Source of the DNA: a virus
Strand: one strand, 5' to 3'
Virus record (IMG/VR): IMGVR_UViG_3300025645_000079
Coordinates: 1 to 60,838 of that record
Length of the DNA stretch: 60,838 nucleotides
Below the pieces are notes generated by a model. That model was given only the letters and a program-made list of their open reading frames with translations, searched no databases and was not told the DNA's origin. The translations under genes and the position numbers were made by a program. The stretch's first letter is position 1. Every line of letters begins with the position of its first letter. Below are positions 1-60,838 of the stretch, one piece after another.

Positions 1-95
1 TCGAAACATTTGGCCGAGGCGTTGATTGCCTCGTTTCCTTGTTGTTTTAGTAGGTCGATCATTGCTTGACCTCTTTCTGCTATGACTATACTCAT
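1..95 (-). CDS. Small hypothetical protein, cut by the window edge
   Basis: An ATG at 95-93 follows a strong ribosome binding site (AAAGGAG on the minus strand, within 99-109) and opens 31 codons that run off the left edge. The start reads MSIVIAERGQAMIDLLKQQG. If the window is circular, the frame continues at 60838 with D-W-Y-D-Q and a TGA, giving a 36-residue protein. No family is recognised. It lies between the hairpin-rich region on the right and the iteron region on the left, in the same direction as the replication operon, so it may be the first gene of an early transcript. The reading frame is certain, but whether it is translated rests on the binding site alone. Confidence 0.55.
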   Translation of the reverse strand, partial: MSIVIAERGQAMIDLLKQQGNEAINASAKCF

Positions 96-128
96 CGTGA
101 TACTCCTTTGCTATTTATTGTTTATGGT

Positions 129-167
129 AGTCGGTAGATCTCTGCCTACCGACTTAAAAAGCTTTTT
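129..167. repeat. Hairpin AGTCGGTAG/CTACCGACT plus A/T palindrome
   Basis: Bases 129-137 and 146-154 form a perfect 9-bp inverted repeat with an 8-base loop. They are followed at 156-167 by the palindrome AAAAAGCTTTTT. The element sits upstream of the small leftward gene at 95. On the plus strand a T-rich tail follows, so it could end plus-strand transcription; it could also be an operator. Confidence 0.45.
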
Positions 168-307
168 GATAGTTCTAACTTAATTAAACTGTTTCACCTA
201 ACCCCTTAAAAAATGCGACATGATAATTAGGATAGCCTAACCCTTGTGTCGCGTGGGGTGGAGGGGGACAAAGTTTATGTTGTGTCATGCAATCTACTTT
301 GACACTT

Positions 308-389
308 GACACCCATGACAGAGGCAGAACATGCGCGAGCGAATGCGAGTGCATGTTCTTCCAGCAAGCTTGCGACTGTCATTGGTGTC
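308..389. repeat. Long nested inverted repeat (82 bp)
   Basis: Bases 308-321 pair with 376-389 (13 of 14 positions). Inside, 326-334 pairs perfectly with 351-359 (AGAACATGC/GCATGTTCT), with a further palindrome GCAAGCTTGC at 364-373. The whole could fold as one branched hairpin in RNA or extrude as DNA. It lies just left of the ACAAC array in a region with no genes. Function unknown. Confidence 0.5.
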
Positions 390-451
390 GATTGTTGACG
401 TTAAGTGGAATGTCGCATAATGAAACCTTTTCCACATCCAACACACAAGCG

Positions 452-516
452 ACAACACAACACAACACAACACAACACAACACAACACAACACAACACAA
501 CACAACACAACACAAC
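452..516. repeat. Pentanucleotide array (ACAAC)13
   Basis: Thirteen perfect uninterrupted ACAAC units fill 65 bp. One strand is made only of A and C, the other only of T and G. Perfect simple repeats this long are rare in phage DNA and prone to slippage. The array lies inside the non-coding region. Confidence 0.95.
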
Positions 517-631
517 AAACTTATCGTATGACACACGACACACGCACGACACAATTCACACTCATTACATTATATTATTATATTGCTTGTAAGGAACGCT
601 CGACATGATACACACCTCTGCGCCCTGCCAC

Positions 632-751
632 CCTTGGATATACCAAGGCTAGTTGTCCCCCTGAAGTGGGGCTATGTTAGTGCAGCGGTAGATCACTACA
701 TTTTAATAAACACTCATTGAATGCTTATTAAAATGTGCCCCCGAAGGGGCA
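632..751. ncRNA. Cluster of five hairpins, possible structured RNA or attenuator
   Basis: Five inverted repeats follow each other: 632-648 (CCTTGG/CCAAGG), 657-671 (CCCC/GGGG), 678-698 (TAGTG/CACTA), 698-736 (12-bp stem ACATTTTAATAA/TTATTAAAATGT) and 736-751. Bases 668-672 (GGGGC) can instead pair with 737-741 (GCCCC), closing a 74-nt fold of tRNA size with a D-arm-like stretch but no proper T arm. Two exclusive folds would suit an attenuator or regulatory RNA. No known RNA family is recognised, and expression is not shown. Confidence 0.3.
736..751 (-). terminator. Terminator hairpin with UUCG loop for the leftward block
   Basis: Read leftward, the sequence is TGCCCC-TTCG-GGGGCA, a six-base-pair stem closed by a C(UUCG)G tetraloop. 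It is followed by a short T-rich stretch. It begins eight bases after the stop codon of the leftward gene at 759, the place expected for an intrinsic terminator. Confidence 0.65.
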
Positions 752-758
752 GCATTTG

Positions 759-2027
759 CTATGCTTGTGCCATCAACTCGGCGAACAAGCTCATTGTCTC
801 AGCAGGTAGGTGTTTAAGCTCCTCCATTCTTCCTAATGCCTCCCCGATACCACGCTCAGAACGTTTGAGGTCTTGAACTGGATACTCTGTCATGTCTTGG
901 AATGTGTTGTCCCAAAACTCGTCCCCAAAGGTTGTCACCATATTGATGCGCTCAATTATTGGCCACACTTTCTCATGTAGTGGCACCAATCTCCCTTGCA
1001 ACTCATGACGCGCTTCCTTCTCAATAAGGGCTGCTTCACCCTCCATCTCATAGTGCCCACCCTCATACTGCTCATCATCAAGCTGTGCCAGCTTGTGATT
1101 CATCTTAGCTCTCTGGCTGTCCAACCATCCCGCTGTATCGAACTCACCCTCTTCTGCTGGCTTGTGGTTCTTAGCGGCTACTGACAGCCAGAACCAACTG
1201 GATAGCAATGGCCCCATCTTAACTCGGCCTATCTTGTTCTCTACCATTCCCTTGGGGAAGAGGTAGTCCTGCATGACTCCCATGTTGTCATTCTCTTGCA
1301 AGAAAGATTTAATCTCCTGCTCCATAGCATAGAATGCGAAGTAAAGAGCTGCCCAATGAATGTCACGCTTCGTTGCATCCTTAATCATGTGCGACTCCAA
1401 GTCATCCTTGGTTCTCACGGTATGCGTGACGTATTCCTCATTAGCTGCTTTGATTGCAGCATCTAGTGCCTTACCCATACTGAATGCGGTGACCACGTTG
1501 GCTGGATACTCCTGACCATTTCTCTCAAGGGATACCTCTTTGCCACTGCGCTTCTCCTTGTTGACATCTGATAGAAGCTTACGCTCCACTTCCTTCATGT
1601 TCTTGATGTGTATGGCCATCTTCTCTTGCATTTTGAGCACCTCATCGCTCTCCACTCTGAAGTTGAAGATTCCCACGTTTGCCGCCACTGGCAGCTCATC
1701 CCACGACTTAGGGTGGGGCTTATTCTGTACCTCGCACAACAGCTTGTTGAGGAATGCTATCTCCTCATAACTCGCGTCTGCCTTAACTTCCATCAACCCA
1801 GCATGTTTCTCCACTACAGCTCTGAGTGGGGGCAACTCATGGCGTGTCTCTCCTATCTGCTTGACCATCGCGAAACAAGCTCTGCCGAACATGTCGCGTT
1901 GGTGTAGGTTGTGATCCCATACCATGCCAGACTCAACCCAGTTCAATGTAGACACTGGACCGAAATCCTTCCCGTCTTCTTTATTGGCTTTGATAGACGT
2001 TGCGATTCTGTTTAATACATTTTTCAT
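759..2027 (-). CDS. Hypothetical protein (422 aa), left accessory block
   Basis: The family is not recognised. The 422-residue protein has no signal peptide or membrane segment and looks soluble and helical, rich in charged residues (for example the run KMQEKMAIHIKNMKEVERK) with scattered Trp and Met. It is the last gene of a leftward four-gene block that points away from the terminase genes. A purine-rich GAGAG stretch 11 bases before the ATG is a usable but distant binding site. A UUCG hairpin follows the stop codon. Its place opposite the late operon suggests a regulatory, DNA-modifying or virion role, but nothing in the sequence supports one of these over the others. Confidence 0.7.
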   Translation of the reverse strand: MKNVLNRIATSIKANKEDGKDFGPVSTLNWVESGMVWDHNLHQRDMFGRACFAMVKQIGETRHELPPLRAVVEKHAGLMEVKADASYEEIAFLNKLLCEVQNKPHPKSWDELPVAANVGIFNFRVESDEVLKMQEKMAIHIKNMKEVERKLLSDVNKEKRSGKEVSLERNGQEYPANVVTAFSMGKALDAAIKAANEEYVTHTVRTKDDLESHMIKDATKRDIHWAALYFAFYAMEQEIKSFLQENDNMGVMQDYLFPKGMVENKIGRVKMGPLLSSWFWLSVAAKNHKPAEEGEFDTAGWLDSQRAKMNHKLAQLDDEQYEGGHYEMEGEAALIEKEARHELQGRLVPLHEKVWPIIERINMVTTFGDEFWDNTFQDMTEYPVQDLKRSERGIGEALGRMEELKHLPAETMSLFAELMAQA

Positions 2028-2055
2028 TGTTAATTACTCTCTTTAAGTTTAAAGT

Positions 2056-2081
2056 GAGCTTGTGATTGTAGTCACAAGCTC
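2056..2081 (-). terminator. Perfect 10-bp hairpin between leftward genes
   Basis: GAGCTTGTGA at 2056-2065 and TCACAAGCTC at 2072-2081 form a perfect stem with a 6-base loop, after the stop of the gene at 2107. Only a weak T-rich tail follows in the leftward direction, so it may be a leaky terminator or an mRNA end-protecting hairpin. A second palindrome, CTTTAAGTTTAAAG at 2041-2054, lies beside it. Confidence 0.5.
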
Positions 2082-2106
2082 GTTTGGTTATGCGGACTAG
2101 CGGGGA

Positions 2107-2793
2107 TTATAGAAAACGCTTTATAGCGTTTTCTTCTTCTTCCCTCTTGACCTTTACAGGGTCGCCTAACTCTTCTGTCTTGGCTCTCACCAGACAATGT
2201 AATTCTTCCTCTGTATTGACTGTCACTTCCCCTGTTGACAGTAATTTCTCCACAATGCCAAGTGCTTGGCGGTATGCGCCACTTAGCTCGACCTTGGGGA
2301 TAATGTCCCCTCTGGCCTTTATGAGCTCATATGCCCCTTCTGGCATCTCAGACTGACCATACGTCTTTTCGGTGTGCTCACACCGTGTTGGGATGAAGCC
2401 ATCTGAGGGTGTGAACCCCATTGGCCATGAAGTTGTTAGCCTGCCATCACCATCAAGTCTGTGGGTATCATCAACTGCCAGCGCGTTCTTGCGCTCACAT
2501 TCCTCATCCTCTGTGATGCGCATCCATTTGACCGACTTGGTGGCATTGGCCATCATTGAGCGGTCTTCGTTGGGCATTGTCCACCCATGTTTCATCCTGT
2601 TGGCAATTTCGGCATCAATGTATGCCTTATTACCAATGTGGTTCGCCAAGAACCGTGTGTTTTCCTTAACACTGGCGGCTAGGCCACCGCTTAGCGTGCC
2701 ATTTCCCACACTCTCTAGGTAAGAGGGTGCTTTGATTAGCGTCGCAGCATTCCATACTGCTGCGAAGTTTTGTACTGCTTTTGGATTTCTCAT
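2107..2793 (-). CDS. Hypothetical protein (228 aa), left accessory block
   Basis: Not recognised. The start at 2793 (MRNPKAVQNF) is chosen over an upstream in-frame ATG because it follows AAGGGGAAGCAAT and overlaps the previous stop as ATGA. The protein is soluble, with few cysteines and a very charged C-terminus (KVKREEEENAIKRFL). The ATGA overlap with the 35-residue gene upstream shows translational coupling within the block. Function cannot be inferred. Confidence 0.7.
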   Translation of the reverse strand: MRNPKAVQNFAAVWNAATLIKAPSYLESVGNGTLSGGLAASVKENTRFLANHIGNKAYIDAEIANRMKHGWTMPNEDRSMMANATKSVKWMRITEDEECERKNALAVDDTHRLDGDGRLTTSWPMGFTPSDGFIPTRCEHTEKTYGQSEMPEGAYELIKARGDIIPKVELSGAYRQALGIVEKLLSTGEVTVNTEEELHCLVRAKTEELGDPVKVKREEEENAIKRFL

Positions 2794-2897
2794 ATTGCTT
2801 CCCCTTTTTGGGCATTGGTTGCTGCGTACCACACGGCACGCAGGGTTTTGTAATACTGACCTTGATACATAAAGCCGCCATCCTTAGTGAATATCAT
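2790..2897 (-). CDS. Small hypothetical protein (35 aa), translationally coupled
   Basis: This gene is found from its overlaps. Its ATG at 2897 overlaps the TGA of the upstream gene (ATGA), and its own TGA overlaps the next ATG the same way. The binding site AAGGGGAAGCAGC is nearly identical to that of the next gene, which suggests local duplication of the leader. The product begins MIFTKDGGFMYQGQYYKTLR, polar and aromatic-rich, with no membrane segment. Family unknown. The tiling overlaps make real translation likely. Confidence 0.6.
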   Translation of the reverse strand: MIFTKDGGFMYQGQYYKTLRAVWYAATNAQKGEAI

Positions 2898-3247
2898 GCT
2901 GCTTCCCCTTGTTGTTGTTGTATGTAGACAGCGAGCCTGCTGTCATTTAGCTTGGCATTGAGCTTAACCACTAGGTCAAGGTTTATGTGCGCCTTGTCCC
3001 ATGCTATTGCTGCCTCTACGTGTGCAGTCACTAGCCCTGCCACATCATCCTCACACACCATGATGCAGCATGGTGTGTATGCATTAACCACATATACCTC
3101 ACCTGTCACCAAGAAGTCCTCACGCTGTTGACGCGCTATACTCCATGCGCGGTGCATAGCACGCGCCTTGTCCATGCCTAGGACAGTGATGAAGTCCCAT
3201 GCAAGTGTCATAATGTTTGAGCGGTTGTAAGTGATTAATGTTTTCAT
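2894..3247 (-). CDS. Hypothetical protein (117 aa), first gene of left block
   Basis: Not recognised. AAAGGTAGACATT precedes the ATG. The protein is soluble, with a CC pair near the middle (TPCCIMVCEDD) and a glutamine run near the end (YIQQQQGEAA). It is the first gene of the leftward block and shares the 247-bp divergent region with the terminase operon, so it is probably transcribed from a promoter there. No function can be assigned. Confidence 0.7.
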   Translation of the reverse strand: MKTLITYNRSNIMTLAWDFITVLGMDKARAMHRAWSIARQQREDFLVTGEVYVVNAYTPCCIMVCEDDVAGLVTAHVEAAIAWDKAHINLDLVVKLNAKLNDSRLAVYIQQQQGEAA

Positions 3248-3494
3248 AATGTCTACCTTTTATTAAGTTGGAGTCCCAAGTAGGTTCAATCCACTTTGGG
3301 TTTGAAACGCTCCCCTCAGACTCGAAAGGAACAGCGGGTGCCGATGACGCGAACCACCCTACATAACACCACTCAAGCAATGTCCCCAGATTGACGACTT
3401 TCCATTTTTAAAATTCCAAAAATATTTTTTCCTAAATTTTTTATATATATTAGTGGTATTATATTGACAATTATAAGTAACTAATAAATGAGAT
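3248..3494. promoter_or_regulatory. Divergent control region between left block and late operon
   Basis: This 247-bp gap lies between divergent operons. The right part (3400-3480) is very AT-rich. It includes a TTGACA at 3464-3469 and TATAAGTAACT at 3472-3482, the latter a copy of the motif that recurs across this genome. A bulged inverted repeat (CCCAAGTAG with CCACTTTGGG) lies near 3275-3302. A late promoter for the terminase genes and a promoter for the left block should both lie here. The exact -10/-35 pair is not clear: TTGACA has no good -10 at 17 bp. Confidence 0.5.
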
Positions 3495-3992
3495 ATGGCA
3501 ACTACCTCCCTCCAAACACTATCTAGCCAGTACGGTTCATTGGGCATCGCTAAACTCACATCTCAGGAAGAGGTATATGTGCAGCGCAGGACTCAGGGGC
3601 TTAATCCCAGCGCAGCAGCTAGGGCAGCTGGTTTTCGTTACCCAGCCAAAGCGGTCGCTGAGATGGCTGACAGAGATGACATAAAACTCTGCATTAGTTA
3701 CTTGAGAGAAATGCAGCGGCAGATGGCCATTAACGCGGGTGCAATAGATTTCACTAAAGACGACGCAACGGTTCTCTACCTTGAGTCCCACGCTAAAGCT
3801 GAAACAGCGGCAGAAGAAATTCGTGCTGTCGATTCACTTGTAAAACTCCACGGCCTAGCTACGCCTGAACGGGTAGAGGTGAACATTACTCGACGTGACC
3901 AACTAGAGGAGATGGACGACAAAGAGCTGTTAAAAATTACAGGCCAGGATATCCAATTGTCACCTGCTGATTACGTAGAGGTGCAAGAATAA
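3495..3992 (+). CDS. terS: Terminase small subunit (TerS)
   Basis: A 165-residue protein directly upstream of the large terminase, the classic position for the DNA-recognition subunit that marks phage DNA for packaging. The N-terminal half (LTSQEEVYVQRRTQGLNPSA, then AARAAGF) matches the helix-turn-helix 'terminase small subunit' pattern in which a short helical repeat precedes AAxxAGF. The middle forms the helical oligomerisation region and the C-terminus is acidic, suited to contact TerL. Its TAA overlaps the ATG of the next gene by one base. The identification rests on the motif and position. Confidence 0.8.
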   Translation: MATTSLQTLSSQYGSLGIAKLTSQEEVYVQRRTQGLNPSAAARAAGFRYPAKAVAEMADRDDIKLCISYLREMQRQMAINAGAIDFTKDDATVLYLESHAKAETAAEEIRAVDSLVKLHGLATPERVEVNITRRDQLEEMDDKELLKITGQDIQLSPADYVEVQE

Positions 3993-5722
3993 TGAGCATG
4001 AAAGCACAATGTCTCGAGTGCCTAAAGACACGTGAACACTTTGAGATGTACGACAAGGAGAACTGCATCGTGTGCGCCAAAGAACTTGGCATATTTGAGC
4101 AGCCTAACAACCATGAAGAAGTGGCTCGAATAGAGCAGGAGGTGATACGTGTTACGCAGGAGGAAAAAGCAGAGTTTGACAAAGAGGCAGAGGCTAAGAA
4201 GGAGTTGGCGGAGCGAGAACTTGCAAGGCGCCGACTACTTCCGTTCATTAAACGCGTAAACCCTGACTATTCACCGGGGTGGGTACATGCAGATATATGT
4301 GAGCGTCTGGAGAAGTTCGCTAGTGATGTGGAGAACAGGAAAAGTCCCCGACTCATGATCACAATGCCACCGAGACACGGAAAATCAGAGATAGGCTCGA
4401 AGACATTTCCAAGCTGGTATCTGGGGCGCAATGCGAAGCACGAGGTAATCATATGCTCGTATGCAGCAGACTTGGCGGAGGATTTTTCACGTAAATGTCG
4501 AGATTTGATTGGCGAGCCTAAGTACAAGTCGGTATTTAAAACTCGACTATCCACAGATTCGAAGTCCGTGGGTAAATGGGTGACTAATGAGGGCGGAGGT
4601 CTCACTGCGGCAGGTGTGGGTGGACCCATAACAGGTCGTGGTGCACACGTGGGCATAATCGATGACCCTGTCAAAAACAGAGAAGAAGCTGAGTCGGAAA
4701 CGGTTCGCCAAAAAGTGAAGGACTGGTATTCATCAGCCTTCTACACACGTCTTGCACCCGGGGGCGGGATATTGATAATCCAGACGCGCTGGCATGACGA
4801 TGACTTAGCGGGTCACCTACTATTTGAGCTGGCAGAAGCGGAAAAAGAAGCCAAAGAGGAGGGTAAACCTGTTTCAGACGACGTGGATAAGTGGGACTTG
4901 GTGGAATATCCAGCTATCGCCACATTTGATGAGCTGTATCGCAAAGAGGGCGAGCCACTGCACGAGGAGCGTTACCCACTTGCTGCGCTACGCCGTATAA
5001 AACGGAACATGATACCCCGAGATTGGGAGGCGCTGTACCAGCAAAAACCCGTCAGTGATGATGGTGATTATTTCACCAGAAACATGTTCAGATACTACAA
5101 ACCCGCTGAATGTCCCCCAATCGGTGACCTAAGAGTTTACGCAGCAGCGGATTTGGCTATATCGACTAAGCAAACGGCGGATTATTCGGTATTTGCCGTG
5201 GTCGGTATCGACAGGCAGCAGAACATATGGCTGCTCGACATAGTGCGTGGCCGATGGAACGCTTTGGGCATCATCGAACGCATGTTTGAGATACAAGTGA
5301 AGTATGGGCCAGAGCTATTCGGCATAGAAACGGGTCAGATTGAACTTACTCTTGAGCCATTCATACAAAAAGCAGAGCAGGAGAAGGGTATATCACTGCG
5401 ATACGAGAAGCTGAGAACGCGCGGCGTGGACAAAGGCGTTCGTGCTAGGCCACTTCAGGGTCGTATGGAGCAGAATAAGGTCTACTTCCCAACACTCGAG
5501 TCGACACCTTGGATGTCATCACTCCAAAATGAGCTGCTGAAGTTCCCCCTAGGCAAAAACGATGACCAAGTGGATGCTCTAGCGTGGATTGGACAAATGA
5601 TTATGTTATTTGGCGTGAGAAACGAAAAGAAAATTGTTTCCCCTAAGTCGTTTAAGGATAAATTGTCACAATTTGGAGGGGGCAAGAAGGGTAAGCGCCA
5701 TAAATCGGGCATGTCTGCATAA
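3992..5722 (+). CDS. terL: Terminase large subunit (TerL), with N-terminal zinc ribbon
   Basis: This is the packaging motor. It uses ATP to pump DNA through the portal and cuts the concatemer. The ATPase shows Walker A MPPRHGKS at residues 125-132 and Walker B VGIIDD at 220-225. The C-terminal RNase H-like nuclease carries YAAADLAIS, GIETGQ and NDDQVDAL acidic motifs. At 576 residues it is longer than many because about 80 residues precede the ATPase. These include C7-x2-C10 and C25-x2-C28, a likely zinc ribbon, then a charged helix. Translation is coupled to TerS. The function is secure; the zinc ribbon's role is unknown. Confidence 0.95.
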   Translation: MSMKAQCLECLKTREHFEMYDKENCIVCAKELGIFEQPNNHEEVARIEQEVIRVTQEEKAEFDKEAEAKKELAERELARRRLLPFIKRVNPDYSPGWVHADICERLEKFASDVENRKSPRLMITMPPRHGKSEIGSKTFPSWYLGRNAKHEVIICSYAADLAEDFSRKCRDLIGEPKYKSVFKTRLSTDSKSVGKWVTNEGGGLTAAGVGGPITGRGAHVGIIDDPVKNREEAESETVRQKVKDWYSSAFYTRLAPGGGILIIQTRWHDDDLAGHLLFELAEAEKEAKEEGKPVSDDVDKWDLVEYPAIATFDELYRKEGEPLHEERYPLAALRRIKRNMIPRDWEALYQQKPVSDDGDYFTRNMFRYYKPAECPPIGDLRVYAAADLAISTKQTADYSVFAVVGIDRQQNIWLLDIVRGRWNALGIIERMFEIQVKYGPELFGIETGQIELTLEPFIQKAEQEKGISLRYEKLRTRGVDKGVRARPLQGRMEQNKVYFPTLESTPWMSSLQNELLKFPLGKNDDQVDALAWIGQMIMLFGVRNEKKIVSPKSFKDKLSQFGGGKKGKRHKSGMSA

Positions 5723-5835
5723 ATAGTACACTATCTTAACAGTAACTGATATTATGCGCATAAATTCTACTGATATTATTAGTGGCGTATTGCGACACCC
5801 CAAAAAAGCACCGCCAAATTGGAGCAAATAGCTAG
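5723..5835. promoter_or_regulatory. Portal leader with recurrent motif and direct repeats
   Basis: This 113-bp gap holds AGTAACTGAT at 5741-5750 (recurrent motif), an exact 11-bp direct repeat ACTGATATTAT at 5745-5755 and 5769-5779, and the palindrome TTATGCGCATAA at 5752-5763. It probably contains a promoter or operator for the head genes. TTGGAGCAA gives the portal binding site at its right end. Confidence 0.5.
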
Positions 5836-7962
5836 ATGCCAGAATCGCTTAAAAAATCCGATGGTGCTACATCACAAGTAGCGGCAGATAACCATCATCG
5901 TTTCCGCGAAGCATTAGAAACAGGCCACGCACTCTATACCGAGCGTGCTAAAAGAAATGACAAGTTTTACGCGGGTGAGCAGTGGGATAAAGCGGACAAA
6001 GAGCGCTTAGAGCGTGAAGGACGTCCGGCACTTACGTTGAATCTAATACTTTCTACGGTTAACGCCATGATTGGCGAGCAGCTTGACAGAAAAGTCGACG
6101 CACACTTTACCCCGTTGGACACTGGTACAGAAGCTACAGCTTTTGCCCTTAACAAGATTGCGCGTGTGATCCTAAATGAAAACAACTATGACGACATAGA
6201 AGAAAACGTGTTTTCGGATGGCTTGATTGGCGGCAGGGGTTATTTCGACGTTCGCATGAGTTTCCTCAAAAACATTCAGGGCAAAGTGTGCATATCAATG
6301 GAAGACCCAATCGATGTAATAATCGACGGTGAAGCCAAAGAAATGGACCCTAAAACGTGGAACGAAGTATTTATATCCCGCTGGATGACTCCTGATGAAA
6401 TAGGGGCTACGTACGGCTGGGATAAAGTAGAGAAAGTTCAGGTAATGGCCCAAGATACGGGCAGTGGACACGACGACAACTTTGATTTTGGTGATCGTAC
6501 TTTTGGAGGCGATTCACCTGCGACGCGAGACAATTCAGCGCGTACTCAGCTAAACAGAGTCCGAGTAGTCGAAAGACAATTCTTTAAAGTGGCAGAGCAG
6601 TGGTTTTTTGTCGACCCGATAACGGGCGCATTACGTGCGGTTCCATATGGTGCGGATAAAGAGTCTCGCGAAGCATTTGCTCAACAGTACGGTTTTGAGG
6701 TAATTAAGCGTAAGGGTCGCCGTGTTCGTATGGTCGTGTCTTGCGATGACGTATTGCTCAAAGACGACTGGTCGATATACCGCTCATTTACAATTGTACC
6801 GTTTTTCCCTTATTTTCGTCGTGGCAATCCATTTTCAGCGGTAGACAACCTTATTGACCCGCAGAACCTGCTTAACAAGACAAGCTCGCAGGAGTTGCAC
6901 ATTGTTAATACGACGGCCAACTCAGGCTGGGTGATACAGGAAGACTCACTGGTTGACATGGACGCGGAAGATTTAGAGGAGCGGGGCGCCGAAACTGGCC
7001 TTGTGCTTCAGTACAAACGCGGCTATGAGGCACCAGAAAAGATTACACCTAACTCTATACCTACGGGCATAGACAGAATCAGCCAAAAAGCGGCTAGTAC
7101 CATCCGTGAGATTTCATCGGTTAACGCATCGATGCTTGGAACGGCTAGAGCAGACCAATCGGGTAGAGCGCAAGAGGCTGCTACCATGCGTGGACAGGTG
7201 CAAGTATCTGTGGTGCTAAGTAACCTAAAACGTTGCCGGCGAACTGTGCTTGAGAAAATACTTGAGTTAGTCCAGGACTTTTATACTGAGACCCGGTACT
7301 TCAACATCATCGGTGATGACATCATGATGGCGCAGGGCAGCAACGAGCAGGTTGGTGTAAATGTACCGCAGGACGATGGCAACATATTGAACGACATCAC
7401 CGTGGGTGACTACGGCACAGAAGTAGGGTATCGACCTTCCGGTGGAAGTTTAGCCGACAAAGAAATGGACGAAGCTATTCGTCTGCGCGAGATGGGCGTT
7501 GCGATACCAGATCACGTTATAGTCCAGTATTCGAGACTGACTAAGCGTATGGAACTGGCTAAGTTCCTTAAAGATTCACAAGGGTTTGGCGAGCAGAGTG
7601 AAGAGCAAGCGGCCCTCGAAGAACTCCAGATGGAACACCAAATAGGCATGTTGCAGAAGGAGCTTGAGAAGGCCGATGCGGATATTGAACTGGCACGCGC
7701 TAGTGCGCTTGAGAAACAGATGAACGCTGAGTCGTTGGAAGACTTTAACAAAGCTGACATCGAAACTCAGAAGCTAGAAGTTCAACGTGCATTAAAGGAA
7801 AAAGAGCTATCGCTGCGTATTGCACTGGCAGCCCGTGGACACCAGAACGCCAACACTATGAATGTCCAACGCTTACAAACCTCTGTCGCTATGAAGTCTA
7901 TGGATATGGCTATAGCTGACAAGAAAGAAAAACCCCCCCAACCAAAGAGTAAAGATAAATGA
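5836..7962 (+). CDS. Portal protein, P22 type
   Basis: A 708-residue protein forms the dodecameric ring through which DNA enters and leaves the head. The N-terminal pattern (YxAxRAKRNDKFYAGEQW, then ALTLNLILSTVNAMIGEQ) is typical of P22-like podovirus portals, and the length matches them. The segment near residue 380-440 (NASMLGTARADQSGRAQEA) corresponds to the conserved portal region with SG..I...Q. The C-terminus is a long charged helix, expected for the barrel. It follows TerL and precedes the scaffold gene, overlapping it by four bases (ATGA). Confidence 0.92.
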   Translation: MPESLKKSDGATSQVAADNHHRFREALETGHALYTERAKRNDKFYAGEQWDKADKERLEREGRPALTLNLILSTVNAMIGEQLDRKVDAHFTPLDTGTEATAFALNKIARVILNENNYDDIEENVFSDGLIGGRGYFDVRMSFLKNIQGKVCISMEDPIDVIIDGEAKEMDPKTWNEVFISRWMTPDEIGATYGWDKVEKVQVMAQDTGSGHDDNFDFGDRTFGGDSPATRDNSARTQLNRVRVVERQFFKVAEQWFFVDPITGALRAVPYGADKESREAFAQQYGFEVIKRKGRRVRMVVSCDDVLLKDDWSIYRSFTIVPFFPYFRRGNPFSAVDNLIDPQNLLNKTSSQELHIVNTTANSGWVIQEDSLVDMDAEDLEERGAETGLVLQYKRGYEAPEKITPNSIPTGIDRISQKAASTIREISSVNASMLGTARADQSGRAQEAATMRGQVQVSVVLSNLKRCRRTVLEKILELVQDFYTETRYFNIIGDDIMMAQGSNEQVGVNVPQDDGNILNDITVGDYGTEVGYRPSGGSLADKEMDEAIRLREMGVAIPDHVIVQYSRLTKRMELAKFLKDSQGFGEQSEEQAALEELQMEHQIGMLQKELEKADADIELARASALEKQMNAESLEDFNKADIETQKLEVQRALKEKELSLRIALAARGHQNANTMNVQRLQTSVAMKSMDMAIADKKEKPPQPKSKDK

Positions 7963-8990
7963 GTGACCCCGATAACATTTACGTAGATTCTATCCCCGTA
8001 ACGAACAACGAGTTCGGGGGCGATGCTACGGCCGAGTCTAGCGAAGCAGCCGAAACAATAGTTGAAGACCGTGGTGACGATTTTGTACCGAGCGAGGAAG
8101 GAACCGATGATACCGATACAAATACTGATCCAAGTGATAGTGCTGGTAGTGATACTGATACTGATACTGACACTGATAGTGAGGTCGATGGACAGGGGAC
8201 GGAGGAAACTGACGAGCCTGACGAAGCTGATGATCCTGACGAGGAGGAGGCCGAGGAAAAACCGAAACCAGTCAAAGGCCAAGTCCCAAGAGACCGACTG
8301 AATAAAGAAATCGAGAAGCGTAAAACGCTTGAGCGGCAGATTAGGGATCTACAAAACAAAGCGCCGGAGCAAGCCTCTGAGCAATATTCTCGTGAGCAGA
8401 CTCCTGCTGCCAAACCTTTTACTAAAGAACAATTTGCAGCCATGCAGAATGCAATGCTCGATGGCGAGACTGAAAAAGGTTTCGAGATATTTGCGGAGAT
8501 GATGTCTAACCAGTCTTCACAAGTTCGCGCCGATGCTATTGCGGAAACTGATATTCGTGTTCGAAGTGAACTTAACATTGAACGCGAGAACAACAGTCTT
8601 AGCCAAGAGGCGCAGCTCCAAGGTGAGCGATTCCCTGAGTTAGTGGCTGGCGGTGATTTTGCGGATGACGGACTAATTGACGAAGTGGTCGAGACCCGAA
8701 ACATATACATTGACCGAGGCGTGGGTGCTGCGGAAGCACTTCGCAAAGCGGTTAGGATTGTTTCTTCGGAGCATGGACTTGTCGACCGCAAATCGGTAGC
8801 GAAAGCACCCTCTAAAAAACGAGTGGACGTGGCTGGAAAAATTGCACTTGCCGAGAAAGAGCAGGGCAAGCTAGGTGGTGGTTCAACACAGAAACCCGCA
8901 CCAGTGGTTGACCTGACTAAAATCAGTGACTCCCAGTTCTCAAGACTAAGCGAAGACGCTAAGGCTCGCGCCAGAGGCGATTACCTGTAA
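7959..8990 (+). CDS. Putative scaffolding protein
   Basis: This 343-residue protein lies between portal and major capsid, where scaffold genes are normally found. Residues 1-100 are extremely acidic, with a DTDTDTDTD stretch encoded by GATACT-type repeats around 8120-8190. They are followed by a basic coiled coil (RDRLNKEIEKRKTLERQIRDL) and a helical C-terminal part ending with charged helices, fitting assembly-core proteins that bind coat and leave before DNA entry. No sequence-specific motif proves it, so the call rests on position and composition. ATGA overlap couples it to the portal. Confidence 0.75.
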   Translation: MSDPDNIYVDSIPVTNNEFGGDATAESSEAAETIVEDRGDDFVPSEEGTDDTDTNTDPSDSAGSDTDTDTDTDSEVDGQGTEETDEPDEADDPDEEEAEEKPKPVKGQVPRDRLNKEIEKRKTLERQIRDLQNKAPEQASEQYSREQTPAAKPFTKEQFAAMQNAMLDGETEKGFEIFAEMMSNQSSQVRADAIAETDIRVRSELNIERENNSLSQEAQLQGERFPELVAGGDFADDGLIDEVVETRNIYIDRGVGAAEALRKAVRIVSSEHGLVDRKSVAKAPSKKRVDVAGKIALAEKEQGKLGGGSTQKPAPVVDLTKISDSQFSRLSEDAKARARGDYL

Positions 8991-9196
8991 TCTAATATAT
9001 AAGTAACTGTTGATTTATCCCAGCAGTTACTTATAATACACGTACGTCAAGGTGGTGCCTTGTAAAAACAAACTGCTTCCCACTGTAAGGCTAACGGTGC
9101 TTTTCGCAAGACCCACGTAACGGGACGACATCACTCGGATTAATTTAATAGTCCCTGGAGTCGCTTCGTACTTTGGGACACAAAAAGGAAAGCACA
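8991..9196 (+). promoter_or_regulatory. Structured leader of the capsid gene
   Basis: A 206-bp gap with no gene. A perfect 12-bp inverted repeat TATAAGTAACTG/CAGTTACTTATA (8998-9009 and 9024-9035) contains two copies of the recurrent motif facing each other. Smaller hairpins follow near 9050-9062, 9079-9097 and 9151-9179 (GTCCC/GGGAC with an inner AGT/ACT pair), the last just before the capsid binding site. Likely roles are partial termination after the scaffold gene, and a promoter or stabilising 5' leader for the highly expressed capsid mRNA. Confidence 0.5.
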
Positions 9197-10330
9197 ATGT
9201 CTGCTACTAACTTTGCCGCACTAGGCCCCGACCAGAAAAAAGTATGGTCACGTGACGTTTGGCATCAAGCTCGCGAAAAAATGTTTATCACTAAGTTCAT
9301 GGGAACTGGTGCTAACTCAATGATTCAACGTATTACTTCATTAACCAAAACAGAGAAAGGCGACGAAGCAATCGTTACTTTAGTCCCTGATTTGATCGGT
9401 GACGGTATTACTGGTGACAAAGTATTAACTGGGCACGAAGCCTCGTTGACCGCTCACCAAGAAAAACTCAAAGTCGATATGCTACGTAACGCTATCAAAA
9501 ACACTGGTAAGTTAAACGACCAGATGACTGTTGTTAACTTCCGTACCGAAGTTAAAGACAATCTTTCATATTGGTTATCAGACCGTATGGACCAAATGGC
9601 ATTCTTGACCTTAGCTGGTTTAAGTTTCGCACAGAACAACGATGGTTCAGCTCGTGCCAGCCAAGGTGCTGCTGCTTCTGAGTCAAACTTGTCTGACTTG
9701 GAGTTCAACTACGCTTCTGCTGCTACTTCTGAGCGTCACTTACGTGTTGTTTCTGACGGCACTCTAGAAACTGGCGACACCTCTGTGATGGTTGCTGCGG
9801 ATAAGATTGGCTATAAGCACATCGTCCGTTTATGCGCTACTGCTAAAACCCGTTACCTACGTGGTATACGCGGTAACGGCGGTTCTGAGGTTTTCCACTT
9901 GTTCTTACACCCTATGGCGCTTGCTACATTGAAATTAGATGCTGATTTCATTGCTAACGCTCGTCATGCTGGTGTTCGCGGTGATAGCAACACTTTGTTT
10001 GCTGGCGGCGACAGCTACATTGTAGATGGTCTCTACATTCACGAGTTCCGTCACGTACCTACTACAATGGGTGTATCCACTAAATGGGGTTCTGGCACTA
10101 ACGTTGAAGGCTGTACGGGCATCATGTGTGGTGCTCAAGCGATGGGCTTCATTGACTTGGATACTCCAGAGTGGGATGAGCGCGATCACTTCGATTACGG
10201 CAACAACTACGGTATTGCTTACGGCAAAATCTTCTCTATGAAGAAAATGCAGTTTAAAGACAACAAAGCGTCGCTTAACCGCAACGTGAAACAGGATTAC
10301 GGTGTCATTCGTATTGACACTGCAATCTAG
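9197..10330 (+). CDS. Major capsid protein, N4-gp56 family
   Basis: A 377-residue coat protein of the HK97 fold as found in the N4-gp56 family. It begins MSATNFAALGPDQKKVWSRD and has the family pattern of a conserved N-terminal segment, 'TKTEKGDEAIVTLVPDLIGD', 'KDNLSYWLSDRMDQMAF' and a C-terminal 'DHFDYGNNYGIAYGKIFSMKK'. The start at 9197 is preferred to an upstream ATG at 9173 because AAAAGGAAAG sits seven bases before it. Codon use here favours frequent T-ending codons such as GGT, GCT and CGT, as expected for the most abundant product. Confidence 0.9.
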   Translation: MSATNFAALGPDQKKVWSRDVWHQAREKMFITKFMGTGANSMIQRITSLTKTEKGDEAIVTLVPDLIGDGITGDKVLTGHEASLTAHQEKLKVDMLRNAIKNTGKLNDQMTVVNFRTEVKDNLSYWLSDRMDQMAFLTLAGLSFAQNNDGSARASQGAAASESNLSDLEFNYASAATSERHLRVVSDGTLETGDTSVMVAADKIGYKHIVRLCATAKTRYLRGIRGNGGSEVFHLFLHPMALATLKLDADFIANARHAGVRGDSNTLFAGGDSYIVDGLYIHEFRHVPTTMGVSTKWGSGTNVEGCTGIMCGAQAMGFIDLDTPEWDERDHFDYGNNYGIAYGKIFSMKKMQFKDNKASLNRNVKQDYGVIRIDTAI

Positions 10331-10342
10331 GTAAAAGTTTGG

Positions 10343-10372
10343 GGGGAAGCTGCTAGGGATAGCAGTGACCCC
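10343..10372 (+). terminator. Hairpin after the capsid gene
   Basis: GGGG at 10343-10346 and CCCC at 10369-10372 flank a perfect inner stem CTGCTA/TAGCAG (10350-10355 and 10360-10365) with loop GGGA. GCATTTT follows. This resembles a leaky terminator or an end-protecting hairpin that lets capsid mRNA outnumber downstream genes. Confidence 0.5.
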
Positions 10373-10400
10373 GCATTTTAAACTTATTGGAACCCCCAAA

Positions 10401-10733
10401 ATGAAATTTAAGAATCACCAAAGAAACCCTATCCGCTTTACCTCTGAGCTTGGTGGACACTGCATGACATTCGCTGTAGGCGAGACTCGTGAAGTGGCCG
10501 AGCATATGGAAGAACTTGCACTGGCCAACGGCCTAGTTCCTCAGGAAGACTTCATTGAGGCTAAAGAAAGTCGTGAGGCGGAAGATGCAGCCTCTGACGA
10601 AAAAGAAGCTAAGTTGGCTAAACGCCGCACAGCTGATGCGGTAAAGCGTAAAGCAGAGACATTGAAAAAGGCTTCGGATCAGGCTGAGAAAGATCTAATC
10701 AAGCAAGATTACGACGTATCTAAATCAAAATAA
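10401..10733 (+). CDS. Hypothetical head-associated protein (110 aa)
   Basis: Not recognised by family. The start MKFKNHQRNPIRF at 10401 is chosen over an upstream frame start at 10365, which overlaps the hairpin loop region. The first 50 residues look folded (a beta-rich start, then EHMEELALANGLV). The rest is a charged helix rich in Lys, Glu and Ala, likely a coiled coil or flexible arm. It lies between coat and adaptor genes, where podoviruses often encode a small head-completion or decoration protein. Function is inferred from place only. Confidence 0.6.
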   Translation: MKFKNHQRNPIRFTSELGGHCMTFAVGETREVAEHMEELALANGLVPQEDFIEAKESREAEDAASDEKEAKLAKRRTADAVKRKAETLKKASDQAEKDLIKQDYDVSKSK

Positions 10734-10750
10734 ACATTAGGAATTAAAGC

Positions 10751-11419
10751 ATGTCATATACCGTAGGTGAAATCATAACTGACAAGGTTCGACTAATCCT
10801 GCGGGATATGGACGGCGGTGGTATCCAGTGGAAAGACGCTGAGTTAATTACTTGGTTTAATGAGGCGTGTGCTGAAGTATCCCGTGTTAGACCGGAGGCG
10901 ACCAGTAATACAGCTGATGTTCCCTTGATAGCGGGCGCAAAGCAGGGCATACCTACGGGTAACTCAAGGTTGCTTGAGGGTATCTGCAATATTATCGCGG
11001 GTGAGGAAGGTCGCATTATCCGAAGAGTTAGCCGCGCCACTATGGACAGCGAAGACCCAAACTGGATGGCGGGCACGGGCAGTACTACTGTTTTGCGCTA
11101 TATGCCTAGCCTTACTGACCCTCGCACTTTTTACGTGTATCCGCCTGCCTTAGTTGGCGCGGAGATACGAATAGTCAGCAGTGGTCCACCCACAAAAGTT
11201 ACTGCGCTAGAAGACGCATACCCACTACCCGATATGTACACAGCGGTTGTGACTAACTATATCCTGTTTCGTGCATTTTCTAAGCTTAGTGAAGAACCCT
11301 ATTTCAGACAAAAGTCTGATGATTTTTACGGCATGTACAAGAGTCAGATAGCGGACTCCTTGGCTAGTATGGAGCAGAACAACGCGGGCACTAGGGATAC
11401 GCCGGTAGGCGCAAAATAA
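10751..11419 (+). CDS. Head-tail adaptor protein (DUF6682-like)
   Basis: A 222-residue protein resembling phage adaptor proteins that sit under the portal. The pattern 'KVRLILRDMDGGGIQWKDAE' then 'LITWFNEACAEVSRVRPEA', and later 'YPPALVGAEIRI' and 'YILFRAFSKLSEEP', matches the DUF6682 'phage adaptor' type. It ends exactly where the next gene begins (TAA then ATG), in a run of tightly packed head and tail genes. The adaptor call is by recognised pattern and position. Confidence 0.7.
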   Translation: MSYTVGEIITDKVRLILRDMDGGGIQWKDAELITWFNEACAEVSRVRPEATSNTADVPLIAGAKQGIPTGNSRLLEGICNIIAGEEGRIIRRVSRATMDSEDPNWMAGTGSTTVLRYMPSLTDPRTFYVYPPALVGAEIRIVSSGPPTKVTALEDAYPLPDMYTAVVTNYILFRAFSKLSEEPYFRQKSDDFYGMYKSQIADSLASMEQNNAGTRDTPVGAK

Positions 11420-12040
11420 ATGGCTACCGTAAGCGAATGGGTTGATCTTATACGACTTGATTGCCCGGAGCCACTAGACTCGACTATAGCCCGCCAAGTT
11501 GTGCAGGCTATACAGCGTTTCTTTAAAGAAACGGAAGCGTGGAAGTTGAAGGAGGTTATTCCTGTGGTTTCCGGCACTACTGAGTATTACTTGGGTTTGC
11601 CTAGTAATACTTATGTGCTTATGAACGATTACGCGTACCACACGGCGCAAGATGATACTCGCACAAAAATAGTAACTACCCTGCCAGAGCGGATGGAAAT
11701 ACAGGCGGGCAACCCTCAGTATATTTCGCACACTAGAGATAGCGTTTTGCTCGATGGCAGTGCTGGCGGCGGAACGCTGCTAGTGGGCGTCAAACTTCAG
11801 CCGATGCAGTCGATTACCGAAATCCCAGACGAATACGCGGACTCGTGGTTTACAGACATACAGAATGGCGCTATGGCTTTGCTACTACGTATTCCTGACA
11901 AGAGCTGGACAAACACAGAATCATCGGTGATGTACGAATCGATGTTTCGCGAGTCAATAGCCTCGGTCAAGCGTGAAGCCCGAAAAGACAGGTCACGTCC
12001 TAAACGTGCAGTTCGTTTCAATACGGGGTTCGCGTGGTAA
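11420..12040 (+). CDS. Tail adaptor or tail-tube-like protein (206 aa)
   Basis: It starts immediately after the previous stop. The N-terminus (SEWVDLIRLDCPEPLDSTIA, then RQVVQAIQRFFKETEAW) and the central 'QSITEIPDEYADSWFTDIQNGAMALLLRIPDKSW' are typical of podovirus connector or adaptor components that join portal and tail. It resembles the neighbouring adaptor in size and layout, so the pair may form successive rings. The exact structural role is not shown by any catalytic motif. Confidence 0.6.
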   Translation: MATVSEWVDLIRLDCPEPLDSTIARQVVQAIQRFFKETEAWKLKEVIPVVSGTTEYYLGLPSNTYVLMNDYAYHTAQDDTRTKIVTTLPERMEIQAGNPQYISHTRDSVLLDGSAGGGTLLVGVKLQPMQSITEIPDEYADSWFTDIQNGAMALLLRIPDKSWTNTESSVMYESMFRESIASVKREARKDRSRPKRAVRFNTGFAW

Positions 12041-12426
12041 CTGATCCTGTGGCGACCTCAGACATCGATCACGCCTACGAGCTAATAGAACCCTACTTGG
12101 CGCGTTTAACGTCGTGGGAGGGCACTCTGGAGCCGTGCGAGGTGTACAGGATACTTGAGAACGGCAGTGCGACTTTGCACTTGATAATGGGTGTAGGTTT
12201 TATGGTGTGCCAGTGGACACCGGGCGTATGCCACGTTCTTATCGCGGCCTCGTACGACCTGAAAGTGGATAGCCTGGCTAAGAGTGTTGACCTGTTTTCT
12301 GAGTACGTGCGCAAAACAGGCACACAAAAAATTACGTTCACCAGTCCTAGACCTGCTTGGTCGAAGTTATCTGCTGAATGTGGGTTCAAAGTTGAATCGG
12401 TTAATTACAGTAAGGTACTTTTATGA
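12034..12426 (+). CDS. GNAT-like protein (130 aa)
   Basis: It starts at a GTG that overlaps the preceding gene by seven bases. The arrangement 'LHLIMGVGFMVCQWTPGVCHVLI', then a helix and 'KITFTSPRPAWSKLSAECGFKVESVNYSKVL', matches the strand order and the 'aLyek.GF' end of GNAT-fold acetyltransferases. The acetyl-CoA pyrophosphate loop (R/Q-x2-G-x-G/A) is not clear, so activity is doubtful. Podoviruses often carry such a protein beside internal-virion genes. It may be a virion or chaperone component rather than an enzyme. Confidence 0.5.
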   Translation: MVTDPVATSDIDHAYELIEPYLARLTSWEGTLEPCEVYRILENGSATLHLIMGVGFMVCQWTPGVCHVLIAASYDLKVDSLAKSVDLFSEYVRKTGTQKITFTSPRPAWSKLSAECGFKVESVNYSKVLL

Positions 12427-13016
12427 GCAGCCCAAGCAAGCCAGAAACGCCTAAGCACGAGAAGCTACAGGCGGCGCACGCCAGTAAAACGTTCAGTGAG
12501 GGCACAAAAGTCCGCGCTAATATGGGCGACAGCTACATGGCCGATATGCGTAAAAACAGCACAGGTTTGAAAGAATCTCGTGGAAGTGCGCAGAACGCCT
12601 ACGGGTCAAAGCAGGGACTAGTGGCTAGACGACGTGCGGGTAGCACGAACAACGTTTCTACCGACGGCAACATGCAGCAGGTGGCAAGCTCTATCGGCCA
12701 AGCAACGGGAGGGGGCAAAAACTACAGCTCTGCCCGAAATACTATTTCTAACGGAGTCTATTCTGCGGCTCGAACAGGCGGGATTATGTCCCAGCTAGGA
12801 CACAACAAAAGCATGACCGATTTCCAGCGAAGCAATGAGAAAAAACAAGCGGGCATGGATATCGCGGTAGCGGCGGGTCAGGCATATATGTATAGCGATA
12901 AGTCGGGCACAGCTAAGAAGTCCACTCCAGAGGCATCCGCAGCACAAGATATTTTTTCACAGCATGACACCACACAAATGAGTGTTGTCCAGCCATGGAC
13001 ACCGGGAGGTCAATAG
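12423..13016 (+). CDS. Putative internal virion protein (197 aa)
   Basis: Not assigned to a named family. It is basic and Gly/Ser/Ala-rich, with low-complexity stretches (STNNVSTDGNMQQVASSIGQ), and its C-terminus is polar. It overlaps the GNAT-like gene as ATGA and lies just before two further Ala/Gly-rich proteins and the giant 2689-residue protein. This is the position of ejection proteins in short-tailed phages. The call is from composition and neighbourhood only. Confidence 0.5.
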   Translation: MSSPSKPETPKHEKLQAAHASKTFSEGTKVRANMGDSYMADMRKNSTGLKESRGSAQNAYGSKQGLVARRRAGSTNNVSTDGNMQQVASSIGQATGGGKNYSSARNTISNGVYSAARTGGIMSQLGHNKSMTDFQRSNEKKQAGMDIAVAAGQAYMYSDKSGTAKKSTPEASAAQDIFSQHDTTQMSVVQPWTPGGQ

Positions 13017-13017
13017 T

Positions 13018-13767
13018 ATGGAAAATTCAACCGAACCACAGGACATGAGTAGACACCGTACTACCCGTGAGAATATCACTGCGGGTAATAAATTTACTAA
13101 AACTGACAGCCAAAGTAGCGGCATGGGTCAGGGCAGAATGGGCAGAGGCATGGGGTTTACTGCTGGCTTCGAAGGCTCTGGCAATGTTAATAGCGGCGAG
13201 GACGACTACGAGGCAAACCTTACAAGCATGTACGCCCAGCAGCTTGAGAACTACGATAAGTTTACTCAGCCGCTAATAGATAACCTGATGAAGGACTCTA
13301 GCGGTACAGAGGTGATTGACCGCGCTCGGGAGAATGCGGGCAAGCTTGGCGTTAAAGCCACAGAAATGACAAATCGCCAGCAGAGCTACACTATGAATTC
13401 TCTTTTGCCCAGCCAAAGAGCAGCGCAGAAGTCTTCTATTGGATTGGGTGCAGCACGAGGTCAGACAGCCGCTATTACGCAAGGGCATATGCAGCAGCAG
13501 TCGGATAGACAAGCAGCGCGTGTGCAGTTAATGCAGATTTCAGAACAACTACAAACTACTGGCACGGCTTCTATGTCCCAAGCGGTATCACAAAAGAACC
13601 AACGCGATGCGGCGCACAAATCGGCCAAGAGCGGTTTTATGTCCCAAATCGGTGCCATTGCAGGCGGCGCTATTGGTTTTATGGCTGGCGGTCCAGCTGG
13701 CGGTCCAGCAGGAGCTGCGGCGGGTGCAGGTATTGGTGGCGGTGTTGGCGGAGCTTTAGGAGGATAG
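13018..13767 (+). CDS. Putative ejection protein with C-terminal glycine zipper (249 aa)
   Basis: The ATG at 13018 follows GGGAGGTCAATAGT and is preferred to an out-of-context upstream start. The middle is Gln- and Ser-rich helix (MQQQSDRQAARVQLMQISEQ). The last 45 residues are a Gly/Ala membrane-active stretch (IGAIAGGAIGFMAGG, followed by GPAGG repeats) encoded by repeated GGTCCAGCTGG units. Such glycine zippers insert in membranes, fitting a protein that helps make the ejection channel in the host envelope. Its stop is one base from the next ATG. Confidence 0.6.
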   Translation: MENSTEPQDMSRHRTTRENITAGNKFTKTDSQSSGMGQGRMGRGMGFTAGFEGSGNVNSGEDDYEANLTSMYAQQLENYDKFTQPLIDNLMKDSSGTEVIDRARENAGKLGVKATEMTNRQQSYTMNSLLPSQRAAQKSSIGLGAARGQTAAITQGHMQQQSDRQAARVQLMQISEQLQTTGTASMSQAVSQKNQRDAAHKSAKSGFMSQIGAIAGGAIGFMAGGPAGGPAGAAAGAGIGGGVGGALGG

Positions 13768-13768
13768 T

Positions 13769-15625
13769 ATGGCAGGTGGATACGGAATGAGAGATGGTTC
13801 GGCTATTATAAATGCCGTTCAGGGTTATGCGGATTCTAAAGAGCGCGAGAAGAATCGAATTGAAGACAACGCCATTCGGCTGGAAGAGAAAAACTACCGA
13901 CGCGGCATAGACCAGCGTAATTGGGATGTAGCTGAGGATGAGCGCGTTAGAATTTCCACTGAGCGAAAGAATGTTTCTGACACTAGTGGCGCGTACATGC
14001 AATCTGCTATTGACGGTTATGGTTCTGCCGCTGAAGTTGTAGCAAGGGGCGCATCGGGTGAGGGTGTTGGCACTCAGCCAGAGGTCGCCCCTAACGAAGA
14101 TGGATCTGTGGGCCTCAACATAACTACCAAAGATGGTCAAAAAAGGGCTATCACTGAAAATGCTAGTGACAATAAGAGCAAGCCCCTCAAGTTCGACCCT
14201 AATACCATTGAGGAAACTCAAGCAGCGGTGGAAAAGACGTACAGGTTTTACATGGATAATGGGGGTAAACCAGAGGAGGCTAACGCGTATGTTAGGGCTT
14301 CTATGTACACAGATCCAATGTCTGGACTTACGGTGCCTACTCCTGATGCTGAGACATTCCAGCGCCGACTTAAAGAGAATGGTATTGGTCTAAAAGATAA
14401 ACACATTCATGAGCCAAATATTCGTGGAACTGCGGCCAAGTTTGACGAGCGCGTTGGTGAAGTTGTTGGCGCTGGTGTAGATAAAATAAAAGATGCGCAC
14501 GCTGCATCCAATGCCAATGCTAAAGAACGAGGTATCCGAGCTGACAAGATAGTTGACGAAAAAGGTATTGTTGGGCTAACCAAACAGAACCTTAGCGATG
14601 ACGCTGAGTATATAAAGGGCGTTGGCAGTGATGTGTATAAATGGCTAAAAAGTGTCGATAAGGCTATTACAGAACCTATAGGCAAGAAGTTATTTGGCAA
14701 GGGATTTACTTATGGTGATGCGGGTAAGCCTACCACTGTGAAAGCCAGTACAGTTGGCAAAGATGAAAGCTTGCAGATCGGCCAGCAGCTAGCGGATAAA
14801 AACCAGAAAATAATTGATGATGGGGGCGAACCCCCAACTACATCTACTGAAACCACTAAAATGCTATCTACGTCTACAACGTATGACGGACAGGTTAATA
14901 ACATGGCTGTCGATGTAAAAGGGCGCAAGAAACAGGCCCAGTTATATATGGAGGCTGTGATTGCTCGCGCTCCGGGCTATGAGATTAATGGTGTCAAAAA
15001 TATCATGGAAACGGGTGACCCTCGATACAGTTCCAAGGACATGGCTGATTTAGCCCTCGATACCAAGGTCAAAGAGTCCACCATAGTTCGCAACATATCA
15101 AGTGCAAACGCTGCCATTGCTCGGGCTAACAAGAGTAATAAGCCAGAGGATTTGTACAAAGCGCATACTGAGGCGCGAAAGGTTATCACCCCCCTACTGG
15201 AAGGGCTTGCAGACAAGTTGGCTGGGGGTAAGAGTGAGTTCTCTAAGCCACTAAAAGGTAGGTTTTTACTGGGATATAATGACGTCATAACATCCAACGG
15301 TTTCGATCCTAATGAACTCACCAACCCAAAATTTATGAAAACGGTTACCGACGGTTTAGAGAAATTCTACTGGGATACTAAGGATGGGGATTACTCTGGA
15401 GCGAGCGCTGCGGCTTGGGTCAACACGGCAGCGGGCAAACTCAAGAGCCACACGGCCTTTCGTATTACCCAACTGTCTGCGTCTAGGCAAATAGGGGCGG
15501 CACCGCTGACGCGAGCGGTCAGTAATGAGATTGATATCCGTTCGGAGGAAAAAGGAAGTGAACTGACTGAGGCGGAGATTGACGAAATCTTTGAGGAGCT
15601 GGAAGGCTCCATTCAGGCCAAATAG
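13769..15625 (+). CDS. Putative internal virion protein (618 aa)
   Basis: A large soluble, mostly helical protein. It starts with a basic coiled coil (residues about 20-70, KEREKNRIEDNAIRLEEKNY), then a Gly-rich linker and long charged helices, and ends with an acidic tail (LTEAEIDEIFEELEGSIQ). No enzyme motif is visible. It shares the operon with two other candidate ejection proteins and precedes the giant protein, matching the internal core proteins of podoviruses. It is followed by a promoter-like sequence and a terminator-like hairpin. Confidence 0.6.
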   Translation: MAGGYGMRDGSAIINAVQGYADSKEREKNRIEDNAIRLEEKNYRRGIDQRNWDVAEDERVRISTERKNVSDTSGAYMQSAIDGYGSAAEVVARGASGEGVGTQPEVAPNEDGSVGLNITTKDGQKRAITENASDNKSKPLKFDPNTIEETQAAVEKTYRFYMDNGGKPEEANAYVRASMYTDPMSGLTVPTPDAETFQRRLKENGIGLKDKHIHEPNIRGTAAKFDERVGEVVGAGVDKIKDAHAASNANAKERGIRADKIVDEKGIVGLTKQNLSDDAEYIKGVGSDVYKWLKSVDKAITEPIGKKLFGKGFTYGDAGKPTTVKASTVGKDESLQIGQQLADKNQKIIDDGGEPPTTSTETTKMLSTSTTYDGQVNNMAVDVKGRKKQAQLYMEAVIARAPGYEINGVKNIMETGDPRYSSKDMADLALDTKVKESTIVRNISSANAAIARANKSNKPEDLYKAHTEARKVITPLLEGLADKLAGGKSEFSKPLKGRFLLGYNDVITSNGFDPNELTNPKFMKTVTDGLEKFYWDTKDGDYSGASAAAWVNTAAGKLKSHTAFRITQLSASRQIGAAPLTRAVSNEIDIRSEEKGSELTEAEIDEIFEELEGSIQAK

Positions 15626-15654
15626 CACAAAAATACTGCCAGAAAGTATTCACC

Positions 15655-15663
15655 TGTTATAAT
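15655..15663 (+). promoter_or_regulatory. Extended -10 promoter before the giant ejection gene
   Basis: TGTTATAAT is a perfect extended -10 (TGn followed by TATAAT at 15658-15663), ending 33 bases before the ATG at 15697. The same TGTTATAAT lies 30 bases before the endolysin ATG. No good -35 is seen, as is usual for extended -10 promoters. Confidence 0.6.
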
Positions 15664-15695
15664 CCGATATAAGTAACTACTATATCGGATTTTTT
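15661..15695 (+). terminator. Intrinsic terminator overlapping a promoter and motif copy
   Basis: AATCCGATATA (15661-15671) and TATATCGGATT (15681-15691) form a perfect 11-bp stem followed by T residues, a textbook rho-independent terminator. The loop contains AGTAACT, the recurrent motif, and the left arm begins inside the TATAAT. A promoter, an operator-like motif and a terminator are thus packed in 45 bp directly before the start codon. Confidence 0.75.
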
Positions 15696-15696
15696 C

Positions 15697-18600
15697 ATGC
15701 TAGACCCAAAAACTCTTTCACTTCTATCCCCCGCCGAACCCAAAGATGATGCGGCTACTTTTACCGATGGAGACAGCGGCTATTTTGGGTCGGATAAGAA
15801 GGACGGTTTCCGTATAAAGGGGATGAACACCCCAGAGTCAGAAAACAATTTTGATCGCGTGGATAAGCACCCAGATGGTAGGTTAGCCGCAGAAACTATT
15901 AAAATGCTCCAAGCTGAAGGTGCCCAAGTTATTCGTGGGAATAGTAAGGGCGAATATGGCAGGGGCTTGTCTGAGTTTGTCGACGCTGATGGCAATGACC
16001 TGACACAAGATATGGTTCGCTCCGGACTGGCCTTCCCTGATAGGAGCCGTGAAGCAGCAGAAGCTGCGTCCGACCGTAATGAACGAGAATTCTTGGGTAA
16101 ACCTACCACTTTTAACAAAACAATCCGTGAACAGGCCGAGAAACGACAAGGTGGGGAAAAATTCACCCCATGGAACGAGGGCGAGGCCAATGATGTAGCC
16201 CATGATAGGCGCGGCACATTCCACAAAGCGTTTGACAGGGGCACCGACCAAACTAAATCCGCTCTCGGTGGCGTGATGAACTACATTGGCGATCTAATCG
16301 GTAATGATGAATGGGTGGCCGATGGCAAGAGAATGACCCAAAAGGCCAACCTTAACTCCAAACTGAACCCCCGAGAAGTGGAGAATTTCAAAGAAATCAA
16401 AGATGTGGGCACTGCTTTTGACTACCTACTGGAAACTACGGGTGAACTTGCGCCAGGACTAATATTGGACGCTGTGGCAACTATCGGCACGGGTGGTCTT
16501 GCTCTTGGCGCAGTGGCCACGAGGCGTGTGGGTTCGGCAGTACTTGTTGGGGCTGCTAAACTTGCGGCTGAAAAGAGCATGAAAAAGGCCGTTAAGGTTG
16601 GGATGATCGCGGGGCCAACGGCTACTGGATTTTTGCAGTCACTAGGCGGCATGGAAAACACACTAGAAGAACGTGGCAGCGAGGTCAATACTGGAGCTGC
16701 GGCGCTTTCCGGCGTTGTCGGGGGTGCGGTCAACGTTATCCCATACGCACTTGTGGCTGGCGACATACTGAAGCAATCGGGTCTGGCTGACGACGTTGTT
16801 AAAAAGGTTGTCGAGGGCGTAGAACAAGCAGAAAAAAGTGGGTTCTTATCAAAGGCTGGCGGCAGACTTAAAGACATTACTAAAACTGCGGGCAAGGCTG
16901 GAGCGGGCGAACTGTTTACAGAAGTACCTCAGATGTACATTGATGAGCTTATTGCATCAAGTAACACAGATGGCAAATGGCAGCTTGAAACCACTGACGC
17001 AATTGATGGCGCATTGCGTGCGGTATTCGGTGGCGCTGCAATGGGCGGTACGGCAAGTATTGCGGCTAACACGGTGTCAATTGTTAACGAGTACAACCAA
17101 GCTAGATCGGAAGCTGCGGCTGACGAAGCTCCCGAAAATGATATACCTACTGCGCCAGAAGCTCCGCAGGATGGTGGAGGCGGGTCTCGACTCGACAGGA
17201 TGAATGCCGAGGCTGCGGGTAAGCAACAAGCTAGAAAGGCTACCGATGGAGAGCAGGCCGGTGATAAGTACTTTAAAGGCGATGGTGGCACCAAACAATC
17301 TAAAGACGCCAACCCTGATATAGCGATTGACCCAATTAGAGCGACCAGCTTGTATGAGTCAATCAACGACCCTAGTGCGAAAACTAGCTTAATGACGATG
17401 CATGATGTCCCAGAGCTGGCACCTGAACGCAGCTTCGAGATGCGTGAACTTCTTATAGAAGATGGTAAACCTGCCAGTCTGCAAACTGTTAGTAACCTTA
17501 TCGCCACGGGCGAAGTCACCCCAGCAGAGGTCGTGCAGTTTGCAGCATCAAGTTATGGCGGCGTTGAGACGGCAATCCATATGGACCAGTCTCCAGAGGC
17601 GGAGATGGAACGTCTGGACAAGGCCATTGAGACTACGGCACTCGACATACGCGCTAACCGCATGTACAGCGACGCGGTGCGCCCGGGTAAGCTTAGGATA
17701 TTACAGGAAGCACTCGCTGCAACGGACAGCAAATCAAAACGAAACATCTTTGATAGTGGTAGTTTTGACCTGAAGCACATGATCGAAACCGAGAAAGTTC
17801 AACGTTTCGATTGGCGTAGAACTTACGAAAGTTTTAGGGGCATGCGCAAGAAGTCTATTGAGACGGGTGTTGGAAAAGCGTCTGACTCTTTGAGCATAGC
17901 CACTAATAAGGCGCAGGAGTCAGGTAGATTCGATCTGCTTACCCCGGAAGCGCGCACAAAAGTCCAGGCACCGATTGCTACTAATAAAATAGCGGATTGG
18001 TACGCCGAGCAGGGTGTTGAGGGCGCTGCAGAACTTCAGCGACTCCAAGAGGTAGCAATGCCTACTGACCCTAAAAACGAGTTACCTGACGCGGAACATA
18101 AAAAAGCTTTGGACGTTTTTGAAAAAGCACTTACTAAGATGCGCAAAAAAGTCGATAACGCTGCGGTGCAGTCATACAGCGACGAGGCGAATGTTACCCG
18201 CGTACAAGATACTAAGAAAGATATACCACAGGAGCGTTCAGATAGGGCTAAGGAACAAAACAGTACGTTCTACAACATGCCTAAGTATAATGAAAAGAAA
18301 GAGGCTACGGGCACACAACTAGCCACCCTTAAACAATTGGCAGAGTCAGGACACAAACGAGCGTCTGAAATATACGCAACTGTTTCAGAGGTGTTTAAGC
18401 GTCGGGTCAATACGGCGGAAACTACTGGTATGCTCAAGGATTTGGTGGCCAAAACCAAACCAAGCAAAGAGACCGCGCTGGCGTACGCAGAGAAGGTAAA
18501 AAGCGTCCAGTCAGAGATTACCAAGTTAGAGGCGCTAGCTAAGTCCCAACTTGGCAGTATTGAGGCATTTAAATACAAAAATAAAGTTTCGAGGCTAACT

Positions 18601-21600
18601 AAAGAAATAAAAGCTGCGGATGGCGAGGCTAAAGAGGACCTCCAAATCAAGCTAAACGAGGTAAAATACATTGAGAACGAACGCGGTAGCGGCGAAATAG
18701 ATGCACTGCAAAAACTTGAGGACAAGTTAGTAGCCCTCAAAGAAGACCGCGAGCTGGAGATTATGGCCGAGCAAGAGAACATTGCGCGTTATTTACCCAT
18801 CGTCAAGCAGCACCGAGAAAACCAGAAAACAATTGAGAAAATTAGAAAGCGCACTAGACGAGATGAAGCGAGCGTTAAGGCCGATAACGTTGAAAACTCC
18901 CGTCTTGAGGGCATTATTAGACACAACGGGGGCGAAGTGGACGTGGCCAATGGTGTCAAGCTTAAAGACCTAGAGCGGCTAGCCAAAGATAAACCGTCGT
19001 TGTCTAATAAGGAGGCAGTTCGGGACTTTAAGGCGAAAATTAAGGCGGACAAAGTAACTCGCGAAGCAAAAGTTACAGAGGCCAAGAAGGAGCTGGCAGC
19101 CCACAATAAGCAGGTCAAAGAGAACCACGACGCGTACACTAAAGAAATGAAGCTCGCCAACAAGCAACTAACGCACTCTATGGGAGGGCAGAACAAGGGT
19201 GCGGATGATCGGGAGTACCAGCAAGCAAAACGTTTACTGTGGGCTGAGTACCAGAAAATATACGGGGAAGGTGAAGTCTCTGTCGAGGCTACGCAGACTG
19301 TTACCGAACTACCGAAGGGCGAGCAGCGTGACGAGCTGCTGGAGTCTATGGGAATGCACGAAACGTTCGACCCGAATGATGTGGACGACCGCTCAGAGCA
19401 ACAGATTGCTGCGGATTACGAGAAGCGTACCGGGCGAAACCGTTCGTTAGTATCTGACATAAAACGGATATTAAAAGAGTTTAGTAGCAATAAACCTAAG
19501 AAAAATAAGGTCGAGGGCAAGAACACCCAATACTACGCGGGTGCGTTTGAAAGGGATACCGATCTAAGTGAGGAGTCGCTTGATAACTTCCTTGCGTACC
19601 TTAACAAACCCACCGATAACGAAGAGGGGTTGCCTCTGAGACAGGGCGACCACTCTAAAGCATTCTACACCTACACTTCGGACTCGGGTGCTAATGCTTC
19701 TGAGCGAAGTACCTCCCAGAAGACACCTGAACGTAATATTACTCGGTCTACTTTATACATACTTGGTGAACACCTTAAATACGGAGATTATGCCAACGCC
19801 GCGAAGTTTCTCAGCCAGCGCCGCATGATATCTACCCTCCCCATGCAGGGTGAAGACTCTATGATGAGCCGTTCTGAGCGGCTAGATATTATTATCCGCA
19901 CGGGTAAACCTACTCAAAAAAAGCTCAAGAGTGAGGGGGTGGATAACGATTCTATAGTAATAACCACGCGCAAAGGAGCGCCGATACTTACTAATTTTTC
20001 AGATATTGTTCGTTACGTGATGGAGTCTGAGATGGGCATCGTTTTTAACGATTTCGTTGCGCACCAGAACCTTCCGAAAGAAATGGAGAAGGGCGTGTAT
20101 GCCGCGCTGTCCATGATCAGCGACATAAAAGATGATGACGGTAACTACAAGTACAACGTAGACCTGCGAAAAATACCTGATGCCACGGTAATATTCAGGC
20201 CACAAGGCGATAAGGGTGTCGGCGTGACTATGGCAATGGTGCGTGCCACTATCGCTCGCGCACAAGTGTACGTACACAGTATGCAGCAGCAGGGGCAAGA
20301 CCGTAAACTCGACACTGAGCGTTTTGACGAGCGTAGGGAACGTCCTGAAACGGGAGAGGATGCACCTCTTGATGTTATACGCAACCAGCTTGCTGATAGC
20401 GAGATTGGTGAGACCAACGATATTGCTAGCATGAGTGATGTCGAACTCATAGAGTTTATCGATTATGAATCGACTTATGGGTCGGAGATTGATTACATAG
20501 ACGAGGGCAATGTTGATAGCGGCAAGACGAACGAAGGTTCGGAAGACATGAAGGAGTTTTCTAAAGACTACGAGGGAAGTGTTGCCCCCGACGAATCCAT
20601 GAACTTCGACTTCAACCCCAAAACTGAGGAAGCCCCAAGAACCAAGCCAGTTCCACAGGAGGGCGATTATCAGTCCCCTGATACTGTCAAAAGAGGGCAA
20701 GAGCTTGAGCCTCAAACAAAAGAGGCGTACGAGAAGAAAGTAGCGGGGGATAAAGAAGTTAAGGTCAAACAGGCTGAATCTGTGCTTATAAATGCTAAGA
20801 AAGCCCTGAACGCGTTCAAATCTCTTATCAGAGTGGGCACCAACAAAGTCGTGCAGGCAGCGGATGCCCGTAGGCAGAAGAAGGTAGACGCAGCCAAAGC
20901 AGAAATTGCCATTATTGAAGAGTATGTTGTTTGGAGGCGTGAGAATGCTAAAAACCATAAGTCTATAGAGGCCGAACACACAAGTAGAAAAGAACGCATC
21001 CGAGAGGATATACCCAAAGCCGAAAGTGCTGTTCGACGTTCTGAACTCGCGCAAAAGATCCTTCGCCAACGCATCGAGAAGGCGGAAGGTAAGGAGCAGC
21101 GTGCAACACTAGAGGAGGAGCTTAGGGGCATAGAGGTATCCAACGCGGCGAAAAAGAAGCAAATCGAAGGGCTTGAACAAGAGTTTCGGGACATGCTCAA
21201 CACCGTCCAAGAAAAATTTAATGTTATCACTAAGGAAATCGAGGATAACATCAAGGCAGAAGATGAGCGTCTTAGCAAATTCAAAGGTAAAAAATCTGAG
21301 GATATCGCTCTTGAGATGGCTACGCGTAGCGACATATCCCGCATTGCAGACCATGCGGCTAGGATGACGAGGGCTATTCAAGACCCACTAGACATACTTA
21401 ACAAACAGGCTGAACATGCCGAAAAACGCTCAATGGGCGAAGAGGAACGAGCGCATATACTCAAACTGAGGGACGCTGTGGTCTTGGCAGAAAGGGGCGT
21501 TAAACTTGCGAAAGCATCTATTGCCCCAGAGTTCAACCCTAAGTACGACGTTGATAAAACCAGCAACGTTTATGGCCCAAGCAGGGACAGCGGCGATACG

Positions 21601-23766
21601 GTATACACCAATCCGAATGCGCCCGAGCAGGAAGATGCACCCACTACTGAGGCTGGCAAGAAGTCCAAGAATAAAAAGCAGAAGAAAGACAAGACTGATA
21701 AATTGTTCTCAAACACTATCTCTGATGAAGAGGCGAAGCGTGTGGCTGCCGAACAGGAAGTGATTGACCGCGAGGAGTTCGAGGCACAGGTGGCGGAAGA
21801 GACCAAGGATATGACTCCTGCGCAAATCATTGTTTGGATGGAAGAGAGAGCTGATAGGGAGGGGCAACGTGCAAACCAAGCTGAACGCGAAAAAGCAGAG
21901 GCAACGCTCGGAAGAAGAAGCAGCCAGCAGCGCCCTAAGGCACGTCGTTCAATATTCAAGTTTGTCCAAATGACCTATACACGACTAACTTCTTTCCACC
22001 CAGATGCGGGTAGAGCTGCGGCCGAATATGGCAAAGCTAGCCATGAATTGCCTGAGCAGATGATCGTACTACAGTCAAAAGCGTTCAAAGATGCTGCCGA
22101 CCTACAGAAGTCCTACGAGGATTTCACAAGGGGCGCTAACACTTCGCACTCGAAGAAGTATTCCAACTTTCTGGCCGAAGTCCACGCGCTAGTCGCAAAG
22201 CACGACAAAGGCTTTACCCCACCCAAAGATTCACGCAAATCAATCCACTTACACTACGATAAGATTTCAAACGACCCTGTTAAGTTCCAGAAAATATTGG
22301 AAAAAGCGGGCATTAAGAATGTCGGACGAGTGCTTGAAGCCGTGCTGGATGGCAAGGGATACGGGGAGTTTGGGGTTAATCCTCGCGCTACCCGAGGCAA
22401 GGCTAGACCTGGAGTACCAAACTCCAAACTCGCACCAGCCTATGATGCGCTGAAAGAAGCCGGATTCCTTGATAATGATGCACCACGTTTCCTTACTCGC
22501 TACTTGTATGCGGCGGGTAGCTGGGCGGCGTGGAACAAAGTCCATGGTAAAATGATAGATTCGCCCAACGGCAAGGGGCTATGGGTATCTAGTTCTCGCT
22601 ACTTTGACTATTCAGAGGTGTTGCATCCTCAGGACAAAAAAGAATTTGGCAAGCTGATGGACGGTTTACTGGGTAATACAAGAAATGATATGCACCCGTA
22701 CGTCCGTAGATTTAACTCTGCGGCTTTGGCATTTCAAGCGTCCACCATCTTGTGGTTCTCAGGAGTGGCCAGTATCCCTGAGACAGCGGGCGTGTATTCC
22801 AGAGCTAGGGGCGGCACAAGTTTGTCGGACATGCAGGATGATTTGAAGCAGTTGTTTACGGGCAAAGGTCGCGCTGAATTACTCAAGATTGCAGAAGATT
22901 TTGACATTGTGTCTAAGGAGGTCATCGAGCATACGCTGCAAATGCTGCATGGTATGGGCGATGTGAGTACGGGGCGTGTGAGCCAGAAGATTATAGCCAC
23001 TGTCTTTAAGTACAACGGGCAGGAGGCACTGACGCGTATCACTAGGACATTGGCGGTTAAGGTGGGGCAGAGATTCATGCTGCGCCATGCGGCCAGCAAT
23101 ACACCTAACTCGAAACGTATGCTCAAGGAGCTGGGCATTGATGCGGCGACGGTTAATAAGTTTTTAGCGGATGGCGATTTAAGCTCTCCAGAGGGCAAGA
23201 AGTACCGCGATGCGCTGCACAGATTCACTAGTGAGGCTGTGACTAACCCTAATCGTGCGCAGGTTCCTTTGATAATGAATGACCCGCTGTTCACTATTTT
23301 TACATCGCTTAAAAAGTTCTTTTACGGTTTTTACGACAATGTCACCAAGGGCTTGTTTAACGACGCTAAAATACGAAGGACTGAGGGCGTAAGGACAATG
23401 ACACCAATTATTCTTACCGCAGTAATGCTGCTACCTATGGGTATGGCGGCAGAGCTGCTTAGGGATTTTATTAAGTACCCGATGGGCAGACCCGATGGCC
23501 ACGAGAAAGACTTTATGGACAGGGTTAAAGGCGGTGTTATGGCTTCTGGTATTTTTGGTCCGTGGCATATGGCTGAGTCAGCGTATAAACAATCTCAGTA
23601 TGGGCGCGATCCTTGGATTGCGGCGGCTGGACCAACTGTGGGTTTCTTGAATGAGTTGCTGCGCGGGGAAGCGCGTCCTAGCAGGGCAGTACCATTACCG
23701 CTTGTGGCACAGCACCCATATTTATCTAGGGAGTTCGATAAATGGTGGGAAAGTTTTAGGGAATAA
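15697..23766 (+). CDS. Giant ejection protein with N-terminal SNase-like domain (2689 aa)
   Basis: The largest gene here. Residues about 20-105 match staphylococcal-nuclease-like domains: D26 in FTDGDSGYF, R39 in FRIKGMN, T45 and E47 in NTPE, R89 in YGRGL. The usual calcium-binding Asp (position 40 in SNase) is Asn44. Residues about 240-470 are Gly/Ala-rich amphipathic segments able to enter membranes. The middle (about 500-2090) is coiled coil and very charged. The C-terminal about 500 residues are more compact and include a hydrophobic segment (TPIILTAVMLLPMGMAAELL). Size, position and composition fit a polyvalent internal virion protein ejected with DNA. No transglycosylase or RNA polymerase motif was found. 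Confidence 0.75.
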   Translation: MLDPKTLSLLSPAEPKDDAATFTDGDSGYFGSDKKDGFRIKGMNTPESENNFDRVDKHPDGRLAAETIKMLQAEGAQVIRGNSKGEYGRGLSEFVDADGNDLTQDMVRSGLAFPDRSREAAEAASDRNEREFLGKPTTFNKTIREQAEKRQGGEKFTPWNEGEANDVAHDRRGTFHKAFDRGTDQTKSALGGVMNYIGDLIGNDEWVADGKRMTQKANLNSKLNPREVENFKEIKDVGTAFDYLLETTGELAPGLILDAVATIGTGGLALGAVATRRVGSAVLVGAAKLAAEKSMKKAVKVGMIAGPTATGFLQSLGGMENTLEERGSEVNTGAAALSGVVGGAVNVIPYALVAGDILKQSGLADDVVKKVVEGVEQAEKSGFLSKAGGRLKDITKTAGKAGAGELFTEVPQMYIDELIASSNTDGKWQLETTDAIDGALRAVFGGAAMGGTASIAANTVSIVNEYNQARSEAAADEAPENDIPTAPEAPQDGGGGSRLDRMNAEAAGKQQARKATDGEQAGDKYFKGDGGTKQSKDANPDIAIDPIRATSLYESINDPSAKTSLMTMHDVPELAPERSFEMRELLIEDGKPASLQTVSNLIATGEVTPAEVVQFAASSYGGVETAIHMDQSPEAEMERLDKAIETTALDIRANRMYSDAVRPGKLRILQEALAATDSKSKRNIFDSGSFDLKHMIETEKVQRFDWRRTYESFRGMRKKSIETGVGKASDSLSIATNKAQESGRFDLLTPEARTKVQAPIATNKIADWYAEQGVEGAAELQRLQEVAMPTDPKNELPDAEHKKALDVFEKALTKMRKKVDNAAVQSYSDEANVTRVQDTKKDIPQERSDRAKEQNSTFYNMPKYNEKKEATGTQLATLKQLAESGHKRASEIYATVSEVFKRRVNTAETTGMLKDLVAKTKPSKETALAYAEKVKSVQSEITKLEALAKSQLGSIEAFKYKNKVSRLTKEIKAADGEAKEDLQIKLNEVKYIENERGSGEIDALQKLEDKLVALKEDRELEIMAEQENIARYLPIVKQHRENQKTIEKIRKRTRRDEASVKADNVENSRLEGIIRHNGGEVDVANGVKLKDLERLAKDKPSLSNKEAVRDFKAKIKADKVTREAKVTEAKKELAAHNKQVKENHDAYTKEMKLANKQLTHSMGGQNKGADDREYQQAKRLLWAEYQKIYGEGEVSVEATQTVTELPKGEQRDELLESMGMHETFDPNDVDDRSEQQIAADYEKRTGRNRSLVSDIKRILKEFSSNKPKKNKVEGKNTQYYAGAFERDTDLSEESLDNFLAYLNKPTDNEEGLPLRQGDHSKAFYTYTSDSGANASERSTSQKTPERNITRSTLYILGEHLKYGDYANAAKFLSQRRMISTLPMQGEDSMMSRSERLDIIIRTGKPTQKKLKSEGVDNDSIVITTRKGAPILTNFSDIVRYVMESEMGIVFNDFVAHQNLPKEMEKGVYAALSMISDIKDDDGNYKYNVDLRKIPDATVIFRPQGDKGVGVTMAMVRATIARAQVYVHSMQQQGQDRKLDTERFDERRERPETGEDAPLDVIRNQLADSEIGETNDIASMSDVELIEFIDYESTYGSEIDYIDEGNVDSGKTNEGSEDMKEFSKDYEGSVAPDESMNFDFNPKTEEAPRTKPVPQEGDYQSPDTVKRGQELEPQTKEAYEKKVAGDKEVKVKQAESVLINAKKALNAFKSLIRVGTNKVVQAADARRQKKVDAAKAEIAIIEEYVVWRRENAKNHKSIEAEHTSRKERIREDIPKAESAVRRSELAQKILRQRIEKAEGKEQRATLEEELRGIEVSNAAKKKQIEGLEQEFRDMLNTVQEKFNVITKEIEDNIKAEDERLSKFKGKKSEDIALEMATRSDISRIADHAARMTRAIQDPLDILNKQAEHAEKRSMGEEERAHILKLRDAVVLAERGVKLAKASIAPEFNPKYDVDKTSNVYGPSRDSGDTVYTNPNAPEQEDAPTTEAGKKSKNKKQKKDKTDKLFSNTISDEEAKRVAAEQEVIDREEFEAQVAEETKDMTPAQIIVWMEERADREGQRANQAEREKAEATLGRRSSQQRPKARRSIFKFVQMTYTRLTSFHPDAGRAAAEYGKASHELPEQMIVLQSKAFKDAADLQKSYEDFTRGANTSHSKKYSNFLAEVHALVAKHDKGFTPPKDSRKSIHLHYDKISNDPVKFQKILEKAGIKNVGRVLEAVLDGKGYGEFGVNPRATRGKARPGVPNSKLAPAYDALKEAGFLDNDAPRFLTRYLYAAGSWAAWNKVHGKMIDSPNGKGLWVSSSRYFDYSEVLHPQDKKEFGKLMDGLLGNTRNDMHPYVRRFNSAALAFQASTILWFSGVASIPETAGVYSRARGGTSLSDMQDDLKQLFTGKGRAELLKIAEDFDIVSKEVIEHTLQMLHGMGDVSTGRVSQKIIATVFKYNGQEALTRITRTLAVKVGQRFMLRHAASNTPNSKRMLKELGIDAATVNKFLADGDLSSPEGKKYRDALHRFTSEAVTNPNRAQVPLIMNDPLFTIFTSLKKFFYGFYDNVTKGLFNDAKIRRTEGVRTMTPIILTAVMLLPMGMAAELLRDFIKYPMGRPDGHEKDFMDRVKGGVMASGIFGPWHMAESAYKQSQYGRDPWIAAAGPTVGFLNELLRGEARPSRAVPLPLVAQHPYLSREFDKWWESFRE

Positions 23767-23770
23767 TAGC

Positions 23771-23809
23771 AGTACACTGTTATAATGCCGTATTAGCTAA
23801 CTAATACGG
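23771..23809 (+). promoter_or_regulatory. Extended -10 promoter plus hairpin before the endolysin
   Basis: AGTACACTGTTATAAT at 23771-23786 merges the recurrent motif with a perfect extended -10. A perfect 9-bp hairpin CCGTATTAG/CTAATACGG (23788-23809, loop CTAA) follows at once, then the ATG at 23817. The arrangement copies that before the giant gene at 15697, which suggests a repeated control cassette. Confidence 0.6.
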
Positions 23810-23816
23810 TGTTTCG

Positions 23817-24191
23817 ATGTCTGAAAAATCAATGCAGAACTTTCCGGCGGAGGAGCTTCGCTGTAAATGCGCTCAGTGTAGTCTGGACGTCGAGCACGGT
23901 TGTGACACGGAGGCATTGTACGCGCTGCAACGCGTCCGAGTCCGTTTTGACAAGCCTATGTTTTTGACCAGTGCATTTAGGTGCGCGGATCACCCAGTTG
24001 AGGCTTCTAAAACAAATCCTGGCACGCACAACCAAGGTATAGCATTTGATGTCGCGGTTCCTTGGGGCGCAGACCGCATGGAGCTTGTCCGTCTGGCGAT
24101 GGAAGAGGGATTTAAGGGCTTCGGCTTTGCGGGAACTTTCTTACACATCGATTTTCGTTCTACTGGTCTAACGTCTTGGACGTACTCGTGA
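23817..24191 (+). CDS. Endolysin, peptidase M15A family
   Basis: A 124-residue zinc peptidase that cleaves peptidoglycan stem peptides, most likely to lyse the host. The M15A motifs are visible: SAFRC with the following H, then GTHNQGIAFDV giving the metal-binding His and Asp (SxHxxGxAxD type), and FLHIDF giving the third ligand. There is no signal peptide, so export needs a holin. It has its own promoter-like element. The nearest membrane proteins that could serve as holin lie 12 kb away at 36023-36493. A role as a virion-associated hydrolase is also possible. Confidence 0.88.
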   Translation: MSEKSMQNFPAEELRCKCAQCSLDVEHGCDTEALYALQRVRVRFDKPMFLTSAFRCADHPVEASKTNPGTHNQGIAFDVAVPWGADRMELVRLAMEEGFKGFGFAGTFLHIDFRSTGLTSWTYS

Positions 24192-25912
24192 AAATCACGT
24201 TTAGCGACTTTAAAGGCACAGCGCCAAAATTTGATGGCGAGCAGTTGCGTGATGGATATGCGGTTCGGTCTATTAATACCCGCGCGGGCAGATCCATTCT
24301 GGAACCTTTTAAAGCCTCTAGTCTCCTTGATACTGTGCTTACTACATCACCCGAATCTATATTCAAGTATAGGAATGAGTGGTTTAGCTGGGATACGCCA
24401 ACGTCTGCGGTTCGAGCGCCAATAATTAACGACCCGTATGATTATGTGTTGATTGCTTCTGATGGTGCTGACCCTAAAGTTAGTTACAACTTAATCGCTG
24501 AATCGGGCGTGGGTCCATACCCTACGGCAGTTTACCCGCTTGGCGTACCCGCGCCTTTGGCGCCAATATCACCCCTTGTTGAGGATGCAGATGGATGGGC
24601 CGTACCAGACCCAGTGCCTTCTGAGGACGAGTACGATTATTCGGCAACTGCGTATGCGCTTGTATACAAAGACGCGTGGGGCAGATTAAGTGCACTATCC
24701 CCGCCTAGCACTGTGGTAGAAATACGGGAATACGATACCCAGAACACCAACAAGGTAACGTTTAGTCTACCTACGGTGCCATCGGGGTTAATCCTTACAG
24801 ATGCGGTGCGTTCTACTAGTGCAAAAATACTTGTGTACCGCACTAACTTTGCAGGCGCGGGTCTTGGCGTATTTCAGTTTGTTGATGAGATACCTGTCAG
24901 CGCAACTTCTTACTCTGACGATTTGTTTAGCGGCGACTTACTTGAGTCCCCGATTAATGAAGCGTGGGTGGGTCCACCGGATACGAATACAGCACTGTAC
25001 CCTAATGGCCCAATGGAAAAGGTTATCGTAATGGGGTCTGACATTGTTGTTGGCCACAATAAGAAAATCCTTTGTTTTGCAGAGCCAGATGCCTTTTACT
25101 CATTTCCTGTTGAATACTACAAAGCTTTCACTGAAGACATCGTAACTATCTCTCCTGCGGGCGCGAATACTGTTGTACTCACAACTAGCTACCCGTATGT
25201 AGTGCAGGGAACGCATCCCGCATCTATGAGCCCGACCAGACTTGCTGAACCTGTCCCATGCACCAGTAAAAATGGAGTGACAGAAGTAGCGGGCGCTGTT
25301 TACTACGTCAGTACGACTGGCCTTTACAAAGTTACTGATTATAGATTAGAAAACATTAGCCGCAGCTACATGACAGAGCGTGAGTGGCGTGCGTTAGACC
25401 CAACAACTATGGTGCTTTCTAACTACGACGGGATAGTATTTGTTCACTGCCAGACTGTTGGATACAGCTATACGTTCAATACGTATGACGCTTCTGATGG
25501 TATGCGCAAAGTGGATCTATACGCTACTGCATATGCCCAATTAGATGAAACGAATGACATGGCGTATGTCCCAAACGGGACAGGCCAAATTCAGCAGTTT
25601 GACTCTTCTGCAACAAGCTATCGCTTAGTGCAATGGACGTCAAAAACATACGACCTACAATCGCCCTCCTGTTTTTCTATCTTAAAAGTTAGGGCTAACG
25701 AGTATCCGGTCACTGTCACGGTAGAGGCGGATGCTATGGAGGGGGCAGGTAAATACATATACGAAGCGACTGTGTTGAATGCTAATTTTGTGTATCTGCC
25801 GTTTGAGAGTAGGTCTAAACACTGGCGCATAAAAGTGGACTCGACTAACCCACTAGCCACACTTGAAGTACGAGACATACAGCTGGCCGACAGCCCTACG
25901 GAACTTGATTAA
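24188..25912 (+). CDS. Tail nozzle-like tubular protein (574 aa)
   Basis: The GTG at 24188 overlaps the endolysin TGA (GTGA) and is chosen over an in-frame TTG at 24176. The protein is beta-rich, with 'YKDAWGRLSALSPPSTVVEI' and 'YYVSTTGLYKVTDYRLENIS' followed by 'EREWRALDP'. These are patterns of podovirus tail proteins with a propeller fold (T7 gp12 or P22 gp10 type) that form the nozzle closing the short tail. The next gene starts on its stop codon (TAATG). The nozzle assignment is by pattern and position, not by a catalytic motif. Confidence 0.65.
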   Translation: MKITFSDFKGTAPKFDGEQLRDGYAVRSINTRAGRSILEPFKASSLLDTVLTTSPESIFKYRNEWFSWDTPTSAVRAPIINDPYDYVLIASDGADPKVSYNLIAESGVGPYPTAVYPLGVPAPLAPISPLVEDADGWAVPDPVPSEDEYDYSATAYALVYKDAWGRLSALSPPSTVVEIREYDTQNTNKVTFSLPTVPSGLILTDAVRSTSAKILVYRTNFAGAGLGVFQFVDEIPVSATSYSDDLFSGDLLESPINEAWVGPPDTNTALYPNGPMEKVIVMGSDIVVGHNKKILCFAEPDAFYSFPVEYYKAFTEDIVTISPAGANTVVLTTSYPYVVQGTHPASMSPTRLAEPVPCTSKNGVTEVAGAVYYVSTTGLYKVTDYRLENISRSYMTEREWRALDPTTMVLSNYDGIVFVHCQTVGYSYTFNTYDASDGMRKVDLYATAYAQLDETNDMAYVPNGTGQIQQFDSSATSYRLVQWTSKTYDLQSPSCFSILKVRANEYPVTVTVEADAMEGAGKYIYEATVLNANFVYLPFESRSKHWRIKVDSTNPLATLEVRDIQLADSPTELD

Positions 25913-27921
25913 TGGCTAGCAAAAACAAGGCGATACTCCCACCAGTTCCGAAGACTTCGGACAGGGAAATGGCGAATTTCTTACGAGCAGTTCGTGAGAA
26001 TGCTGAGATTATCGGGGGCAAGGGTAGGTCTGACCCGCTTGACCGGGCTATTACTTTTCGAGATTGGAGGGAGGCCAACGGCAGCCCTGACTTAACCAAT
26101 GGCAAGGGTATAAGTACTGGGGCAACGGGAGTCGTATCGTTTAACGACCCTAAGCCGCAAATGCCTACGGGCGTGGAGATTTTCCCTACGTTTGAACGTG
26201 TGCTGTGTCGATGGGATCGCGTTAGCACTAGCTGGTACTTTGCAACCGAGATTTTTAGGCTAGTAGTCACAGATGAAGTGACCAACCCCCAGTTTGTTAA
26301 CGCCACGCAGGTCGGCACGGTTATGTCGCCTTTCTTCACTGACAGTGTGGGGAGTGGAACAACCGTTCGCTACTGGATACGCCACCTAAATCGTGACGGT
26401 GAAGCGGGTCCTGTACACGATCCCGATGGCACAGAAGTTACCACATACGAAAAACCTATTGATGTCCTGACCGAGTACAGCAAAGACATATACGCGGGTG
26501 CCAACTACGAGTGGCTTCGCAGTGACATGAGTATGATGCACGCGGTAAATAGTGCGTTCCAAGTGGCTGGATTGGCCGAGGGTAGCGGACTGTCTCAGGC
26601 GTTGTCGCGTTCGGGCGACCTGAGTGACTTACTTGCGGAGCTTGCTCTACAAAATTCACTGGATAAACAGCAAAGCAGTTATGAGTTTCAGGCGCAGTTT
26701 GGTAAAAACTACGCAAGACTTTCTGGCGGCGTGCACGCAGCTGTGGGCTCTTTGGAAGCGTACATTGTTCGCATCGAGACAATGGAATCGAGTTGGGAAG
26801 GTATCGACCAAACCATCGGTGCGAAGATTGACACCTTCGAACTCGCTCTAGCTGGCGAAGCTGGCGCTGTAGCTACGTCTATAGTCAACCACACTGTCGA
26901 CTATAATGGCGTTGAGGTCACTTTGCAAGAACTGGCATCGGCATCGGCATCAGAGGCAGAGGGCTATGCGACGCAGTGGGGGGTTAAAAGTTCTATTGGG
27001 GGGTTGCAGGGCGGCGTGGGTTTCTACAATGACGGCGTGTCTACCAGCTTTATAGTAGATGCGCAAACTTTTGCGATCACTAATGGCACCGGGGATGAAA
27101 GCAGCGTTTTGCCTTTTGTTGTGCGTGACGGCATTGTCGTAATGAAAGAAGCCTTCATGGATATCGGGGTCATCACTACCCTAGTGTCGGAGCTTATCGT
27201 GGTGGATAAACTCGTCGCCACCATAGATATTGAATCACCAGTCATCAATGGCGGGTCGATCACTGGTACGACGCTGAATATTAACGACAAAACTACAATA
27301 TCGGCATCCGGATTATTGGTCACTGAAGATGCAGTTGTGCGCGGAGAGATTATTGCGGACTCCGGGACACTCAACAATGTCACTATAGAAGATACGTGCA
27401 CTATCGAGGGGGAGCTTAGTGCCAACAACATAGTGGGCGACGTAATCGATAGAGCGGTTGCGGTAGTTGGGGAAGATTTCGTAGTTGGCCCCTCGGAGAA
27501 AATGGTCCTCATTGAAGGGTATATCGTCCCAGGTGTTATCGGCACGCTGTCAGACCGAGTGCTGGTTGTTTCCGGTGTGGCGATTGACCACGAGAACGGC
27601 GGAGGGAGCCACAGTCATATCGACATTGTGCTCAGGCTTGATGGCGTCGTAGTTCAAACTTTTTATTCAAAAAATGTAGGCGAGGAGGGGTCAGTAACCC
27701 CAACACTAGGCTGCAAATTGCCTAAGGGCGGGTCTACGTACCATTTCGCTGTCACCGTGGAGCCCTACTCAAATGATAACGCTCTTGTCCAGCAGTCCGC
27801 GATAGTAGCTGATGTATTTAAAATAGGCTCGACCATACAGAACGTATCGGGAATGTACCCTCTAGGGTCTCCGAATACACCCCCAGTGGGCAACCCAGTA
27901 TTTATTTTTAACGAGGATTAA
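25912..27921 (+). CDS. J-like central tail/fibre protein with DUF1983 region (669 aa)
   Basis: This protein resembles the C-terminal part of lambda gpJ-type host-specificity proteins. Residues about 75-190 form a fibronectin-III-like region (VEIFPTFERVLCRWDRVSTS then RYWIRHLNRDGEAGP). Residues about 190-340 are helical, followed by the DUF1983 pattern (ATQWGVKSSIGGLQGGVGFY, then STSFIVDAQTFAI). The C-terminal part is a beta-rich tip. It likely binds the nozzle and anchors or forms the central tail spike. Its start overlaps the previous stop. Confidence 0.75.
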   Translation: MASKNKAILPPVPKTSDREMANFLRAVRENAEIIGGKGRSDPLDRAITFRDWREANGSPDLTNGKGISTGATGVVSFNDPKPQMPTGVEIFPTFERVLCRWDRVSTSWYFATEIFRLVVTDEVTNPQFVNATQVGTVMSPFFTDSVGSGTTVRYWIRHLNRDGEAGPVHDPDGTEVTTYEKPIDVLTEYSKDIYAGANYEWLRSDMSMMHAVNSAFQVAGLAEGSGLSQALSRSGDLSDLLAELALQNSLDKQQSSYEFQAQFGKNYARLSGGVHAAVGSLEAYIVRIETMESSWEGIDQTIGAKIDTFELALAGEAGAVATSIVNHTVDYNGVEVTLQELASASASEAEGYATQWGVKSSIGGLQGGVGFYNDGVSTSFIVDAQTFAITNGTGDESSVLPFVVRDGIVVMKEAFMDIGVITTLVSELIVVDKLVATIDIESPVINGGSITGTTLNINDKTTISASGLLVTEDAVVRGEIIADSGTLNNVTIEDTCTIEGELSANNIVGDVIDRAVAVVGEDFVVGPSEKMVLIEGYIVPGVIGTLSDRVLVVSGVAIDHENGGGSHSHIDIVLRLDGVVVQTFYSKNVGEEGSVTPTLGCKLPKGGSTYHFAVTVEPYSNDNALVQQSAIVADVFKIGSTIQNVSGMYPLGSPNTPPVGNPVFIFNED

Positions 27922-27922
27922 C

Positions 27923-28300
27923 ATGTCACAGTGGTACAGATATGGCACGGTAAGTGTCCCGCAAGGAACCAATGTTGTAACGGGCGTTGCGACGCAATGG
28001 ACTAGTGCGGTTAACCCTCCTATGGCGGGGGACATATTTACCCAAGATAACCAGACTTTGTACGAGATAATGTCTATCACGGGCGACAACGCTCTTACGC
28101 TTGATAGGAACTTTACTGCAACAACTGTAGCAGGGGGTTCATATTCTATTATCCGAAACACATCTGCTACCGTAAACACCCGCATAGCAGCGCAAGTATC
28201 TGATACGTTGGACTTGCTAGGTTCGCGCGTCACTGTCAGCACTACTGCACCGAGCGCGGGGCAGGGTAAAAACGGCGACATCTGGATAGTGGTGGCCTAA
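27923..28300 (+). CDS. Small tail fibre domain protein (125 aa)
   Basis: It begins MSQWYRYGTVSVPQGTNVVT and continues with 'PMAGDIFTQDNQTLYEIMSI' and 'LTLDRNFTATTVAGGSYSII'. This is a very common fibre-attachment domain found at the start of many phage tail fibres. Here it is a separate protein rather than the N-terminus of a long fibre. It starts two bases after the J-like gene and its stop overlaps the next ATG, so the fibre genes are co-translated. Confidence 0.7.
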   Translation: MSQWYRYGTVSVPQGTNVVTGVATQWTSAVNPPMAGDIFTQDNQTLYEIMSITGDNALTLDRNFTATTVAGGSYSIIRNTSATVNTRIAAQVSDTLDLLGSRVTVSTTAPSAGQGKNGDIWIVVA

Positions 28301-29601
28301 TGTCAGGCGCTAAGTACGCGGGTTCTTGGAGAGCTATCAGCTCTATCCAGCACAAAACGGACGGTTCATGGGTCGAGCATTCTCATATTTACGCTCGGAC
28401 TGAAAACGCATGGCATGAGGTAGACCTTGATGCTGAACCTTTGGGGCCTGCTTACCATACTTGGGTTATTTACGCTGTTGACCCTTACGCTACTACGTTT
28501 GAAGGCAAGGGCATATCGACAATCACGTTGGGTACGAGCTATGTGGGGATCCGAACGGGCAACCGAACTAACACCCCTGTCATAGGGGTCGATATTGTTG
28601 ACAACGACGACCTTGTAGGTTTTGAGTGGTCAACATTAGGCGGCCAAGACTCCACGCTGATTTACATTTCTCCACTGGACGGCACGGCGATAAAAAACGG
28701 CGTCGGCCAACTTCGTCTCCGCGTGCGTCAGGTTTCTGGTACGCAAGATTTGGTTATAACTGAAGACCCGTCGGCACCCTTAGCAGACCCGCAGTTATAT
28801 GTGGGCGGCGTAGCTAAAGGCCGCGAGCCTACGTTTAGTGCGGCTGACATAGATGAATCTCTTGTTGTCGAGCTTCGTAATGCTGGGGACATACTGGATA
28901 CTATTTCACTTATAGATGTTACAGACGGCGGTGAAGTAGTTCAGGTAGGTTTTGATGTAGACAACGGACTAAGTTGGGTAAAGGCAGCGAATGATGGCGC
29001 GTGGGTGCCGTCTACTACAAACACAACTATGACGTTTACGTGGTATCAGTCAGGGGCAGCCATAGCGCAGCGTACAGCAACGTTGACGCTTGAACCAGCC
29101 ACAGGGCACATACTGTGCACTAGTGATTATGTCAGCGGAGATGATTCCACCGTATCGTTTTACGGGGCGGGTACTTCGCGCGCTACTGTTTTGGCCACGC
29201 ACACGCTTAGTAACGTTTCCATGGCCGAAAATGTTGTATCGGTCCGAGGCGGTGATGAGGGTGCTCAGGGTGACGACGCGATACTTGTCACGGTAACAAG
29301 CAACAATGGGCACGCATTTAAAAATAACCTCGGTGCTGCTAAAACAATCACCGCTAATGTATTTATTGGCGGGGCTGAGTCAGCGGATTACTCGGAGTAT
29401 TTGTACACTTGGACAGTAAACAACTCCCCCGTGTACGCAACAACCTCTGGAACGTACGCTGGCACAGAGCAGACTTTCCAAACATACCTTGCGGACGGCG
29501 ACGATGTTTCCGGCGTAAACCTTCGATCAATTGAAATCACAGCAACCGACGTAGCATCAGGGTTAAATTTTAACCTTAGCTGCGTCGTGTCTAACATTTA
29601 G
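28300..29601 (+). CDS. Tail fibre protein, first of split series (433 aa)
   Basis: Beta-sandwich-rich protein with at least two repeated Ig-like segments. Its C-terminal domain (ILVTVTSNNGHAFKNN then AAKTITANVF, ending LNFNLSCVVSNI) is paralogous to the end of the next fibre protein. No enzyme motif is seen. It probably builds a shaft between the tail and the receptor-binding tip. The next gene begins 11 bases downstream in another frame, with its own AGGGA binding site. Confidence 0.65.
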   Translation: MSGAKYAGSWRAISSIQHKTDGSWVEHSHIYARTENAWHEVDLDAEPLGPAYHTWVIYAVDPYATTFEGKGISTITLGTSYVGIRTGNRTNTPVIGVDIVDNDDLVGFEWSTLGGQDSTLIYISPLDGTAIKNGVGQLRLRVRQVSGTQDLVITEDPSAPLADPQLYVGGVAKGREPTFSAADIDESLVVELRNAGDILDTISLIDVTDGGEVVQVGFDVDNGLSWVKAANDGAWVPSTTNTTMTFTWYQSGAAIAQRTATLTLEPATGHILCTSDYVSGDDSTVSFYGAGTSRATVLATHTLSNVSMAENVVSVRGGDEGAQGDDAILVTVTSNNGHAFKNNLGAAKTITANVFIGGAESADYSEYLYTWTVNNSPVYATTSGTYAGTEQTFQTYLADGDDVSGVNLRSIEITATDVASGLNFNLSCVVSNI

Positions 29602-29612
29602 GGAATACTGAG

Positions 29613-30671
29613 ATGAGCAGAGTAGCAACTGGGGCAATTACCATATTAGATGTGTCGGACGGTATTAACCCGTTAGCGGTCACACTAGGAAACCAATCAC
29701 ATACATTTTCGGCTAACACGTTTGGTGAGGTGAGCACCGCCGAAAGAGAAACGTTCTCAAGTTCTGTTTTTGCATATGTAGGGGCAACTCGCGCAACATA
29801 CGATAATTCAGTAACGCCAGCGGTCAACACATACAAAATAACGGGCATGGTCGTAACAGAAGGGTGGGGCGCGGTAAACGCCCCCGACGGAGGGCAGGCG
29901 GTTATTACTTGTAGCTCTACCCCGGAGAACACTACAAATAAAACGGGTACAGTCGTACTCAGTATGGATATCACTAACAGCGTCGGAAACGCCACCTCGG
30001 TAGAGGTGACTATCACATGGTCTGTGATGGTTGAGGGTGCTGGAGGCTCCGCGATTTGGATTACTCCGTCAAGACTAACTTTCCAGTTCGAGGAAACTGG
30101 CACTACGGCTCTCGATGGTGACATTATCCTAGGTCTAACTTACGCGGGGAACGTAGGTGCTCTGACTGTTGAGTACGCTCTGAACGGTTCTAATACATGG
30201 GATGATCTATTTCAGGGGACGGCAGCGAACAAAGCCAAAACAATGGATGTGACTGCCCCGCACGCGGGCGATCAGATTGTTATTTCGCCTGCTAACTTCG
30301 GTGTATCAGACATCTTTTCCGTTCGAGTTACGGGACTTAATGGGGCTAGAGATGTCGTTAGTATCATCAAAATTAAAGATGGGGTAAGTGGGAAAGCCTC
30401 TCTGTACGTCAGCATTACTTCTAACAAAAACGGTTTTAGTTTTAAAAATAACTTTTCTGGCAACGGAGCTACAAGTACTGCAAAAACACTTACCGCTCGC
30501 GTGTTTGATATGGCGGATGGAACTGCGGTGGAAGAGTCTAAGATTGCATATGCTTGGCAAAAGAACGGGGTGAATTTTGGCGGTACTGCCAAAAGGCAAA
30601 TTGTTACGGCTAGCGATGTAGAAAATAATGGGTCTGATCAGTTCCAGTGTAACGTCACAGTTAGCGACTAA
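29613..30671 (+). CDS. Tail fibre protein, second of split series (352 aa)
   Basis: The N-terminus SRVATGAITILDVSDG is nearly the same as the start of the following 1441-residue fibre (TRVATGIVTLYDVADG). Its C-terminal domain (YVSITSNKNGFSFKNN, ending QFQCNVTVSD) matches the end of the upstream fibre. The 'NVTVSD' end and 'RVATG..T..DV.DG' start read like one continuous beta-repeat cut at the domain joint. The TAA stop and the next ATG are in the same frame, 12 bases apart, with an AGGGG binding site between. Confidence 0.65.
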   Translation: MSRVATGAITILDVSDGINPLAVTLGNQSHTFSANTFGEVSTAERETFSSSVFAYVGATRATYDNSVTPAVNTYKITGMVVTEGWGAVNAPDGGQAVITCSSTPENTTNKTGTVVLSMDITNSVGNATSVEVTITWSVMVEGAGGSAIWITPSRLTFQFEETGTTALDGDIILGLTYAGNVGALTVEYALNGSNTWDDLFQGTAANKAKTMDVTAPHAGDQIVISPANFGVSDIFSVRVTGLNGARDVVSIIKIKDGVSGKASLYVSITSNKNGFSFKNNFSGNGATSTAKTLTARVFDMADGTAVEESKIAYAWQKNGVNFGGTAKRQIVTASDVENNGSDQFQCNVTVSD

Positions 30672-30683
30672 GGGGCGATCATA

Positions 30684-33600
30684 ATGGGTACTAGAGTAGC
30701 AACGGGGATAGTAACACTTTATGACGTGGCTGACGGCGAACACGCGTACCAATCATACCTAGAGTGGACGGGTACTACAGTACTAAGTGCGGGAGCAAGT
30801 TGGCAAGGACAAACCAATACACAGAGTTTGACATGGGCTAAAGCCGCAAACGCGGGAGCATGGTCGCCTACAGGCATATATGCAGAGTACGATACGGTAT
30901 TCGTTAGAGGCGGCGTTGAAGTTGGCCGCAGACGTTCAGTCATAAAGCGTTTAAGTGGTACTGTAGATATCGTAAAGGAAACAGCCGTTAGTTCTGCTAC
31001 AGACTACGCTACGCATCGTGTTTGGAGCGGTAGGGCTACTCCGAGTTTTACGGCGTTTGAAACACTGTCTTTATCAGGAACTCTAGTACATTCCTCGCAA
31101 CCAATAAACTTTACTGCTGTATCTGGGGGCGATAAGGGTAATCGAGGCGCTGGCTGGTACACAAAAGTTAGCACCGCTACTGGCTGGGGCGATGCTTTAG
31201 CTAACACTGCTTGCCCGTTAGACACTCCGCAAATTAATGATCGCGTTACTCTATATAACGAAACTGAGTCAGAAACTGAAATACCTTGGTCTACAACTAA
31301 GTTTTATAACGCAAGCAATAGTTGGGAAGGTGCAGCACTTGTAATTGATGGTAGTTTGATTGTAAAAGATACTGTTAGTGCTGATAAGTTATTAGTAAAC
31401 GAAGCTATGGTTACTGAGTTGTTTGCTGAAGATGTTACGGCAACTGGGACTATAACAGGAGCCACGTTAGTAGGCGGCAAATTAACTATCGGCACCGTTG
31501 GAACAGGCAAAAGTGTCGTTCTTGATTCAAGCGTAGTGGATTCATCACCAATACATATTCGTGATGGTGATAACGACATGCTGCATTTCGTTACTATCAA
31601 CGAAAACACGGCTAATGAAAGAGTAGTACTTAAATTAAGTGGTGGTTTGGGGCCACAAACTATTGATAGCACCAGTGTATTTACTCAGGATGTGCTAGAT
31701 GTTTTAGTACCTCAAGTTGGTGGAGGAACAGGTGGTGTGTATAACGCTCCTCCTGATACGTTTGTAACAAACCCAACTACAGTAGATTTAACAATTGAAT
31801 CTGCTAACTTAACACAACCCACTATTTCTGTGACTGTAACGGGTAGTTACACTGCACAAGTTGAAAATTATGCTGTTCCAACATGGACAGTACAGATACA
31901 AAGAAAAGTCGGAACTGCAGCCTTTTCAAGCCCTATATACAGCCAAAACGTTACAGGCACTTACAACTTTTTTTCAGAAACGGAACAAGGCACAACAGTA
32001 ACTTTTGGTTCTGGCAGACTTAACATTAATGTTGAACACGTAGACAACACTAGTGATGCTGTGCTTAGTGACAGTGTTACATATCGACTAACGTTGACTA
32101 AGGTTAGTGGGCTTGGTGATGTACCTAAATTAAAAGCATTTACTGTAGCACAGTCAGTTCAAGGCGGTGGGGTTGGTGGAGCAGCGACTTCGTTAAACGG
32201 AGAAACGGGAACGTATTACCTTGATTACGATAATTTTACAAATACGCCCGTTATTAGTGGATATTACGATTCCAGTAATTTTGGTCAGACAGAGATAAAT
32301 GCTTTAAACATTACTGCATATAATTCTGGTTTGTTGAACGGTGTAGCAAGTGGCACTGCGAGTGAACTAAATACTATAGTTAAACGTGATGCTTCTGCGA
32401 ATATTAGAGGTAACACATTTAAAGCAAGTGTTGCTGATCAAGACACTATAGATGGTGCAATGGCGTTTAGATCTAATAACAGCACTCTTGACCATGTTAG
32501 ATTTTGTGATGATGTTGGTGCTATACGCACATACTTGTCTACATATAGCAAAGCAGAAGCTGATTTAAGATATGCAGTTATTGGTACCGATACTGGTTCT
32601 GGCGTGTATTTACCTCTATCAGGTGGTACTTTAACTGGTGATTTGACTGTAGACACTAAGGTAGTGGCTAACGAGATTAGGTGTCGCACAGGCTCTCAAC
32701 TTGTTATTAGTGCAGGTGAGGCTCATTCAGCAGCAGAAAATGCAAATCAAATTGGAGAGATTTTATATGTTAATGCTGAAGGTGGTTTACAAGTAAACTC
32801 TAGTGCTACTAACTGGGCTGATACAGATGGAGCCTATTATACTCCTGCTGCTTGGGCAGCTAGAGGTATCTTTTCAGTTAATGCCACAGCTATCACGTAC
32901 AATGGAAATACTGTATATCACGCTGGTAACATACCTAGTTATATGCTCGCTTCTGAGGGTGCTAACTTTGTGCCTGCAACGCGAGACATGGTTTTAACTC
33001 TATCAGGTGATGCGTCTGGTACTGCTACGTTTACTAACATGGGTGATGCCACACTAAATTTAACAGTTGCTGACGATAGCCATTCTCATTCACAACTGTT
33101 TATTCCTGACACTCGCGGAGCCGTTAGACCCCCTTGGTACTACCCAGATAAACATGTATCGTATGATTTTCAGCAAAATACGGACACTTTAGCAGGAGAT
33201 GATGACTGGCATGTATTACAAACTGTTGCTAAATGGAGCGGGTATTTCGACACAATCCCGCAACAACAAATAGCGTATACAGGACCACAACTAAAACACC
33301 GTACAGCAACAAGTGACACTACATGGGGTGCTTGGAAAACTATCTGGGATAGCAGTAACTTTGGTAAGACTCAGATTGATGGACTACAAGTTAATGCTTA
33401 TCAATTAGGGGGCAAAACTGAGGCTCAATTTGTTCGTAGTGATGTAGATGATACGAAAAATGGCAAGCTCTGGCTTGGTGGTCAGATAACAGGCTCAAGT
33501 GCTGCCCTTCAAGTGAACGGGTTTACTCGAATGGGTTCTATTTACTTACACGAAGGCTCATCCCCATCAGACTTGGAATCAGGCTTGAATAAGTTGTTAG

Positions 33601-35009
33601 ATAATAGTGGGGGGAATCTAAGATGGGACACTAACACTGTATATCACTCAGGTAACCTACCTGCTGCGTTATCTCCAACTGGGGATTCTACTATAACAGG
33701 TTCATTTTTAGCTGATGATCCTTTTACTACTACGGATTGGAATACTAACTGGCGAAGCGGTTTCTACGAAACAAATGGAGGGGCTAATTCCCCTACAACA
33801 ACAGGCTGGTACTGGGGCTTGAAAGCTGGGCATAGTAACAACAACGCTAGCAATCGTTATGGTATGGATATCGTCATACAGAACGGAGGTTCTTCTACAC
33901 CGTTTATTAGAAGCACACCTAGTAATGGTGCTGGTACTTGGCAGCAGATATACACATCAACTAACTTTGGTAAAACTCAGATTGATGCTCTAGGCATTAA
34001 TGCAAGTACAGTCACTAACGGTGTTTATACTAATACTACTCAATCTATATCAGGTGCTAAAACGTTTAGCAATAGCAATAACCATTACCGTGGTCACTTG
34101 CATTTTGATGAGTACACAACGGGAAGACACTACCTACACTTCAACTCTACTGCCGCGACTAATCAGATTGACTGGCGTATAGGTGTATTAGGTAACAGTA
34201 CTTATGCAGTTCACGCTTGGAGACATGATAAAACTATATTTGGTAATAGTTTAGAAGTCACAGGAACAGTTACTCCTAGTGTTGGATTAGCAAGATCTGC
34301 ACATAATACAGGACACATGATAGGCGGCTATAACAATATAGGAAGTAACGGTGCTAATACTAACCCTATATACACTATAGGTAGTAGTTACAACCCGACT
34401 AGCACGGCTCTTACTAATATGTATGGAATTGGCTACACTAAGGCTGTTGATGCTACTTTTATTAATGCTACTGATTTAGGTGATGCTACTGCAGCAGGAT
34501 GGGGCATGTATGTCGCAGCAGATGGAAATGCAAGAATATTTTTAGACGCTACTTCAGGTAAAGGGTTCTTTAAAGGGGCTGTAGTTGCACAACAAATTCA
34601 GACAAGAGGAGTTATTGTAGCAGCAAGCACAATCACTGGTTCAGATGCAATAGCAACGTCTGATATTCGAGTGAAGCAAGACCTTCAGCCAATAACCAAT
34701 GCTGCTGAAAAACTCAGAACTCTTAGAACAACAACGCACGAACGTACTGATTATGAGAAGGTTGATGGTAAGTATCCTCGTAAAGCGTCTGTTATTGCAC
34801 AAGATGTTGAAGCGGTGCTTCCTGAAGCTATAAGCTATACGGACGACGAAAAGCTAGGGCAGAAACTCAATGTTTCAGTACCAGCAACAGTTGTTATGAC
34901 TATAGCTGCTGTAAATGAGCATACAGATACCATAGCTGCACAAGCTAAAAAGATTGTTAGTCTTGAAGATCGCCTAGCTAAACTTGAGGCGTTACTAATC
35001 AATGGCTAA
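30684..35009 (+). CDS. Long tail fibre with C-terminal S74 chaperone (1441 aa)
   Basis: A receptor-binding fibre or spike. The N-terminal part shares the RVATG..T..DV.DG domain with the upstream fibre. The middle has repeats such as 'SSNFGKTQIDGL/ALxIN' and 'NTVYHSGNLPA' typical of trimeric fibres. The last 116 residues are a peptidase S74 intramolecular chaperone: the Ser-Lys pair is S1326 and K1331 in SDIRVKQDL, followed by VIAQDVEAVLPEAI and a coiled coil. S74 domains trimerise the fibre and then cut themselves off. From about 31250 the gene becomes visibly more AT-rich than the head genes, suggesting a transferred module. Confidence 0.85.
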   Translation: MGTRVATGIVTLYDVADGEHAYQSYLEWTGTTVLSAGASWQGQTNTQSLTWAKAANAGAWSPTGIYAEYDTVFVRGGVEVGRRRSVIKRLSGTVDIVKETAVSSATDYATHRVWSGRATPSFTAFETLSLSGTLVHSSQPINFTAVSGGDKGNRGAGWYTKVSTATGWGDALANTACPLDTPQINDRVTLYNETESETEIPWSTTKFYNASNSWEGAALVIDGSLIVKDTVSADKLLVNEAMVTELFAEDVTATGTITGATLVGGKLTIGTVGTGKSVVLDSSVVDSSPIHIRDGDNDMLHFVTINENTANERVVLKLSGGLGPQTIDSTSVFTQDVLDVLVPQVGGGTGGVYNAPPDTFVTNPTTVDLTIESANLTQPTISVTVTGSYTAQVENYAVPTWTVQIQRKVGTAAFSSPIYSQNVTGTYNFFSETEQGTTVTFGSGRLNINVEHVDNTSDAVLSDSVTYRLTLTKVSGLGDVPKLKAFTVAQSVQGGGVGGAATSLNGETGTYYLDYDNFTNTPVISGYYDSSNFGQTEINALNITAYNSGLLNGVASGTASELNTIVKRDASANIRGNTFKASVADQDTIDGAMAFRSNNSTLDHVRFCDDVGAIRTYLSTYSKAEADLRYAVIGTDTGSGVYLPLSGGTLTGDLTVDTKVVANEIRCRTGSQLVISAGEAHSAAENANQIGEILYVNAEGGLQVNSSATNWADTDGAYYTPAAWAARGIFSVNATAITYNGNTVYHAGNIPSYMLASEGANFVPATRDMVLTLSGDASGTATFTNMGDATLNLTVADDSHSHSQLFIPDTRGAVRPPWYYPDKHVSYDFQQNTDTLAGDDDWHVLQTVAKWSGYFDTIPQQQIAYTGPQLKHRTATSDTTWGAWKTIWDSSNFGKTQIDGLQVNAYQLGGKTEAQFVRSDVDDTKNGKLWLGGQITGSSAALQVNGFTRMGSIYLHEGSSPSDLESGLNKLLDNSGGNLRWDTNTVYHSGNLPAALSPTGDSTITGSFLADDPFTTTDWNTNWRSGFYETNGGANSPTTTGWYWGLKAGHSNNNASNRYGMDIVIQNGGSSTPFIRSTPSNGAGTWQQIYTSTNFGKTQIDALGINASTVTNGVYTNTTQSISGAKTFSNSNNHYRGHLHFDEYTTGRHYLHFNSTAATNQIDWRIGVLGNSTYAVHAWRHDKTIFGNSLEVTGTVTPSVGLARSAHNTGHMIGGYNNIGSNGANTNPIYTIGSSYNPTSTALTNMYGIGYTKAVDATFINATDLGDATAAGWGMYVAADGNARIFLDATSGKGFFKGAVVAQQIQTRGVIVAASTITGSDAIATSDIRVKQDLQPITNAAEKLRTLRTTTHERTDYEKVDGKYPRKASVIAQDVEAVLPEAISYTDDEKLGQKLNVSVPATVVMTIAAVNEHTDTIAAQAKKIVSLEDRLAKLEALLING

Positions 35010-35493
35010 TTACAATGTAAAAACTGGCACAGGCGGGACAGTAACAAATAATACAGGTGGTTCTCTTCCTGCATTATCTGTTACTGGAGGCGGTACTTTT
35101 CAGGTCACTAACTCAGATGGTGGAACTCTAACTGTTACGTTTTATGATGGGGTATCAGAAGTAGTAAGAGTAATAGCTGGCGGTGCGTTTACGTATATCG
35201 GATCAACAAATATATATTATAGTGATGAAGCTTGGATACGGTTTGATTACGCAGCAGCCACACTAACAATAAATGGGGTAGTACTGGGGCCTGTTTTAAG
35301 CTTTATACCTACAGGCTACCCAATTGCATTTAGTGACCTGAAAAGCTTCTTTGGTTCGACTGTAACTAATCTACACGCATACTATAGAGGAGGGGGTATC
35401 GTACAAGATATACCTGAGAACAGTAACATAACGAATTCTGCTACAGGAAACATCGAGTTATCGGACTTTATAAACTCTGCAAAAGCTACTTAA
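35002..35493 (+). CDS. Tail fibre accessory protein (163 aa)
   Basis: It overlaps the S74 fibre by eight bases. The first 75 residues are Gly/Thr-rich beta repeats (TGTGGTVTNNTGGSLPALSV). The end has 'YPIAFSDLKSFFGS' and 'LHAYYRGGGIV', a short motif common at the C-termini of phage tail proteins. It may be a second-side fibre component or a cap. No enzyme motif is present. Confidence 0.6.
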   Translation: MANYNVKTGTGGTVTNNTGGSLPALSVTGGGTFQVTNSDGGTLTVTFYDGVSEVVRVIAGGAFTYIGSTNIYYSDEAWIRFDYAAATLTINGVVLGPVLSFIPTGYPIAFSDLKSFFGSTVTNLHAYYRGGGIVQDIPENSNITNSATGNIELSDFINSAKAT

Positions 35494-35537
35494 CACACAT
35501 TAACTTAATTTTTAACAACAACCCAAAAGGCTAAACC

Positions 35538-35894
35538 ATGATAACAGCATCATTTACCAACCCGCAAAACGCATTGCAAACAGACGCAGTAATATTTGTT
35601 CGTAACGCTAATTTTAGTAAACAAATTAGCGAACATCATTCATTAGATTCTAATGATTTTACAACTGTTGTAAATCCTACTGCAACTGAGTCGCAAAACA
35701 TAAGATTCAGTGTTTATTACTGGATGAACGCAGAAGCAAAAGATCTAGGTGCTGCTCCTTACACTCTAGAAAATAATGATAATCAAATGGATACAGATTT
35801 TGCTTTTCAGCCTGGTGTGGATTTTGAAGGTTTAACACTAGAAGAAAAATGTGAAAAGCACCTATTAGACGTCGTGCTGCCGCCAATGCAGTAA
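35538..35894 (+). CDS. Hypothetical protein (118 aa), fibre region
   Basis: Not recognised. A soluble, acidic protein starting MITASFTNPQNALQTDAVIF. The C-terminus LTLEEKCEKHLLDVVLPPMQ resembles a helix that closes a beta domain. AAAAGGCTAAACC precedes the ATG. It lies between fibre and membrane genes and could be a tail component. Confidence 0.6.
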   Translation: MITASFTNPQNALQTDAVIFVRNANFSKQISEHHSLDSNDFTTVVNPTATESQNIRFSVYYWMNAEAKDLGAAPYTLENNDNQMDTDFAFQPGVDFEGLTLEEKCEKHLLDVVLPPMQ

Positions 35895-36022
35895 TAAACT
35901 ACTAAAACGTTTATTATTACCGCGTTTTCATTTAAAATAGTAGTAACTGATAAAGCGCGGTAGTAGTAATGTAGCTAATGGGTACATGAACTAGCAGAGC
36001 AACTTTAAAGCGGAGAAGGGCA
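35895..36022. promoter_or_regulatory. Control gap before the membrane/lysis cluster
   Basis: ATAGTAGTAACTGATA at 35937-35952 is a near-perfect copy of the recurrent motif. It lies in the loop of an inverted repeat ACCGCG (35919-35924) / CGCGGT (35956-35961). A promoter or operator for the small membrane genes is likely. CGGAGAAGGG at the right end is the binding site of the gene at 36023. Confidence 0.5.
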
Positions 36023-36187
36023 ATGGGCATAATAGTAACTGCGATATTAAAAACGCTACTGACTAAATTAGTAACTGAAAAAGTTTTGATTGGCGTTTTC
36101 TTACACGTCGCATCGTTTCTAGTTACAAAAACAAGCAACACATTAGATGACAAGTTGATTGAAGAAATTAAGGCGGCGTTAAAATAA
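36023..36187 (+). CDS. Small membrane-associated protein (54 aa), holin candidate
   Basis: An ATG seven bases or less from CGGAGAAGGG opens 54 codons whose stop is immediately followed by the next ATG. The protein reads MGIIVTAILKTLLTKLVTEK, then a hydrophobic stretch (VLIGVFLHVASFLV, residues about 21-34), and ends in a charged helix. One weak transmembrane or amphipathic segment, size and position next to another membrane protein and a peptidase-like gene suggest a holin or lysis-control protein. Two copies of the core of the recurrent motif (AGTAACTG, near 36034 and 36070) fall inside the coding sequence. Confidence 0.65.
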   Translation: MGIIVTAILKTLLTKLVTEKVLIGVFLHVASFLVTKTSNTLDDKLIEEIKAALK

Positions 36188-36493
36188 ATGGAAACGCTCG
36201 CTATATTTTTGTCGTTTCTCGCTGAGAAAACCCCTGAATTTATAGCGGGTGCTGCTATTGGTTTAATCATTGCTCTGTTTGTTGCGTATGTGTATTTATT
36301 GCCAAGGCTAATTAGATCATCAACAGCGGCTTTAACTGAGCAAATCAGTCTTTTAAGCAGTCAAGTTGAATCACAAACTAACCACATCGGTACTTTAGAG
36401 CGCCAATTAAAAACGCTTGAAGAAGAATTGATCCCCTATCGAGATTTTGCAAAAGAGCAGCTTGCAAAAGTATTGCTGACTAAAAAATTCTAG
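36188..36493 (+). CDS. Membrane-anchored coiled-coil protein, spanin- or holin-like (101 aa)
   Basis: One strong transmembrane segment (residues about 18-40, FIAGAAIGLIIALFVAYVYL) is followed by a coiled coil (residues about 45-90, LTEQISLLSSQVESQTNHIG). This is the plan of inner-membrane spanins (Rz) and some phage membrane proteins of the lysis cassette. No overlapping outer-membrane lipoprotein gene (Rz1 type) was seen in another frame, so the spanin idea is unproven. It starts directly at the stop of the 54-residue gene. Confidence 0.6.
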   Translation: METLAIFLSFLAEKTPEFIAGAAIGLIIALFVAYVYLLPRLIRSSTAALTEQISLLSSQVESQTNHIGTLERQLKTLEEELIPYRDFAKEQLAKVLLTKKF

Positions 36494-36495
36494 CT

Positions 36496-36900
36496 ATGAA
36501 GGTAATTTTCGCAAGAAATAACCGCAGCATTATCAGCAAGGTCATACGGGCTTACACATGGTCTAACTGGTCGCATGTCGGGATTATTGACGGTGAATAC
36601 GTCATCGAGGCAATAGGCGGTAGGGGTGTCGCAAAGACTGAGCTGGAAGCATTTAAACTTCGATACGATGAAAACTGCATCAGGCACATAGCGGGCGACG
36701 TTGAAAAAGCAAGGGCGCTAATAGGTAAAGATTTCGATCAGCGCGGCTTGTGGGGTGGCCTACTCCATATGCGAGTGCAAGACCCTAATAAATGGTTTTG
36801 CTCTGAATTGGTGGCTTACGCCGCAGACGCTTTTTATGATGAATTTGCACACAAGGTTTCGCCTGAAAATATATTTTGGTTGAAGCAATTAAATAAATAA
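36496..36900 (+). CDS. Permuted NlpC/P60-like (YiiX-type) hydrolase (134 aa)
   Basis: The order of catalytic motifs is His first (YTWSNWSHVGII) and Cys later (NKWFCSELVAYA). This is the circularly permuted papain-like arrangement of the YiiX/NlpC-P60 superfamily, whose members cut amide bonds, often in peptidoglycan or lipids. It lies two bases after the membrane coiled-coil gene, so it may work in lysis or cell-wall breach together with the M15 endolysin. The superfamily is confident, the substrate is not. Confidence 0.75.
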   Translation: MKVIFARNNRSIISKVIRAYTWSNWSHVGIIDGEYVIEAIGGRGVAKTELEAFKLRYDENCIRHIAGDVEKARALIGKDFDQRGLWGGLLHMRVQDPNKWFCSELVAYAADAFYDEFAHKVSPENIFWLKQLNK

Positions 36901-36916
36901 ATAATATGGTGGAAGC

Positions 36917-37573
36917 ATGAAATTATCAGATTTTGCAACATTGGTCGAAGCACAAGATCACGCAGAAGTAACAGACAAGAAGCAAATAGGCGCAGGACAA
37001 GCACGAGGCTTCTTAGTTAGCTCTGGTATATGGACAGCCCTAAGACAAATTCAATCAGACATGACTCACCCTCTATACGCCCTAGCCGATGCCGTAATAG
37101 TAACCGCCAGTGATGGCTCTAGTTATTTTGGCATGGACTCTAACACAGCAGAGGGGCAAGCTAACTTAGCATCAGCTCAGATATTAGTTGACGCCGGTGT
37201 GATGACAGAAGCACAGAAAACAGAATTGTTTTCTAAAGCATTGGTGTCAACCAATCCCTACGAGAATACAACTCAAGCAGAATTCGATGAAGCTAAAGAC
37301 GTTGGCGAGACACTGGACTTACCAGCTAATTCCGCACAACACAAGTCGATAATTAACATTACTACTCAACCAAATAAATCTATCAATATAGTTATTGAGC
37401 AACGATTCGGTCCTTCTGTTGATGACCTAACAGACTGGCATGAGTGCGGGGCGTTCAGAGGTGTTTTCTATCCACAACAATCCTACACCGCACAGATCGC
37501 AGCATCACCAGCAGGTATTCGTGAATTGAGAGCAGTTAGCCCACTGACGGTAGGTATGTCACTGGAGGTCTAA
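36917..37573 (+). CDS. Hypothetical tail-associated protein (218 aa)
   Basis: Not recognised. The N-terminal half is helical (AEVTDKKQIGAGQARGFLVS, NLASAQILVDAGVMTEAQKT). The C-terminal half looks beta-rich (SIINITTQPNKSINIVIEQR). GGTGGAAGC precedes the ATG, and it ends one base before the large LamG fibre gene. It is possibly the adaptor that attaches that fibre to the tail. Confidence 0.6.
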   Translation: MKLSDFATLVEAQDHAEVTDKKQIGAGQARGFLVSSGIWTALRQIQSDMTHPLYALADAVIVTASDGSSYFGMDSNTAEGQANLASAQILVDAGVMTEAQKTELFSKALVSTNPYENTTQAEFDEAKDVGETLDLPANSAQHKSIINITTQPNKSINIVIEQRFGPSVDDLTDWHECGAFRGVFYPQQSYTAQIAASPAGIRELRAVSPLTVGMSLEV

Positions 37574-37574
37574 A

Positions 37575-40500
37575 ATGGCTTACGCTTTACAATTTGATGG
37601 TGTTAATGATTATGTGAGCATCCCACAAATTTCATGCTCAGATGGTTTTAACCTAGAATTCATTTTTGAATATCTAGGTGATACATCTATGATTATAGGT
37701 GCGGGAGGGAATAACTCTTTTTGGATTGGTACGTTAGGTAGTTCTGGGTGGGCTACTAGGTTTGGTGGGAGTAACAAAGGCACTCTAGCAACCTACACGC
37801 CAGCTATGAATGAAATAGTTTCCTTAAAACTATCTAGAGAAAATGGGTCTTCCACTGTTACATTAGATATAAACGGTAATACTGGAACTTTTGCATCTAC
37901 AGCAACATTACTCTTAGAATTATTTTGCAAAAACCAATTTGGTTACTTTGCAAACGTAAACCTAAGAAGTGTTGCAGTTGAAAATAAATCTACTACAACA
38001 AACTACTTTTACGACCCATCTGCAACAAGCGGGGTGGGCACTACCCTTGAAGATACTGGTGCAACGAGTAACGACGGCACTCTTTTTGGTGGTACTTGGG
38101 TTATTTCTCAAGCATTCCCAACAGACTTTACACGACTAGGCTCACTCACAGCACCGTCAGTAACGGGTTCTGCTAGTGACCTACCCACGTTAGTAAAATA
38201 TGAAGACTTTACTTCCACAATGCTTGCTAACCTTGACTCAGGTGGTGGAGATTTACGATTCAGCTCTGACTTAGCAGGAGCGACACAATTAGCTTGTGAA
38301 GTGGTTACATTTACTAAAGCCACTGGTGATGTGGTATGGGTTAAAGTTCCTGCCGTATCTACAGGTGCATTGATTTATGTGTGGGGTGATAACACAGGAG
38401 CTACACAGCCAGCAGTAGGCGCTGCATTTGGTAGGAATGCTGTTTGGGTTGATGTTACACATAAGCAAGGGGGCGACGGTGTAACTGATTCAACAGGATT
38501 ATCTACAAATATAAATTTAATCGCAGGAGCAACGCAAACTGGAACTGTAGGCGGTTTCAATGCTGTAAGTTTTACAAATACATCGGGGCAATGCGCTGCT
38601 TTTTCAGGCTCGGATACAGAATCATACTTAGGGGATTTGACATTTTCTGCTTGGGTTAACGCTACCAGCTTTGTGGGGTCATTCGCTCAGGTTTTAGGTA
38701 TTCGCAGCCAGTCATTATGGGAGGCATCACTAAGGCTTGAAGGCTCACAGCCTGCAATTATTGTTGGAACTAGCAGCCCTAATAGTACTGGCAACCTGAC
38801 GGTTGCTACTGACCAATTGGTTGTTGTTACGATAAGCGGGACGTCAATATCGTTTTACTTGGATGGTAATTCAATAGGCACAGCGTCAGTGGCAGGTACA
38901 AGGGCAAACAGGTCTGAGCTTTTAGCATTTGGCGGCGTAGTGGGGGCAAATGCAGACCTAACCTTAGATGGTAAAATAGCAGAAGCTAGAGCTGTTAACG
39001 GTACAGCAATAACCTCAGACCAAGTAGCTATAGAATACGACAACCAATCCGCAACAGGTGCTTGGTGGACTGCTGCTGACGAAGGTGGCAGTAATAACAT
39101 TTCTTACGCTTTAGCGTTCGATGGTGTTAATGATTATGTAAACCTCTCTACCCCAATACATATGACAGGTGATTTTAAAATCACCTTTAGCTTCATATGG
39201 CCTTCCAGTGGTGCCACAGAGAGGATAATGGGCAAAGGTGGTAGTCGCGGAGCCAGAGAAGGTTTTGGGCCATACGACGCAACCCGCATGTTTTTCAGGC
39301 CGGGGGCAGACACACGGACGGCGTATCTGGATATTCAAGCCACCGCAGGTGATTTAATTGAGGGCACTTTTGAGAGAATTGGTGCTAACAGGATATTAAC
39401 CGTTGGTAGTTTTACAAACTCAATATCTACTACTTACGATGCGTATTTCCAATACATAGGGCAACTTGGGTATTTTAGTAGTACGCTGCGAAGCCTGAGT
39501 ATTGAAGATAACGGGGTATTAATCCACAAATACGACCCATCCGCAACAGGTGGGACAGGGTCAGTTCTCAAAGACACAGTAGGGACCAATGACGGCGCTT
39601 TAGTAAGCTTCCCAACAGACGACAGCCAGTGGGTCGAGTACGATAATCTAGCAGCTAACTTTACACGACTAGGTTCACTAACAGCACCGTCAGTAACGGG
39701 TTTAGCAGCTAATCTACCAACTCTAGTTAAGTTTGAAGACTTCACGTCCACAATGCTTGCTAGCCTTGATGCTGGCGGCGGTGACTTACGATTTAGTAGT
39801 GATGTAGACGGTCTTTACCCCCTAGCCTGTGAAGTAGTAACGTTTACCAAGGCAACAGGGGATGTTGTATGGGTCAAGGTTCCTAGTGTAGCAACAGGTG
39901 CACTAATATATGTATGGGGTGACAATACAGGTGCTAGTCAACCAGCAGTTGATGCTGCTTTTGGTCGTAATGCTGTTTGGGTGAACAGGAAGCAATCTCT
40001 ACACATGAATAATAACCCTGTTGGCTCCATTCTTGATAGTTCAGTGAATGCCTCAGATATGTCTGCAACAGCTATGGCAGCAGGGAATTTAATGGCGGGT
40101 GCTGTAGGGGATGCCTTAGATTTTGACGGCTCCGCAGAATACCTAAGTTCCGCCAAAGTTGACTTTACCTCAACCAGCTATGCTTCGGGTGCTATAGTTA
40201 AATTTGACTCGCTGGGTGGAAGCAGTAGAAACTCAATACTGCAAGCAAGGGCAAGTGCAACGGGTACACCGATATCATACTTAACGGGAACATCTCCTGC
40301 TGACCAATTGAGGTTTTTAGTTAGGGACAATGCAGGTAATTTAGCTAACGCAACATCAGCGGTAGTTCCAACGGTAGGACAATATTATTGGGTTGTAGGG
40401 GTTAGGACTGGTGATAACATTGAGTTGTTTGTAGATGGTGTTTCGGTAGCAACAGCCACGGCAACACTTGGGACACTAGGGGTTGATACCGCATTTGTTG

Positions 40501-41414
40501 GGGTAGATGATTCTGTTGGCAGTAAAGGTGCCTTTTTCGACGGTATCATAGACGAAGTATCTTTATATGACTACGCACCAACATCAGACCAGCTATCAAT
40601 AGAATATGACAACCAATCTGCAACAGGTGCATGGTGGACTGCTGCTGACGAAGGTGGTGGCGGGGGTGGAGCAGATACTTATTCATTCTCAGTAATTATG
40701 AGTAGCCTAACTGACACTTCTTGTGCAATAAACAAGCTCAGTAGCGAAAGTGTTGATCTGGGTATCAGTTCACGTATAGCAGCTACAGTTAGTAAAATGG
40801 CTAGTGCGGCTGGTTACGTCGACGGTTCTATAGATCAGGCTAGCGCGGTTAATAAAACTGCTAGCTATTCTGGAACTATGGGTCTATCCGCAACTATTTC
40901 AGGGCTATTCACTAGCACTGAGGGAGCTGCCGAGGTTTTCATTTTTAATGGCTCTATGGGGCTTGATGCGGGTTCATACGCGCAGCACAAAAAGTTAGGG
41001 AGATTAGACAGTTATACGTTTTTATCTGTTTCCAATTCTGGAATACACACTAAGACAGCCCATAACATAGCGACTGTTAATAATCTGGGTATTGGGGCTA
41101 CAGTACAGTACGGAAAATACTCTTCAATTTCTAGTGCCCTGCACTTACGCGTAGACGACATAACATCTTTTACAAAACTCACTGATAATGCAGCCACACT
41201 ATCATGGGCACTCGCAGTGTCAGGCAGCGTGTTCAACGAGGATAACGTGGTCAACGCATACAGTATGCGCATAGAGGGCACTTCAGTCGCCTCACTTGTA
41301 AAGTTTGGAGTGGGGGATGGCTACTTCGACGGGATGGCATTAAAGGTAATTAAGAGATTCGACGGTACTGTATTTGGTATAAATAAGCGATTTGATGGGG
41401 GATTCAAACAATGA
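37575..41414 (+). CDS. Tandem-duplicated LamG/DUF2341 fibre protein (1279 aa)
   Basis: A probable carbohydrate-binding fibre. Two homologous halves each contain a concanavalin/LamG-like sheet (MAYALQFDGVNDYVSIP and ISYALAFDGVNDYVNLS), a DUF2341 domain (TSTMLANLDSGGGDLRFSSD and TSTMLASLDAGGGDLRFSSD) and a second LamG domain ending YDNQSATGAWWTAADEGG. Copies lie about 511-523 residues apart (residues 1-510 and 514-1030). The final about 250 residues are Ser/Ala-rich beta repeats. Conserved DNA blocks remain at the same joints, so the duplication is fairly recent. It follows a candidate adaptor gene. Confidence 0.8.
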   Translation: MAYALQFDGVNDYVSIPQISCSDGFNLEFIFEYLGDTSMIIGAGGNNSFWIGTLGSSGWATRFGGSNKGTLATYTPAMNEIVSLKLSRENGSSTVTLDINGNTGTFASTATLLLELFCKNQFGYFANVNLRSVAVENKSTTTNYFYDPSATSGVGTTLEDTGATSNDGTLFGGTWVISQAFPTDFTRLGSLTAPSVTGSASDLPTLVKYEDFTSTMLANLDSGGGDLRFSSDLAGATQLACEVVTFTKATGDVVWVKVPAVSTGALIYVWGDNTGATQPAVGAAFGRNAVWVDVTHKQGGDGVTDSTGLSTNINLIAGATQTGTVGGFNAVSFTNTSGQCAAFSGSDTESYLGDLTFSAWVNATSFVGSFAQVLGIRSQSLWEASLRLEGSQPAIIVGTSSPNSTGNLTVATDQLVVVTISGTSISFYLDGNSIGTASVAGTRANRSELLAFGGVVGANADLTLDGKIAEARAVNGTAITSDQVAIEYDNQSATGAWWTAADEGGSNNISYALAFDGVNDYVNLSTPIHMTGDFKITFSFIWPSSGATERIMGKGGSRGAREGFGPYDATRMFFRPGADTRTAYLDIQATAGDLIEGTFERIGANRILTVGSFTNSISTTYDAYFQYIGQLGYFSSTLRSLSIEDNGVLIHKYDPSATGGTGSVLKDTVGTNDGALVSFPTDDSQWVEYDNLAANFTRLGSLTAPSVTGLAANLPTLVKFEDFTSTMLASLDAGGGDLRFSSDVDGLYPLACEVVTFTKATGDVVWVKVPSVATGALIYVWGDNTGASQPAVDAAFGRNAVWVNRKQSLHMNNNPVGSILDSSVNASDMSATAMAAGNLMAGAVGDALDFDGSAEYLSSAKVDFTSTSYASGAIVKFDSLGGSSRNSILQARASATGTPISYLTGTSPADQLRFLVRDNAGNLANATSAVVPTVGQYYWVVGVRTGDNIELFVDGVSVATATATLGTLGVDTAFVGVDDSVGSKGAFFDGIIDEVSLYDYAPTSDQLSIEYDNQSATGAWWTAADEGGGGGGADTYSFSVIMSSLTDTSCAINKLSSESVDLGISSRIAATVSKMASAAGYVDGSIDQASAVNKTASYSGTMGLSATISGLFTSTEGAAEVFIFNGSMGLDAGSYAQHKKLGRLDSYTFLSVSNSGIHTKTAHNIATVNNLGIGATVQYGKYSSISSALHLRVDDITSFTKLTDNAATLSWALAVSGSVFNEDNVVNAYSMRIEGTSVASLVKFGVGDGYFDGMALKVIKRFDGTVFGINKRFDGGFKQ

Positions 41415-41740
41415 GAGATTTACTTTCACAACACAGCGATAACAAATTCAGAACATCTATAACTGACGCTGCGGGCGCAATTGCCTCATCGTCATTGTTT
41501 ACAAACGCTGAATATCTCATAGCACGTTCACACGGTGAGATACTCCTGCGACTGACGCTGGGGAACGGCATCGAGCGCGATGGTGATGATTTTGTCACAA
41601 CTATTGATGATAGTCAGATAACCTTTAGGGGTAATTTTACTCATCAATTTGTCGTTTATGACGCCGCGGGGAATAAACTCCCTCCGGTATTTAATAACCC
41701 ACTAACAATAACACAAACCTTAATTCAGGAGATAACATAA
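41411..41740 (+). CDS. Hypothetical fibre/baseplate-like protein (109 aa)
   Basis: Its ATG overlaps the LamG gene stop (ATGA). The sequence 'SHGEILLRLTLGNGIERDGDDFVTTIDDSQITFRG' then 'HQFVVYDAAGNKLPP' has the strand pattern of small Ig-like phage domains. A tail-tip role is inferred from position only. Confidence 0.55.
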   Translation: MRDLLSQHSDNKFRTSITDAAGAIASSSLFTNAEYLIARSHGEILLRLTLGNGIERDGDDFVTTIDDSQITFRGNFTHQFVVYDAAGNKLPPVFNNPLTITQTLIQEIT

Positions 41741-42084
41741 TGGCACTAACAGATACAGCAAAACAGGAAGCCCTGAACGGTATAGTAATAGATGAGATCA
41801 AACTTCACAGTGCAGATCCAACCGCCGCCGGATCAGTAGGCCTTATTGCAGGAACACAAACAACAGTTGCATACTCTAGTGCTTCAGCAGGGACGCGTAG
41901 TTTGTCAACTACATACGCTATACCCATCGCTTTAGCCGGTCAAGTAGTAAGCCATTTCAGCCTATGGGGAGCAGGTACTCTTAAAGCGTACAAAGTTTTT
42001 GATAGTGCTGCCGAGACATACGCTAACGCTAATGGTACAGCTAATGTCACATCTGCTGACATAACGTTATCTGACGTAGTTTAG
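41740..42084 (+). CDS. Small fibre-like structural protein (114 aa)
   Basis: Starts on the stop of the previous gene. It begins MALTDTAKQEALNGIVIDEI and has 'IKLHSADPTAAGSVGLIAGT', close to a pattern (LHTADPG..G) shared by many phage tail-fibre or virion proteins. Last gene of the rightward late operon. A terminator hairpin lies 65 bases after its stop. Confidence 0.65.
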   Translation: MALTDTAKQEALNGIVIDEIKLHSADPTAAGSVGLIAGTQTTVAYSSASAGTRSLSTTYAIPIALAGQVVSHFSLWGAGTLKAYKVFDSAAETYANANGTANVTSADITLSDVV

Positions 42085-42148
42085 CACCTCTTAATTAGTG
42101 GTTTTTGTGGGGTGGGTCATTTGACCCACTAGTGACCCACCTACATTT

Positions 42149-42180
42149 AAATGCCCGGATCAGTTTCGGGCATTTTTGTT
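42149..42180 (+). terminator. Intrinsic terminator of the late operon
   Basis: AAATGCCCG (42149-42157) pairs perfectly with CGGGCATTT (42167-42175), followed by TTGTT with T's from the stem. It ends the 38-kb rightward late operon and isolates the attachment/integrase region. Confidence 0.85.
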
Positions 42181-42326
42181 TGTGTCCCACTCCTGACCCA
42201 CCTATTTTTACTGGTTTACACAGAATTATACTGAAAAGTACTGTTTGACCCACTTTGACCCTCAAATATACTTATGGGTGTTTTTATTAGTACGACTGTT
42301 ACTGTATGATTTGTAACGATTTTATT

Positions 42327-42378
42327 TGGTATCCCCACCTGGAATCGAACCAAGATCTAAGCCTTAGGAGGGCTTACG
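42327..42378 (-). other. attP: attP core: 3' half of a tRNA-Arg(CCT) gene
   Basis: Read leftward, 42375-42359 is an anticodon arm AAGCC-CTCCTAA-GGCTT with anticodon CCT. A T arm with TTCGATT follows, then the acceptor strand and the CCA end (TGG at 42327-42329). No 5' half is present, so it is not a working tRNA gene here. A phage that integrates into the host tRNA-Arg(CCT) gene would carry exactly this piece to restore the tRNA. It lies 120-170 bp upstream of the integrase and between the arm repeats. Confidence 0.88.
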
Positions 42379-42500
42379 GGTACATTTTAAGTGATTGTTT
42401 TAAAAGGGATTTGTTGTAGGCCCAAATGCTTTGACCCACTGTTGACCCACCTAGTAAAAATCTGTAGGATCGAGATCCCCTTTTTAACAGTAGATAAGTC

Positions 42501-43583
42501 ATGGCCAGAATAAGAAAGCGCGGCGAGACGTACACGGTTGAAATTCGCAAGGGTAAATACAAGTATTCGCCGCTTGTGCGGTCATTCAAAAAGAAGACTG
42601 TAGCGGAATCTTGGGCTAAAAAAGTTGAGTTGGCAATGGACTCGGGCGAATTTATCGATCTTCGCACAGCAAAAGGGTATTTGCTAGCAGATTTAATCGA
42701 CCGCTACGTGGATGAAATCGTCCCGACAAAAGCGGCCTCCACAATAGTAAGCGACACGATGCGCTTAACCCGTATAAAAACAGAGGTGGGCAAGGTTACG
42801 CTGGCGGCTGCCGACCTGCACTATTTCTACGCCTATTTCACTGGCATGTTAAAGAACAAGGTGCAGCGCAGCAAAGAGGGCAAGCTGTGGTCAACAGGTT
42901 ACGTGCAGAAAAACATCAAAGACTTGATTAATGTGTTCCGAGTGTCCGAACGGTTATGGGGTATTACCCTGCCAGATGGAAATGCCCCGCGCGAGGCCAT
43001 GCACCGAATGTCAGAAGCAGGATTGTTAGCGGGGGCAAATGTCGAACGGACATCTCGTTTGAGGGATGGCGAGTACGAAGCAATTCGCCGGTGCAAGTGC
43101 GAGGGTGGCCAAGTATTTCACCAGATGGCGGTGCTGCTGTTCATCGAAACTGGTATGAGGCGATCGGAGTTGTTCGGCATGAAGAAAAGCCTTATCGATT
43201 ACAAGAACAGGGTCTACAAGCTGGACAAGCAAAAGACGGATAAGACCAGAACAAGGCAGAGAACGGGTCGAGATGTGCCACTCACTATTAGAGCGGCGGC
43301 TATCCTAAAGATTGTGTCGCGCATGAGTGATGATGGCGACAAATTGTGGCCATGGTCACATGTTGATACGATCAACCAAGGCACTAAATACTTGTTCAAG
43401 CGGCTAGGCATAAAAGATATTAGCCCACATGACTTGCGGCACGAGTTTGGCAGTTACCACTCAGACAGTGGCATGGATATTCGTTTGGTTGGCGCGGCCA
43501 TGGGACATGCAGACCTCAAATCAACTAAGAGGTACACGCATCCCGATGCCCGTAAGATTGCTAATATGTTTACGCGGCGTTAA
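42501..43583 (+). CDS. int: Tyrosine recombinase, phage integrase
   Basis: A 360-residue integrase that would recombine attP with attB in the host tRNA-Arg gene. The N-terminal arm-binding region is basic (MARIRKRGETYTVEIRKGKY). Residues about 50-160 form the core-binding domain. The catalytic domain shows Arg in GMRRSE (about 219), H310-x-x-R313 in SPHDLRH, H336 in MGHADL and the nucleophile Y345 in KRYTHPD. All expected catalytic residues are present. The gene is next to attP and converges with the excisionase-like gene, overlapping it by 14 bp. Confidence 0.93.
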   Translation: MARIRKRGETYTVEIRKGKYKYSPLVRSFKKKTVAESWAKKVELAMDSGEFIDLRTAKGYLLADLIDRYVDEIVPTKAASTIVSDTMRLTRIKTEVGKVTLAAADLHYFYAYFTGMLKNKVQRSKEGKLWSTGYVQKNIKDLINVFRVSERLWGITLPDGNAPREAMHRMSEAGLLAGANVERTSRLRDGEYEAIRRCKCEGGQVFHQMAVLLFIETGMRRSELFGMKKSLIDYKNRVYKLDKQKTDKTRTRQRTGRDVPLTIRAAAILKIVSRMSDDGDKLWPWSHVDTINQGTKYLFKRLGIKDISPHDLRHEFGSYHSDSGMDIRLVGAAMGHADLKSTKRYTHPDARKIANMFTRR

Positions 43584-43800
43584 AAACAACCCTCGCATTT
43601 GACAGGTAAACGGCTACATCATACGCGAGTGCGACCCATTTACCTCCTATTTTTGCCACGGGGATCTGAAACGTTTCCCGTGATATTGCCTGCTGTATTG
43701 TAGTTTTTTTAACACCCAGTACCTCAGCTAAATTTTCCGTAGATAATACGGCACCATACTTCTCTGCTAGCGCATCTGCGGTAAATTTTACTTCTTGCAT
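43570..43800 (-). CDS. Excisionase/AlpA-like HTH protein (76 aa)
   Basis: A small winged-helix DNA-binding protein. A helix-turn-helix (LSTENLAEVLGVKKTTIQQA, residues about 19-38) is followed by a wing (PVAKIGGKWVALAYDVAVYL). This is the layout of MerR/AlpA-type excisionases and of PrtN-like activators. Its 3' end overlaps the integrase 3' end, and it is the last gene of the leftward operon, three bases after dUTPase. Expression with the lytic replication operon would suit excision. It could instead be a transcription factor. Confidence 0.65.
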   Translation of the reverse strand: MQEVKFTADALAEKYGAVLSTENLAEVLGVKKTTIQQAISRETFQIPVAKIGGKWVALAYDVAVYLSNARVVFNAA

Positions 43801-43803
43801 TGA

Positions 43804-44289
43804 CTAGTGACTCCTCAGTCTCATTTCATTACTATTTATGCCATCGTCGCCACGCTCTGTTCCGGGCAACGTGTCAACTAGGTCTAGTGGTATCCAAGAA
43901 AGGTAGGGTTGTAGGATCATCTGAGCAACTTTATCCCCTTTACGCAGTTCAACAGTTTTGTCGCCTGTGTTTAGCAGCGAAATCATTACTTCGCCACGGT
44001 AGTCAGCGTCGACCACGCCAGCTAACACATCTAGCCCGTGTTTTGCCGCTAGCTTGCTGCGCGGCCAAATAAGTCCAACAAGACCTGGAGGGATGGCCAT
44101 GGATAGACCTGTTTTTAACAGTGCTCTTTTTCCTGCGGGTATGTCAACGCTGTCGACCGTGCAGAGATCTAAACCTGCCGCATCTTCCGACCCTAGTGAG
44201 GGCGTTCGGGCGTCAGGGTGTACTTTCTTAATTCTAAGGCGCGGTGGTTGAAAGGCTTCGGTGTCCATAATGGATTCTTTGCTACTCAT
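43804..44289 (-). CDS. dut: dUTP pyrophosphatase
   Basis: Trimeric dUTPase that hydrolyses dUTP to dUMP, keeping uracil out of DNA. Motif 1 AGLDLCT, motif 2 PRSKLA, motif 3 GVVDADYRGE (catalytic Asp) and motif 4 GDKVAQMIL are clear. The C-terminal motif 5 is degenerate (RGDDGINSN rather than RGxGGFGSTG), so the lid over the active site may differ. Start at 44289 (MSSKES) is chosen because the family core begins soon after; 44271 is also possible. A recurrent-motif copy lies at 44303-44318, immediately upstream. Confidence 0.9.
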   Translation of the reverse strand: MSSKESIMDTEAFQPPRLRIKKVHPDARTPSLGSEDAAGLDLCTVDSVDIPAGKRALLKTGLSMAIPPGLVGLIWPRSKLAAKHGLDVLAGVVDADYRGEVMISLLNTGDKTVELRKGDKVAQMILQPYLSWIPLDLVDTLPGTERGDDGINSNEMRLRSH

Positions 44290-44302
44290 ACTTATATACC
44301 TA

Positions 44303-44318
44303 ATAGTAGTTACTGTTA
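44303..44318. promoter_or_regulatory. Recurrent motif copy upstream of dUTPase
   Basis: ATAGTAGTTACTGTTA differs by one base from the 16-bp form found at 59323-59338. It fills most of the short gap between the DUF3310 gene and dut, 14 bases before the dut start. Confidence 0.5.
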
Positions 44319-44341
44319 ATTGATCGCAAAAATAAAGGCTC

Positions 44342-44749
44342 CTAGGAGCCAAACATCACATCATGCGCGAGGGGTTTCATTATCTTGTGCTCTTTAGCAT
44401 ACTCTCTCAACATGGAGTAGTCGCCGCTGGCAGCGTATAGCGTACCGACAAGTAGAGACCAAGCATCTTCTTCAAACTCGTCGCGCATTATTGATATTCT
44501 TCGAACTAGTATGTCTCGAAGCGCATCATGCAGTGTTGCAGGCTCAAAAACTAATACGTCTGAAACATACCAATCTATTTTAGCTCTTTCTACTTCAGAG
44601 GTATCCTTGAGCCCTTCTCGCCAAATATATTTGAATGCGTTACCACATCCAAAATCTAGATGTCTTGAAAACTCTATGCACTGAACAGATCTACTTTTAT
44701 AGTGTTTCGGGTTTCTTTTTTCTTCTAGCGTATTATTTGCTGGTGTCAC
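44342..44749 (-). CDS. DUF3310 family protein (135 aa)
   Basis: The segment 'RNPKHYKSRSVQCIEFSRHL' then 'GCGNAFKYIWREGLKDTSEVERAKIDWYVSD' is the DUF3310 signature (HYK, GNAFKYxxR, K..A..Y), a family widespread in phages and sometimes annotated as nucleotide-kinase-like without proof. It starts at a GTG after AAGGGAACACT. The C-terminal 60 residues are an added helical region. It sits between the repressor and dUTPase genes, consistent with nucleotide metabolism. Biochemical role unknown. Confidence 0.75.
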   Translation of the reverse strand: MTPANNTLEEKRNPKHYKSRSVQCIEFSRHLDFGCGNAFKYIWREGLKDTSEVERAKIDWYVSDVLVFEPATLHDALRDILVRRISIMRDEFEEDAWSLLVGTLYAASGDYSMLREYAKEHKIMKPLAHDVMFGS

Positions 44750-44785
44750 AGTGTTCCCTTATTTAAAGTCCAGCAATATCGCCGA

Positions 44786-45403
44786 CTACTTCTTAAATAC
44801 CGCACCTTTTGATTCGGGGGGAATAACAGATATTATCGCGTCGATGTCGTCATTAACGTCGACTAAGTAATTTCTACCTCCGAACCAATGCGGCTCTTGC
44901 AGCTCCCATCCGTCCTCTGACAGATGTACACTTCCATAAACCGAGGGTTTCCCTGCTCTTTTATAAATTACGGTGTCTTCCTCACCGATACTTCGCTCTG
45001 GGTCCATCACTAAGAGCGATCCTCTTTTAAAAATATGGTTCGAGTAGTCAACTCTTACTAGGTAACATCCGCAATGCGGAACTAGTGATTTTACTGCTAC
45101 AAAATCATTCTTTAATGGTTTGCCAGAGAGTGTCTGTTTGACCTCTAGCGTAACTGTACGTAAATCTTGCGAAGGTATTTCACCTTCTATACCAAACTCT
45201 GTTAAAGGTGTTCGCGTTAGTTGCGCAAACTTACTGATAAATTGCTCGTTTAAGGGAATTGCACCCCTCAAGTATTGGCTATATGCCGATTGATTCATGC
45301 CCATCGCTGCGGCAGCATTTGCTTGACTCGACTGCGATGTTTCTTTGTGCGAGTTCCATACGCTGTTTACTTTGCTTAAAACTTCATTACTAAAATTTGC
45401 CAT
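44786..45403 (-). CDS. CI/LexA-like phage repressor (205 aa)
   Basis: The N-terminal HTH (SSQANAAAAMGMNQSAYSQY, residues about 25-50) has the XRE pattern of Cro/CI proteins. The C-terminal half resembles the S24 (LexA-like) dimerisation domain: 'YLVRVDYSNHIFKRGSLLVM' aligns with '..V.GDSM.P...GD.l.V'. The usual GDSM is DYSN, keeping a Ser, and the catalytic Lys is not obvious, so self-cleavage is uncertain. Start 45403 (MANFSN) follows CGGGGTG. It most likely maintains lysogeny. It is transcribed in the same direction as the replication genes, not divergently. Confidence 0.75.
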   Translation of the reverse strand: MANFSNEVLSKVNSVWNSHKETSQSSQANAAAAMGMNQSAYSQYLRGAIPLNEQFISKFAQLTRTPLTEFGIEGEIPSQDLRTVTLEVKQTLSGKPLKNDFVAVKSLVPHCGCYLVRVDYSNHIFKRGSLLVMDPERSIGEEDTVIYKRAGKPSVYGSVHLSEDGWELQEPHWFGGRNYLVDVNDDIDAIISVIPPESKGAVFKK

Positions 45404-45423
45404 AATATACACCCCGATGTTTA

Positions 45424-45608
45424 AATCTTCTTCCGTTGAAGATTCCTGTTTGAGGAATATATCAGTAAAAACTAACCGTTACTATGTATTTTAAGCGTTT
45501 AGCGTGTATTTACCTGTAGATAACTGTTTTATAGGGTGTTTAAAGGCTTTTTTGTCTACTCAAACTAGCCCACTTTGTGACAGTATAACAAACTAGGAAT
45601 TATTCCTA
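45424..45608. promoter_or_regulatory. Repressor promoter/operator region with AGGAAT half-sites
   Basis: A 208-bp gap. AATCTTC/GAAGATT (45424-45430 and 45438-45444) is a perfect 7-bp inverted repeat. ATTCCT at 45442-45447 faces AGGAAT at 45453-45458, and the palindrome TAGGAAT-T-ATTCCTA at 45594-45608 has the same half-sites in the opposite arrangement. A motif copy (TAACCGTTACTAT, 45473-45485) lies between. AGGAAT-based dyads are candidate operators for the repressor's own control; the right palindrome may also end the upstream nuclease transcript. Confidence 0.5.
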
Positions 45609-45611
45609 CTA

Positions 45612-46034
45612 TTATTTAATATAAAAACCCATTTTTACTACTATTTTTTTGTAGTTTAATGCATTTTCTATGAAGTAGTTTTTGCTCACACCTTGCTGCC
45701 ACTGTTTTGGGTCGAATAATATAACTGACTTAACGCCCTCATTGGTTCTTAACTCTTCACACCCGATAACAACACAAACACGCTCGTCGGCATCCTGTGC
45801 CTCCATTAGCCACATAAGCTGTAGGGCGGACAGGTTGGGCACTATTAACGTTGACTCGCGTTTGGGTAGAGCTTTTATTAATTTATGTTCAGACCACATC
45901 GGTGGGACGGCTCCTGTCTTGTCTCGGTAGAAACAATCGGGTACGCCACCTTCAAAACTATCGTTTATCTTCCAGCACCTAACATGCCTCGGGAGGTGTT
46001 TGTTGAGGGCTTTGGTGTAGGCTGCTTCGATCAT
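45612..46034 (-). CDS. VRR-NUC/PD-(D/E)XK endonuclease, resolvase-like (140 aa)
   Basis: A small nuclease of the restriction-endonuclease fold. 'IEAAYTKALNKHLPRHVRCW' gives the N-terminal Glu helix, and 'GGVPDCFYRD' then 'MWSEHKLIK' give the PD...(D/E)xK catalytic core seen in VRR-NUC and Holliday-junction-type enzymes. Start 46034 follows GGGAGAGTAAC and is preferred to an upstream ATG. It may resolve replication or recombination intermediates before packaging. A strong terminator separates it from the gene at 46107. Confidence 0.7.
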   Translation of the reverse strand: MIEAAYTKALNKHLPRHVRCWKINDSFEGGVPDCFYRDKTGAVPPMWSEHKLIKALPKRESTLIVPNLSALQLMWLMEAQDADERVCVVIGCEELRTNEGVKSVILFDPKQWQQGVSKNYFIENALNYKKIVVKMGFYIK

Positions 46035-46058
46035 GTTACTCTCCCAAAATTTAGGCAT

Positions 46059-46084
46059 AAAAAAGACCGCCTATAAAGGCGGTC
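46059..46084 (-). terminator. Intrinsic terminator between 46107 and 46034 genes
   Basis: Read leftward, GACCGCC-TTTATA-GGCGGTC followed by six T residues is a textbook terminator (stem 46065-46071 and 46078-46084, T-run 46064-46059). It divides the leftward operon into an early part and the repressor/dut part. Confidence 0.9.
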
Positions 46085-46106
46085 GAAAGTATTGCAGGAC
46101 TTCTTT

Positions 46107-46811
46107 TTACGCGGCTTTGGCTTCTTTGTTACCGAAGAAAGCATTGTAGGCTGCTTGAGCCTTGCCGTACATTTCGTCAGGCGCTACAGCTACCAAGTCG
46201 ATGGCGTAGTTGAAGAAGTTACCCGAGCTATTAGACTGCGAGATTACTTTTAACTGCCATACACAACCGTAACGTGGGTTGCCGAGGTCTTCCTGCTCTT
46301 GGATTTTGGTGTTCCAAATCTTAGAGATTTTCACCTTAGTTCCGGGCATGTCGAGTAGGGCGGTCGCTTTTGGCTCGCCGTCGTCGTTAAGAAGCAACAC
46401 AAGATGCGTTGGATTCTCAGAGACATCGTAGTCAGCTTGGTTTAAGCCTTGGTCAGCTAGTGATGCTAAAGCTTCTGCTTCGGTATCGTACTGGCCTTCC
46501 ATTCCGCCGCCTTGTTTGCGCTTTTTCCACACGACCGTTTTACGGGTAAAGTTGAGGTTGATGAGGAATACCGATGTAAACAACTCGTTGTTCACGGAAT
46601 TCATGATCATGCCTGCTTGCGCACCTTGTACTTGTTCGGGCCCACCGGGCTGAACTTCAGGGTTTATCATTTGCAGTAATTTTAAGCGGGGGATTGCCAT
46701 GTCATTGGCAGTAACAGAAGCGGAGCCTTGCCCTACATTTTCAGCGCGGGTCGCAACAGTGGTTTTTCCATCAAAAATGGCGGGGACAGATAATTCATTT
46801 TTCTTGGTCAT
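46107..46811 (-). CDS. Conserved replication-cluster protein (234 aa), possible ssDNA-binding
   Basis: No named family is certain. 'NDMAIPRLKLLQMINPEVQP', 'AGMIMNSVNNELF', 'VVWKKRKQGGGMEGQY' and 'HLVLLLNDDGEPKATALLDM' form a pattern recalled from uncharacterised phage proteins in replication clusters. The strand-rich central part could be an OB-like or related fold, which would suit ssDNA binding. The C-terminus is short and basic (FFGNKEAKAA), unlike SSB tails. It is framed by terminators on both sides, so it is a single-gene transcript or read through at a controlled level, fitting a product needed in quantity. Confidence 0.55.
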   Translation of the reverse strand: MTKKNELSVPAIFDGKTTVATRAENVGQGSASVTANDMAIPRLKLLQMINPEVQPGGPEQVQGAQAGMIMNSVNNELFTSVFLINLNFTRKTVVWKKRKQGGGMEGQYDTEAEALASLADQGLNQADYDVSENPTHLVLLLNDDGEPKATALLDMPGTKVKISKIWNTKIQEQEDLGNPRYGCVWQLKVISQSNSSGNFFNYAIDLVAVAPDEMYGKAQAAYNAFFGNKEAKAA

Positions 46812-46848
46812 GCATTTCTCACTATAAGTTAATGTGTCATTAGTTAGT

Positions 46849-46876
46849 AAAAACCACTCAGTAAAGAGTGGTTTTT
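46849..46876. terminator. Bidirectional intrinsic terminator
   Basis: AAAAACCACTC (46849-46859) and GAGTGGTTTTT (46866-46876) form a perfect 11-bp stem with A and T runs on either side, able to end transcription in both directions. It lies between the genes starting at 46811 and ending at 46964. Confidence 0.9.
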
Positions 46877-46890
46877 GTCGTACTCACCCA

Positions 46891-46961
46891 TAACAGTGAC
46901 AAGCCGTTACGAGGTACTATATTAGCATTACTGCTAACATAAGATAGTAGTTCACTGTTAT
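46891..46961. promoter_or_regulatory. Promoter/motif region upstream of the 46811 gene
   Basis: ATAGTAGTTCACTGTTAT at 46944-46961 is a motif variant with one inserted base. A leftward ACTGTTATGG lies at 46891-46900. As the gene at 46811 needs its own promoter after the terminator-flanked gap, these are likely its control elements. Confidence 0.45.
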
Positions 46962-46963
46962 CT

Positions 46964-47365
46964 TTAGGCAGCTTTAGATGCCACAGAATCAGCGCGAACA
47001 TTTAGTTTTCTAACGGTTACAGGCTCTAGCCCAGGAATTGAAATACCCGCTGCCAGCGCGTCCCTAAACGGCGCTCCGTTCACTTTGCGTTGGAATAGAT
47101 AGAAGGCATCTGTTTCTTTTACATACGCGTACAGTGCGTCCCAGTCGGTCACTACGGGCTGTATCTCTTCTTTCATAGATACGGTGCCTATGCCCGCAAA
47201 CTTGGCGGCTTCACCTACTTCTAGCTCCGCCTTGAGATTGTTCTCAATTGTCAGTTTTACCGCTTTTAAATCTTTGAGTCTTCCGGCTTCAATTTGGGAT
47301 ATTTCAGCACGAACGGCAAAGAGCCGATTAATCAGCTCCTTACGGTCTATCTTTATTTCATCCAT
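46964..47365 (-). CDS. Hypothetical protein (133 aa), replication cluster
   Basis: Not recognised with confidence. The N-terminal 60 residues are a charged helix that could form a coiled coil (MDEIKIDRKELINRLFAVRA). The C-terminal part 'DWDALYAYVKETDAFYLFQR', 'GAPFRDALAAGISIPGLEPV' is a compact segment seen in other phage replication-region proteins of unknown role. It follows the coiled-coil gene at 47367 by one base, so the two may form a complex. Confidence 0.6.
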   Translation of the reverse strand: MDEIKIDRKELINRLFAVRAEISQIEAGRLKDLKAVKLTIENNLKAELEVGEAAKFAGIGTVSMKEEIQPVVTDWDALYAYVKETDAFYLFQRKVNGAPFRDALAAGISIPGLEPVTVRKLNVRADSVASKAA

Positions 47366-47366
47366 A

Positions 47367-47729
47367 TTACGCGACCTTTTTGGATAGTTGCTCTACGTTA
47401 GAAGTGTCGGTTACTTGACTGGTAACAAATTCCGCTAACTCATTAACCGCTTTGTCAAAGGCTTCAAGCTTTGCAACAGGGCTTTCGGCAAGCACCGCTT
47501 TAAGGCGCTTACAGGTAGGGTTATATTTGGCAATGTCATCGTAGTTGCCAGTATCCGCAGCGTGCTGAAGGTTAGACTTGGCTTCTTCAAGCTTGGTCTC
47601 AACTAGCGCACGGTCAGCGTCAAGGGTTTCAAGCACCTTCTGGGTAGTGCGAAGGTCCTTAATGATGGTGTTCAATTTAACTAAGTCGATAGTTTTAGCT
47701 GTAACGTTTAATGTGTTTAATGCAGTCAT
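47367..47729 (-). CDS. Hypothetical coiled-coil protein (120 aa)
   Basis: Almost wholly helical, with heptad-like spacing of Leu and Val (LNTIIKDLRTTQKVLETLDA, RALVETKLEEAKSNLQHAAD). No enzyme or metal motif. It lies between the SNF2-type helicase and the 133-residue protein in a tight operon. A partner or regulator of replication proteins is possible; nothing specific is shown. Confidence 0.6.
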   Translation of the reverse strand: MTALNTLNVTAKTIDLVKLNTIIKDLRTTQKVLETLDADRALVETKLEEAKSNLQHAADTGNYDDIAKYNPTCKRLKAVLAESPVAKLEAFDKAVNELAEFVTSQVTDTSNVEQLSKKVA

Positions 47730-47752
47730 GATTTTGTCTCTCTATGGGTGAT

Positions 47753-49114
47753 TTAAGCGGCTTGCGCCAGTTCTTTAAGGGTGTTGAGCAGGTCAAGCAT
47801 TCTGACTTGTTTGCCCATTAGTTTTTCATACACGGTCTCTTCGACACTATTCGCGGCGGCGATATGTATGATTTCGGTTTTACGCACTTGTCCGGTACGG
47901 ATAATGCGGTGGTTAAGTTGCTCGTAAAGGTCAGCGCGATAGTTAGGCGATGCCCAAATGATACGATTTGCGCGGGTGAGCGTTAGGCCGTGTCCAGCAG
48001 ATTGGGGGTGTACAAACAATGTCTGTATTAGCCCTGCTTGGAACCGTTCAACAATACCTGAGCGTCTACTCGCTGGCACACTGCCATCGATTATTTCGTA
48101 GGTGATTTTGCGTTTCTTTGCCTCGGCTACAAGACCCTCTCGTTGGTGCGTCCAGTTGAATGCAACAAGTGAGTGGTCTGCTTCTTCGGCTAAGTCCATT
48201 ACTAGCGCATAACGGTCAACGTGAACATTTCTTGCTTCGCCGTACTCGTCGTATAATGCGCCAGATAGAACCTGTAACAGTTTTTGCATCCTAGACCCTG
48301 CGTGGATAGCGGTAACTACCTCGCCTGAGTCTAGCGCCATGATTGATTGCTTTTTTAAGAACTCATACTGAGCGCGTAACTTGCTCGGCAAATCTACCAG
48401 CACTGTGCGGTAAGTCGTATCGGGCAGCTCGGCCACATCATTTAGCGTAACACGCGTCGTGATGTCAGATAATTGAAGGGAAACATGGTCGTTAGCACCT
48501 TCTTTATCGGTGAAATCCATGGCGCCCGGAGGTGCACCGGGTACAGGCCGTGCGTCGCAAACTTGCTGACGAAAACCGAAGAAGTTTTGGCCTAGCCGCT
48601 CGCCAGCATCTACTAGAAAAGCTAGATGCCATATGTCTGTAACGCTTTTTGGCGTCGGTGTGCCCGTCATAAGGCAGAACATTTCGACATGCTTTGCGAC
48701 AGTTACCATGGCTTTTGAGCGTTTTGACGTACGGTTTCTAAAGGCATCGCCCTCGTCTATGATCACAACGTCAAAATCTTTGTACAACTCATTCTCCACG
48801 ACCATTTTTACTGAGTCGTGGTTGGTTATTACCCACTGAGCTTTGCTATTAAAAGCTTTTAATTTCTTGGACATACTCCCAGAGGCTATGGCTACAGTTG
48901 TCTGCGGCCATCCGAACGCTAAGTCTTTACCCCATGCTGGCTCTAAAATAGTCAACGGAGCAAAAACTAACACTCTTTTGCCAGGAAAGTGACGCTGAAC
49001 TGCGAGGACACAAGACAGGGTCTTGCCCGTCCCGCAGCCGTCGAAGTTTAATACGCGTTTCTTAGTGCCGAACATGTCGGCGAACTTACTTTGGTGCGCT
49101 CTAGGTGTGAACAT
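47753..49114 (-). CDS. SNF2-type SF2 DNA helicase/ATPase (453 aa)
   Basis: A phage SF2 ATPase of the SNF2 group. Motif I GCGTGKT is at residues 26-32, with motif Ia VLVFAPLTIL. Motif II DEGD, near residue 118, is a variant of DEAH. Motif III is LMTGTPTPKS. Motifs IV-VI lie in the second domain (LVAFNWTHQREGLV, FVHPQSAGHGLTL, QLNHRIIRTGQV). Such proteins act in phage replication or remodel DNA-protein complexes. It overlaps the RecB-like nuclease gene by one base, and the two likely work together. Confidence 0.88.
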   Translation of the reverse strand: MFTPRAHQSKFADMFGTKKRVLNFDGCGTGKTLSCVLAVQRHFPGKRVLVFAPLTILEPAWGKDLAFGWPQTTVAIASGSMSKKLKAFNSKAQWVITNHDSVKMVVENELYKDFDVVIIDEGDAFRNRTSKRSKAMVTVAKHVEMFCLMTGTPTPKSVTDIWHLAFLVDAGERLGQNFFGFRQQVCDARPVPGAPPGAMDFTDKEGANDHVSLQLSDITTRVTLNDVAELPDTTYRTVLVDLPSKLRAQYEFLKKQSIMALDSGEVVTAIHAGSRMQKLLQVLSGALYDEYGEARNVHVDRYALVMDLAEEADHSLVAFNWTHQREGLVAEAKKRKITYEIIDGSVPASRRSGIVERFQAGLIQTLFVHPQSAGHGLTLTRANRIIWASPNYRADLYEQLNHRIIRTGQVRKTEIIHIAAANSVEETVYEKLMGKQVRMLDLLNTLKELAQAA

Positions 49115-50037
49115 TATTCCTCCAGAGTTTTATAAATGTCTGAGTCGCAAGCACCATTACCGTAGGGTTTGCCCTTCGCATTTTTATTGCTGCCGTAACT
49201 GCAAAATCTACAAGAATGCAAATTAGCACTGGCTGTGAAGCCGTCTTTTGGTGTCATCGTCATCTGCTGGCCACGTGAGTGGTAGCGAGGCAGTAGGATG
49301 TTGAGCTGACGGCGGTTAAACATGCGTACGGTGGTCACGCCTTGGTCTAGGTACCAGAACTCAACTTGAAAAATGTCGAGGTCGGGGTAGCGGTGCATAG
49401 CGTGCAATGCGTAGCACAAACCTTGGTCAGCGTGCTTCATTTCATTGCCAAATTTTTGACCAGTTTTATAGTCAATAATCCGGCACGAGTGTTCATTTTC
49501 CATGACAAAGCCATCAAGTGCTGCTTTGCCCCAAATCTCCTCGTCTGACCATTCACAGGGCGACCAGTCTTTGCGTATGCCCCACTTATCCTCAAGGGAT
49601 ACTTTGCCATCGCGGAAATCTTTCTTGAGTTGCACGAACTGGTCGCTAAAGGCATCCATTTTACTCTTGTTATCAGATGGTAGTTCGCCTTTCTCACCGC
49701 GTACCCATAGCTCACAGCCATCGTGAAACTCGCTACCCCGAGAGGCCGCTGGACCAGATTCTTGGGGTATTTTCTTTACTTTATTTAGAAAGGTATACTG
49801 CTTACAATTCTCGTGTGATTTAAGGCCAGAGAACGACCATGTGGGCACGGGGCCTACTTCAAAATGTACGTCGACTTCGCCCTTTGCGGGGTCTTTTTCT
49901 TTAGCTTTATTTAGCGAGGCTGTTAGATCCTTCATGCTTTTGGCTTTGGGTGCTACAGCAGCAGGGACGAGTACGCCCTCTACCGCTTTTTGCCCCGTAT
50001 CAGCGGCTTTTTTATTGAGTACGGCTTTTAAGTCCAT
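49114..50037 (-). CDS. RecB/Cas4-like PD-(D/E)XK nuclease (307 aa)
   Basis: The core 'WGKAALDGFVMENEHSCRII' and 'DYKTGQKFGNEM' (near residues 170-195) gives the RecB-family GxxD...DYKT motif. 'QGLCYALHA' supplies the QxxxY-type helix. Cys in 'HENCKQY' and the later 'CRFCSYGS...C' may bind an iron-sulphur cluster as in Cas4/AddB. Probably a 5'-3' exonuclease for recombination or end-processing during replication. The N-terminal about 60 residues are basic and low in complexity. It lies between the primase and the SNF2-type gene. Confidence 0.8.
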   Translation of the reverse strand: MDLKAVLNKKAADTGQKAVEGVLVPAAVAPKAKSMKDLTASLNKAKEKDPAKGEVDVHFEVGPVPTWSFSGLKSHENCKQYTFLNKVKKIPQESGPAASRGSEFHDGCELWVRGEKGELPSDNKSKMDAFSDQFVQLKKDFRDGKVSLEDKWGIRKDWSPCEWSDEEIWGKAALDGFVMENEHSCRIIDYKTGQKFGNEMKHADQGLCYALHAMHRYPDLDIFQVEFWYLDQGVTTVRMFNRRQLNILLPRYHSRGQQMTMTPKDGFTASANLHSCRFCSYGSNKNAKGKPYGNGACDSDIYKTLEE

Positions 50038-50046
50038 AATGACCTC

Positions 50047-52677
50047 CTAATCTTGGAGCGTTCTGAGTGCATCGGCCATTTCTTTGGCTTTACGCTCGTC
50101 GTCGCTCTCAGTATTTTGATTAATGCTGCTCACGTTTCCGCGAGGCAACAGATTATTTTTTGTTAACTCGGCTAGAGCATCGGTGTCTCTGTAGACCCAC
50201 TCGACTTCTACGCAGTAGGGTCGGGTAGTCAGTTTTGCTGTATGGCCAACTGGGGTGGTGACTCGTTTGACTTTAGCCTCATGGGTACCCATCATCCGCC
50301 CGAACGCGTTATCAGATATATCTTTGCCAGCTAGGTAGCTGTATAAGGCACGCAGGTCATCTTTGTGTAAGTAACAAGCTCTGCCCGTATTGACGTGTTG
50401 AAGGTTGGCGGTGATGAACGTTTTAGACCTTGATATCTTGTACTGCTCGTTGGGGTCTAAGTTGGCGGATGGTTTGTCGAGTATTCCAGCGAATGCCTCG
50501 AAATTGCCTTCCATGAGGTTGACGAAGAACTTGTCTGATGCGGAACGGCTCGCTTCTTGTGCGTCTTTGCGTGCTGAATTCTCTAGCACTGTAGATGCCT
50601 GTCCTTTGTTCACTTTGAACGAGAACAGATACCGCGCGAACGAGGTTAGTTCGCTTGATATAAGCTCGTTTGTCTCATCTCGGTACTTTTTAAGGTACTC
50701 CAATCGGGCTTCTAGCGTCCGCATCTGGCGGGGTGCAACTGTTATCCGTCGCTTGTCGCTTGCTGGCATTCCATCCATTTCGTTGGTTGCAAATATAAAG
50801 TTTACGCGCTGTGTTACGGGGCGCTGCACGGCTTGCATATCTCGCAGCATCATCGTCGGCTCGGTGATCATGTTTCTCAACATGCCTTCTGTTTTTGCCG
50901 CGCTGTTGGTCCCCTTGATGTTGAACTCGTCAACCATCAGGATGAACACATCTTCCATCCACGCATTGAACTGGTCATCAGCTATACCTTGCAAGGTGTT
51001 CTGCGCTGTGTAGCCTTGCCCAAACAACTGGCGAAGTACCATTTTAAAGAACAGACCTTTACCCGTACCCTCAGTGCCGTGCAGCATCCACGCTGTTTCG
51101 GCTTTGTTTTTAAACTGAAATATAAAGGCCAGCCAGTTAATAAAATGCTCGAAACAATCTAGGTCGTCGCCGAGCATATTTAGTATTATTTCTGATATGA
51201 CAGGTGCATCTAAGTGCAGTAGCCAAGCGTTGCCATAAGATGATTCCAGAGGAAATATATGCCCCGTCTTATCCTTCATATACATGGAGGGCTTGAATCT
51301 ATTTAGGAACTGCTTGTCGCCAATCGAGAAAACAGTGCGCTCCTCGTCCGGGTGATTTACTATGTGAACCGCTGGTACCGGGTCAGGTACCATTTGGCCG
51401 TAGTGTTTCATCCACTCGCCAGCTACTACCGGATTCTTGCGCTTTTTTATCTCAACAATGTCATCGGTTTTTATATCTAACTCTACTGTGAAGTAGTTGT
51501 CGGATTCTTGGTCGATGAACATCGTCCTAGATACATGTGCTGTTACACCTGTTTCTGCGTTAACAGTAGGAGTGTATCCCCCGCCGAAACGCTCGATGTG
51601 CGCTGCGTATGCTTCGCCATCCCATGCCTTGAACAGCGTCGGGACTTCATCTGGTGAGAAGCAATACATAACTTCAGGGTTGGTTAAAGTCACCCAGTAG
51701 GCGTTGCTCTTACTGTTCCCTATGTTGTATCGAACAAACTCACTGTCTTCATAGGCTAGACTGAACCTAGCAGGTGGCGGATTGGCCACGACGCTTACTT
51801 CGCGCCCATCAACATTGATACGCTTGAACTTCGGTTTGAATGCAGTCAGTCCAGCACGTTTTTGCTTATCTTTTAGCACTTCGCTTTTGCGTTCGTTGAC
51901 AAAATCAGTGATGTCATCAATCCGCTCTAGCTCGGCATGTAGGTCTAAAAGAGGCTCGCTTTTATTAACTAGCGCAAAACGTTGCTTGTCATTCTTAAAA
52001 GGATTTTTGCCAGTAGGACCAAACATAGGCGGTGCTATATATATAACTCTGGCTGGCTCTGCTAGGCACGGGTCGACGACTGATTTGATTTTCATCTTGC
52101 TGGGCGTTAGCTTTAGCTTTTCGTATATTTCATTCTGCGTGAAATTTAACGAGGTCAAATAGTGTTTGAGAGCGCGGGGGTCAACCGCTTCTTTGAGTAG
52201 GAAGTGAATGTGCACGCTGCACTCTTCATCGTAAAGCCCAAAAGAACTGGAGGCCAAAGCTACATAGCTAACTTTCTGGAGGGCGGGGGGCATGAACGAG
52301 ATGACTTTTTCTGCCACTTTTTTGACAGAGGCCGTGGTAGCTTTGCCCTTGTCTATCGCTTTTAAACCGTCTATTTTTAGCCCATCGATGTCTAGCACCA
52401 TGAACTGTGTTTTTAGTGTCTTGTCGGTTAGTCCGCGTCTTGATTCGTTAACCAATTCGCGTTGGAACATACCTTTGTAAAGCGCGTGTCCCTGACCAGC
52501 GTGCGCTGATAGTAAGTCGACGTATCTGGGTAACCCCTCGGTTTCTACATCGAACTCTTCTAGCATTGTTGTCATTCTAAACGCCATGGGGTAGGAGCGG
52601 TTTGACCCGTCTGCTAGCCCTATGGTTTTGGCCATTGCACCGACTTTTTTGTCGGCGGCTATAAAGTGCAATTTCAT
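50047..52677 (-). CDS. Primase (AEP)-SF3 helicase fusion (876 aa)
   Basis: The initiator of phage replication. The N-terminal half has archaeo-eukaryotic primase motifs: FMVLDIDG (DxD, residue about 95), CSVHIHF (SxH, about 155) and VVDPCLAEPARVIYI (third motif). The C-terminal half is a superfamily 3 helicase with Walker A HGTEGTGKG (about residue 538), Walker B-like FILMVDEF and sensor FIFATNEMDG, and a DUF5906-like surround. Such fusions make primers and unwind the fork. The acidic residues needed for both activities are present. The gene follows a small zinc protein and precedes the nuclease and helicase genes. Confidence 0.9.
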   Translation of the reverse strand: MKLHFIAADKKVGAMAKTIGLADGSNRSYPMAFRMTTMLEEFDVETEGLPRYVDLLSAHAGQGHALYKGMFQRELVNESRRGLTDKTLKTQFMVLDIDGLKIDGLKAIDKGKATTASVKKVAEKVISFMPPALQKVSYVALASSSFGLYDEECSVHIHFLLKEAVDPRALKHYLTSLNFTQNEIYEKLKLTPSKMKIKSVVDPCLAEPARVIYIAPPMFGPTGKNPFKNDKQRFALVNKSEPLLDLHAELERIDDITDFVNERKSEVLKDKQKRAGLTAFKPKFKRINVDGREVSVVANPPPARFSLAYEDSEFVRYNIGNSKSNAYWVTLTNPEVMYCFSPDEVPTLFKAWDGEAYAAHIERFGGGYTPTVNAETGVTAHVSRTMFIDQESDNYFTVELDIKTDDIVEIKKRKNPVVAGEWMKHYGQMVPDPVPAVHIVNHPDEERTVFSIGDKQFLNRFKPSMYMKDKTGHIFPLESSYGNAWLLHLDAPVISEIILNMLGDDLDCFEHFINWLAFIFQFKNKAETAWMLHGTEGTGKGLFFKMVLRQLFGQGYTAQNTLQGIADDQFNAWMEDVFILMVDEFNIKGTNSAAKTEGMLRNMITEPTMMLRDMQAVQRPVTQRVNFIFATNEMDGMPASDKRRITVAPRQMRTLEARLEYLKKYRDETNELISSELTSFARYLFSFKVNKGQASTVLENSARKDAQEASRSASDKFFVNLMEGNFEAFAGILDKPSANLDPNEQYKISRSKTFITANLQHVNTGRACYLHKDDLRALYSYLAGKDISDNAFGRMMGTHEAKVKRVTTPVGHTAKLTTRPYCVEVEWVYRDTDALAELTKNNLLPRGNVSSINQNTESDDERKAKEMADALRTLQD

Positions 52678-52680
52678 ACG

Positions 52681-52884
52681 TTATACCCTCTTGTTTATCT
52701 GGTCACGTGTATGGTCGTGCTCGCAATCTTTGTCACAAAATAATTGGTGAGTCTCCACGGGGGAGAGGCAGAAATAGCAAACACCTTTGGGTTGCTTGTT
52801 AAATTTTTTACTTTTTGTTCGGCTAACGGCGGCTGCTACCGTTAGTTCGATCAGGTCTTGCGCGTCATCGGCAATATCAGCCAT
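52681..52884 (-). CDS. TraR/DksA-like zinc-finger protein (67 aa)
   Basis: 'MADIADDAQDLIELTVAAAV' resembles the N-terminal helix of TraR/DksA-type phage proteins. 'CYFCLSPVETHQLFCDKDCE' provides four cysteines (CxxC and CxxxC) for zinc. TraR-like proteins bind the RNA polymerase secondary channel and can redirect transcription. The DksA zinc-finger spacing is not exact, so a generic zinc-ribbon role is also possible. A leftward extended -10 merged with the recurrent motif lies about 33 bases upstream (52917-52936). Confidence 0.6.
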   Translation of the reverse strand: MADIADDAQDLIELTVAAAVSRTKSKKFNKQPKGVCYFCLSPVETHQLFCDKDCEHDHTRDQINKRV

Positions 52885-52916
52885 TCGCTTTCCTTATTAT
52901 TAGTGTAGAACTTATC

Positions 52917-52936
52917 ACTATAACAGTTACTACTAT
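52917..52936 (-). promoter_or_regulatory. Leftward extended -10 merged with recurrent motif
   Basis: Read leftward the site is ATAGTAGTAACTGTTATAGT. It contains the full motif and an extended -10-like TGTTATAGT ending 33 bases before the ATG at 52884. That is the same distance as at 15697 (33) and close to 23817 (30). It begins at the stop codon of the small gene 52937-53104. Confidence 0.65.
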
Positions 52937-53104
52937 TTACGGGTAGCGTAATGACGCGCCCCTCTTTTTTTGCTCTGTCAAATATTCTTGGTAATCTACT
53001 ACCGCTACCTCCCATGATTCTTTTCTTAGTAAGAATGATTTGTCTTTTATTCTTTCTTTATTGTTTATCCAGAACTTAGTAAACGATAGGGGGTCAGCGC
53101 CCAT
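52937..53104 (-). CDS. Small basic hypothetical protein (55 aa)
   Basis: The ATG at 53104 overlaps the TAA of the DUF932 gene (TAATG), a standard coupling signal. The frame runs 55 codons, starting MGADPLSFTKFWINNKERIK and ending KKRGASLRYP. It is basic and helical, with three Trp/Phe near the start. No family recognised. It fills the otherwise empty gap before the motif-bearing promoter at 52917. Confidence 0.6.
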   Translation of the reverse strand: MGADPLSFTKFWINNKERIKDKSFLLRKESWEVAVVDYQEYLTEQKKRGASLRYP

Positions 53105-54015
53105 TATGCTGCTGCCCTAAACAAGTCAGATGAAATGATACGACCTACGCGTGCTTCGCGGGACTGTACGATTGCTGCGGAGTTGTCCATGCTTGCACCT
53201 TTAATCTCGTAGTGCGTTGACCAAAAAGTCAGTGCATTGAAAAGTGCCCACATGCTGCCACCTAACTTGTGCTTTTCATCTAGCCAAAAGTCGGCTAAAT
53301 CAGAGCGTAGTGAGTCAGATTCACCTGCTAACTTGTTGATGACGGCTTGTGCTTGTAAGTTGCTGCATGGTGTATTTGCCCAGTGTTTCCACTGCTCGCC
53401 TACTTGGAAGAAGTTGTTGAGGGTGGACGCCATTCGATTGGTAATCTCAGGCGAGCTGAACCCGCTAGAGTGGCGACTTGTGTAGTTTCCGATACTGTCA
53501 CCTACAATCATGCCGTTTGCGCATACAATGCGGTAACCGCCCATACATATGCGTAGATTCGTGCTGCCGTCGTAGGAATTGATGACATTTACACGCAATT
53601 GGGTGATATCACCGTCGTTAATTTTTATTTCATGCGCCGGGAACACGTACGAACGTATCGTTCTCCCCCCGGCGTAGGCGGTTTGGTCTACGACACGCAT
53701 TCCATCGGTGTCTAAGCCTTCAGTTTTGCGTAATATTTTGTCAACGGATCCGAACACATCCTCATTCTTGATTAGTGTGTAGCGACTACCGTGTACTTTG
53801 AGAATTTTGTTGGTGTCTTTGCGGACAACTGCTTGGAATCCGCAATCTTTAATACCTGTTAAGCTTTCTAGAGGAACCATCTCCACTGGGAAGAAAATGT
53901 CTGCTACTTCTTTAGGCGCTGTGGCTCTGAAATCTCGTTCAACTGCCAAATTACCTACATCTGTTACTGCGCTTTTTATAGTTGGCGGCAGGTTAAAGGC
54001 TAATATATTGGTCAT
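53104..54015 (-). CDS. DUF932 family protein (303 aa)
   Basis: The protein carries DUF932 (phage/plasmid-like TIGR03299 type) features: 'GFQAVVRKDTNKILKVHGSR' near residue 60, 'NEDVFGSVDKIL', 'RSYVFPAHEIKI', 'QLRVNVINSYDGSTNLRICM' and 'GYRIVCANGMIVG'. This family occurs on plasmids, ICEs and phages next to DNA-processing genes. Its biochemical role is unknown, though a DNA-protection or replication-linked role is often supposed. AGGAAAACACCC precedes the ATG. Confidence 0.8.
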   Translation of the reverse strand: MTNILAFNLPPTIKSAVTDVGNLAVERDFRATAPKEVADIFFPVEMVPLESLTGIKDCGFQAVVRKDTNKILKVHGSRYTLIKNEDVFGSVDKILRKTEGLDTDGMRVVDQTAYAGGRTIRSYVFPAHEIKINDGDITQLRVNVINSYDGSTNLRICMGGYRIVCANGMIVGDSIGNYTSRHSSGFSSPEITNRMASTLNNFFQVGEQWKHWANTPCSNLQAQAVINKLAGESDSLRSDLADFWLDEKHKLGGSMWALFNALTFWSTHYEIKGASMDNSAAIVQSREARVGRIISSDLFRAAA

Positions 54016-54025
54016 GGGTGTTTTC

Positions 54026-54178
54026 CTAAAAGTTAATTCGTGCTTGGATATCTACGCACGCTTTTAAAGCTTGCTTCGATGTGGTTTTGTACTCGCCGCG
54101 GTACACCTCAGTGCCATCTATTTCTAGGATTGGCAGGTAACCAAGGCTGGGCACATGGCGGATAATAATGTCGGTCAT
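54026..54178 (-). CDS. Small hypothetical protein (50 aa)
   Basis: Start 54178 (MTDIIIRHVPSLGYLPILEI) overlaps the TGA of the upstream gene as ATGA and follows CGGAGCAAAGATT. A short beta-rich start is followed by a helix (TTSKQALKACVDIQARINF). Resembles small phage accessory proteins. No function is visible. Confidence 0.6.
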   Translation of the reverse strand: MTDIIIRHVPSLGYLPILEIDGTEVYRGEYKTTSKQALKACVDIQARINF

Positions 54179-54543
54179 AATCTTTGCTCCGATTCGCCGA
54201 GGTCGCATACTGGGCAGTCTAAAATGTCGACTGCTAGCTGTGTACCGTCGGGCAGGGTTGAGTTATTTTGCTGTAGGCTAGGGCGTAAGAAGCTCTTGCA
54301 CTTTAAACACTTTCTGTTGTTGGTTTCCTCGCGGTCACCAGCGCCGTATGTCGGGTCTTCATTCACAAACACGATGTGCTTGTGCATGCTTTCTTCTATC
54401 CGCATCTGCACATGTTTCTGTGCTTTTTTCAGGCTCGTGAAGACCATCGGCTCCCCGCCATCCATGAGTGCTTGGGGCTCTTGGCCTTCGATGTCTAACA
54501 ACACAACCGTTGGTTTACTCGCTGCGTAGTGATTCGGTCTCAT
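54175..54543 (-). CDS. Zinc-ribbon-like hypothetical protein (122 aa)
   Basis: Start 54543 (MRPNHYAASK) is chosen because GAGGACAATCT precedes it and it overlaps the TGA of the 52-residue gene (ATGA). Two CxxC pairs near the C-terminus (KCLKCKS and DCPVCDL) about 35 residues apart suggest one zinc ribbon. The N-terminal half looks like a small alpha/beta domain. A nucleic-acid or protein-interaction role is plausible but unproven. Confidence 0.65.
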   Translation of the reverse strand: MRPNHYAASKPTVVLLDIEGQEPQALMDGGEPMVFTSLKKAQKHVQMRIEESMHKHIVFVNEDPTYGAGDREETNNRKCLKCKSFLRPSLQQNNSTLPDGTQLAVDILDCPVCDLGESEQRL

Positions 54544-54698
54544 AGATTGTCCTCTTTTAGTTGCTTTATTTTTTGTGTGTGTTTTTGAAGCTGGGCGCAC
54601 AACATCTCATTTAGTTTGCCGTACATACCAAGGCGATCCTCTAGCCACTTTATTCTCCCTTCCATCCATTTTATTCTTTTGTCACTTACTGTACTCAC
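54540..54698 (-). CDS. Small coiled-coil protein (52 aa) overlapping the polymerase end
   Basis: A GTG at 54698 sits eight bases after a near-perfect AAGGAGG, inside the last codons of the polymerase gene (17-base overlap). It runs 52 codons to a TGA overlapping the next ATG. The product is a continuous amphipathic helix (RIKWMEGRIKWLEDRLGMYG, then KLNEMLCAQLQKHTQKIKQL). An upstream in-frame ATG is only two bases from the binding site and was not chosen. The double overlap makes translation likely. It may be a small partner protein of the polymerase. Confidence 0.65.
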   Translation of the reverse strand: MSTVSDKRIKWMEGRIKWLEDRLGMYGKLNEMLCAQLQKHTQKIKQLKEDNL

Positions 54699-56751
54699 GG
54701 GCATAACCTCCTTCATTCGCTAGTGGTATGTCTTCGCCCCATGGCGGCGGCTTAGACATGCAGGACTGCATCTCTTGGAAGGCATAATCTGCATCTGTGA
54801 ACTTAACAGCTGCTAAAATTTCATCGTGAACGCTGCCCATCACCCAACCGTAACCTTCGCGTTGGAGTGTATTTTCTACTTGTACAATCTGCTCGGCCAT
54901 CACATCGCGAGCTGTGGCTTGTGCTAAATTCTCGATGAGTAAGCCATGCCACATACCTTTGGGTACTGCGTTGCCGAAACGGTCTGTCTTGTCTGAGTCG
55001 AAAATGGCACGCTGCTGATACCCATTTTGTGTCTCGGAGCCTTCATACCTGGCATTGGGGTATTTTAGGAATCGACCACTTGGCAGCTCGATGGAATCTT
55101 TGCGGGCTATAAACGTACCGTCTGGCCCAAATGCCAACTCGCCACCCATTACTATGATCCCCTCTACGTTGTTGGACAGGAATCTCCACATCTTGACGAC
55201 CATCGGATGCTTCTGCTCATATGCGTGCTTTACTTTTTTACAGTAGTCATCGTCTTTGAACATCGGGTCCATACCCAGTGCGCCGCTGGCTAGATAGTCT
55301 TGGAAGCCAGACCAGCCCATAGCGAAACCTAGACCTAATCCCATTACTTTACCCATCTGGCGCTCGTCTTTGTCAGCAGATTTAGTCAATGCTCTGCCAA
55401 ACAAAGGGGACGCAACATCGCAGTAATAGTCATACTTGAGAGGGTCTTTTGAGTCCATATGGTCAGTGGAAGCCATCTGGTCTAAGATGTCCTGCTGCCC
55501 ACAAATCCACATGTTGACGCGGACTTCAATATTCGATAAATCGCATACTGCAATCTGATGACCTGGAGGGGCTAACATTGATAAACGATGCTTTCCGCCT
55601 CGGGTGTTGTTCTGCTGGTTAACTTTCTGACCGCCTGACCATCGGCCAGTCTGTTTGGCGCCAAAATAGTTAAGGAAGAAAGGCATATCTGCCTGTTCGA
55701 AACCTTCGTCGTGGAACTTATCTGCGACATCTATCATTCTTGTTGCCCTAGACGCAGATATGGTCGATTTCACCGTGTCCCTTGCTTTGAATATCGCAGC
55801 AAGCTGAGGGTGTTTAATCTGGGCTTTTATGTATGGAGGGTCGTCCTTGCCAAGGGCGGGCGCTAGTAGCCCTGTTGTGGGTGATACTTTTAGCGGCACC
55901 TCCATTCCTAATTTCTCCAGTAATTCAGCGTACTGGGGATTGGATGAGAATGTTTTATCAGTACACGTAAGTCCATACATGTCAGCCACTTCTTTTGCTG
56001 CGGCTAATACCCACTTCTTTTTCAGATCCTCATCCGCAAGCACCTCCTCCAACAGCTCGCGCGCAATCATGAACTGGGGCTCTACTGCTCCGCGTGCATT
56101 TATGTTCATCAATACTAGTTCGTGGGACAGCCTTAGACTGACAATGTCAGGCACGTACTTCAGGAATAGATTGCGACATAAATTCACATCCTGAATGCAA
56201 TATTTTTCGAGTGCTTGGTGCTGCTCGGATGTGATGTATGGGTATGAAATACCGTCTACATCGGCTAGCTCTTCGCCACCTTTGTTCAATCTCTCATCAT
56301 TAGGCCACATATCTAAACATGCAGCTTTCAATGACGATGAACGGTCACTGTGGAGTAGGGTGCGCATCATCTTGGTACAGAAATATGCATCCCAATTTAG
56401 GCGCTGCGTCCAGTTGGATATAGATGCATCAAACTGGACGTTGTGAGCGACAACACCTATACGTTCACCCTGTTCTCGGCGTGCTTTGTACTCGTCGATT
56501 AGTGCTTGGACTTCGTCAGCCTCGTGCACATACTCAACCGGCGACATGTCCTCCGCTACGCCTAAGCCGGTGACATGGAACCGGCCTTGGGGGTCTAAAA
56601 TGTACTCAGCGTACGTCTTGGATTTTAGCGAAAAGCTTTTTGTCCCATTGTTAGCTTTTGATTTGTAGAACGTCTCGTAATCTAAGAAGACTAGGGTGTC
56701 GAGGTTGAACATCTTCTTGATATAAGCAATTGTCGTCTCGTTTAGGTTCAT
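54682..56751 (-). CDS. polA: DNA polymerase, family A, with 3'-5' exonuclease (689 aa)
   Basis: The replicative polymerase. The N-terminal exonuclease has DEDD-type motifs: FLDYETF, AHNVQFD and YCIQDVNLCRNLF. Polymerase motif A is AVCDLSNIEVRV (about residue 400), motif B ERQMGKVMGLGLGFAMG (about 465) and motif C GSVHDEIL (about 642). In motif B the residue equivalent to E. coli Phe762 is Leu, and Tyr766 is Phe. Start 56751 directly follows the stop of the upstream gene and is chosen over an upstream in-frame ATG. No N-terminal 5' nuclease domain is present, as usual in phage enzymes. Confidence 0.95.
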   Translation of the reverse strand: MNLNETTIAYIKKMFNLDTLVFLDYETFYKSKANNGTKSFSLKSKTYAEYILDPQGRFHVTGLGVAEDMSPVEYVHEADEVQALIDEYKARREQGERIGVVAHNVQFDASISNWTQRLNWDAYFCTKMMRTLLHSDRSSSLKAACLDMWPNDERLNKGGEELADVDGISYPYITSEQHQALEKYCIQDVNLCRNLFLKYVPDIVSLRLSHELVLMNINARGAVEPQFMIARELLEEVLADEDLKKKWVLAAAKEVADMYGLTCTDKTFSSNPQYAELLEKLGMEVPLKVSPTTGLLAPALGKDDPPYIKAQIKHPQLAAIFKARDTVKSTISASRATRMIDVADKFHDEGFEQADMPFFLNYFGAKQTGRWSGGQKVNQQNNTRGGKHRLSMLAPPGHQIAVCDLSNIEVRVNMWICGQQDILDQMASTDHMDSKDPLKYDYYCDVASPLFGRALTKSADKDERQMGKVMGLGLGFAMGWSGFQDYLASGALGMDPMFKDDDYCKKVKHAYEQKHPMVVKMWRFLSNNVEGIIVMGGELAFGPDGTFIARKDSIELPSGRFLKYPNARYEGSETQNGYQQRAIFDSDKTDRFGNAVPKGMWHGLLIENLAQATARDVMAEQIVQVENTLQREGYGWVMGSVHDEILAAVKFTDADYAFQEMQSCMSKPPPWGEDIPLANEGGYAREYSK

Positions 56752-56752
56752 T

Positions 56753-57346
56753 TTATGCTGCCAATATTTGATCAATGGATACGCCGTGGTACTCGACGAA
56801 ATTATCATTTGGTACAAACTGTTCTAGCTCTGGAGATTGCGCCAACAAATCTTTGAGTGACGTGAATCCACCTAGATAGGTGAGAAGCTTGTCTTTTTGA
56901 GTAGTCGAAAAGTCTTCTAACGCTCGCTCTCTGCCAACGATGTTGACTATCTTGTTGTACAAGGCTCCGCTAAATACAGGGTTGATGAACTTATCAGCGC
57001 CGTGCTTCATGATGTCGGGCATACATCTTGGCGTGTGCAATGAGAATAGAAACGGCTCGTCACTAAACTCATCTATCGTTATTGCCTGAAACACCGGGAG
57101 CAGACCGGGCTTTGCGTGTGGGTCGTCATGGAATGTGAATTCCATTTTTAAGACATCAATGATTTGGTTAGTCGCTTCTTCGCGGTCTAACTCTAATAAG
57201 ATGAACTCTTTTATATTGTTTTCGGTTACTACTGCTTGTGCGATGGTATCTCTCATTAGCTGTGACATACGCGTGCCTTTTTTGAGTGTTTTCACGGGGT
57301 TCTCCTTCATGTATTGTTGAATTCTTTCTTCATGGTAGTGGGTCAT
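56753..57346 (-). CDS. Hypothetical protein (197 aa), upstream of polymerase
   Basis: Not recognised. Soluble and acidic, with a basic N-terminus (MTHYHEERIQQYMKENPVKT) and 'LKMEFTFHDDPHAKPGLLPV' in the middle. It is probably co-translated with the polymerase (stop two bases from the ATG), so a polymerase accessory role is possible. A recurrent-motif copy lies at 57361-57373, just upstream of its start. Confidence 0.65.
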   Translation of the reverse strand: MTHYHEERIQQYMKENPVKTLKKGTRMSQLMRDTIAQAVVTENNIKEFILLELDREEATNQIIDVLKMEFTFHDDPHAKPGLLPVFQAITIDEFSDEPFLFSLHTPRCMPDIMKHGADKFINPVFSGALYNKIVNIVGRERALEDFSTTQKDKLLTYLGGFTSLKDLLAQSPELEQFVPNDNFVEYHGVSIDQILAA

Positions 57347-57360
57347 AATAATCTCTTTAT

Positions 57361-57373
57361 TAGTAACTGTTAT
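57361..57373. promoter_or_regulatory. Recurrent motif copy upstream of the 57346 gene
   Basis: TAGTAACTGTTAT lies in the 29-bp gap between genes. On the leftward strand the sequence reads ATAACAGTTACTA, the inverse orientation of the copy at 52917. It is 15 bases before the downstream ATG, which is too near for a usual promoter; an operator or stop-type site fits better. Confidence 0.45.
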
Positions 57374-57375
57374 TT

Positions 57376-57729
57376 CTAGGCGGCAGAACGCAAGGCAAGC
57401 AGCGCTGCATAGTGTCGTTCTGCTCTTGCGCTTATTTTTAACCTACTGAGGATGCACTGCATTGCTTTAGGGCTAATATCGTAATGATTACCTATTTCTG
57501 CCACCGTTTTCGTTATGAGCATTTTCCGTATTAAAGGTTTTTCGATTAACCAGTCGCGCTGGTGTTTTCTCGGTGCGTGCTGAACTATGTTGGCTCGCTT
57601 TAATCGCTGGTACATGGTTGACGCCGTAACGTCTTCTGCATCTGCCAGCATTTTTACAGTACAGCCTTGGGCCATCATGTATATCAGGCGTTCTTTTATC
57701 TTTGGTAGCATAGGTTTAGGTGATGCCAT
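57376..57729 (-). CDS. HTH DNA-binding protein, transcription-factor-like (117 aa)
   Basis: Two helix-turn-helix-like segments are seen: 'CTVKMLADAEDVTASTMYQR' (residues about 23-42) and 'KTVAEIGNHYDISPKAMQCI' (about 73-92). Basic overall (RKHQRDW). Start 57729 follows GGAGACAAGTA and overlaps the upstream stop. A transcription regulator or a resolvase-like HTH protein is likely. Target unknown. Confidence 0.65.
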   Translation of the reverse strand: MASPKPMLPKIKERLIYMMAQGCTVKMLADAEDVTASTMYQRLKRANIVQHAPRKHQRDWLIEKPLIRKMLITKTVAEIGNHYDISPKAMQCILSRLKISARAERHYAALLALRSAA

Positions 57730-58192
57730 TACTTGTCTCCTGTGTTTGGGTTGGGTCGAATGCCCCTAGATTGGTTAATACATCGAATGCTTCGGACTCC
57801 CTCCATACTTTGATGAACGGTGTGCCAATCCAGCCATAGTTAACCAGGTGTTTTTTGTTGAAATTTTTTCCTAGAGCTGCGTGTTTTTCGTTTAGTATGT
57901 CAACCAGCTCTGATTGCAGGCATTCTTTGTCGACTTGAATTTCTTCAGCCTTCATGTATTTCTGATTATTACTGTCTATACCTAGAACAGCGATTAAAAC
58001 CGACCATTTGTGTCGTAGTGTCGATAGCCGCGTAGCGGTTAGTATTGATGGGTCTGTTACTCTGTGTGTGCGTAAATCAATCATCCTGCAACCATCGCTG
58101 CCAGTTACAAAACCAACTGCTGAGTTCTTTAGTGCTAGCTTTGCTTCGAGGTACACATTTTTTCTGGGGTTATATTTTTTTGTCCTTTTCAC
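57716..58192 (-). CDS. Hypothetical basic protein (158 aa)
   Basis: Starts at GTG after AAGGAGCAAGA. N-terminus is basic (MKRTKKYNPRKNVYLEAKLA), with no known domain. 'DILNEKHAALGKNFNKKHLV' and 'GWIGTPFIKVWRESEAFDVL' are visible but not matched. It overlaps the HTH gene by 14 bases, so the two are co-translated and may act together. Confidence 0.6.
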   Translation of the reverse strand: MKRTKKYNPRKNVYLEAKLALKNSAVGFVTGSDGCRMIDLRTHRVTDPSILTATRLSTLRHKWSVLIAVLGIDSNNQKYMKAEEIQVDKECLQSELVDILNEKHAALGKNFNKKHLVNYGWIGTPFIKVWRESEAFDVLTNLGAFDPTQTQETSNGIT

Positions 58193-58228
58193 TCTTGCTC
58201 CTTTGGCGCATTGTCTAAAATCTTTTGG

Positions 58229-58426
58229 TTAGTCACCACTCTTGCTCCTATTGTGCTGGTGTCTTACATCTCTAGCTTTAAGGCCATTTCTGTACAGCAT
58301 ATTTGCAAATTGTTGGTAATCTAAACCCATGTTTTTAGCCATCTGGCGGATAGGGACTTTGGATATCATGGCTTCGATGGCCAATGGCTCTAGCTGTTTG
58401 AAGTGGTAGTAACCGTATTTCTTCAT
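58229..58426 (-). CDS. Small HTH protein (65 aa)
   Basis: Start 58426 (MKKYGYYHFKQLEPLAIEAM) is chosen because GGAGTGCAACAA precedes it and it overlaps the stop of the zinc-ribbon gene (ATGA). Residues about 20-45 (MISKVPIRQMAKNMGLDYQQ) form a helix-turn-helix like those in the neighbouring genes at 57376 and 58590. Basic C-terminus. A DNA-binding regulator is likely. Confidence 0.6.
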   Translation of the reverse strand: MKKYGYYHFKQLEPLAIEAMISKVPIRQMAKNMGLDYQQFANMLYRNGLKARDVRHQHNRSKSGD

Positions 58427-58587
58427 TTGTTGCACTCCAGACAAGTTGAGGTCGTAAAAATGCCGTCTTCATCACAGTCATAATCTAGGGCTAACTCTTC
58501 CCCGCAATCTTCGCATTCAGGTGGTTGCGTATAGAATGGACTGCGAGGGTCAGTTGAATCAGCGGGCATTCCCGCAGGATAGTTCAT
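58423..58587 (-). CDS. Small zinc-ribbon protein (54 aa)
   Basis: The ATG at 58587 opens 54 codons starting MNYPAGMPADSTDPRSPFYT. The end has CEDC and CLEC pairs 22 residues apart, a zinc ribbon. The stop overlaps the next ATG. This order (zinc ribbon, then HTH) is repeated in the operon. Family not named; the metal site is inferred from the cysteines. Confidence 0.65.
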   Translation of the reverse strand: MNYPAGMPADSTDPRSPFYTQPPECEDCGEELALDYDCDEDGIFTTSTCLECNK

Positions 58588-58589
58588 GG

Positions 58590-58778
58590 CTAATCTATCT
58601 CAGCTAGGTAACCATGGCATCGCAACATCTTGGTGATGCGCTCTCTCTTACACTGGAACTCAATAGCTAAACGCTCTACTGTCCATAACTCTTTGCTGAA
58701 GAGCTTGATGCAGCGTGCTTTATCTTGGTATTCCCATTGATTGCGTTTGTTTGTGGTGTTGTTGAAATACATGGCCAT
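58590..58778 (-). CDS. Small HTH-like protein (62 aa)
   Basis: Start 58778 follows TTGGAGGAGTGTA. 'LWTVERLAIEFQCKRERITK' is helix-turn-helix-like, similar to the two other small HTH proteins at 57376 and 58229, suggesting a paralogous set. Two cysteines are present but no clear zinc motif. DNA binding is inferred. Confidence 0.6.
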   Translation of the reverse strand: MAMYFNNTTNKRNQWEYQDKARCIKLFSKELWTVERLAIEFQCKRERITKMLRCHGYLAEID

Positions 58779-58924
58779 TACACTCCTCCAAATATGGCTA
58801 CGGCTAAGACGAAGAACATCGTCAGTGCGGCGGCTGCTAACAGCTCACCTAGCCAGAACGAGGGCGGTTTAGCCTTTCGTTTTATGGGGCGGTACTGCAT
58901 GTCTTCATCCATTTGTTTCTTCAT
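58778..58924 (-). CDS. Small single-pass membrane protein (48 aa)
   Basis: Start 58924 (MKKQMDEDMQYRPIKRKAKP) overlaps the upstream TGA as ATGA. Residues about 24-46 (FWLGELLAAAALTMFFVLAV) form one membrane helix with a basic segment on its N-terminal side. Together with the 33-residue protein at 59188 it forms a pair of tiny early membrane proteins, perhaps for superinfection exclusion or host modification. Function unknown. Confidence 0.6.
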   Translation of the reverse strand: MKKQMDEDMQYRPIKRKAKPPSFWLGELLAAAALTMFFVLAVAIFGGV

Positions 58925-59184
58925 GCTACTTCCAGCCAATCTATTGCCATTGCTAATTTGGCGTACATTAATGCTACTTCGTGTGAAATGGGGGGCCACA
59001 GGGACGCAACAAGCTGTTCGTCTTTAATCAGTAGCAAGTTGCCTATTCTATCCAATGCTGAATTTTCTATCTCGTGGAAGGATATCGATATGCCAGAACT
59101 GCCTTCTGAGTTCACACGTAGCCAGAAGCACGACTCGCCTCTGTCTAGCTGCATTTCCGTAAGTTTTGCTTTCGTTTGTGTCAT
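58921..59184 (-). CDS. Hypothetical protein (87 aa)
   Basis: Not recognised. Soluble; 'KLTEMQLDRGESCFWLRVNS' and 'ISISFHEIENSALDRIGNLL' form a beta-alpha pattern. It starts three bases after the stop of the 33-residue gene and overlaps the next gene by four bases. It belongs to the tight early operon, with no specific role seen. Confidence 0.55.
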   Translation of the reverse strand: MTQTKAKLTEMQLDRGESCFWLRVNSEGSSGISISFHEIENSALDRIGNLLLIKDEQLVASLWPPISHEVALMYAKLAMAIDWLEVA

Positions 59185-59187
59185 TGT

Positions 59188-59289
59188 TTACATCCCTATT
59201 AAGATTATGGCGGTTACCGCGCAGATATATGCGATGACTACTGCGGCGTTTAGCGGGTCGAAGTCGCTGCGTCTTCTACGTTTACTCAT
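59188..59289 (-). CDS. Tiny membrane protein (33 aa)
   Basis: ATG at 59289 after TAGGTAAAACAC opens 33 codons: a basic start (MSKRRRRSDFDPLNA) followed by a single hydrophobic segment (AVVIAYICAVTAIILIG). It fills the gap between the 87-residue gene and the inverted motif pair at 59323-59367. The size, signal-anchor shape and good spacing support it, but short frames of this kind can arise by chance. Confidence 0.5.
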   Translation of the reverse strand: MSKRRRRSDFDPLNAAVVIAYICAVTAIILIGM

Positions 59290-59322
59290 GTGTTTTACCT
59301 AGTAGTTGACGAGAGGGTATAT

Positions 59323-59367
59323 ATAGTAGTAACTGTTAATACTATAGTCAATAACAGTTACTACTAT
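59323..59367. promoter_or_regulatory. Perfect inverted pair of the recurrent motif
   Basis: ATAGTAGTAACTGTTA (59323-59338) and its exact inverse TAACAGTTACTACTAT (59352-59367) are separated by 13 bp. It is the only place where two full copies face each other as a 16-bp perfect dyad, suited to binding of a dimeric protein or to two divergent promoter-like elements. Confidence 0.7.
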
Positions 59368-59375
59368 TACTGGTA

Positions 59376-59726
59376 CTACCACCAAGCTGTGTAGTAGACG
59401 GAATTTCCACCTTTAATAGCTTCACGTGCTTTAACCACGAACTGCATGTCTTCTTCATTTGTATCGCGGGTCGGTGGGAAATCGCCGAAAAAGAAACCTT
59501 TTGTTTCGGGCAACGTCCATTCATTAATAGCGGTTTCTAATTCATTTAAGTCATCTAGATTTAGACAGACATTTTCGCAGTTGAAATCTGCGGGGTGATT
59601 AACAACACCTTTTTGTATAGCTAATTGGGTCATCCAACCGTGGAGCGCTGCATGTTTTCTCCAGTATTGGAGTTCCTTTTGTGTCTTGTTCTCATCTACT
59701 GCATAGGCATTCATATCTAGTCCCAT
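59376..59726 (-). CDS. Conserved phage protein of unknown function (116 aa)
   Basis: Begins MGLDMNAYAVDENKTQKELQ and contains 'YWRKHAALHGWM', 'FNCENVCLNLDDLNELETAI' and 'TKGFFFGDFPP' with a C-terminal 'VYYTAWW'. This pattern belongs to a widespread phage family often labelled 'phosphoglycerate kinase' without support. AAGGAGTACCCC gives a good start. Early position, role unknown. Confidence 0.7.
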   Translation of the reverse strand: MGLDMNAYAVDENKTQKELQYWRKHAALHGWMTQLAIQKGVVNHPADFNCENVCLNLDDLNELETAINEWTLPETKGFFFGDFPPTRDTNEEDMQFVVKAREAIKGGNSVYYTAWW

Positions 59727-59750
59727 AAGGGGTACTCCTTTTACATGTGG

Positions 59751-60302
59751 TTAAAACGGTACGCTGTCTTCATCGAAGTCATCAAACTTGACAGCATCCA
59801 TATCCGCAACGGGCGGCGGGGTGTTTAGCTTATGCACATTGGTGGGTGTGCTCGTTTTAAATGTATTGGATTTACTGAAGTTCGGAATGGGTGACTCGCC
59901 CGTCTTTGAGATGTACATACATACAGTCTCACCGACTAAGTCATCAGGGCCAGTGATGGACATTACTGACAGAGACTGGATTAAGTCCCAGTACTTTGCT
60001 TCCCACATCAACTGGCCTTTGGACTTTTGCGCTTCCTCCGTTTTTTCGGGTGCCTTGTGAAAGTTGATGTGATAGTACTGATTTACCCGGCGCCCATCAT
60101 GGCTTCGCTTCACTTGAAAACTGACGAACGGGTTGCCGCGTGTGTTCAACTTTGCGGCAGTTATCTCGACTAGATAATGGCCTCTGTCGAAATATGGACC
60201 GTCATTTGCGCTGTTTTGTGGCTTAGTCGGCGCCCACGGGTTTGCTACGATTGGTAGCTCAATTGCTACGATTTCTTCTTTTTTGGCTGCTGCTTTAGAC
60301 AT
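59751..60302 (-). CDS. SSB-like protein with acidic C-terminal tail (183 aa)
   Basis: First gene of the leftward replication operon. The N-terminal 110 residues look like an OB-type or DUF669-like domain (YFDRGHYLVEITAAKLNTRG, FVSFQVKRSHDGRRVNQYYH). A flexible Thr/Pro/Ser linker ends in FDDFDEDSVPF, strongly like the SSB C-terminal tip (DFDDDIPF) that recruits replication proteins. It therefore probably coats single-stranded DNA and docks other factors. Family name uncertain; the tail is directly visible. Confidence 0.7.
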   Translation of the reverse strand: MSKAAAKKEEIVAIELPIVANPWAPTKPQNSANDGPYFDRGHYLVEITAAKLNTRGNPFVSFQVKRSHDGRRVNQYYHINFHKAPEKTEEAQKSKGQLMWEAKYWDLIQSLSVMSITGPDDLVGETVCMYISKTGESPIPNFSKSNTFKTSTPTNVHKLNTPPPVADMDAVKFDDFDEDSVPF

Positions 60303-60838
60303 GTTTATCTCTCTTTTAGTCTGATTGGTGGATTTATGTACAAAGTGTCATACAATATTGAAAGGGTGTCGGGCATTGTTAAATAATGCCCGACATTTGG
60401 AAACTGGCTTGTACGTCATACGTGGCGGTTGATGTAGGAAGTCAAGCGAAACACGTATGCTTTTGGTGAGTCTTTTACGTAACGCCCGCCCTATAAGCGC
60501 TGCGGAGCAGCGCGTGTCTCTTTGTCATACTTGTCATAGTATTTACTCTATATTCCTAATAGAGAATAAAAGAGTATGTATATATATTTAACGTTTAAAC
60601 GTTTTGTATATATAGAGTAGGTAGGATATTGCCCGACTTTTTGGACAAGTATGACAATCTGCGCTGTAGGCCACGTAGATAAAGGTAATGTTGAAAATAG
60701 TAATGCCCGACATTTTGGGAATAATGCCCGACACACCCTAAATATTCCCCGACACATCTCGCTGCAACTACTAGAGGTCGATTAATATATGAGCAAATGT
60801 ATACGTTGAACTACATTTACTGTCACTGGTCGTACCAG
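60303..60838. other. Iteron region upstream of the replication operon: candidate origin/operator
   Basis: 536 bp with no convincing gene. It contains an 11-bp repeat AATGCCCGACA (see separate entry), a GC-rich hairpin GCGCTGC-GGA-GCAGCGC (60497-60513), an AT-rich tract (60540-60620) with a 14-bp perfect palindrome AACGTTTAAACGTT (60590-60603), and an inverted TTGTCATACT pair (near 60522 and 60648). Iterons next to an AT-rich palindromic stretch resemble plasmid and phage origins. They also sit directly upstream of the early operon, so a regulatory role is equally possible. Confidence 0.6.
60367..60754. repeat. Iterons AATGCCCGACA, six copies
   Basis: Copies: inverted at 60367-60377; direct at 60385-60395, 60628-60638 (ATTGCCCGACT), 60702-60712, 60723-60733 and 60744-60754 (ATTCCCCGACA). 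The first two make an 11-bp dyad with a 7-bp spacer. The last three start exactly 21 bp apart, two helical turns, so proteins bound there would lie on one face. Confidence 0.85.

Follow-up and report, generated by a model that had tools for sequence, protein, structure and literature searches.

Across the 60,838-bp virus record analysed here (the window), a short DNA motif recurs in the gaps between genes, and the question it raises is which protein reads it and what follows from its being read. The initial annotation described the motif as asymmetric, and proposed that it marks either a phage-specific promoter class or dispersed repressor 'stoperators'. The window encodes TerL, a P22-type portal and a Phage_capsid_3 capsid, together with a polymerase, a primase and a helicase, and is a temperate P22-portal podovirus, the temperate lifestyle being indicated by a tyrosine integrase gene (42501–43583, plus strand). 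Its closest named phages, KPP25, phiA008 and AP1, are only distant kin. Beside the integrase gene lies a tRNA-like remnant (42330–42395; 21.5 bits against the Rfam tRNA family, less than its cut-off), the anticodon loop of which resembles that of tRNA-Arg CCT; this remnant is the probable attP.

When the copies in the window are compared together, the motif proves to be a pseudo-palindrome, TANN-AGT-W-ACT-NNTA, rather than an asymmetric element, and strand has little meaning for it. The core, AGTWACT, is self-reverse-complementary except at its central base, and nearly all of the sites carry both this symmetric core and the outer TA on either side. The copies reported earlier are present within a few bases of where they had been placed, and their abundance withstands comparison with shuffled sequence: allowing up to three mismatches, TAGTAGTAACTGTTA has 15 matches against 2.2 ± 1.6 expected, a count reached in none of 100 dinucleotide shuffles, while the exact generalised pattern TANNAGTWACTNNTA occurs nine times against 0.05 expected. 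The proposed concentration in gaps is equally clear, as 11 of the 21 AGTWACT cores fall in noncoding DNA, which makes up only 3,427 bp (5.6%) of the window (binomial p = 4e-9). With a symmetric position weight matrix the top 11 sites are all intergenic (16.6–21.5 bits, leave-one-out), and those ranked next fall within genes.

The two half-sites are usually separated by a single base (N1), and exact-pattern counts by centre are nine for N1, two for N2 and one for N3. In total, 11 N1, two N2 and one N3 sites are distributed over 56 kb at many promoters. Two copies listed earlier, at 23771 and 46944, are real sites with a 2-bp centre (AGT-NN-ACT), that at 45473 is present only in degenerate form, and one site with a 3-bp centre, at 42285, had escaped the list. 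An alternative centre, TAAC-N-GTTA, came out top when the window was searched blindly for palindromes; it was rejected on the symmetric core of syntenic sites in relatives, AGT-N3-ACT, and on sites ending in GATA or AATA, which do not contain it. The SOS box, CTGT-N8-ACAG, was also considered, and was dropped because its half-sites are in the opposite order. A literature search, with subscription journals mostly outside its coverage, found no description of the motif, nor of phage operators in which the half-site spacing has shifted.

Placement of the sites has been compared with sigma70-type promoters predicted by consensus only. At two promoters, inverted pairs of sites cover both hexamers. 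Upstream of the capsid gene, the N1 site at 8998–9012 overlaps the -35 TTGATT (9010–9015) and its inverted partner at 9021–9035 overlaps the -10 TATAAT (9032–9037), the two lying 23 bp apart with a 16-bp gap between cores. On a minus-strand promoter of the right arm, the N1 site at 59324–59338 overlaps the -10 TACTAT (59323–59328) and its inverted partner, 59352–59366, abuts the -35 TTGACT (59346–59351), with a 21-bp gap; paired operators in the window are thus 23–28 bp apart over -35 and -10. Three sites overlap the -10: that at 5737–5751 (N1), before the portal gene, overlaps the extended -10 TGATATTAT (-10 at 5750–5755) and has a weak N2 half-match beside it at 5721–5736; that at 23767–23782, with the 2-bp centre TAGCAGTACACTGTTA, merges into the extended -10 TGTTATAAT before the gene at 23817; and that at 52921–52935 (N1) merges with the extended -10 TGTTATAGT before the minus-strand gene at 52884. 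The N1 site at 44304–44318 overlaps the -35 TTAACA before the minus-strand dUTPase gene.

Start-site positions are occupied by three further N1 sites: 3472–3486, before TerS (3495); 15668–15682, just 3′ of TGTTATAAT and within the upper stretch of a leader hairpin that precedes the gene for a 2689-residue protein; and 35938–35952, which adjoins the -10 TAAAAT (35933–35938) before the small gene at 36022. The operator-like site with the 3-bp centre TATTAGTACGACTGTTA (42285–42301) lies 3′ of TTGACC-N16-TATACT (42245–42272), ahead of the integrase gene, and a degenerate AGT-N4-ACT site (45460–45477) falls in the spacer of the predicted repressor promoter (-35 at 45479–45484, -10 at 45456–45461). 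At only two sites of the window was no evident promoter found: that at 57358–57372 (N1), just before the minus-strand gene starting at 57346, and that at 46945–46960, with the 2-bp centre TAGTAGTTCACTGTTA. Of three copies said to merge with an extended -10, two do so; at the third, TGTTATAAT at 15655 only adjoins the copy at 15668. In six of seven genomes the sites exceed random noncoding positions in sigma70 score; in the relative G405 there was no excess over random noncoding DNA (p = 0.21).

The position of the sites relative to the predicted -10 therefore varies, between the -35, the spacer, the -10 and +1, and this favours operators over a promoter element. A phage-specific element, read by a phage activator or sigma-like factor that turns on middle or late genes, would account for sites before genes and for the several that merge with an extended -10, but there is no fixed distance or orientation to the transcription start, the motif is palindromic, and good sigma70 hexamers are already there. 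Moreover, relatives have the site within the -35/-10 spacer of the promoter of their repressor, and it is also found beside orphan repressor genes, as described below. Among the subset of window genes scanned, there was neither a phage RNA polymerase nor a clear homologue of a sigma factor. Promoters are indeed marked, as the initial annotation had supposed, but ordinary sigma70 -35 and -10 elements with operators superimposed at variable positions do not amount to a promoter class of the phage's own, and a dedicated promoter element is highly unlikely.

The proposed reader of the sites is a 205-residue repressor of the lambda CI type, encoded on the minus strand at 44786–45403. It has a helix-turn-helix (HTH) and an S24-like C-terminal domain, which, with pseudo-palindromic operators lying over promoters, are features of a lambda CI-like repressor/operator system. 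The match to Pfam HTH_3/HTH_31 is weak, just below the cut-off; a profile search retrieved lambda repressor chains (E 3.4e-4), and the best PDB match to the predicted structure in Foldseek is lambda repressor 3bdn (E 7e-7), with LexA and UmuD lower, the model being a monomer of moderate confidence (pLDDT 78, pTM 0.52). By inspection of an alignment with the lambda C-terminal domain and of the family alignment, the serine and lysine of the self-cleavage dyad are not conserved at the lambda positions. The S24/LexA-like half of the protein thus appears to have no catalytic serine and lysine, which makes RecA-stimulated self-cleavage improbable as the route of induction.

Further evidence comes from relatives, which were recruited by capsid alignment and read as full or prophage regions: Bermanella sp. 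(with the close G004 and G006), G005, G405, Shewanella gaetbuli, Oceanisphaera litoralis (with G406) and G008. When viral contigs were scanned with the polymerase or the repressor alone, no relatives were found, and a 15-mer DNA scan of the same kind of contigs gave single copies only. TerL, portal and capsid of the related phages are 51–79% identical to those of the window, the gene order is largely common to all those read, and each has a homologue of the repressor, 25–46% identical. In every one of these six further lineages AGT-N3-ACT is enriched in noncoding DNA, with 18 of 30 copies noncoding in the Shewanella region against 0.9 expected. The nearer relatives have 6–10 exact copies of TANNAGT-N3-ACTNNTA, compared with 0.07–0.17 in shuffles, and Oceanisphaera, G406 and G008 have 9–11 copies of CAGT-N3-ACTG, compared with about one; the exact N1 form occurs 0–1 times. 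Strong enrichment of any spacing was not seen in KPP25, phiA008, AP1 or some 60 other distant capsid relatives.

Placement is conserved together with the motif. In the relatives, too, -35 and -10 of the capsid promoter are covered by a pair of sites, of which the second is degenerate in some cases. At the gene at 52681, TAGTAGTAACTGTTA in the window is matched by TAGTAGTAATACTGTTA at the equivalent Shewanella site, and at the gene at 23817 TAGCAGTACACTGTTA in the window stands against TAGTAGTAACACTGCTA, with its 3-bp centre, in G005. Paired sites stand 23 bp apart at the capsid promoter of the window and mostly 24–25 bp apart in relatives. The separation of their cores, 16 bp, is thus nearly constant, and it is the operators themselves that are shorter in the window, by 2 bp each.

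What ties these sites to the repressor is, above all, the repressor's own promoter. In Bermanella, G005 and G405 this has the form TTGACA-[operator in 17-bp spacer]-TAAATT, TACTAT or TACATT, with an N3-type operator in the spacer in the Bermanella group and in both G005 and G405, whereas the window has only its degenerate N4 site there. Since a protein bound in the spacer would exclude RNA polymerase, the operator there is read as repressing, and it is the strongest evidence, from sequence, that the sites belong to the repressor and mediate repression. Just upstream of the Oceanisphaera repressor gene the site was not found. Of the phage and orphan regions searched with a profile of the repressor, all 13 proved to contain the gene; the same profile found nothing in the distant capsid relatives, including KPP25, phiA008 and AP1, most of these loci being partial genomes.

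Among 395 genomes of the order to which the Shewanella host belongs, three full-length chromosomal repressor homologues were found, in G146 (L310:3420–4025), G137 (L318:229–822) and G209 (L314:5228–5888), in surroundings devoid of other homologues of window genes. In G146 and G137, where the neighbours are ordinary chromosomal genes, an exact N3 site precedes the repressor start by about 35 bp, even though the whole of G146 (4.4 Mb) has only two such sites and G137 (5.4 Mb) only three; just upstream of the G209 orphan no site was found. These orphans are possibly domesticated immunity genes, and may confer immunity on their hosts. The orphans also bear on the idea that the sites serve another protein, such as a host regulator or a partition or replication protein, and merely travel with the repressor. 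The window does encode small HTH proteins besides the repressor, among them an excisionase-like one (43570–43800), but host chromosomes have few sites outside the prophage, and orphan repressors with no other phage genes keep one adjacent, which makes another reader extremely improbable.

Repressor binding as the function of the sites is supported, then, by the co-occurrence of the two and by the orphan repressors that keep a site. The sites themselves, their enrichment, their overlap with promoters, their conservation in relatives, their co-occurrence with the repressor and the direction of their change in spacing are read directly from the sequence, and the motif very probably serves as operator for the lambda-CI-type repressor of the phage itself, dispersed over promoters in a set contracted from an N3 ancestor. 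We infer that the repressor binds the sites, that it does so as a dimer, and that binding represses. A dimer would read TANNAGT-W-ACTNNTA with one HTH per half-site, the TANNAGTAACTNNTA duplex being the expected target of the 45403 repressor. In the prophage state, dimers would occupy about 14 dispersed sites and bar the host's sigma70 RNA polymerase from promoters of the replication arm, the structural genes and the integrase gene, two of them through inverted pairs over -35 and -10. The half-sites would ancestrally have been 3 bp apart, nearly every operator here having since lost two central base pairs.

As a class, dispersed palindromic lambda-type operators in a temperate podovirus belong to a known kind of system, the spacing shift being the part of interest. 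In phage P1, C1 represses lytic genes from 22 operators dispersed over the genome (PMC8546580), and the likeness lies in the many repressor-type sites at many promoters genome-wide; the P1 operator, ATTGCTCTAATAAATTT, is asymmetric and 17 bp long, whereas the site of the window is palindromic and its repressor has the lambda CI fold. Mycobacteriophage L5 has more than twenty repressor sites, at promoters and in short intergenic gaps, with a motif that drifts among related phages; its stoperators are asymmetric 13-mers oriented with transcription and bound by a monomeric repressor with two DNA-binding domains (PMC9283540, PMC6550527). The spread of sites through the genome, at promoters and in short gaps, and the difference in motif between relatives recall L5. 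In contrast, the window sites are symmetric and paired on promoters, and its relatives differ in half-site spacing, not in sequence.

Stoperators of the L5 type, at which elongating RNA polymerase would be halted between genes, are for this reason very improbable here. Dispersal, intergenic location and the two sites with no obvious promoter (57358 and 46945) speak for them, but the sites are palindromes mostly on promoters, have no common orientation, as the inverted pairs 8998/9021 and 59324/59352 illustrate, and go with a lambda-like repressor. The part of the stoperator proposal that stands is binding by the repressor. With lambda CI the system shares a homologous HTH, the overall fold and pseudo-palindromic operators. 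Lambda has six operators at two loci, whereas the window has about 14, single or paired, over the whole genome, along with the apparent absence of the self-cleavage residues. By analogy, the sites would work as dispersed operators, as in P1 or L5, while being palindromic and lambda-like.

The direction of the spacing change has been taken from a FastTree phylogeny of TerL, portal and capsid, in which the window and L015, the capsid promoter of which also bears an N1 site, are nested within the N3 phages (support 0.99–1.0). Given this nesting, parsimony makes N3 the ancestral spacing, and about 11 operators would each have lost 2 bp in the lineage of the window. No additional N1-type phage together with its repressor came out of a helicase-based scan. 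The three window operators that were not contracted in this way, two N2 and one N3, look like transition stages.

The repressor comparison, which rests on one N1 sequence, offers candidates for the compensating change. The recognition helix is almost unchanged (NQSAYSQYLR versus NQSAFSQYLR), which fits the unchanged half-site. Just past the HTH, all nine other repressors share T53 and D54, in place of which the window has E and Q; the two positions correspond in the alignment to lambda residues 59–60, beside lambda Asn58, in a loop that is turned towards the operator backbone and the dimer side. This location makes the change from IPLN-TD-F to IPLN-EQ-F a candidate for compensation, as is a longer linker in the window repressor acting with it. 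How a repressor and a dozen operators can switch specificity jointly has long been asked in the study of phage immunity. We consider it somewhat more probable than the converse that the whole set of about 11 sites shortened together, from 3 bp to 1 bp at the centre, with half-site and recognition helix nearly constant, creating a new immunity group through geometry and not sequence. If true, such a network-wide change of geometry would be a rare case. The comparison provides a clean before-and-after pair, with the same half-sites, nearly the same helix, different spacing, a known direction and candidate residues, as well as a map of operators in temperate podoviruses of a group that has received little study.

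Two other features of the noncoding DNA were observed. Directly after the -10 (TATAATGCC...GGC type), a strong hairpin begins, and it ends a few bases before an ATG that has no clear Shine-Dalgarno sequence (window 15661–15692 and 23784–23813; L156:2780–2830; L152:9262–9305). It recurs with different stems in Shewanella, Bermanella, G005 and G405, with z of about -4 to -5 where folded, and looks like a conserved 5′ leader element. Finally, six GTCGGGCATTA-type repeats are clustered at 60368–60753, of seven in the window against 1.6 expected; this cluster is iteron-like and possibly a replication origin.
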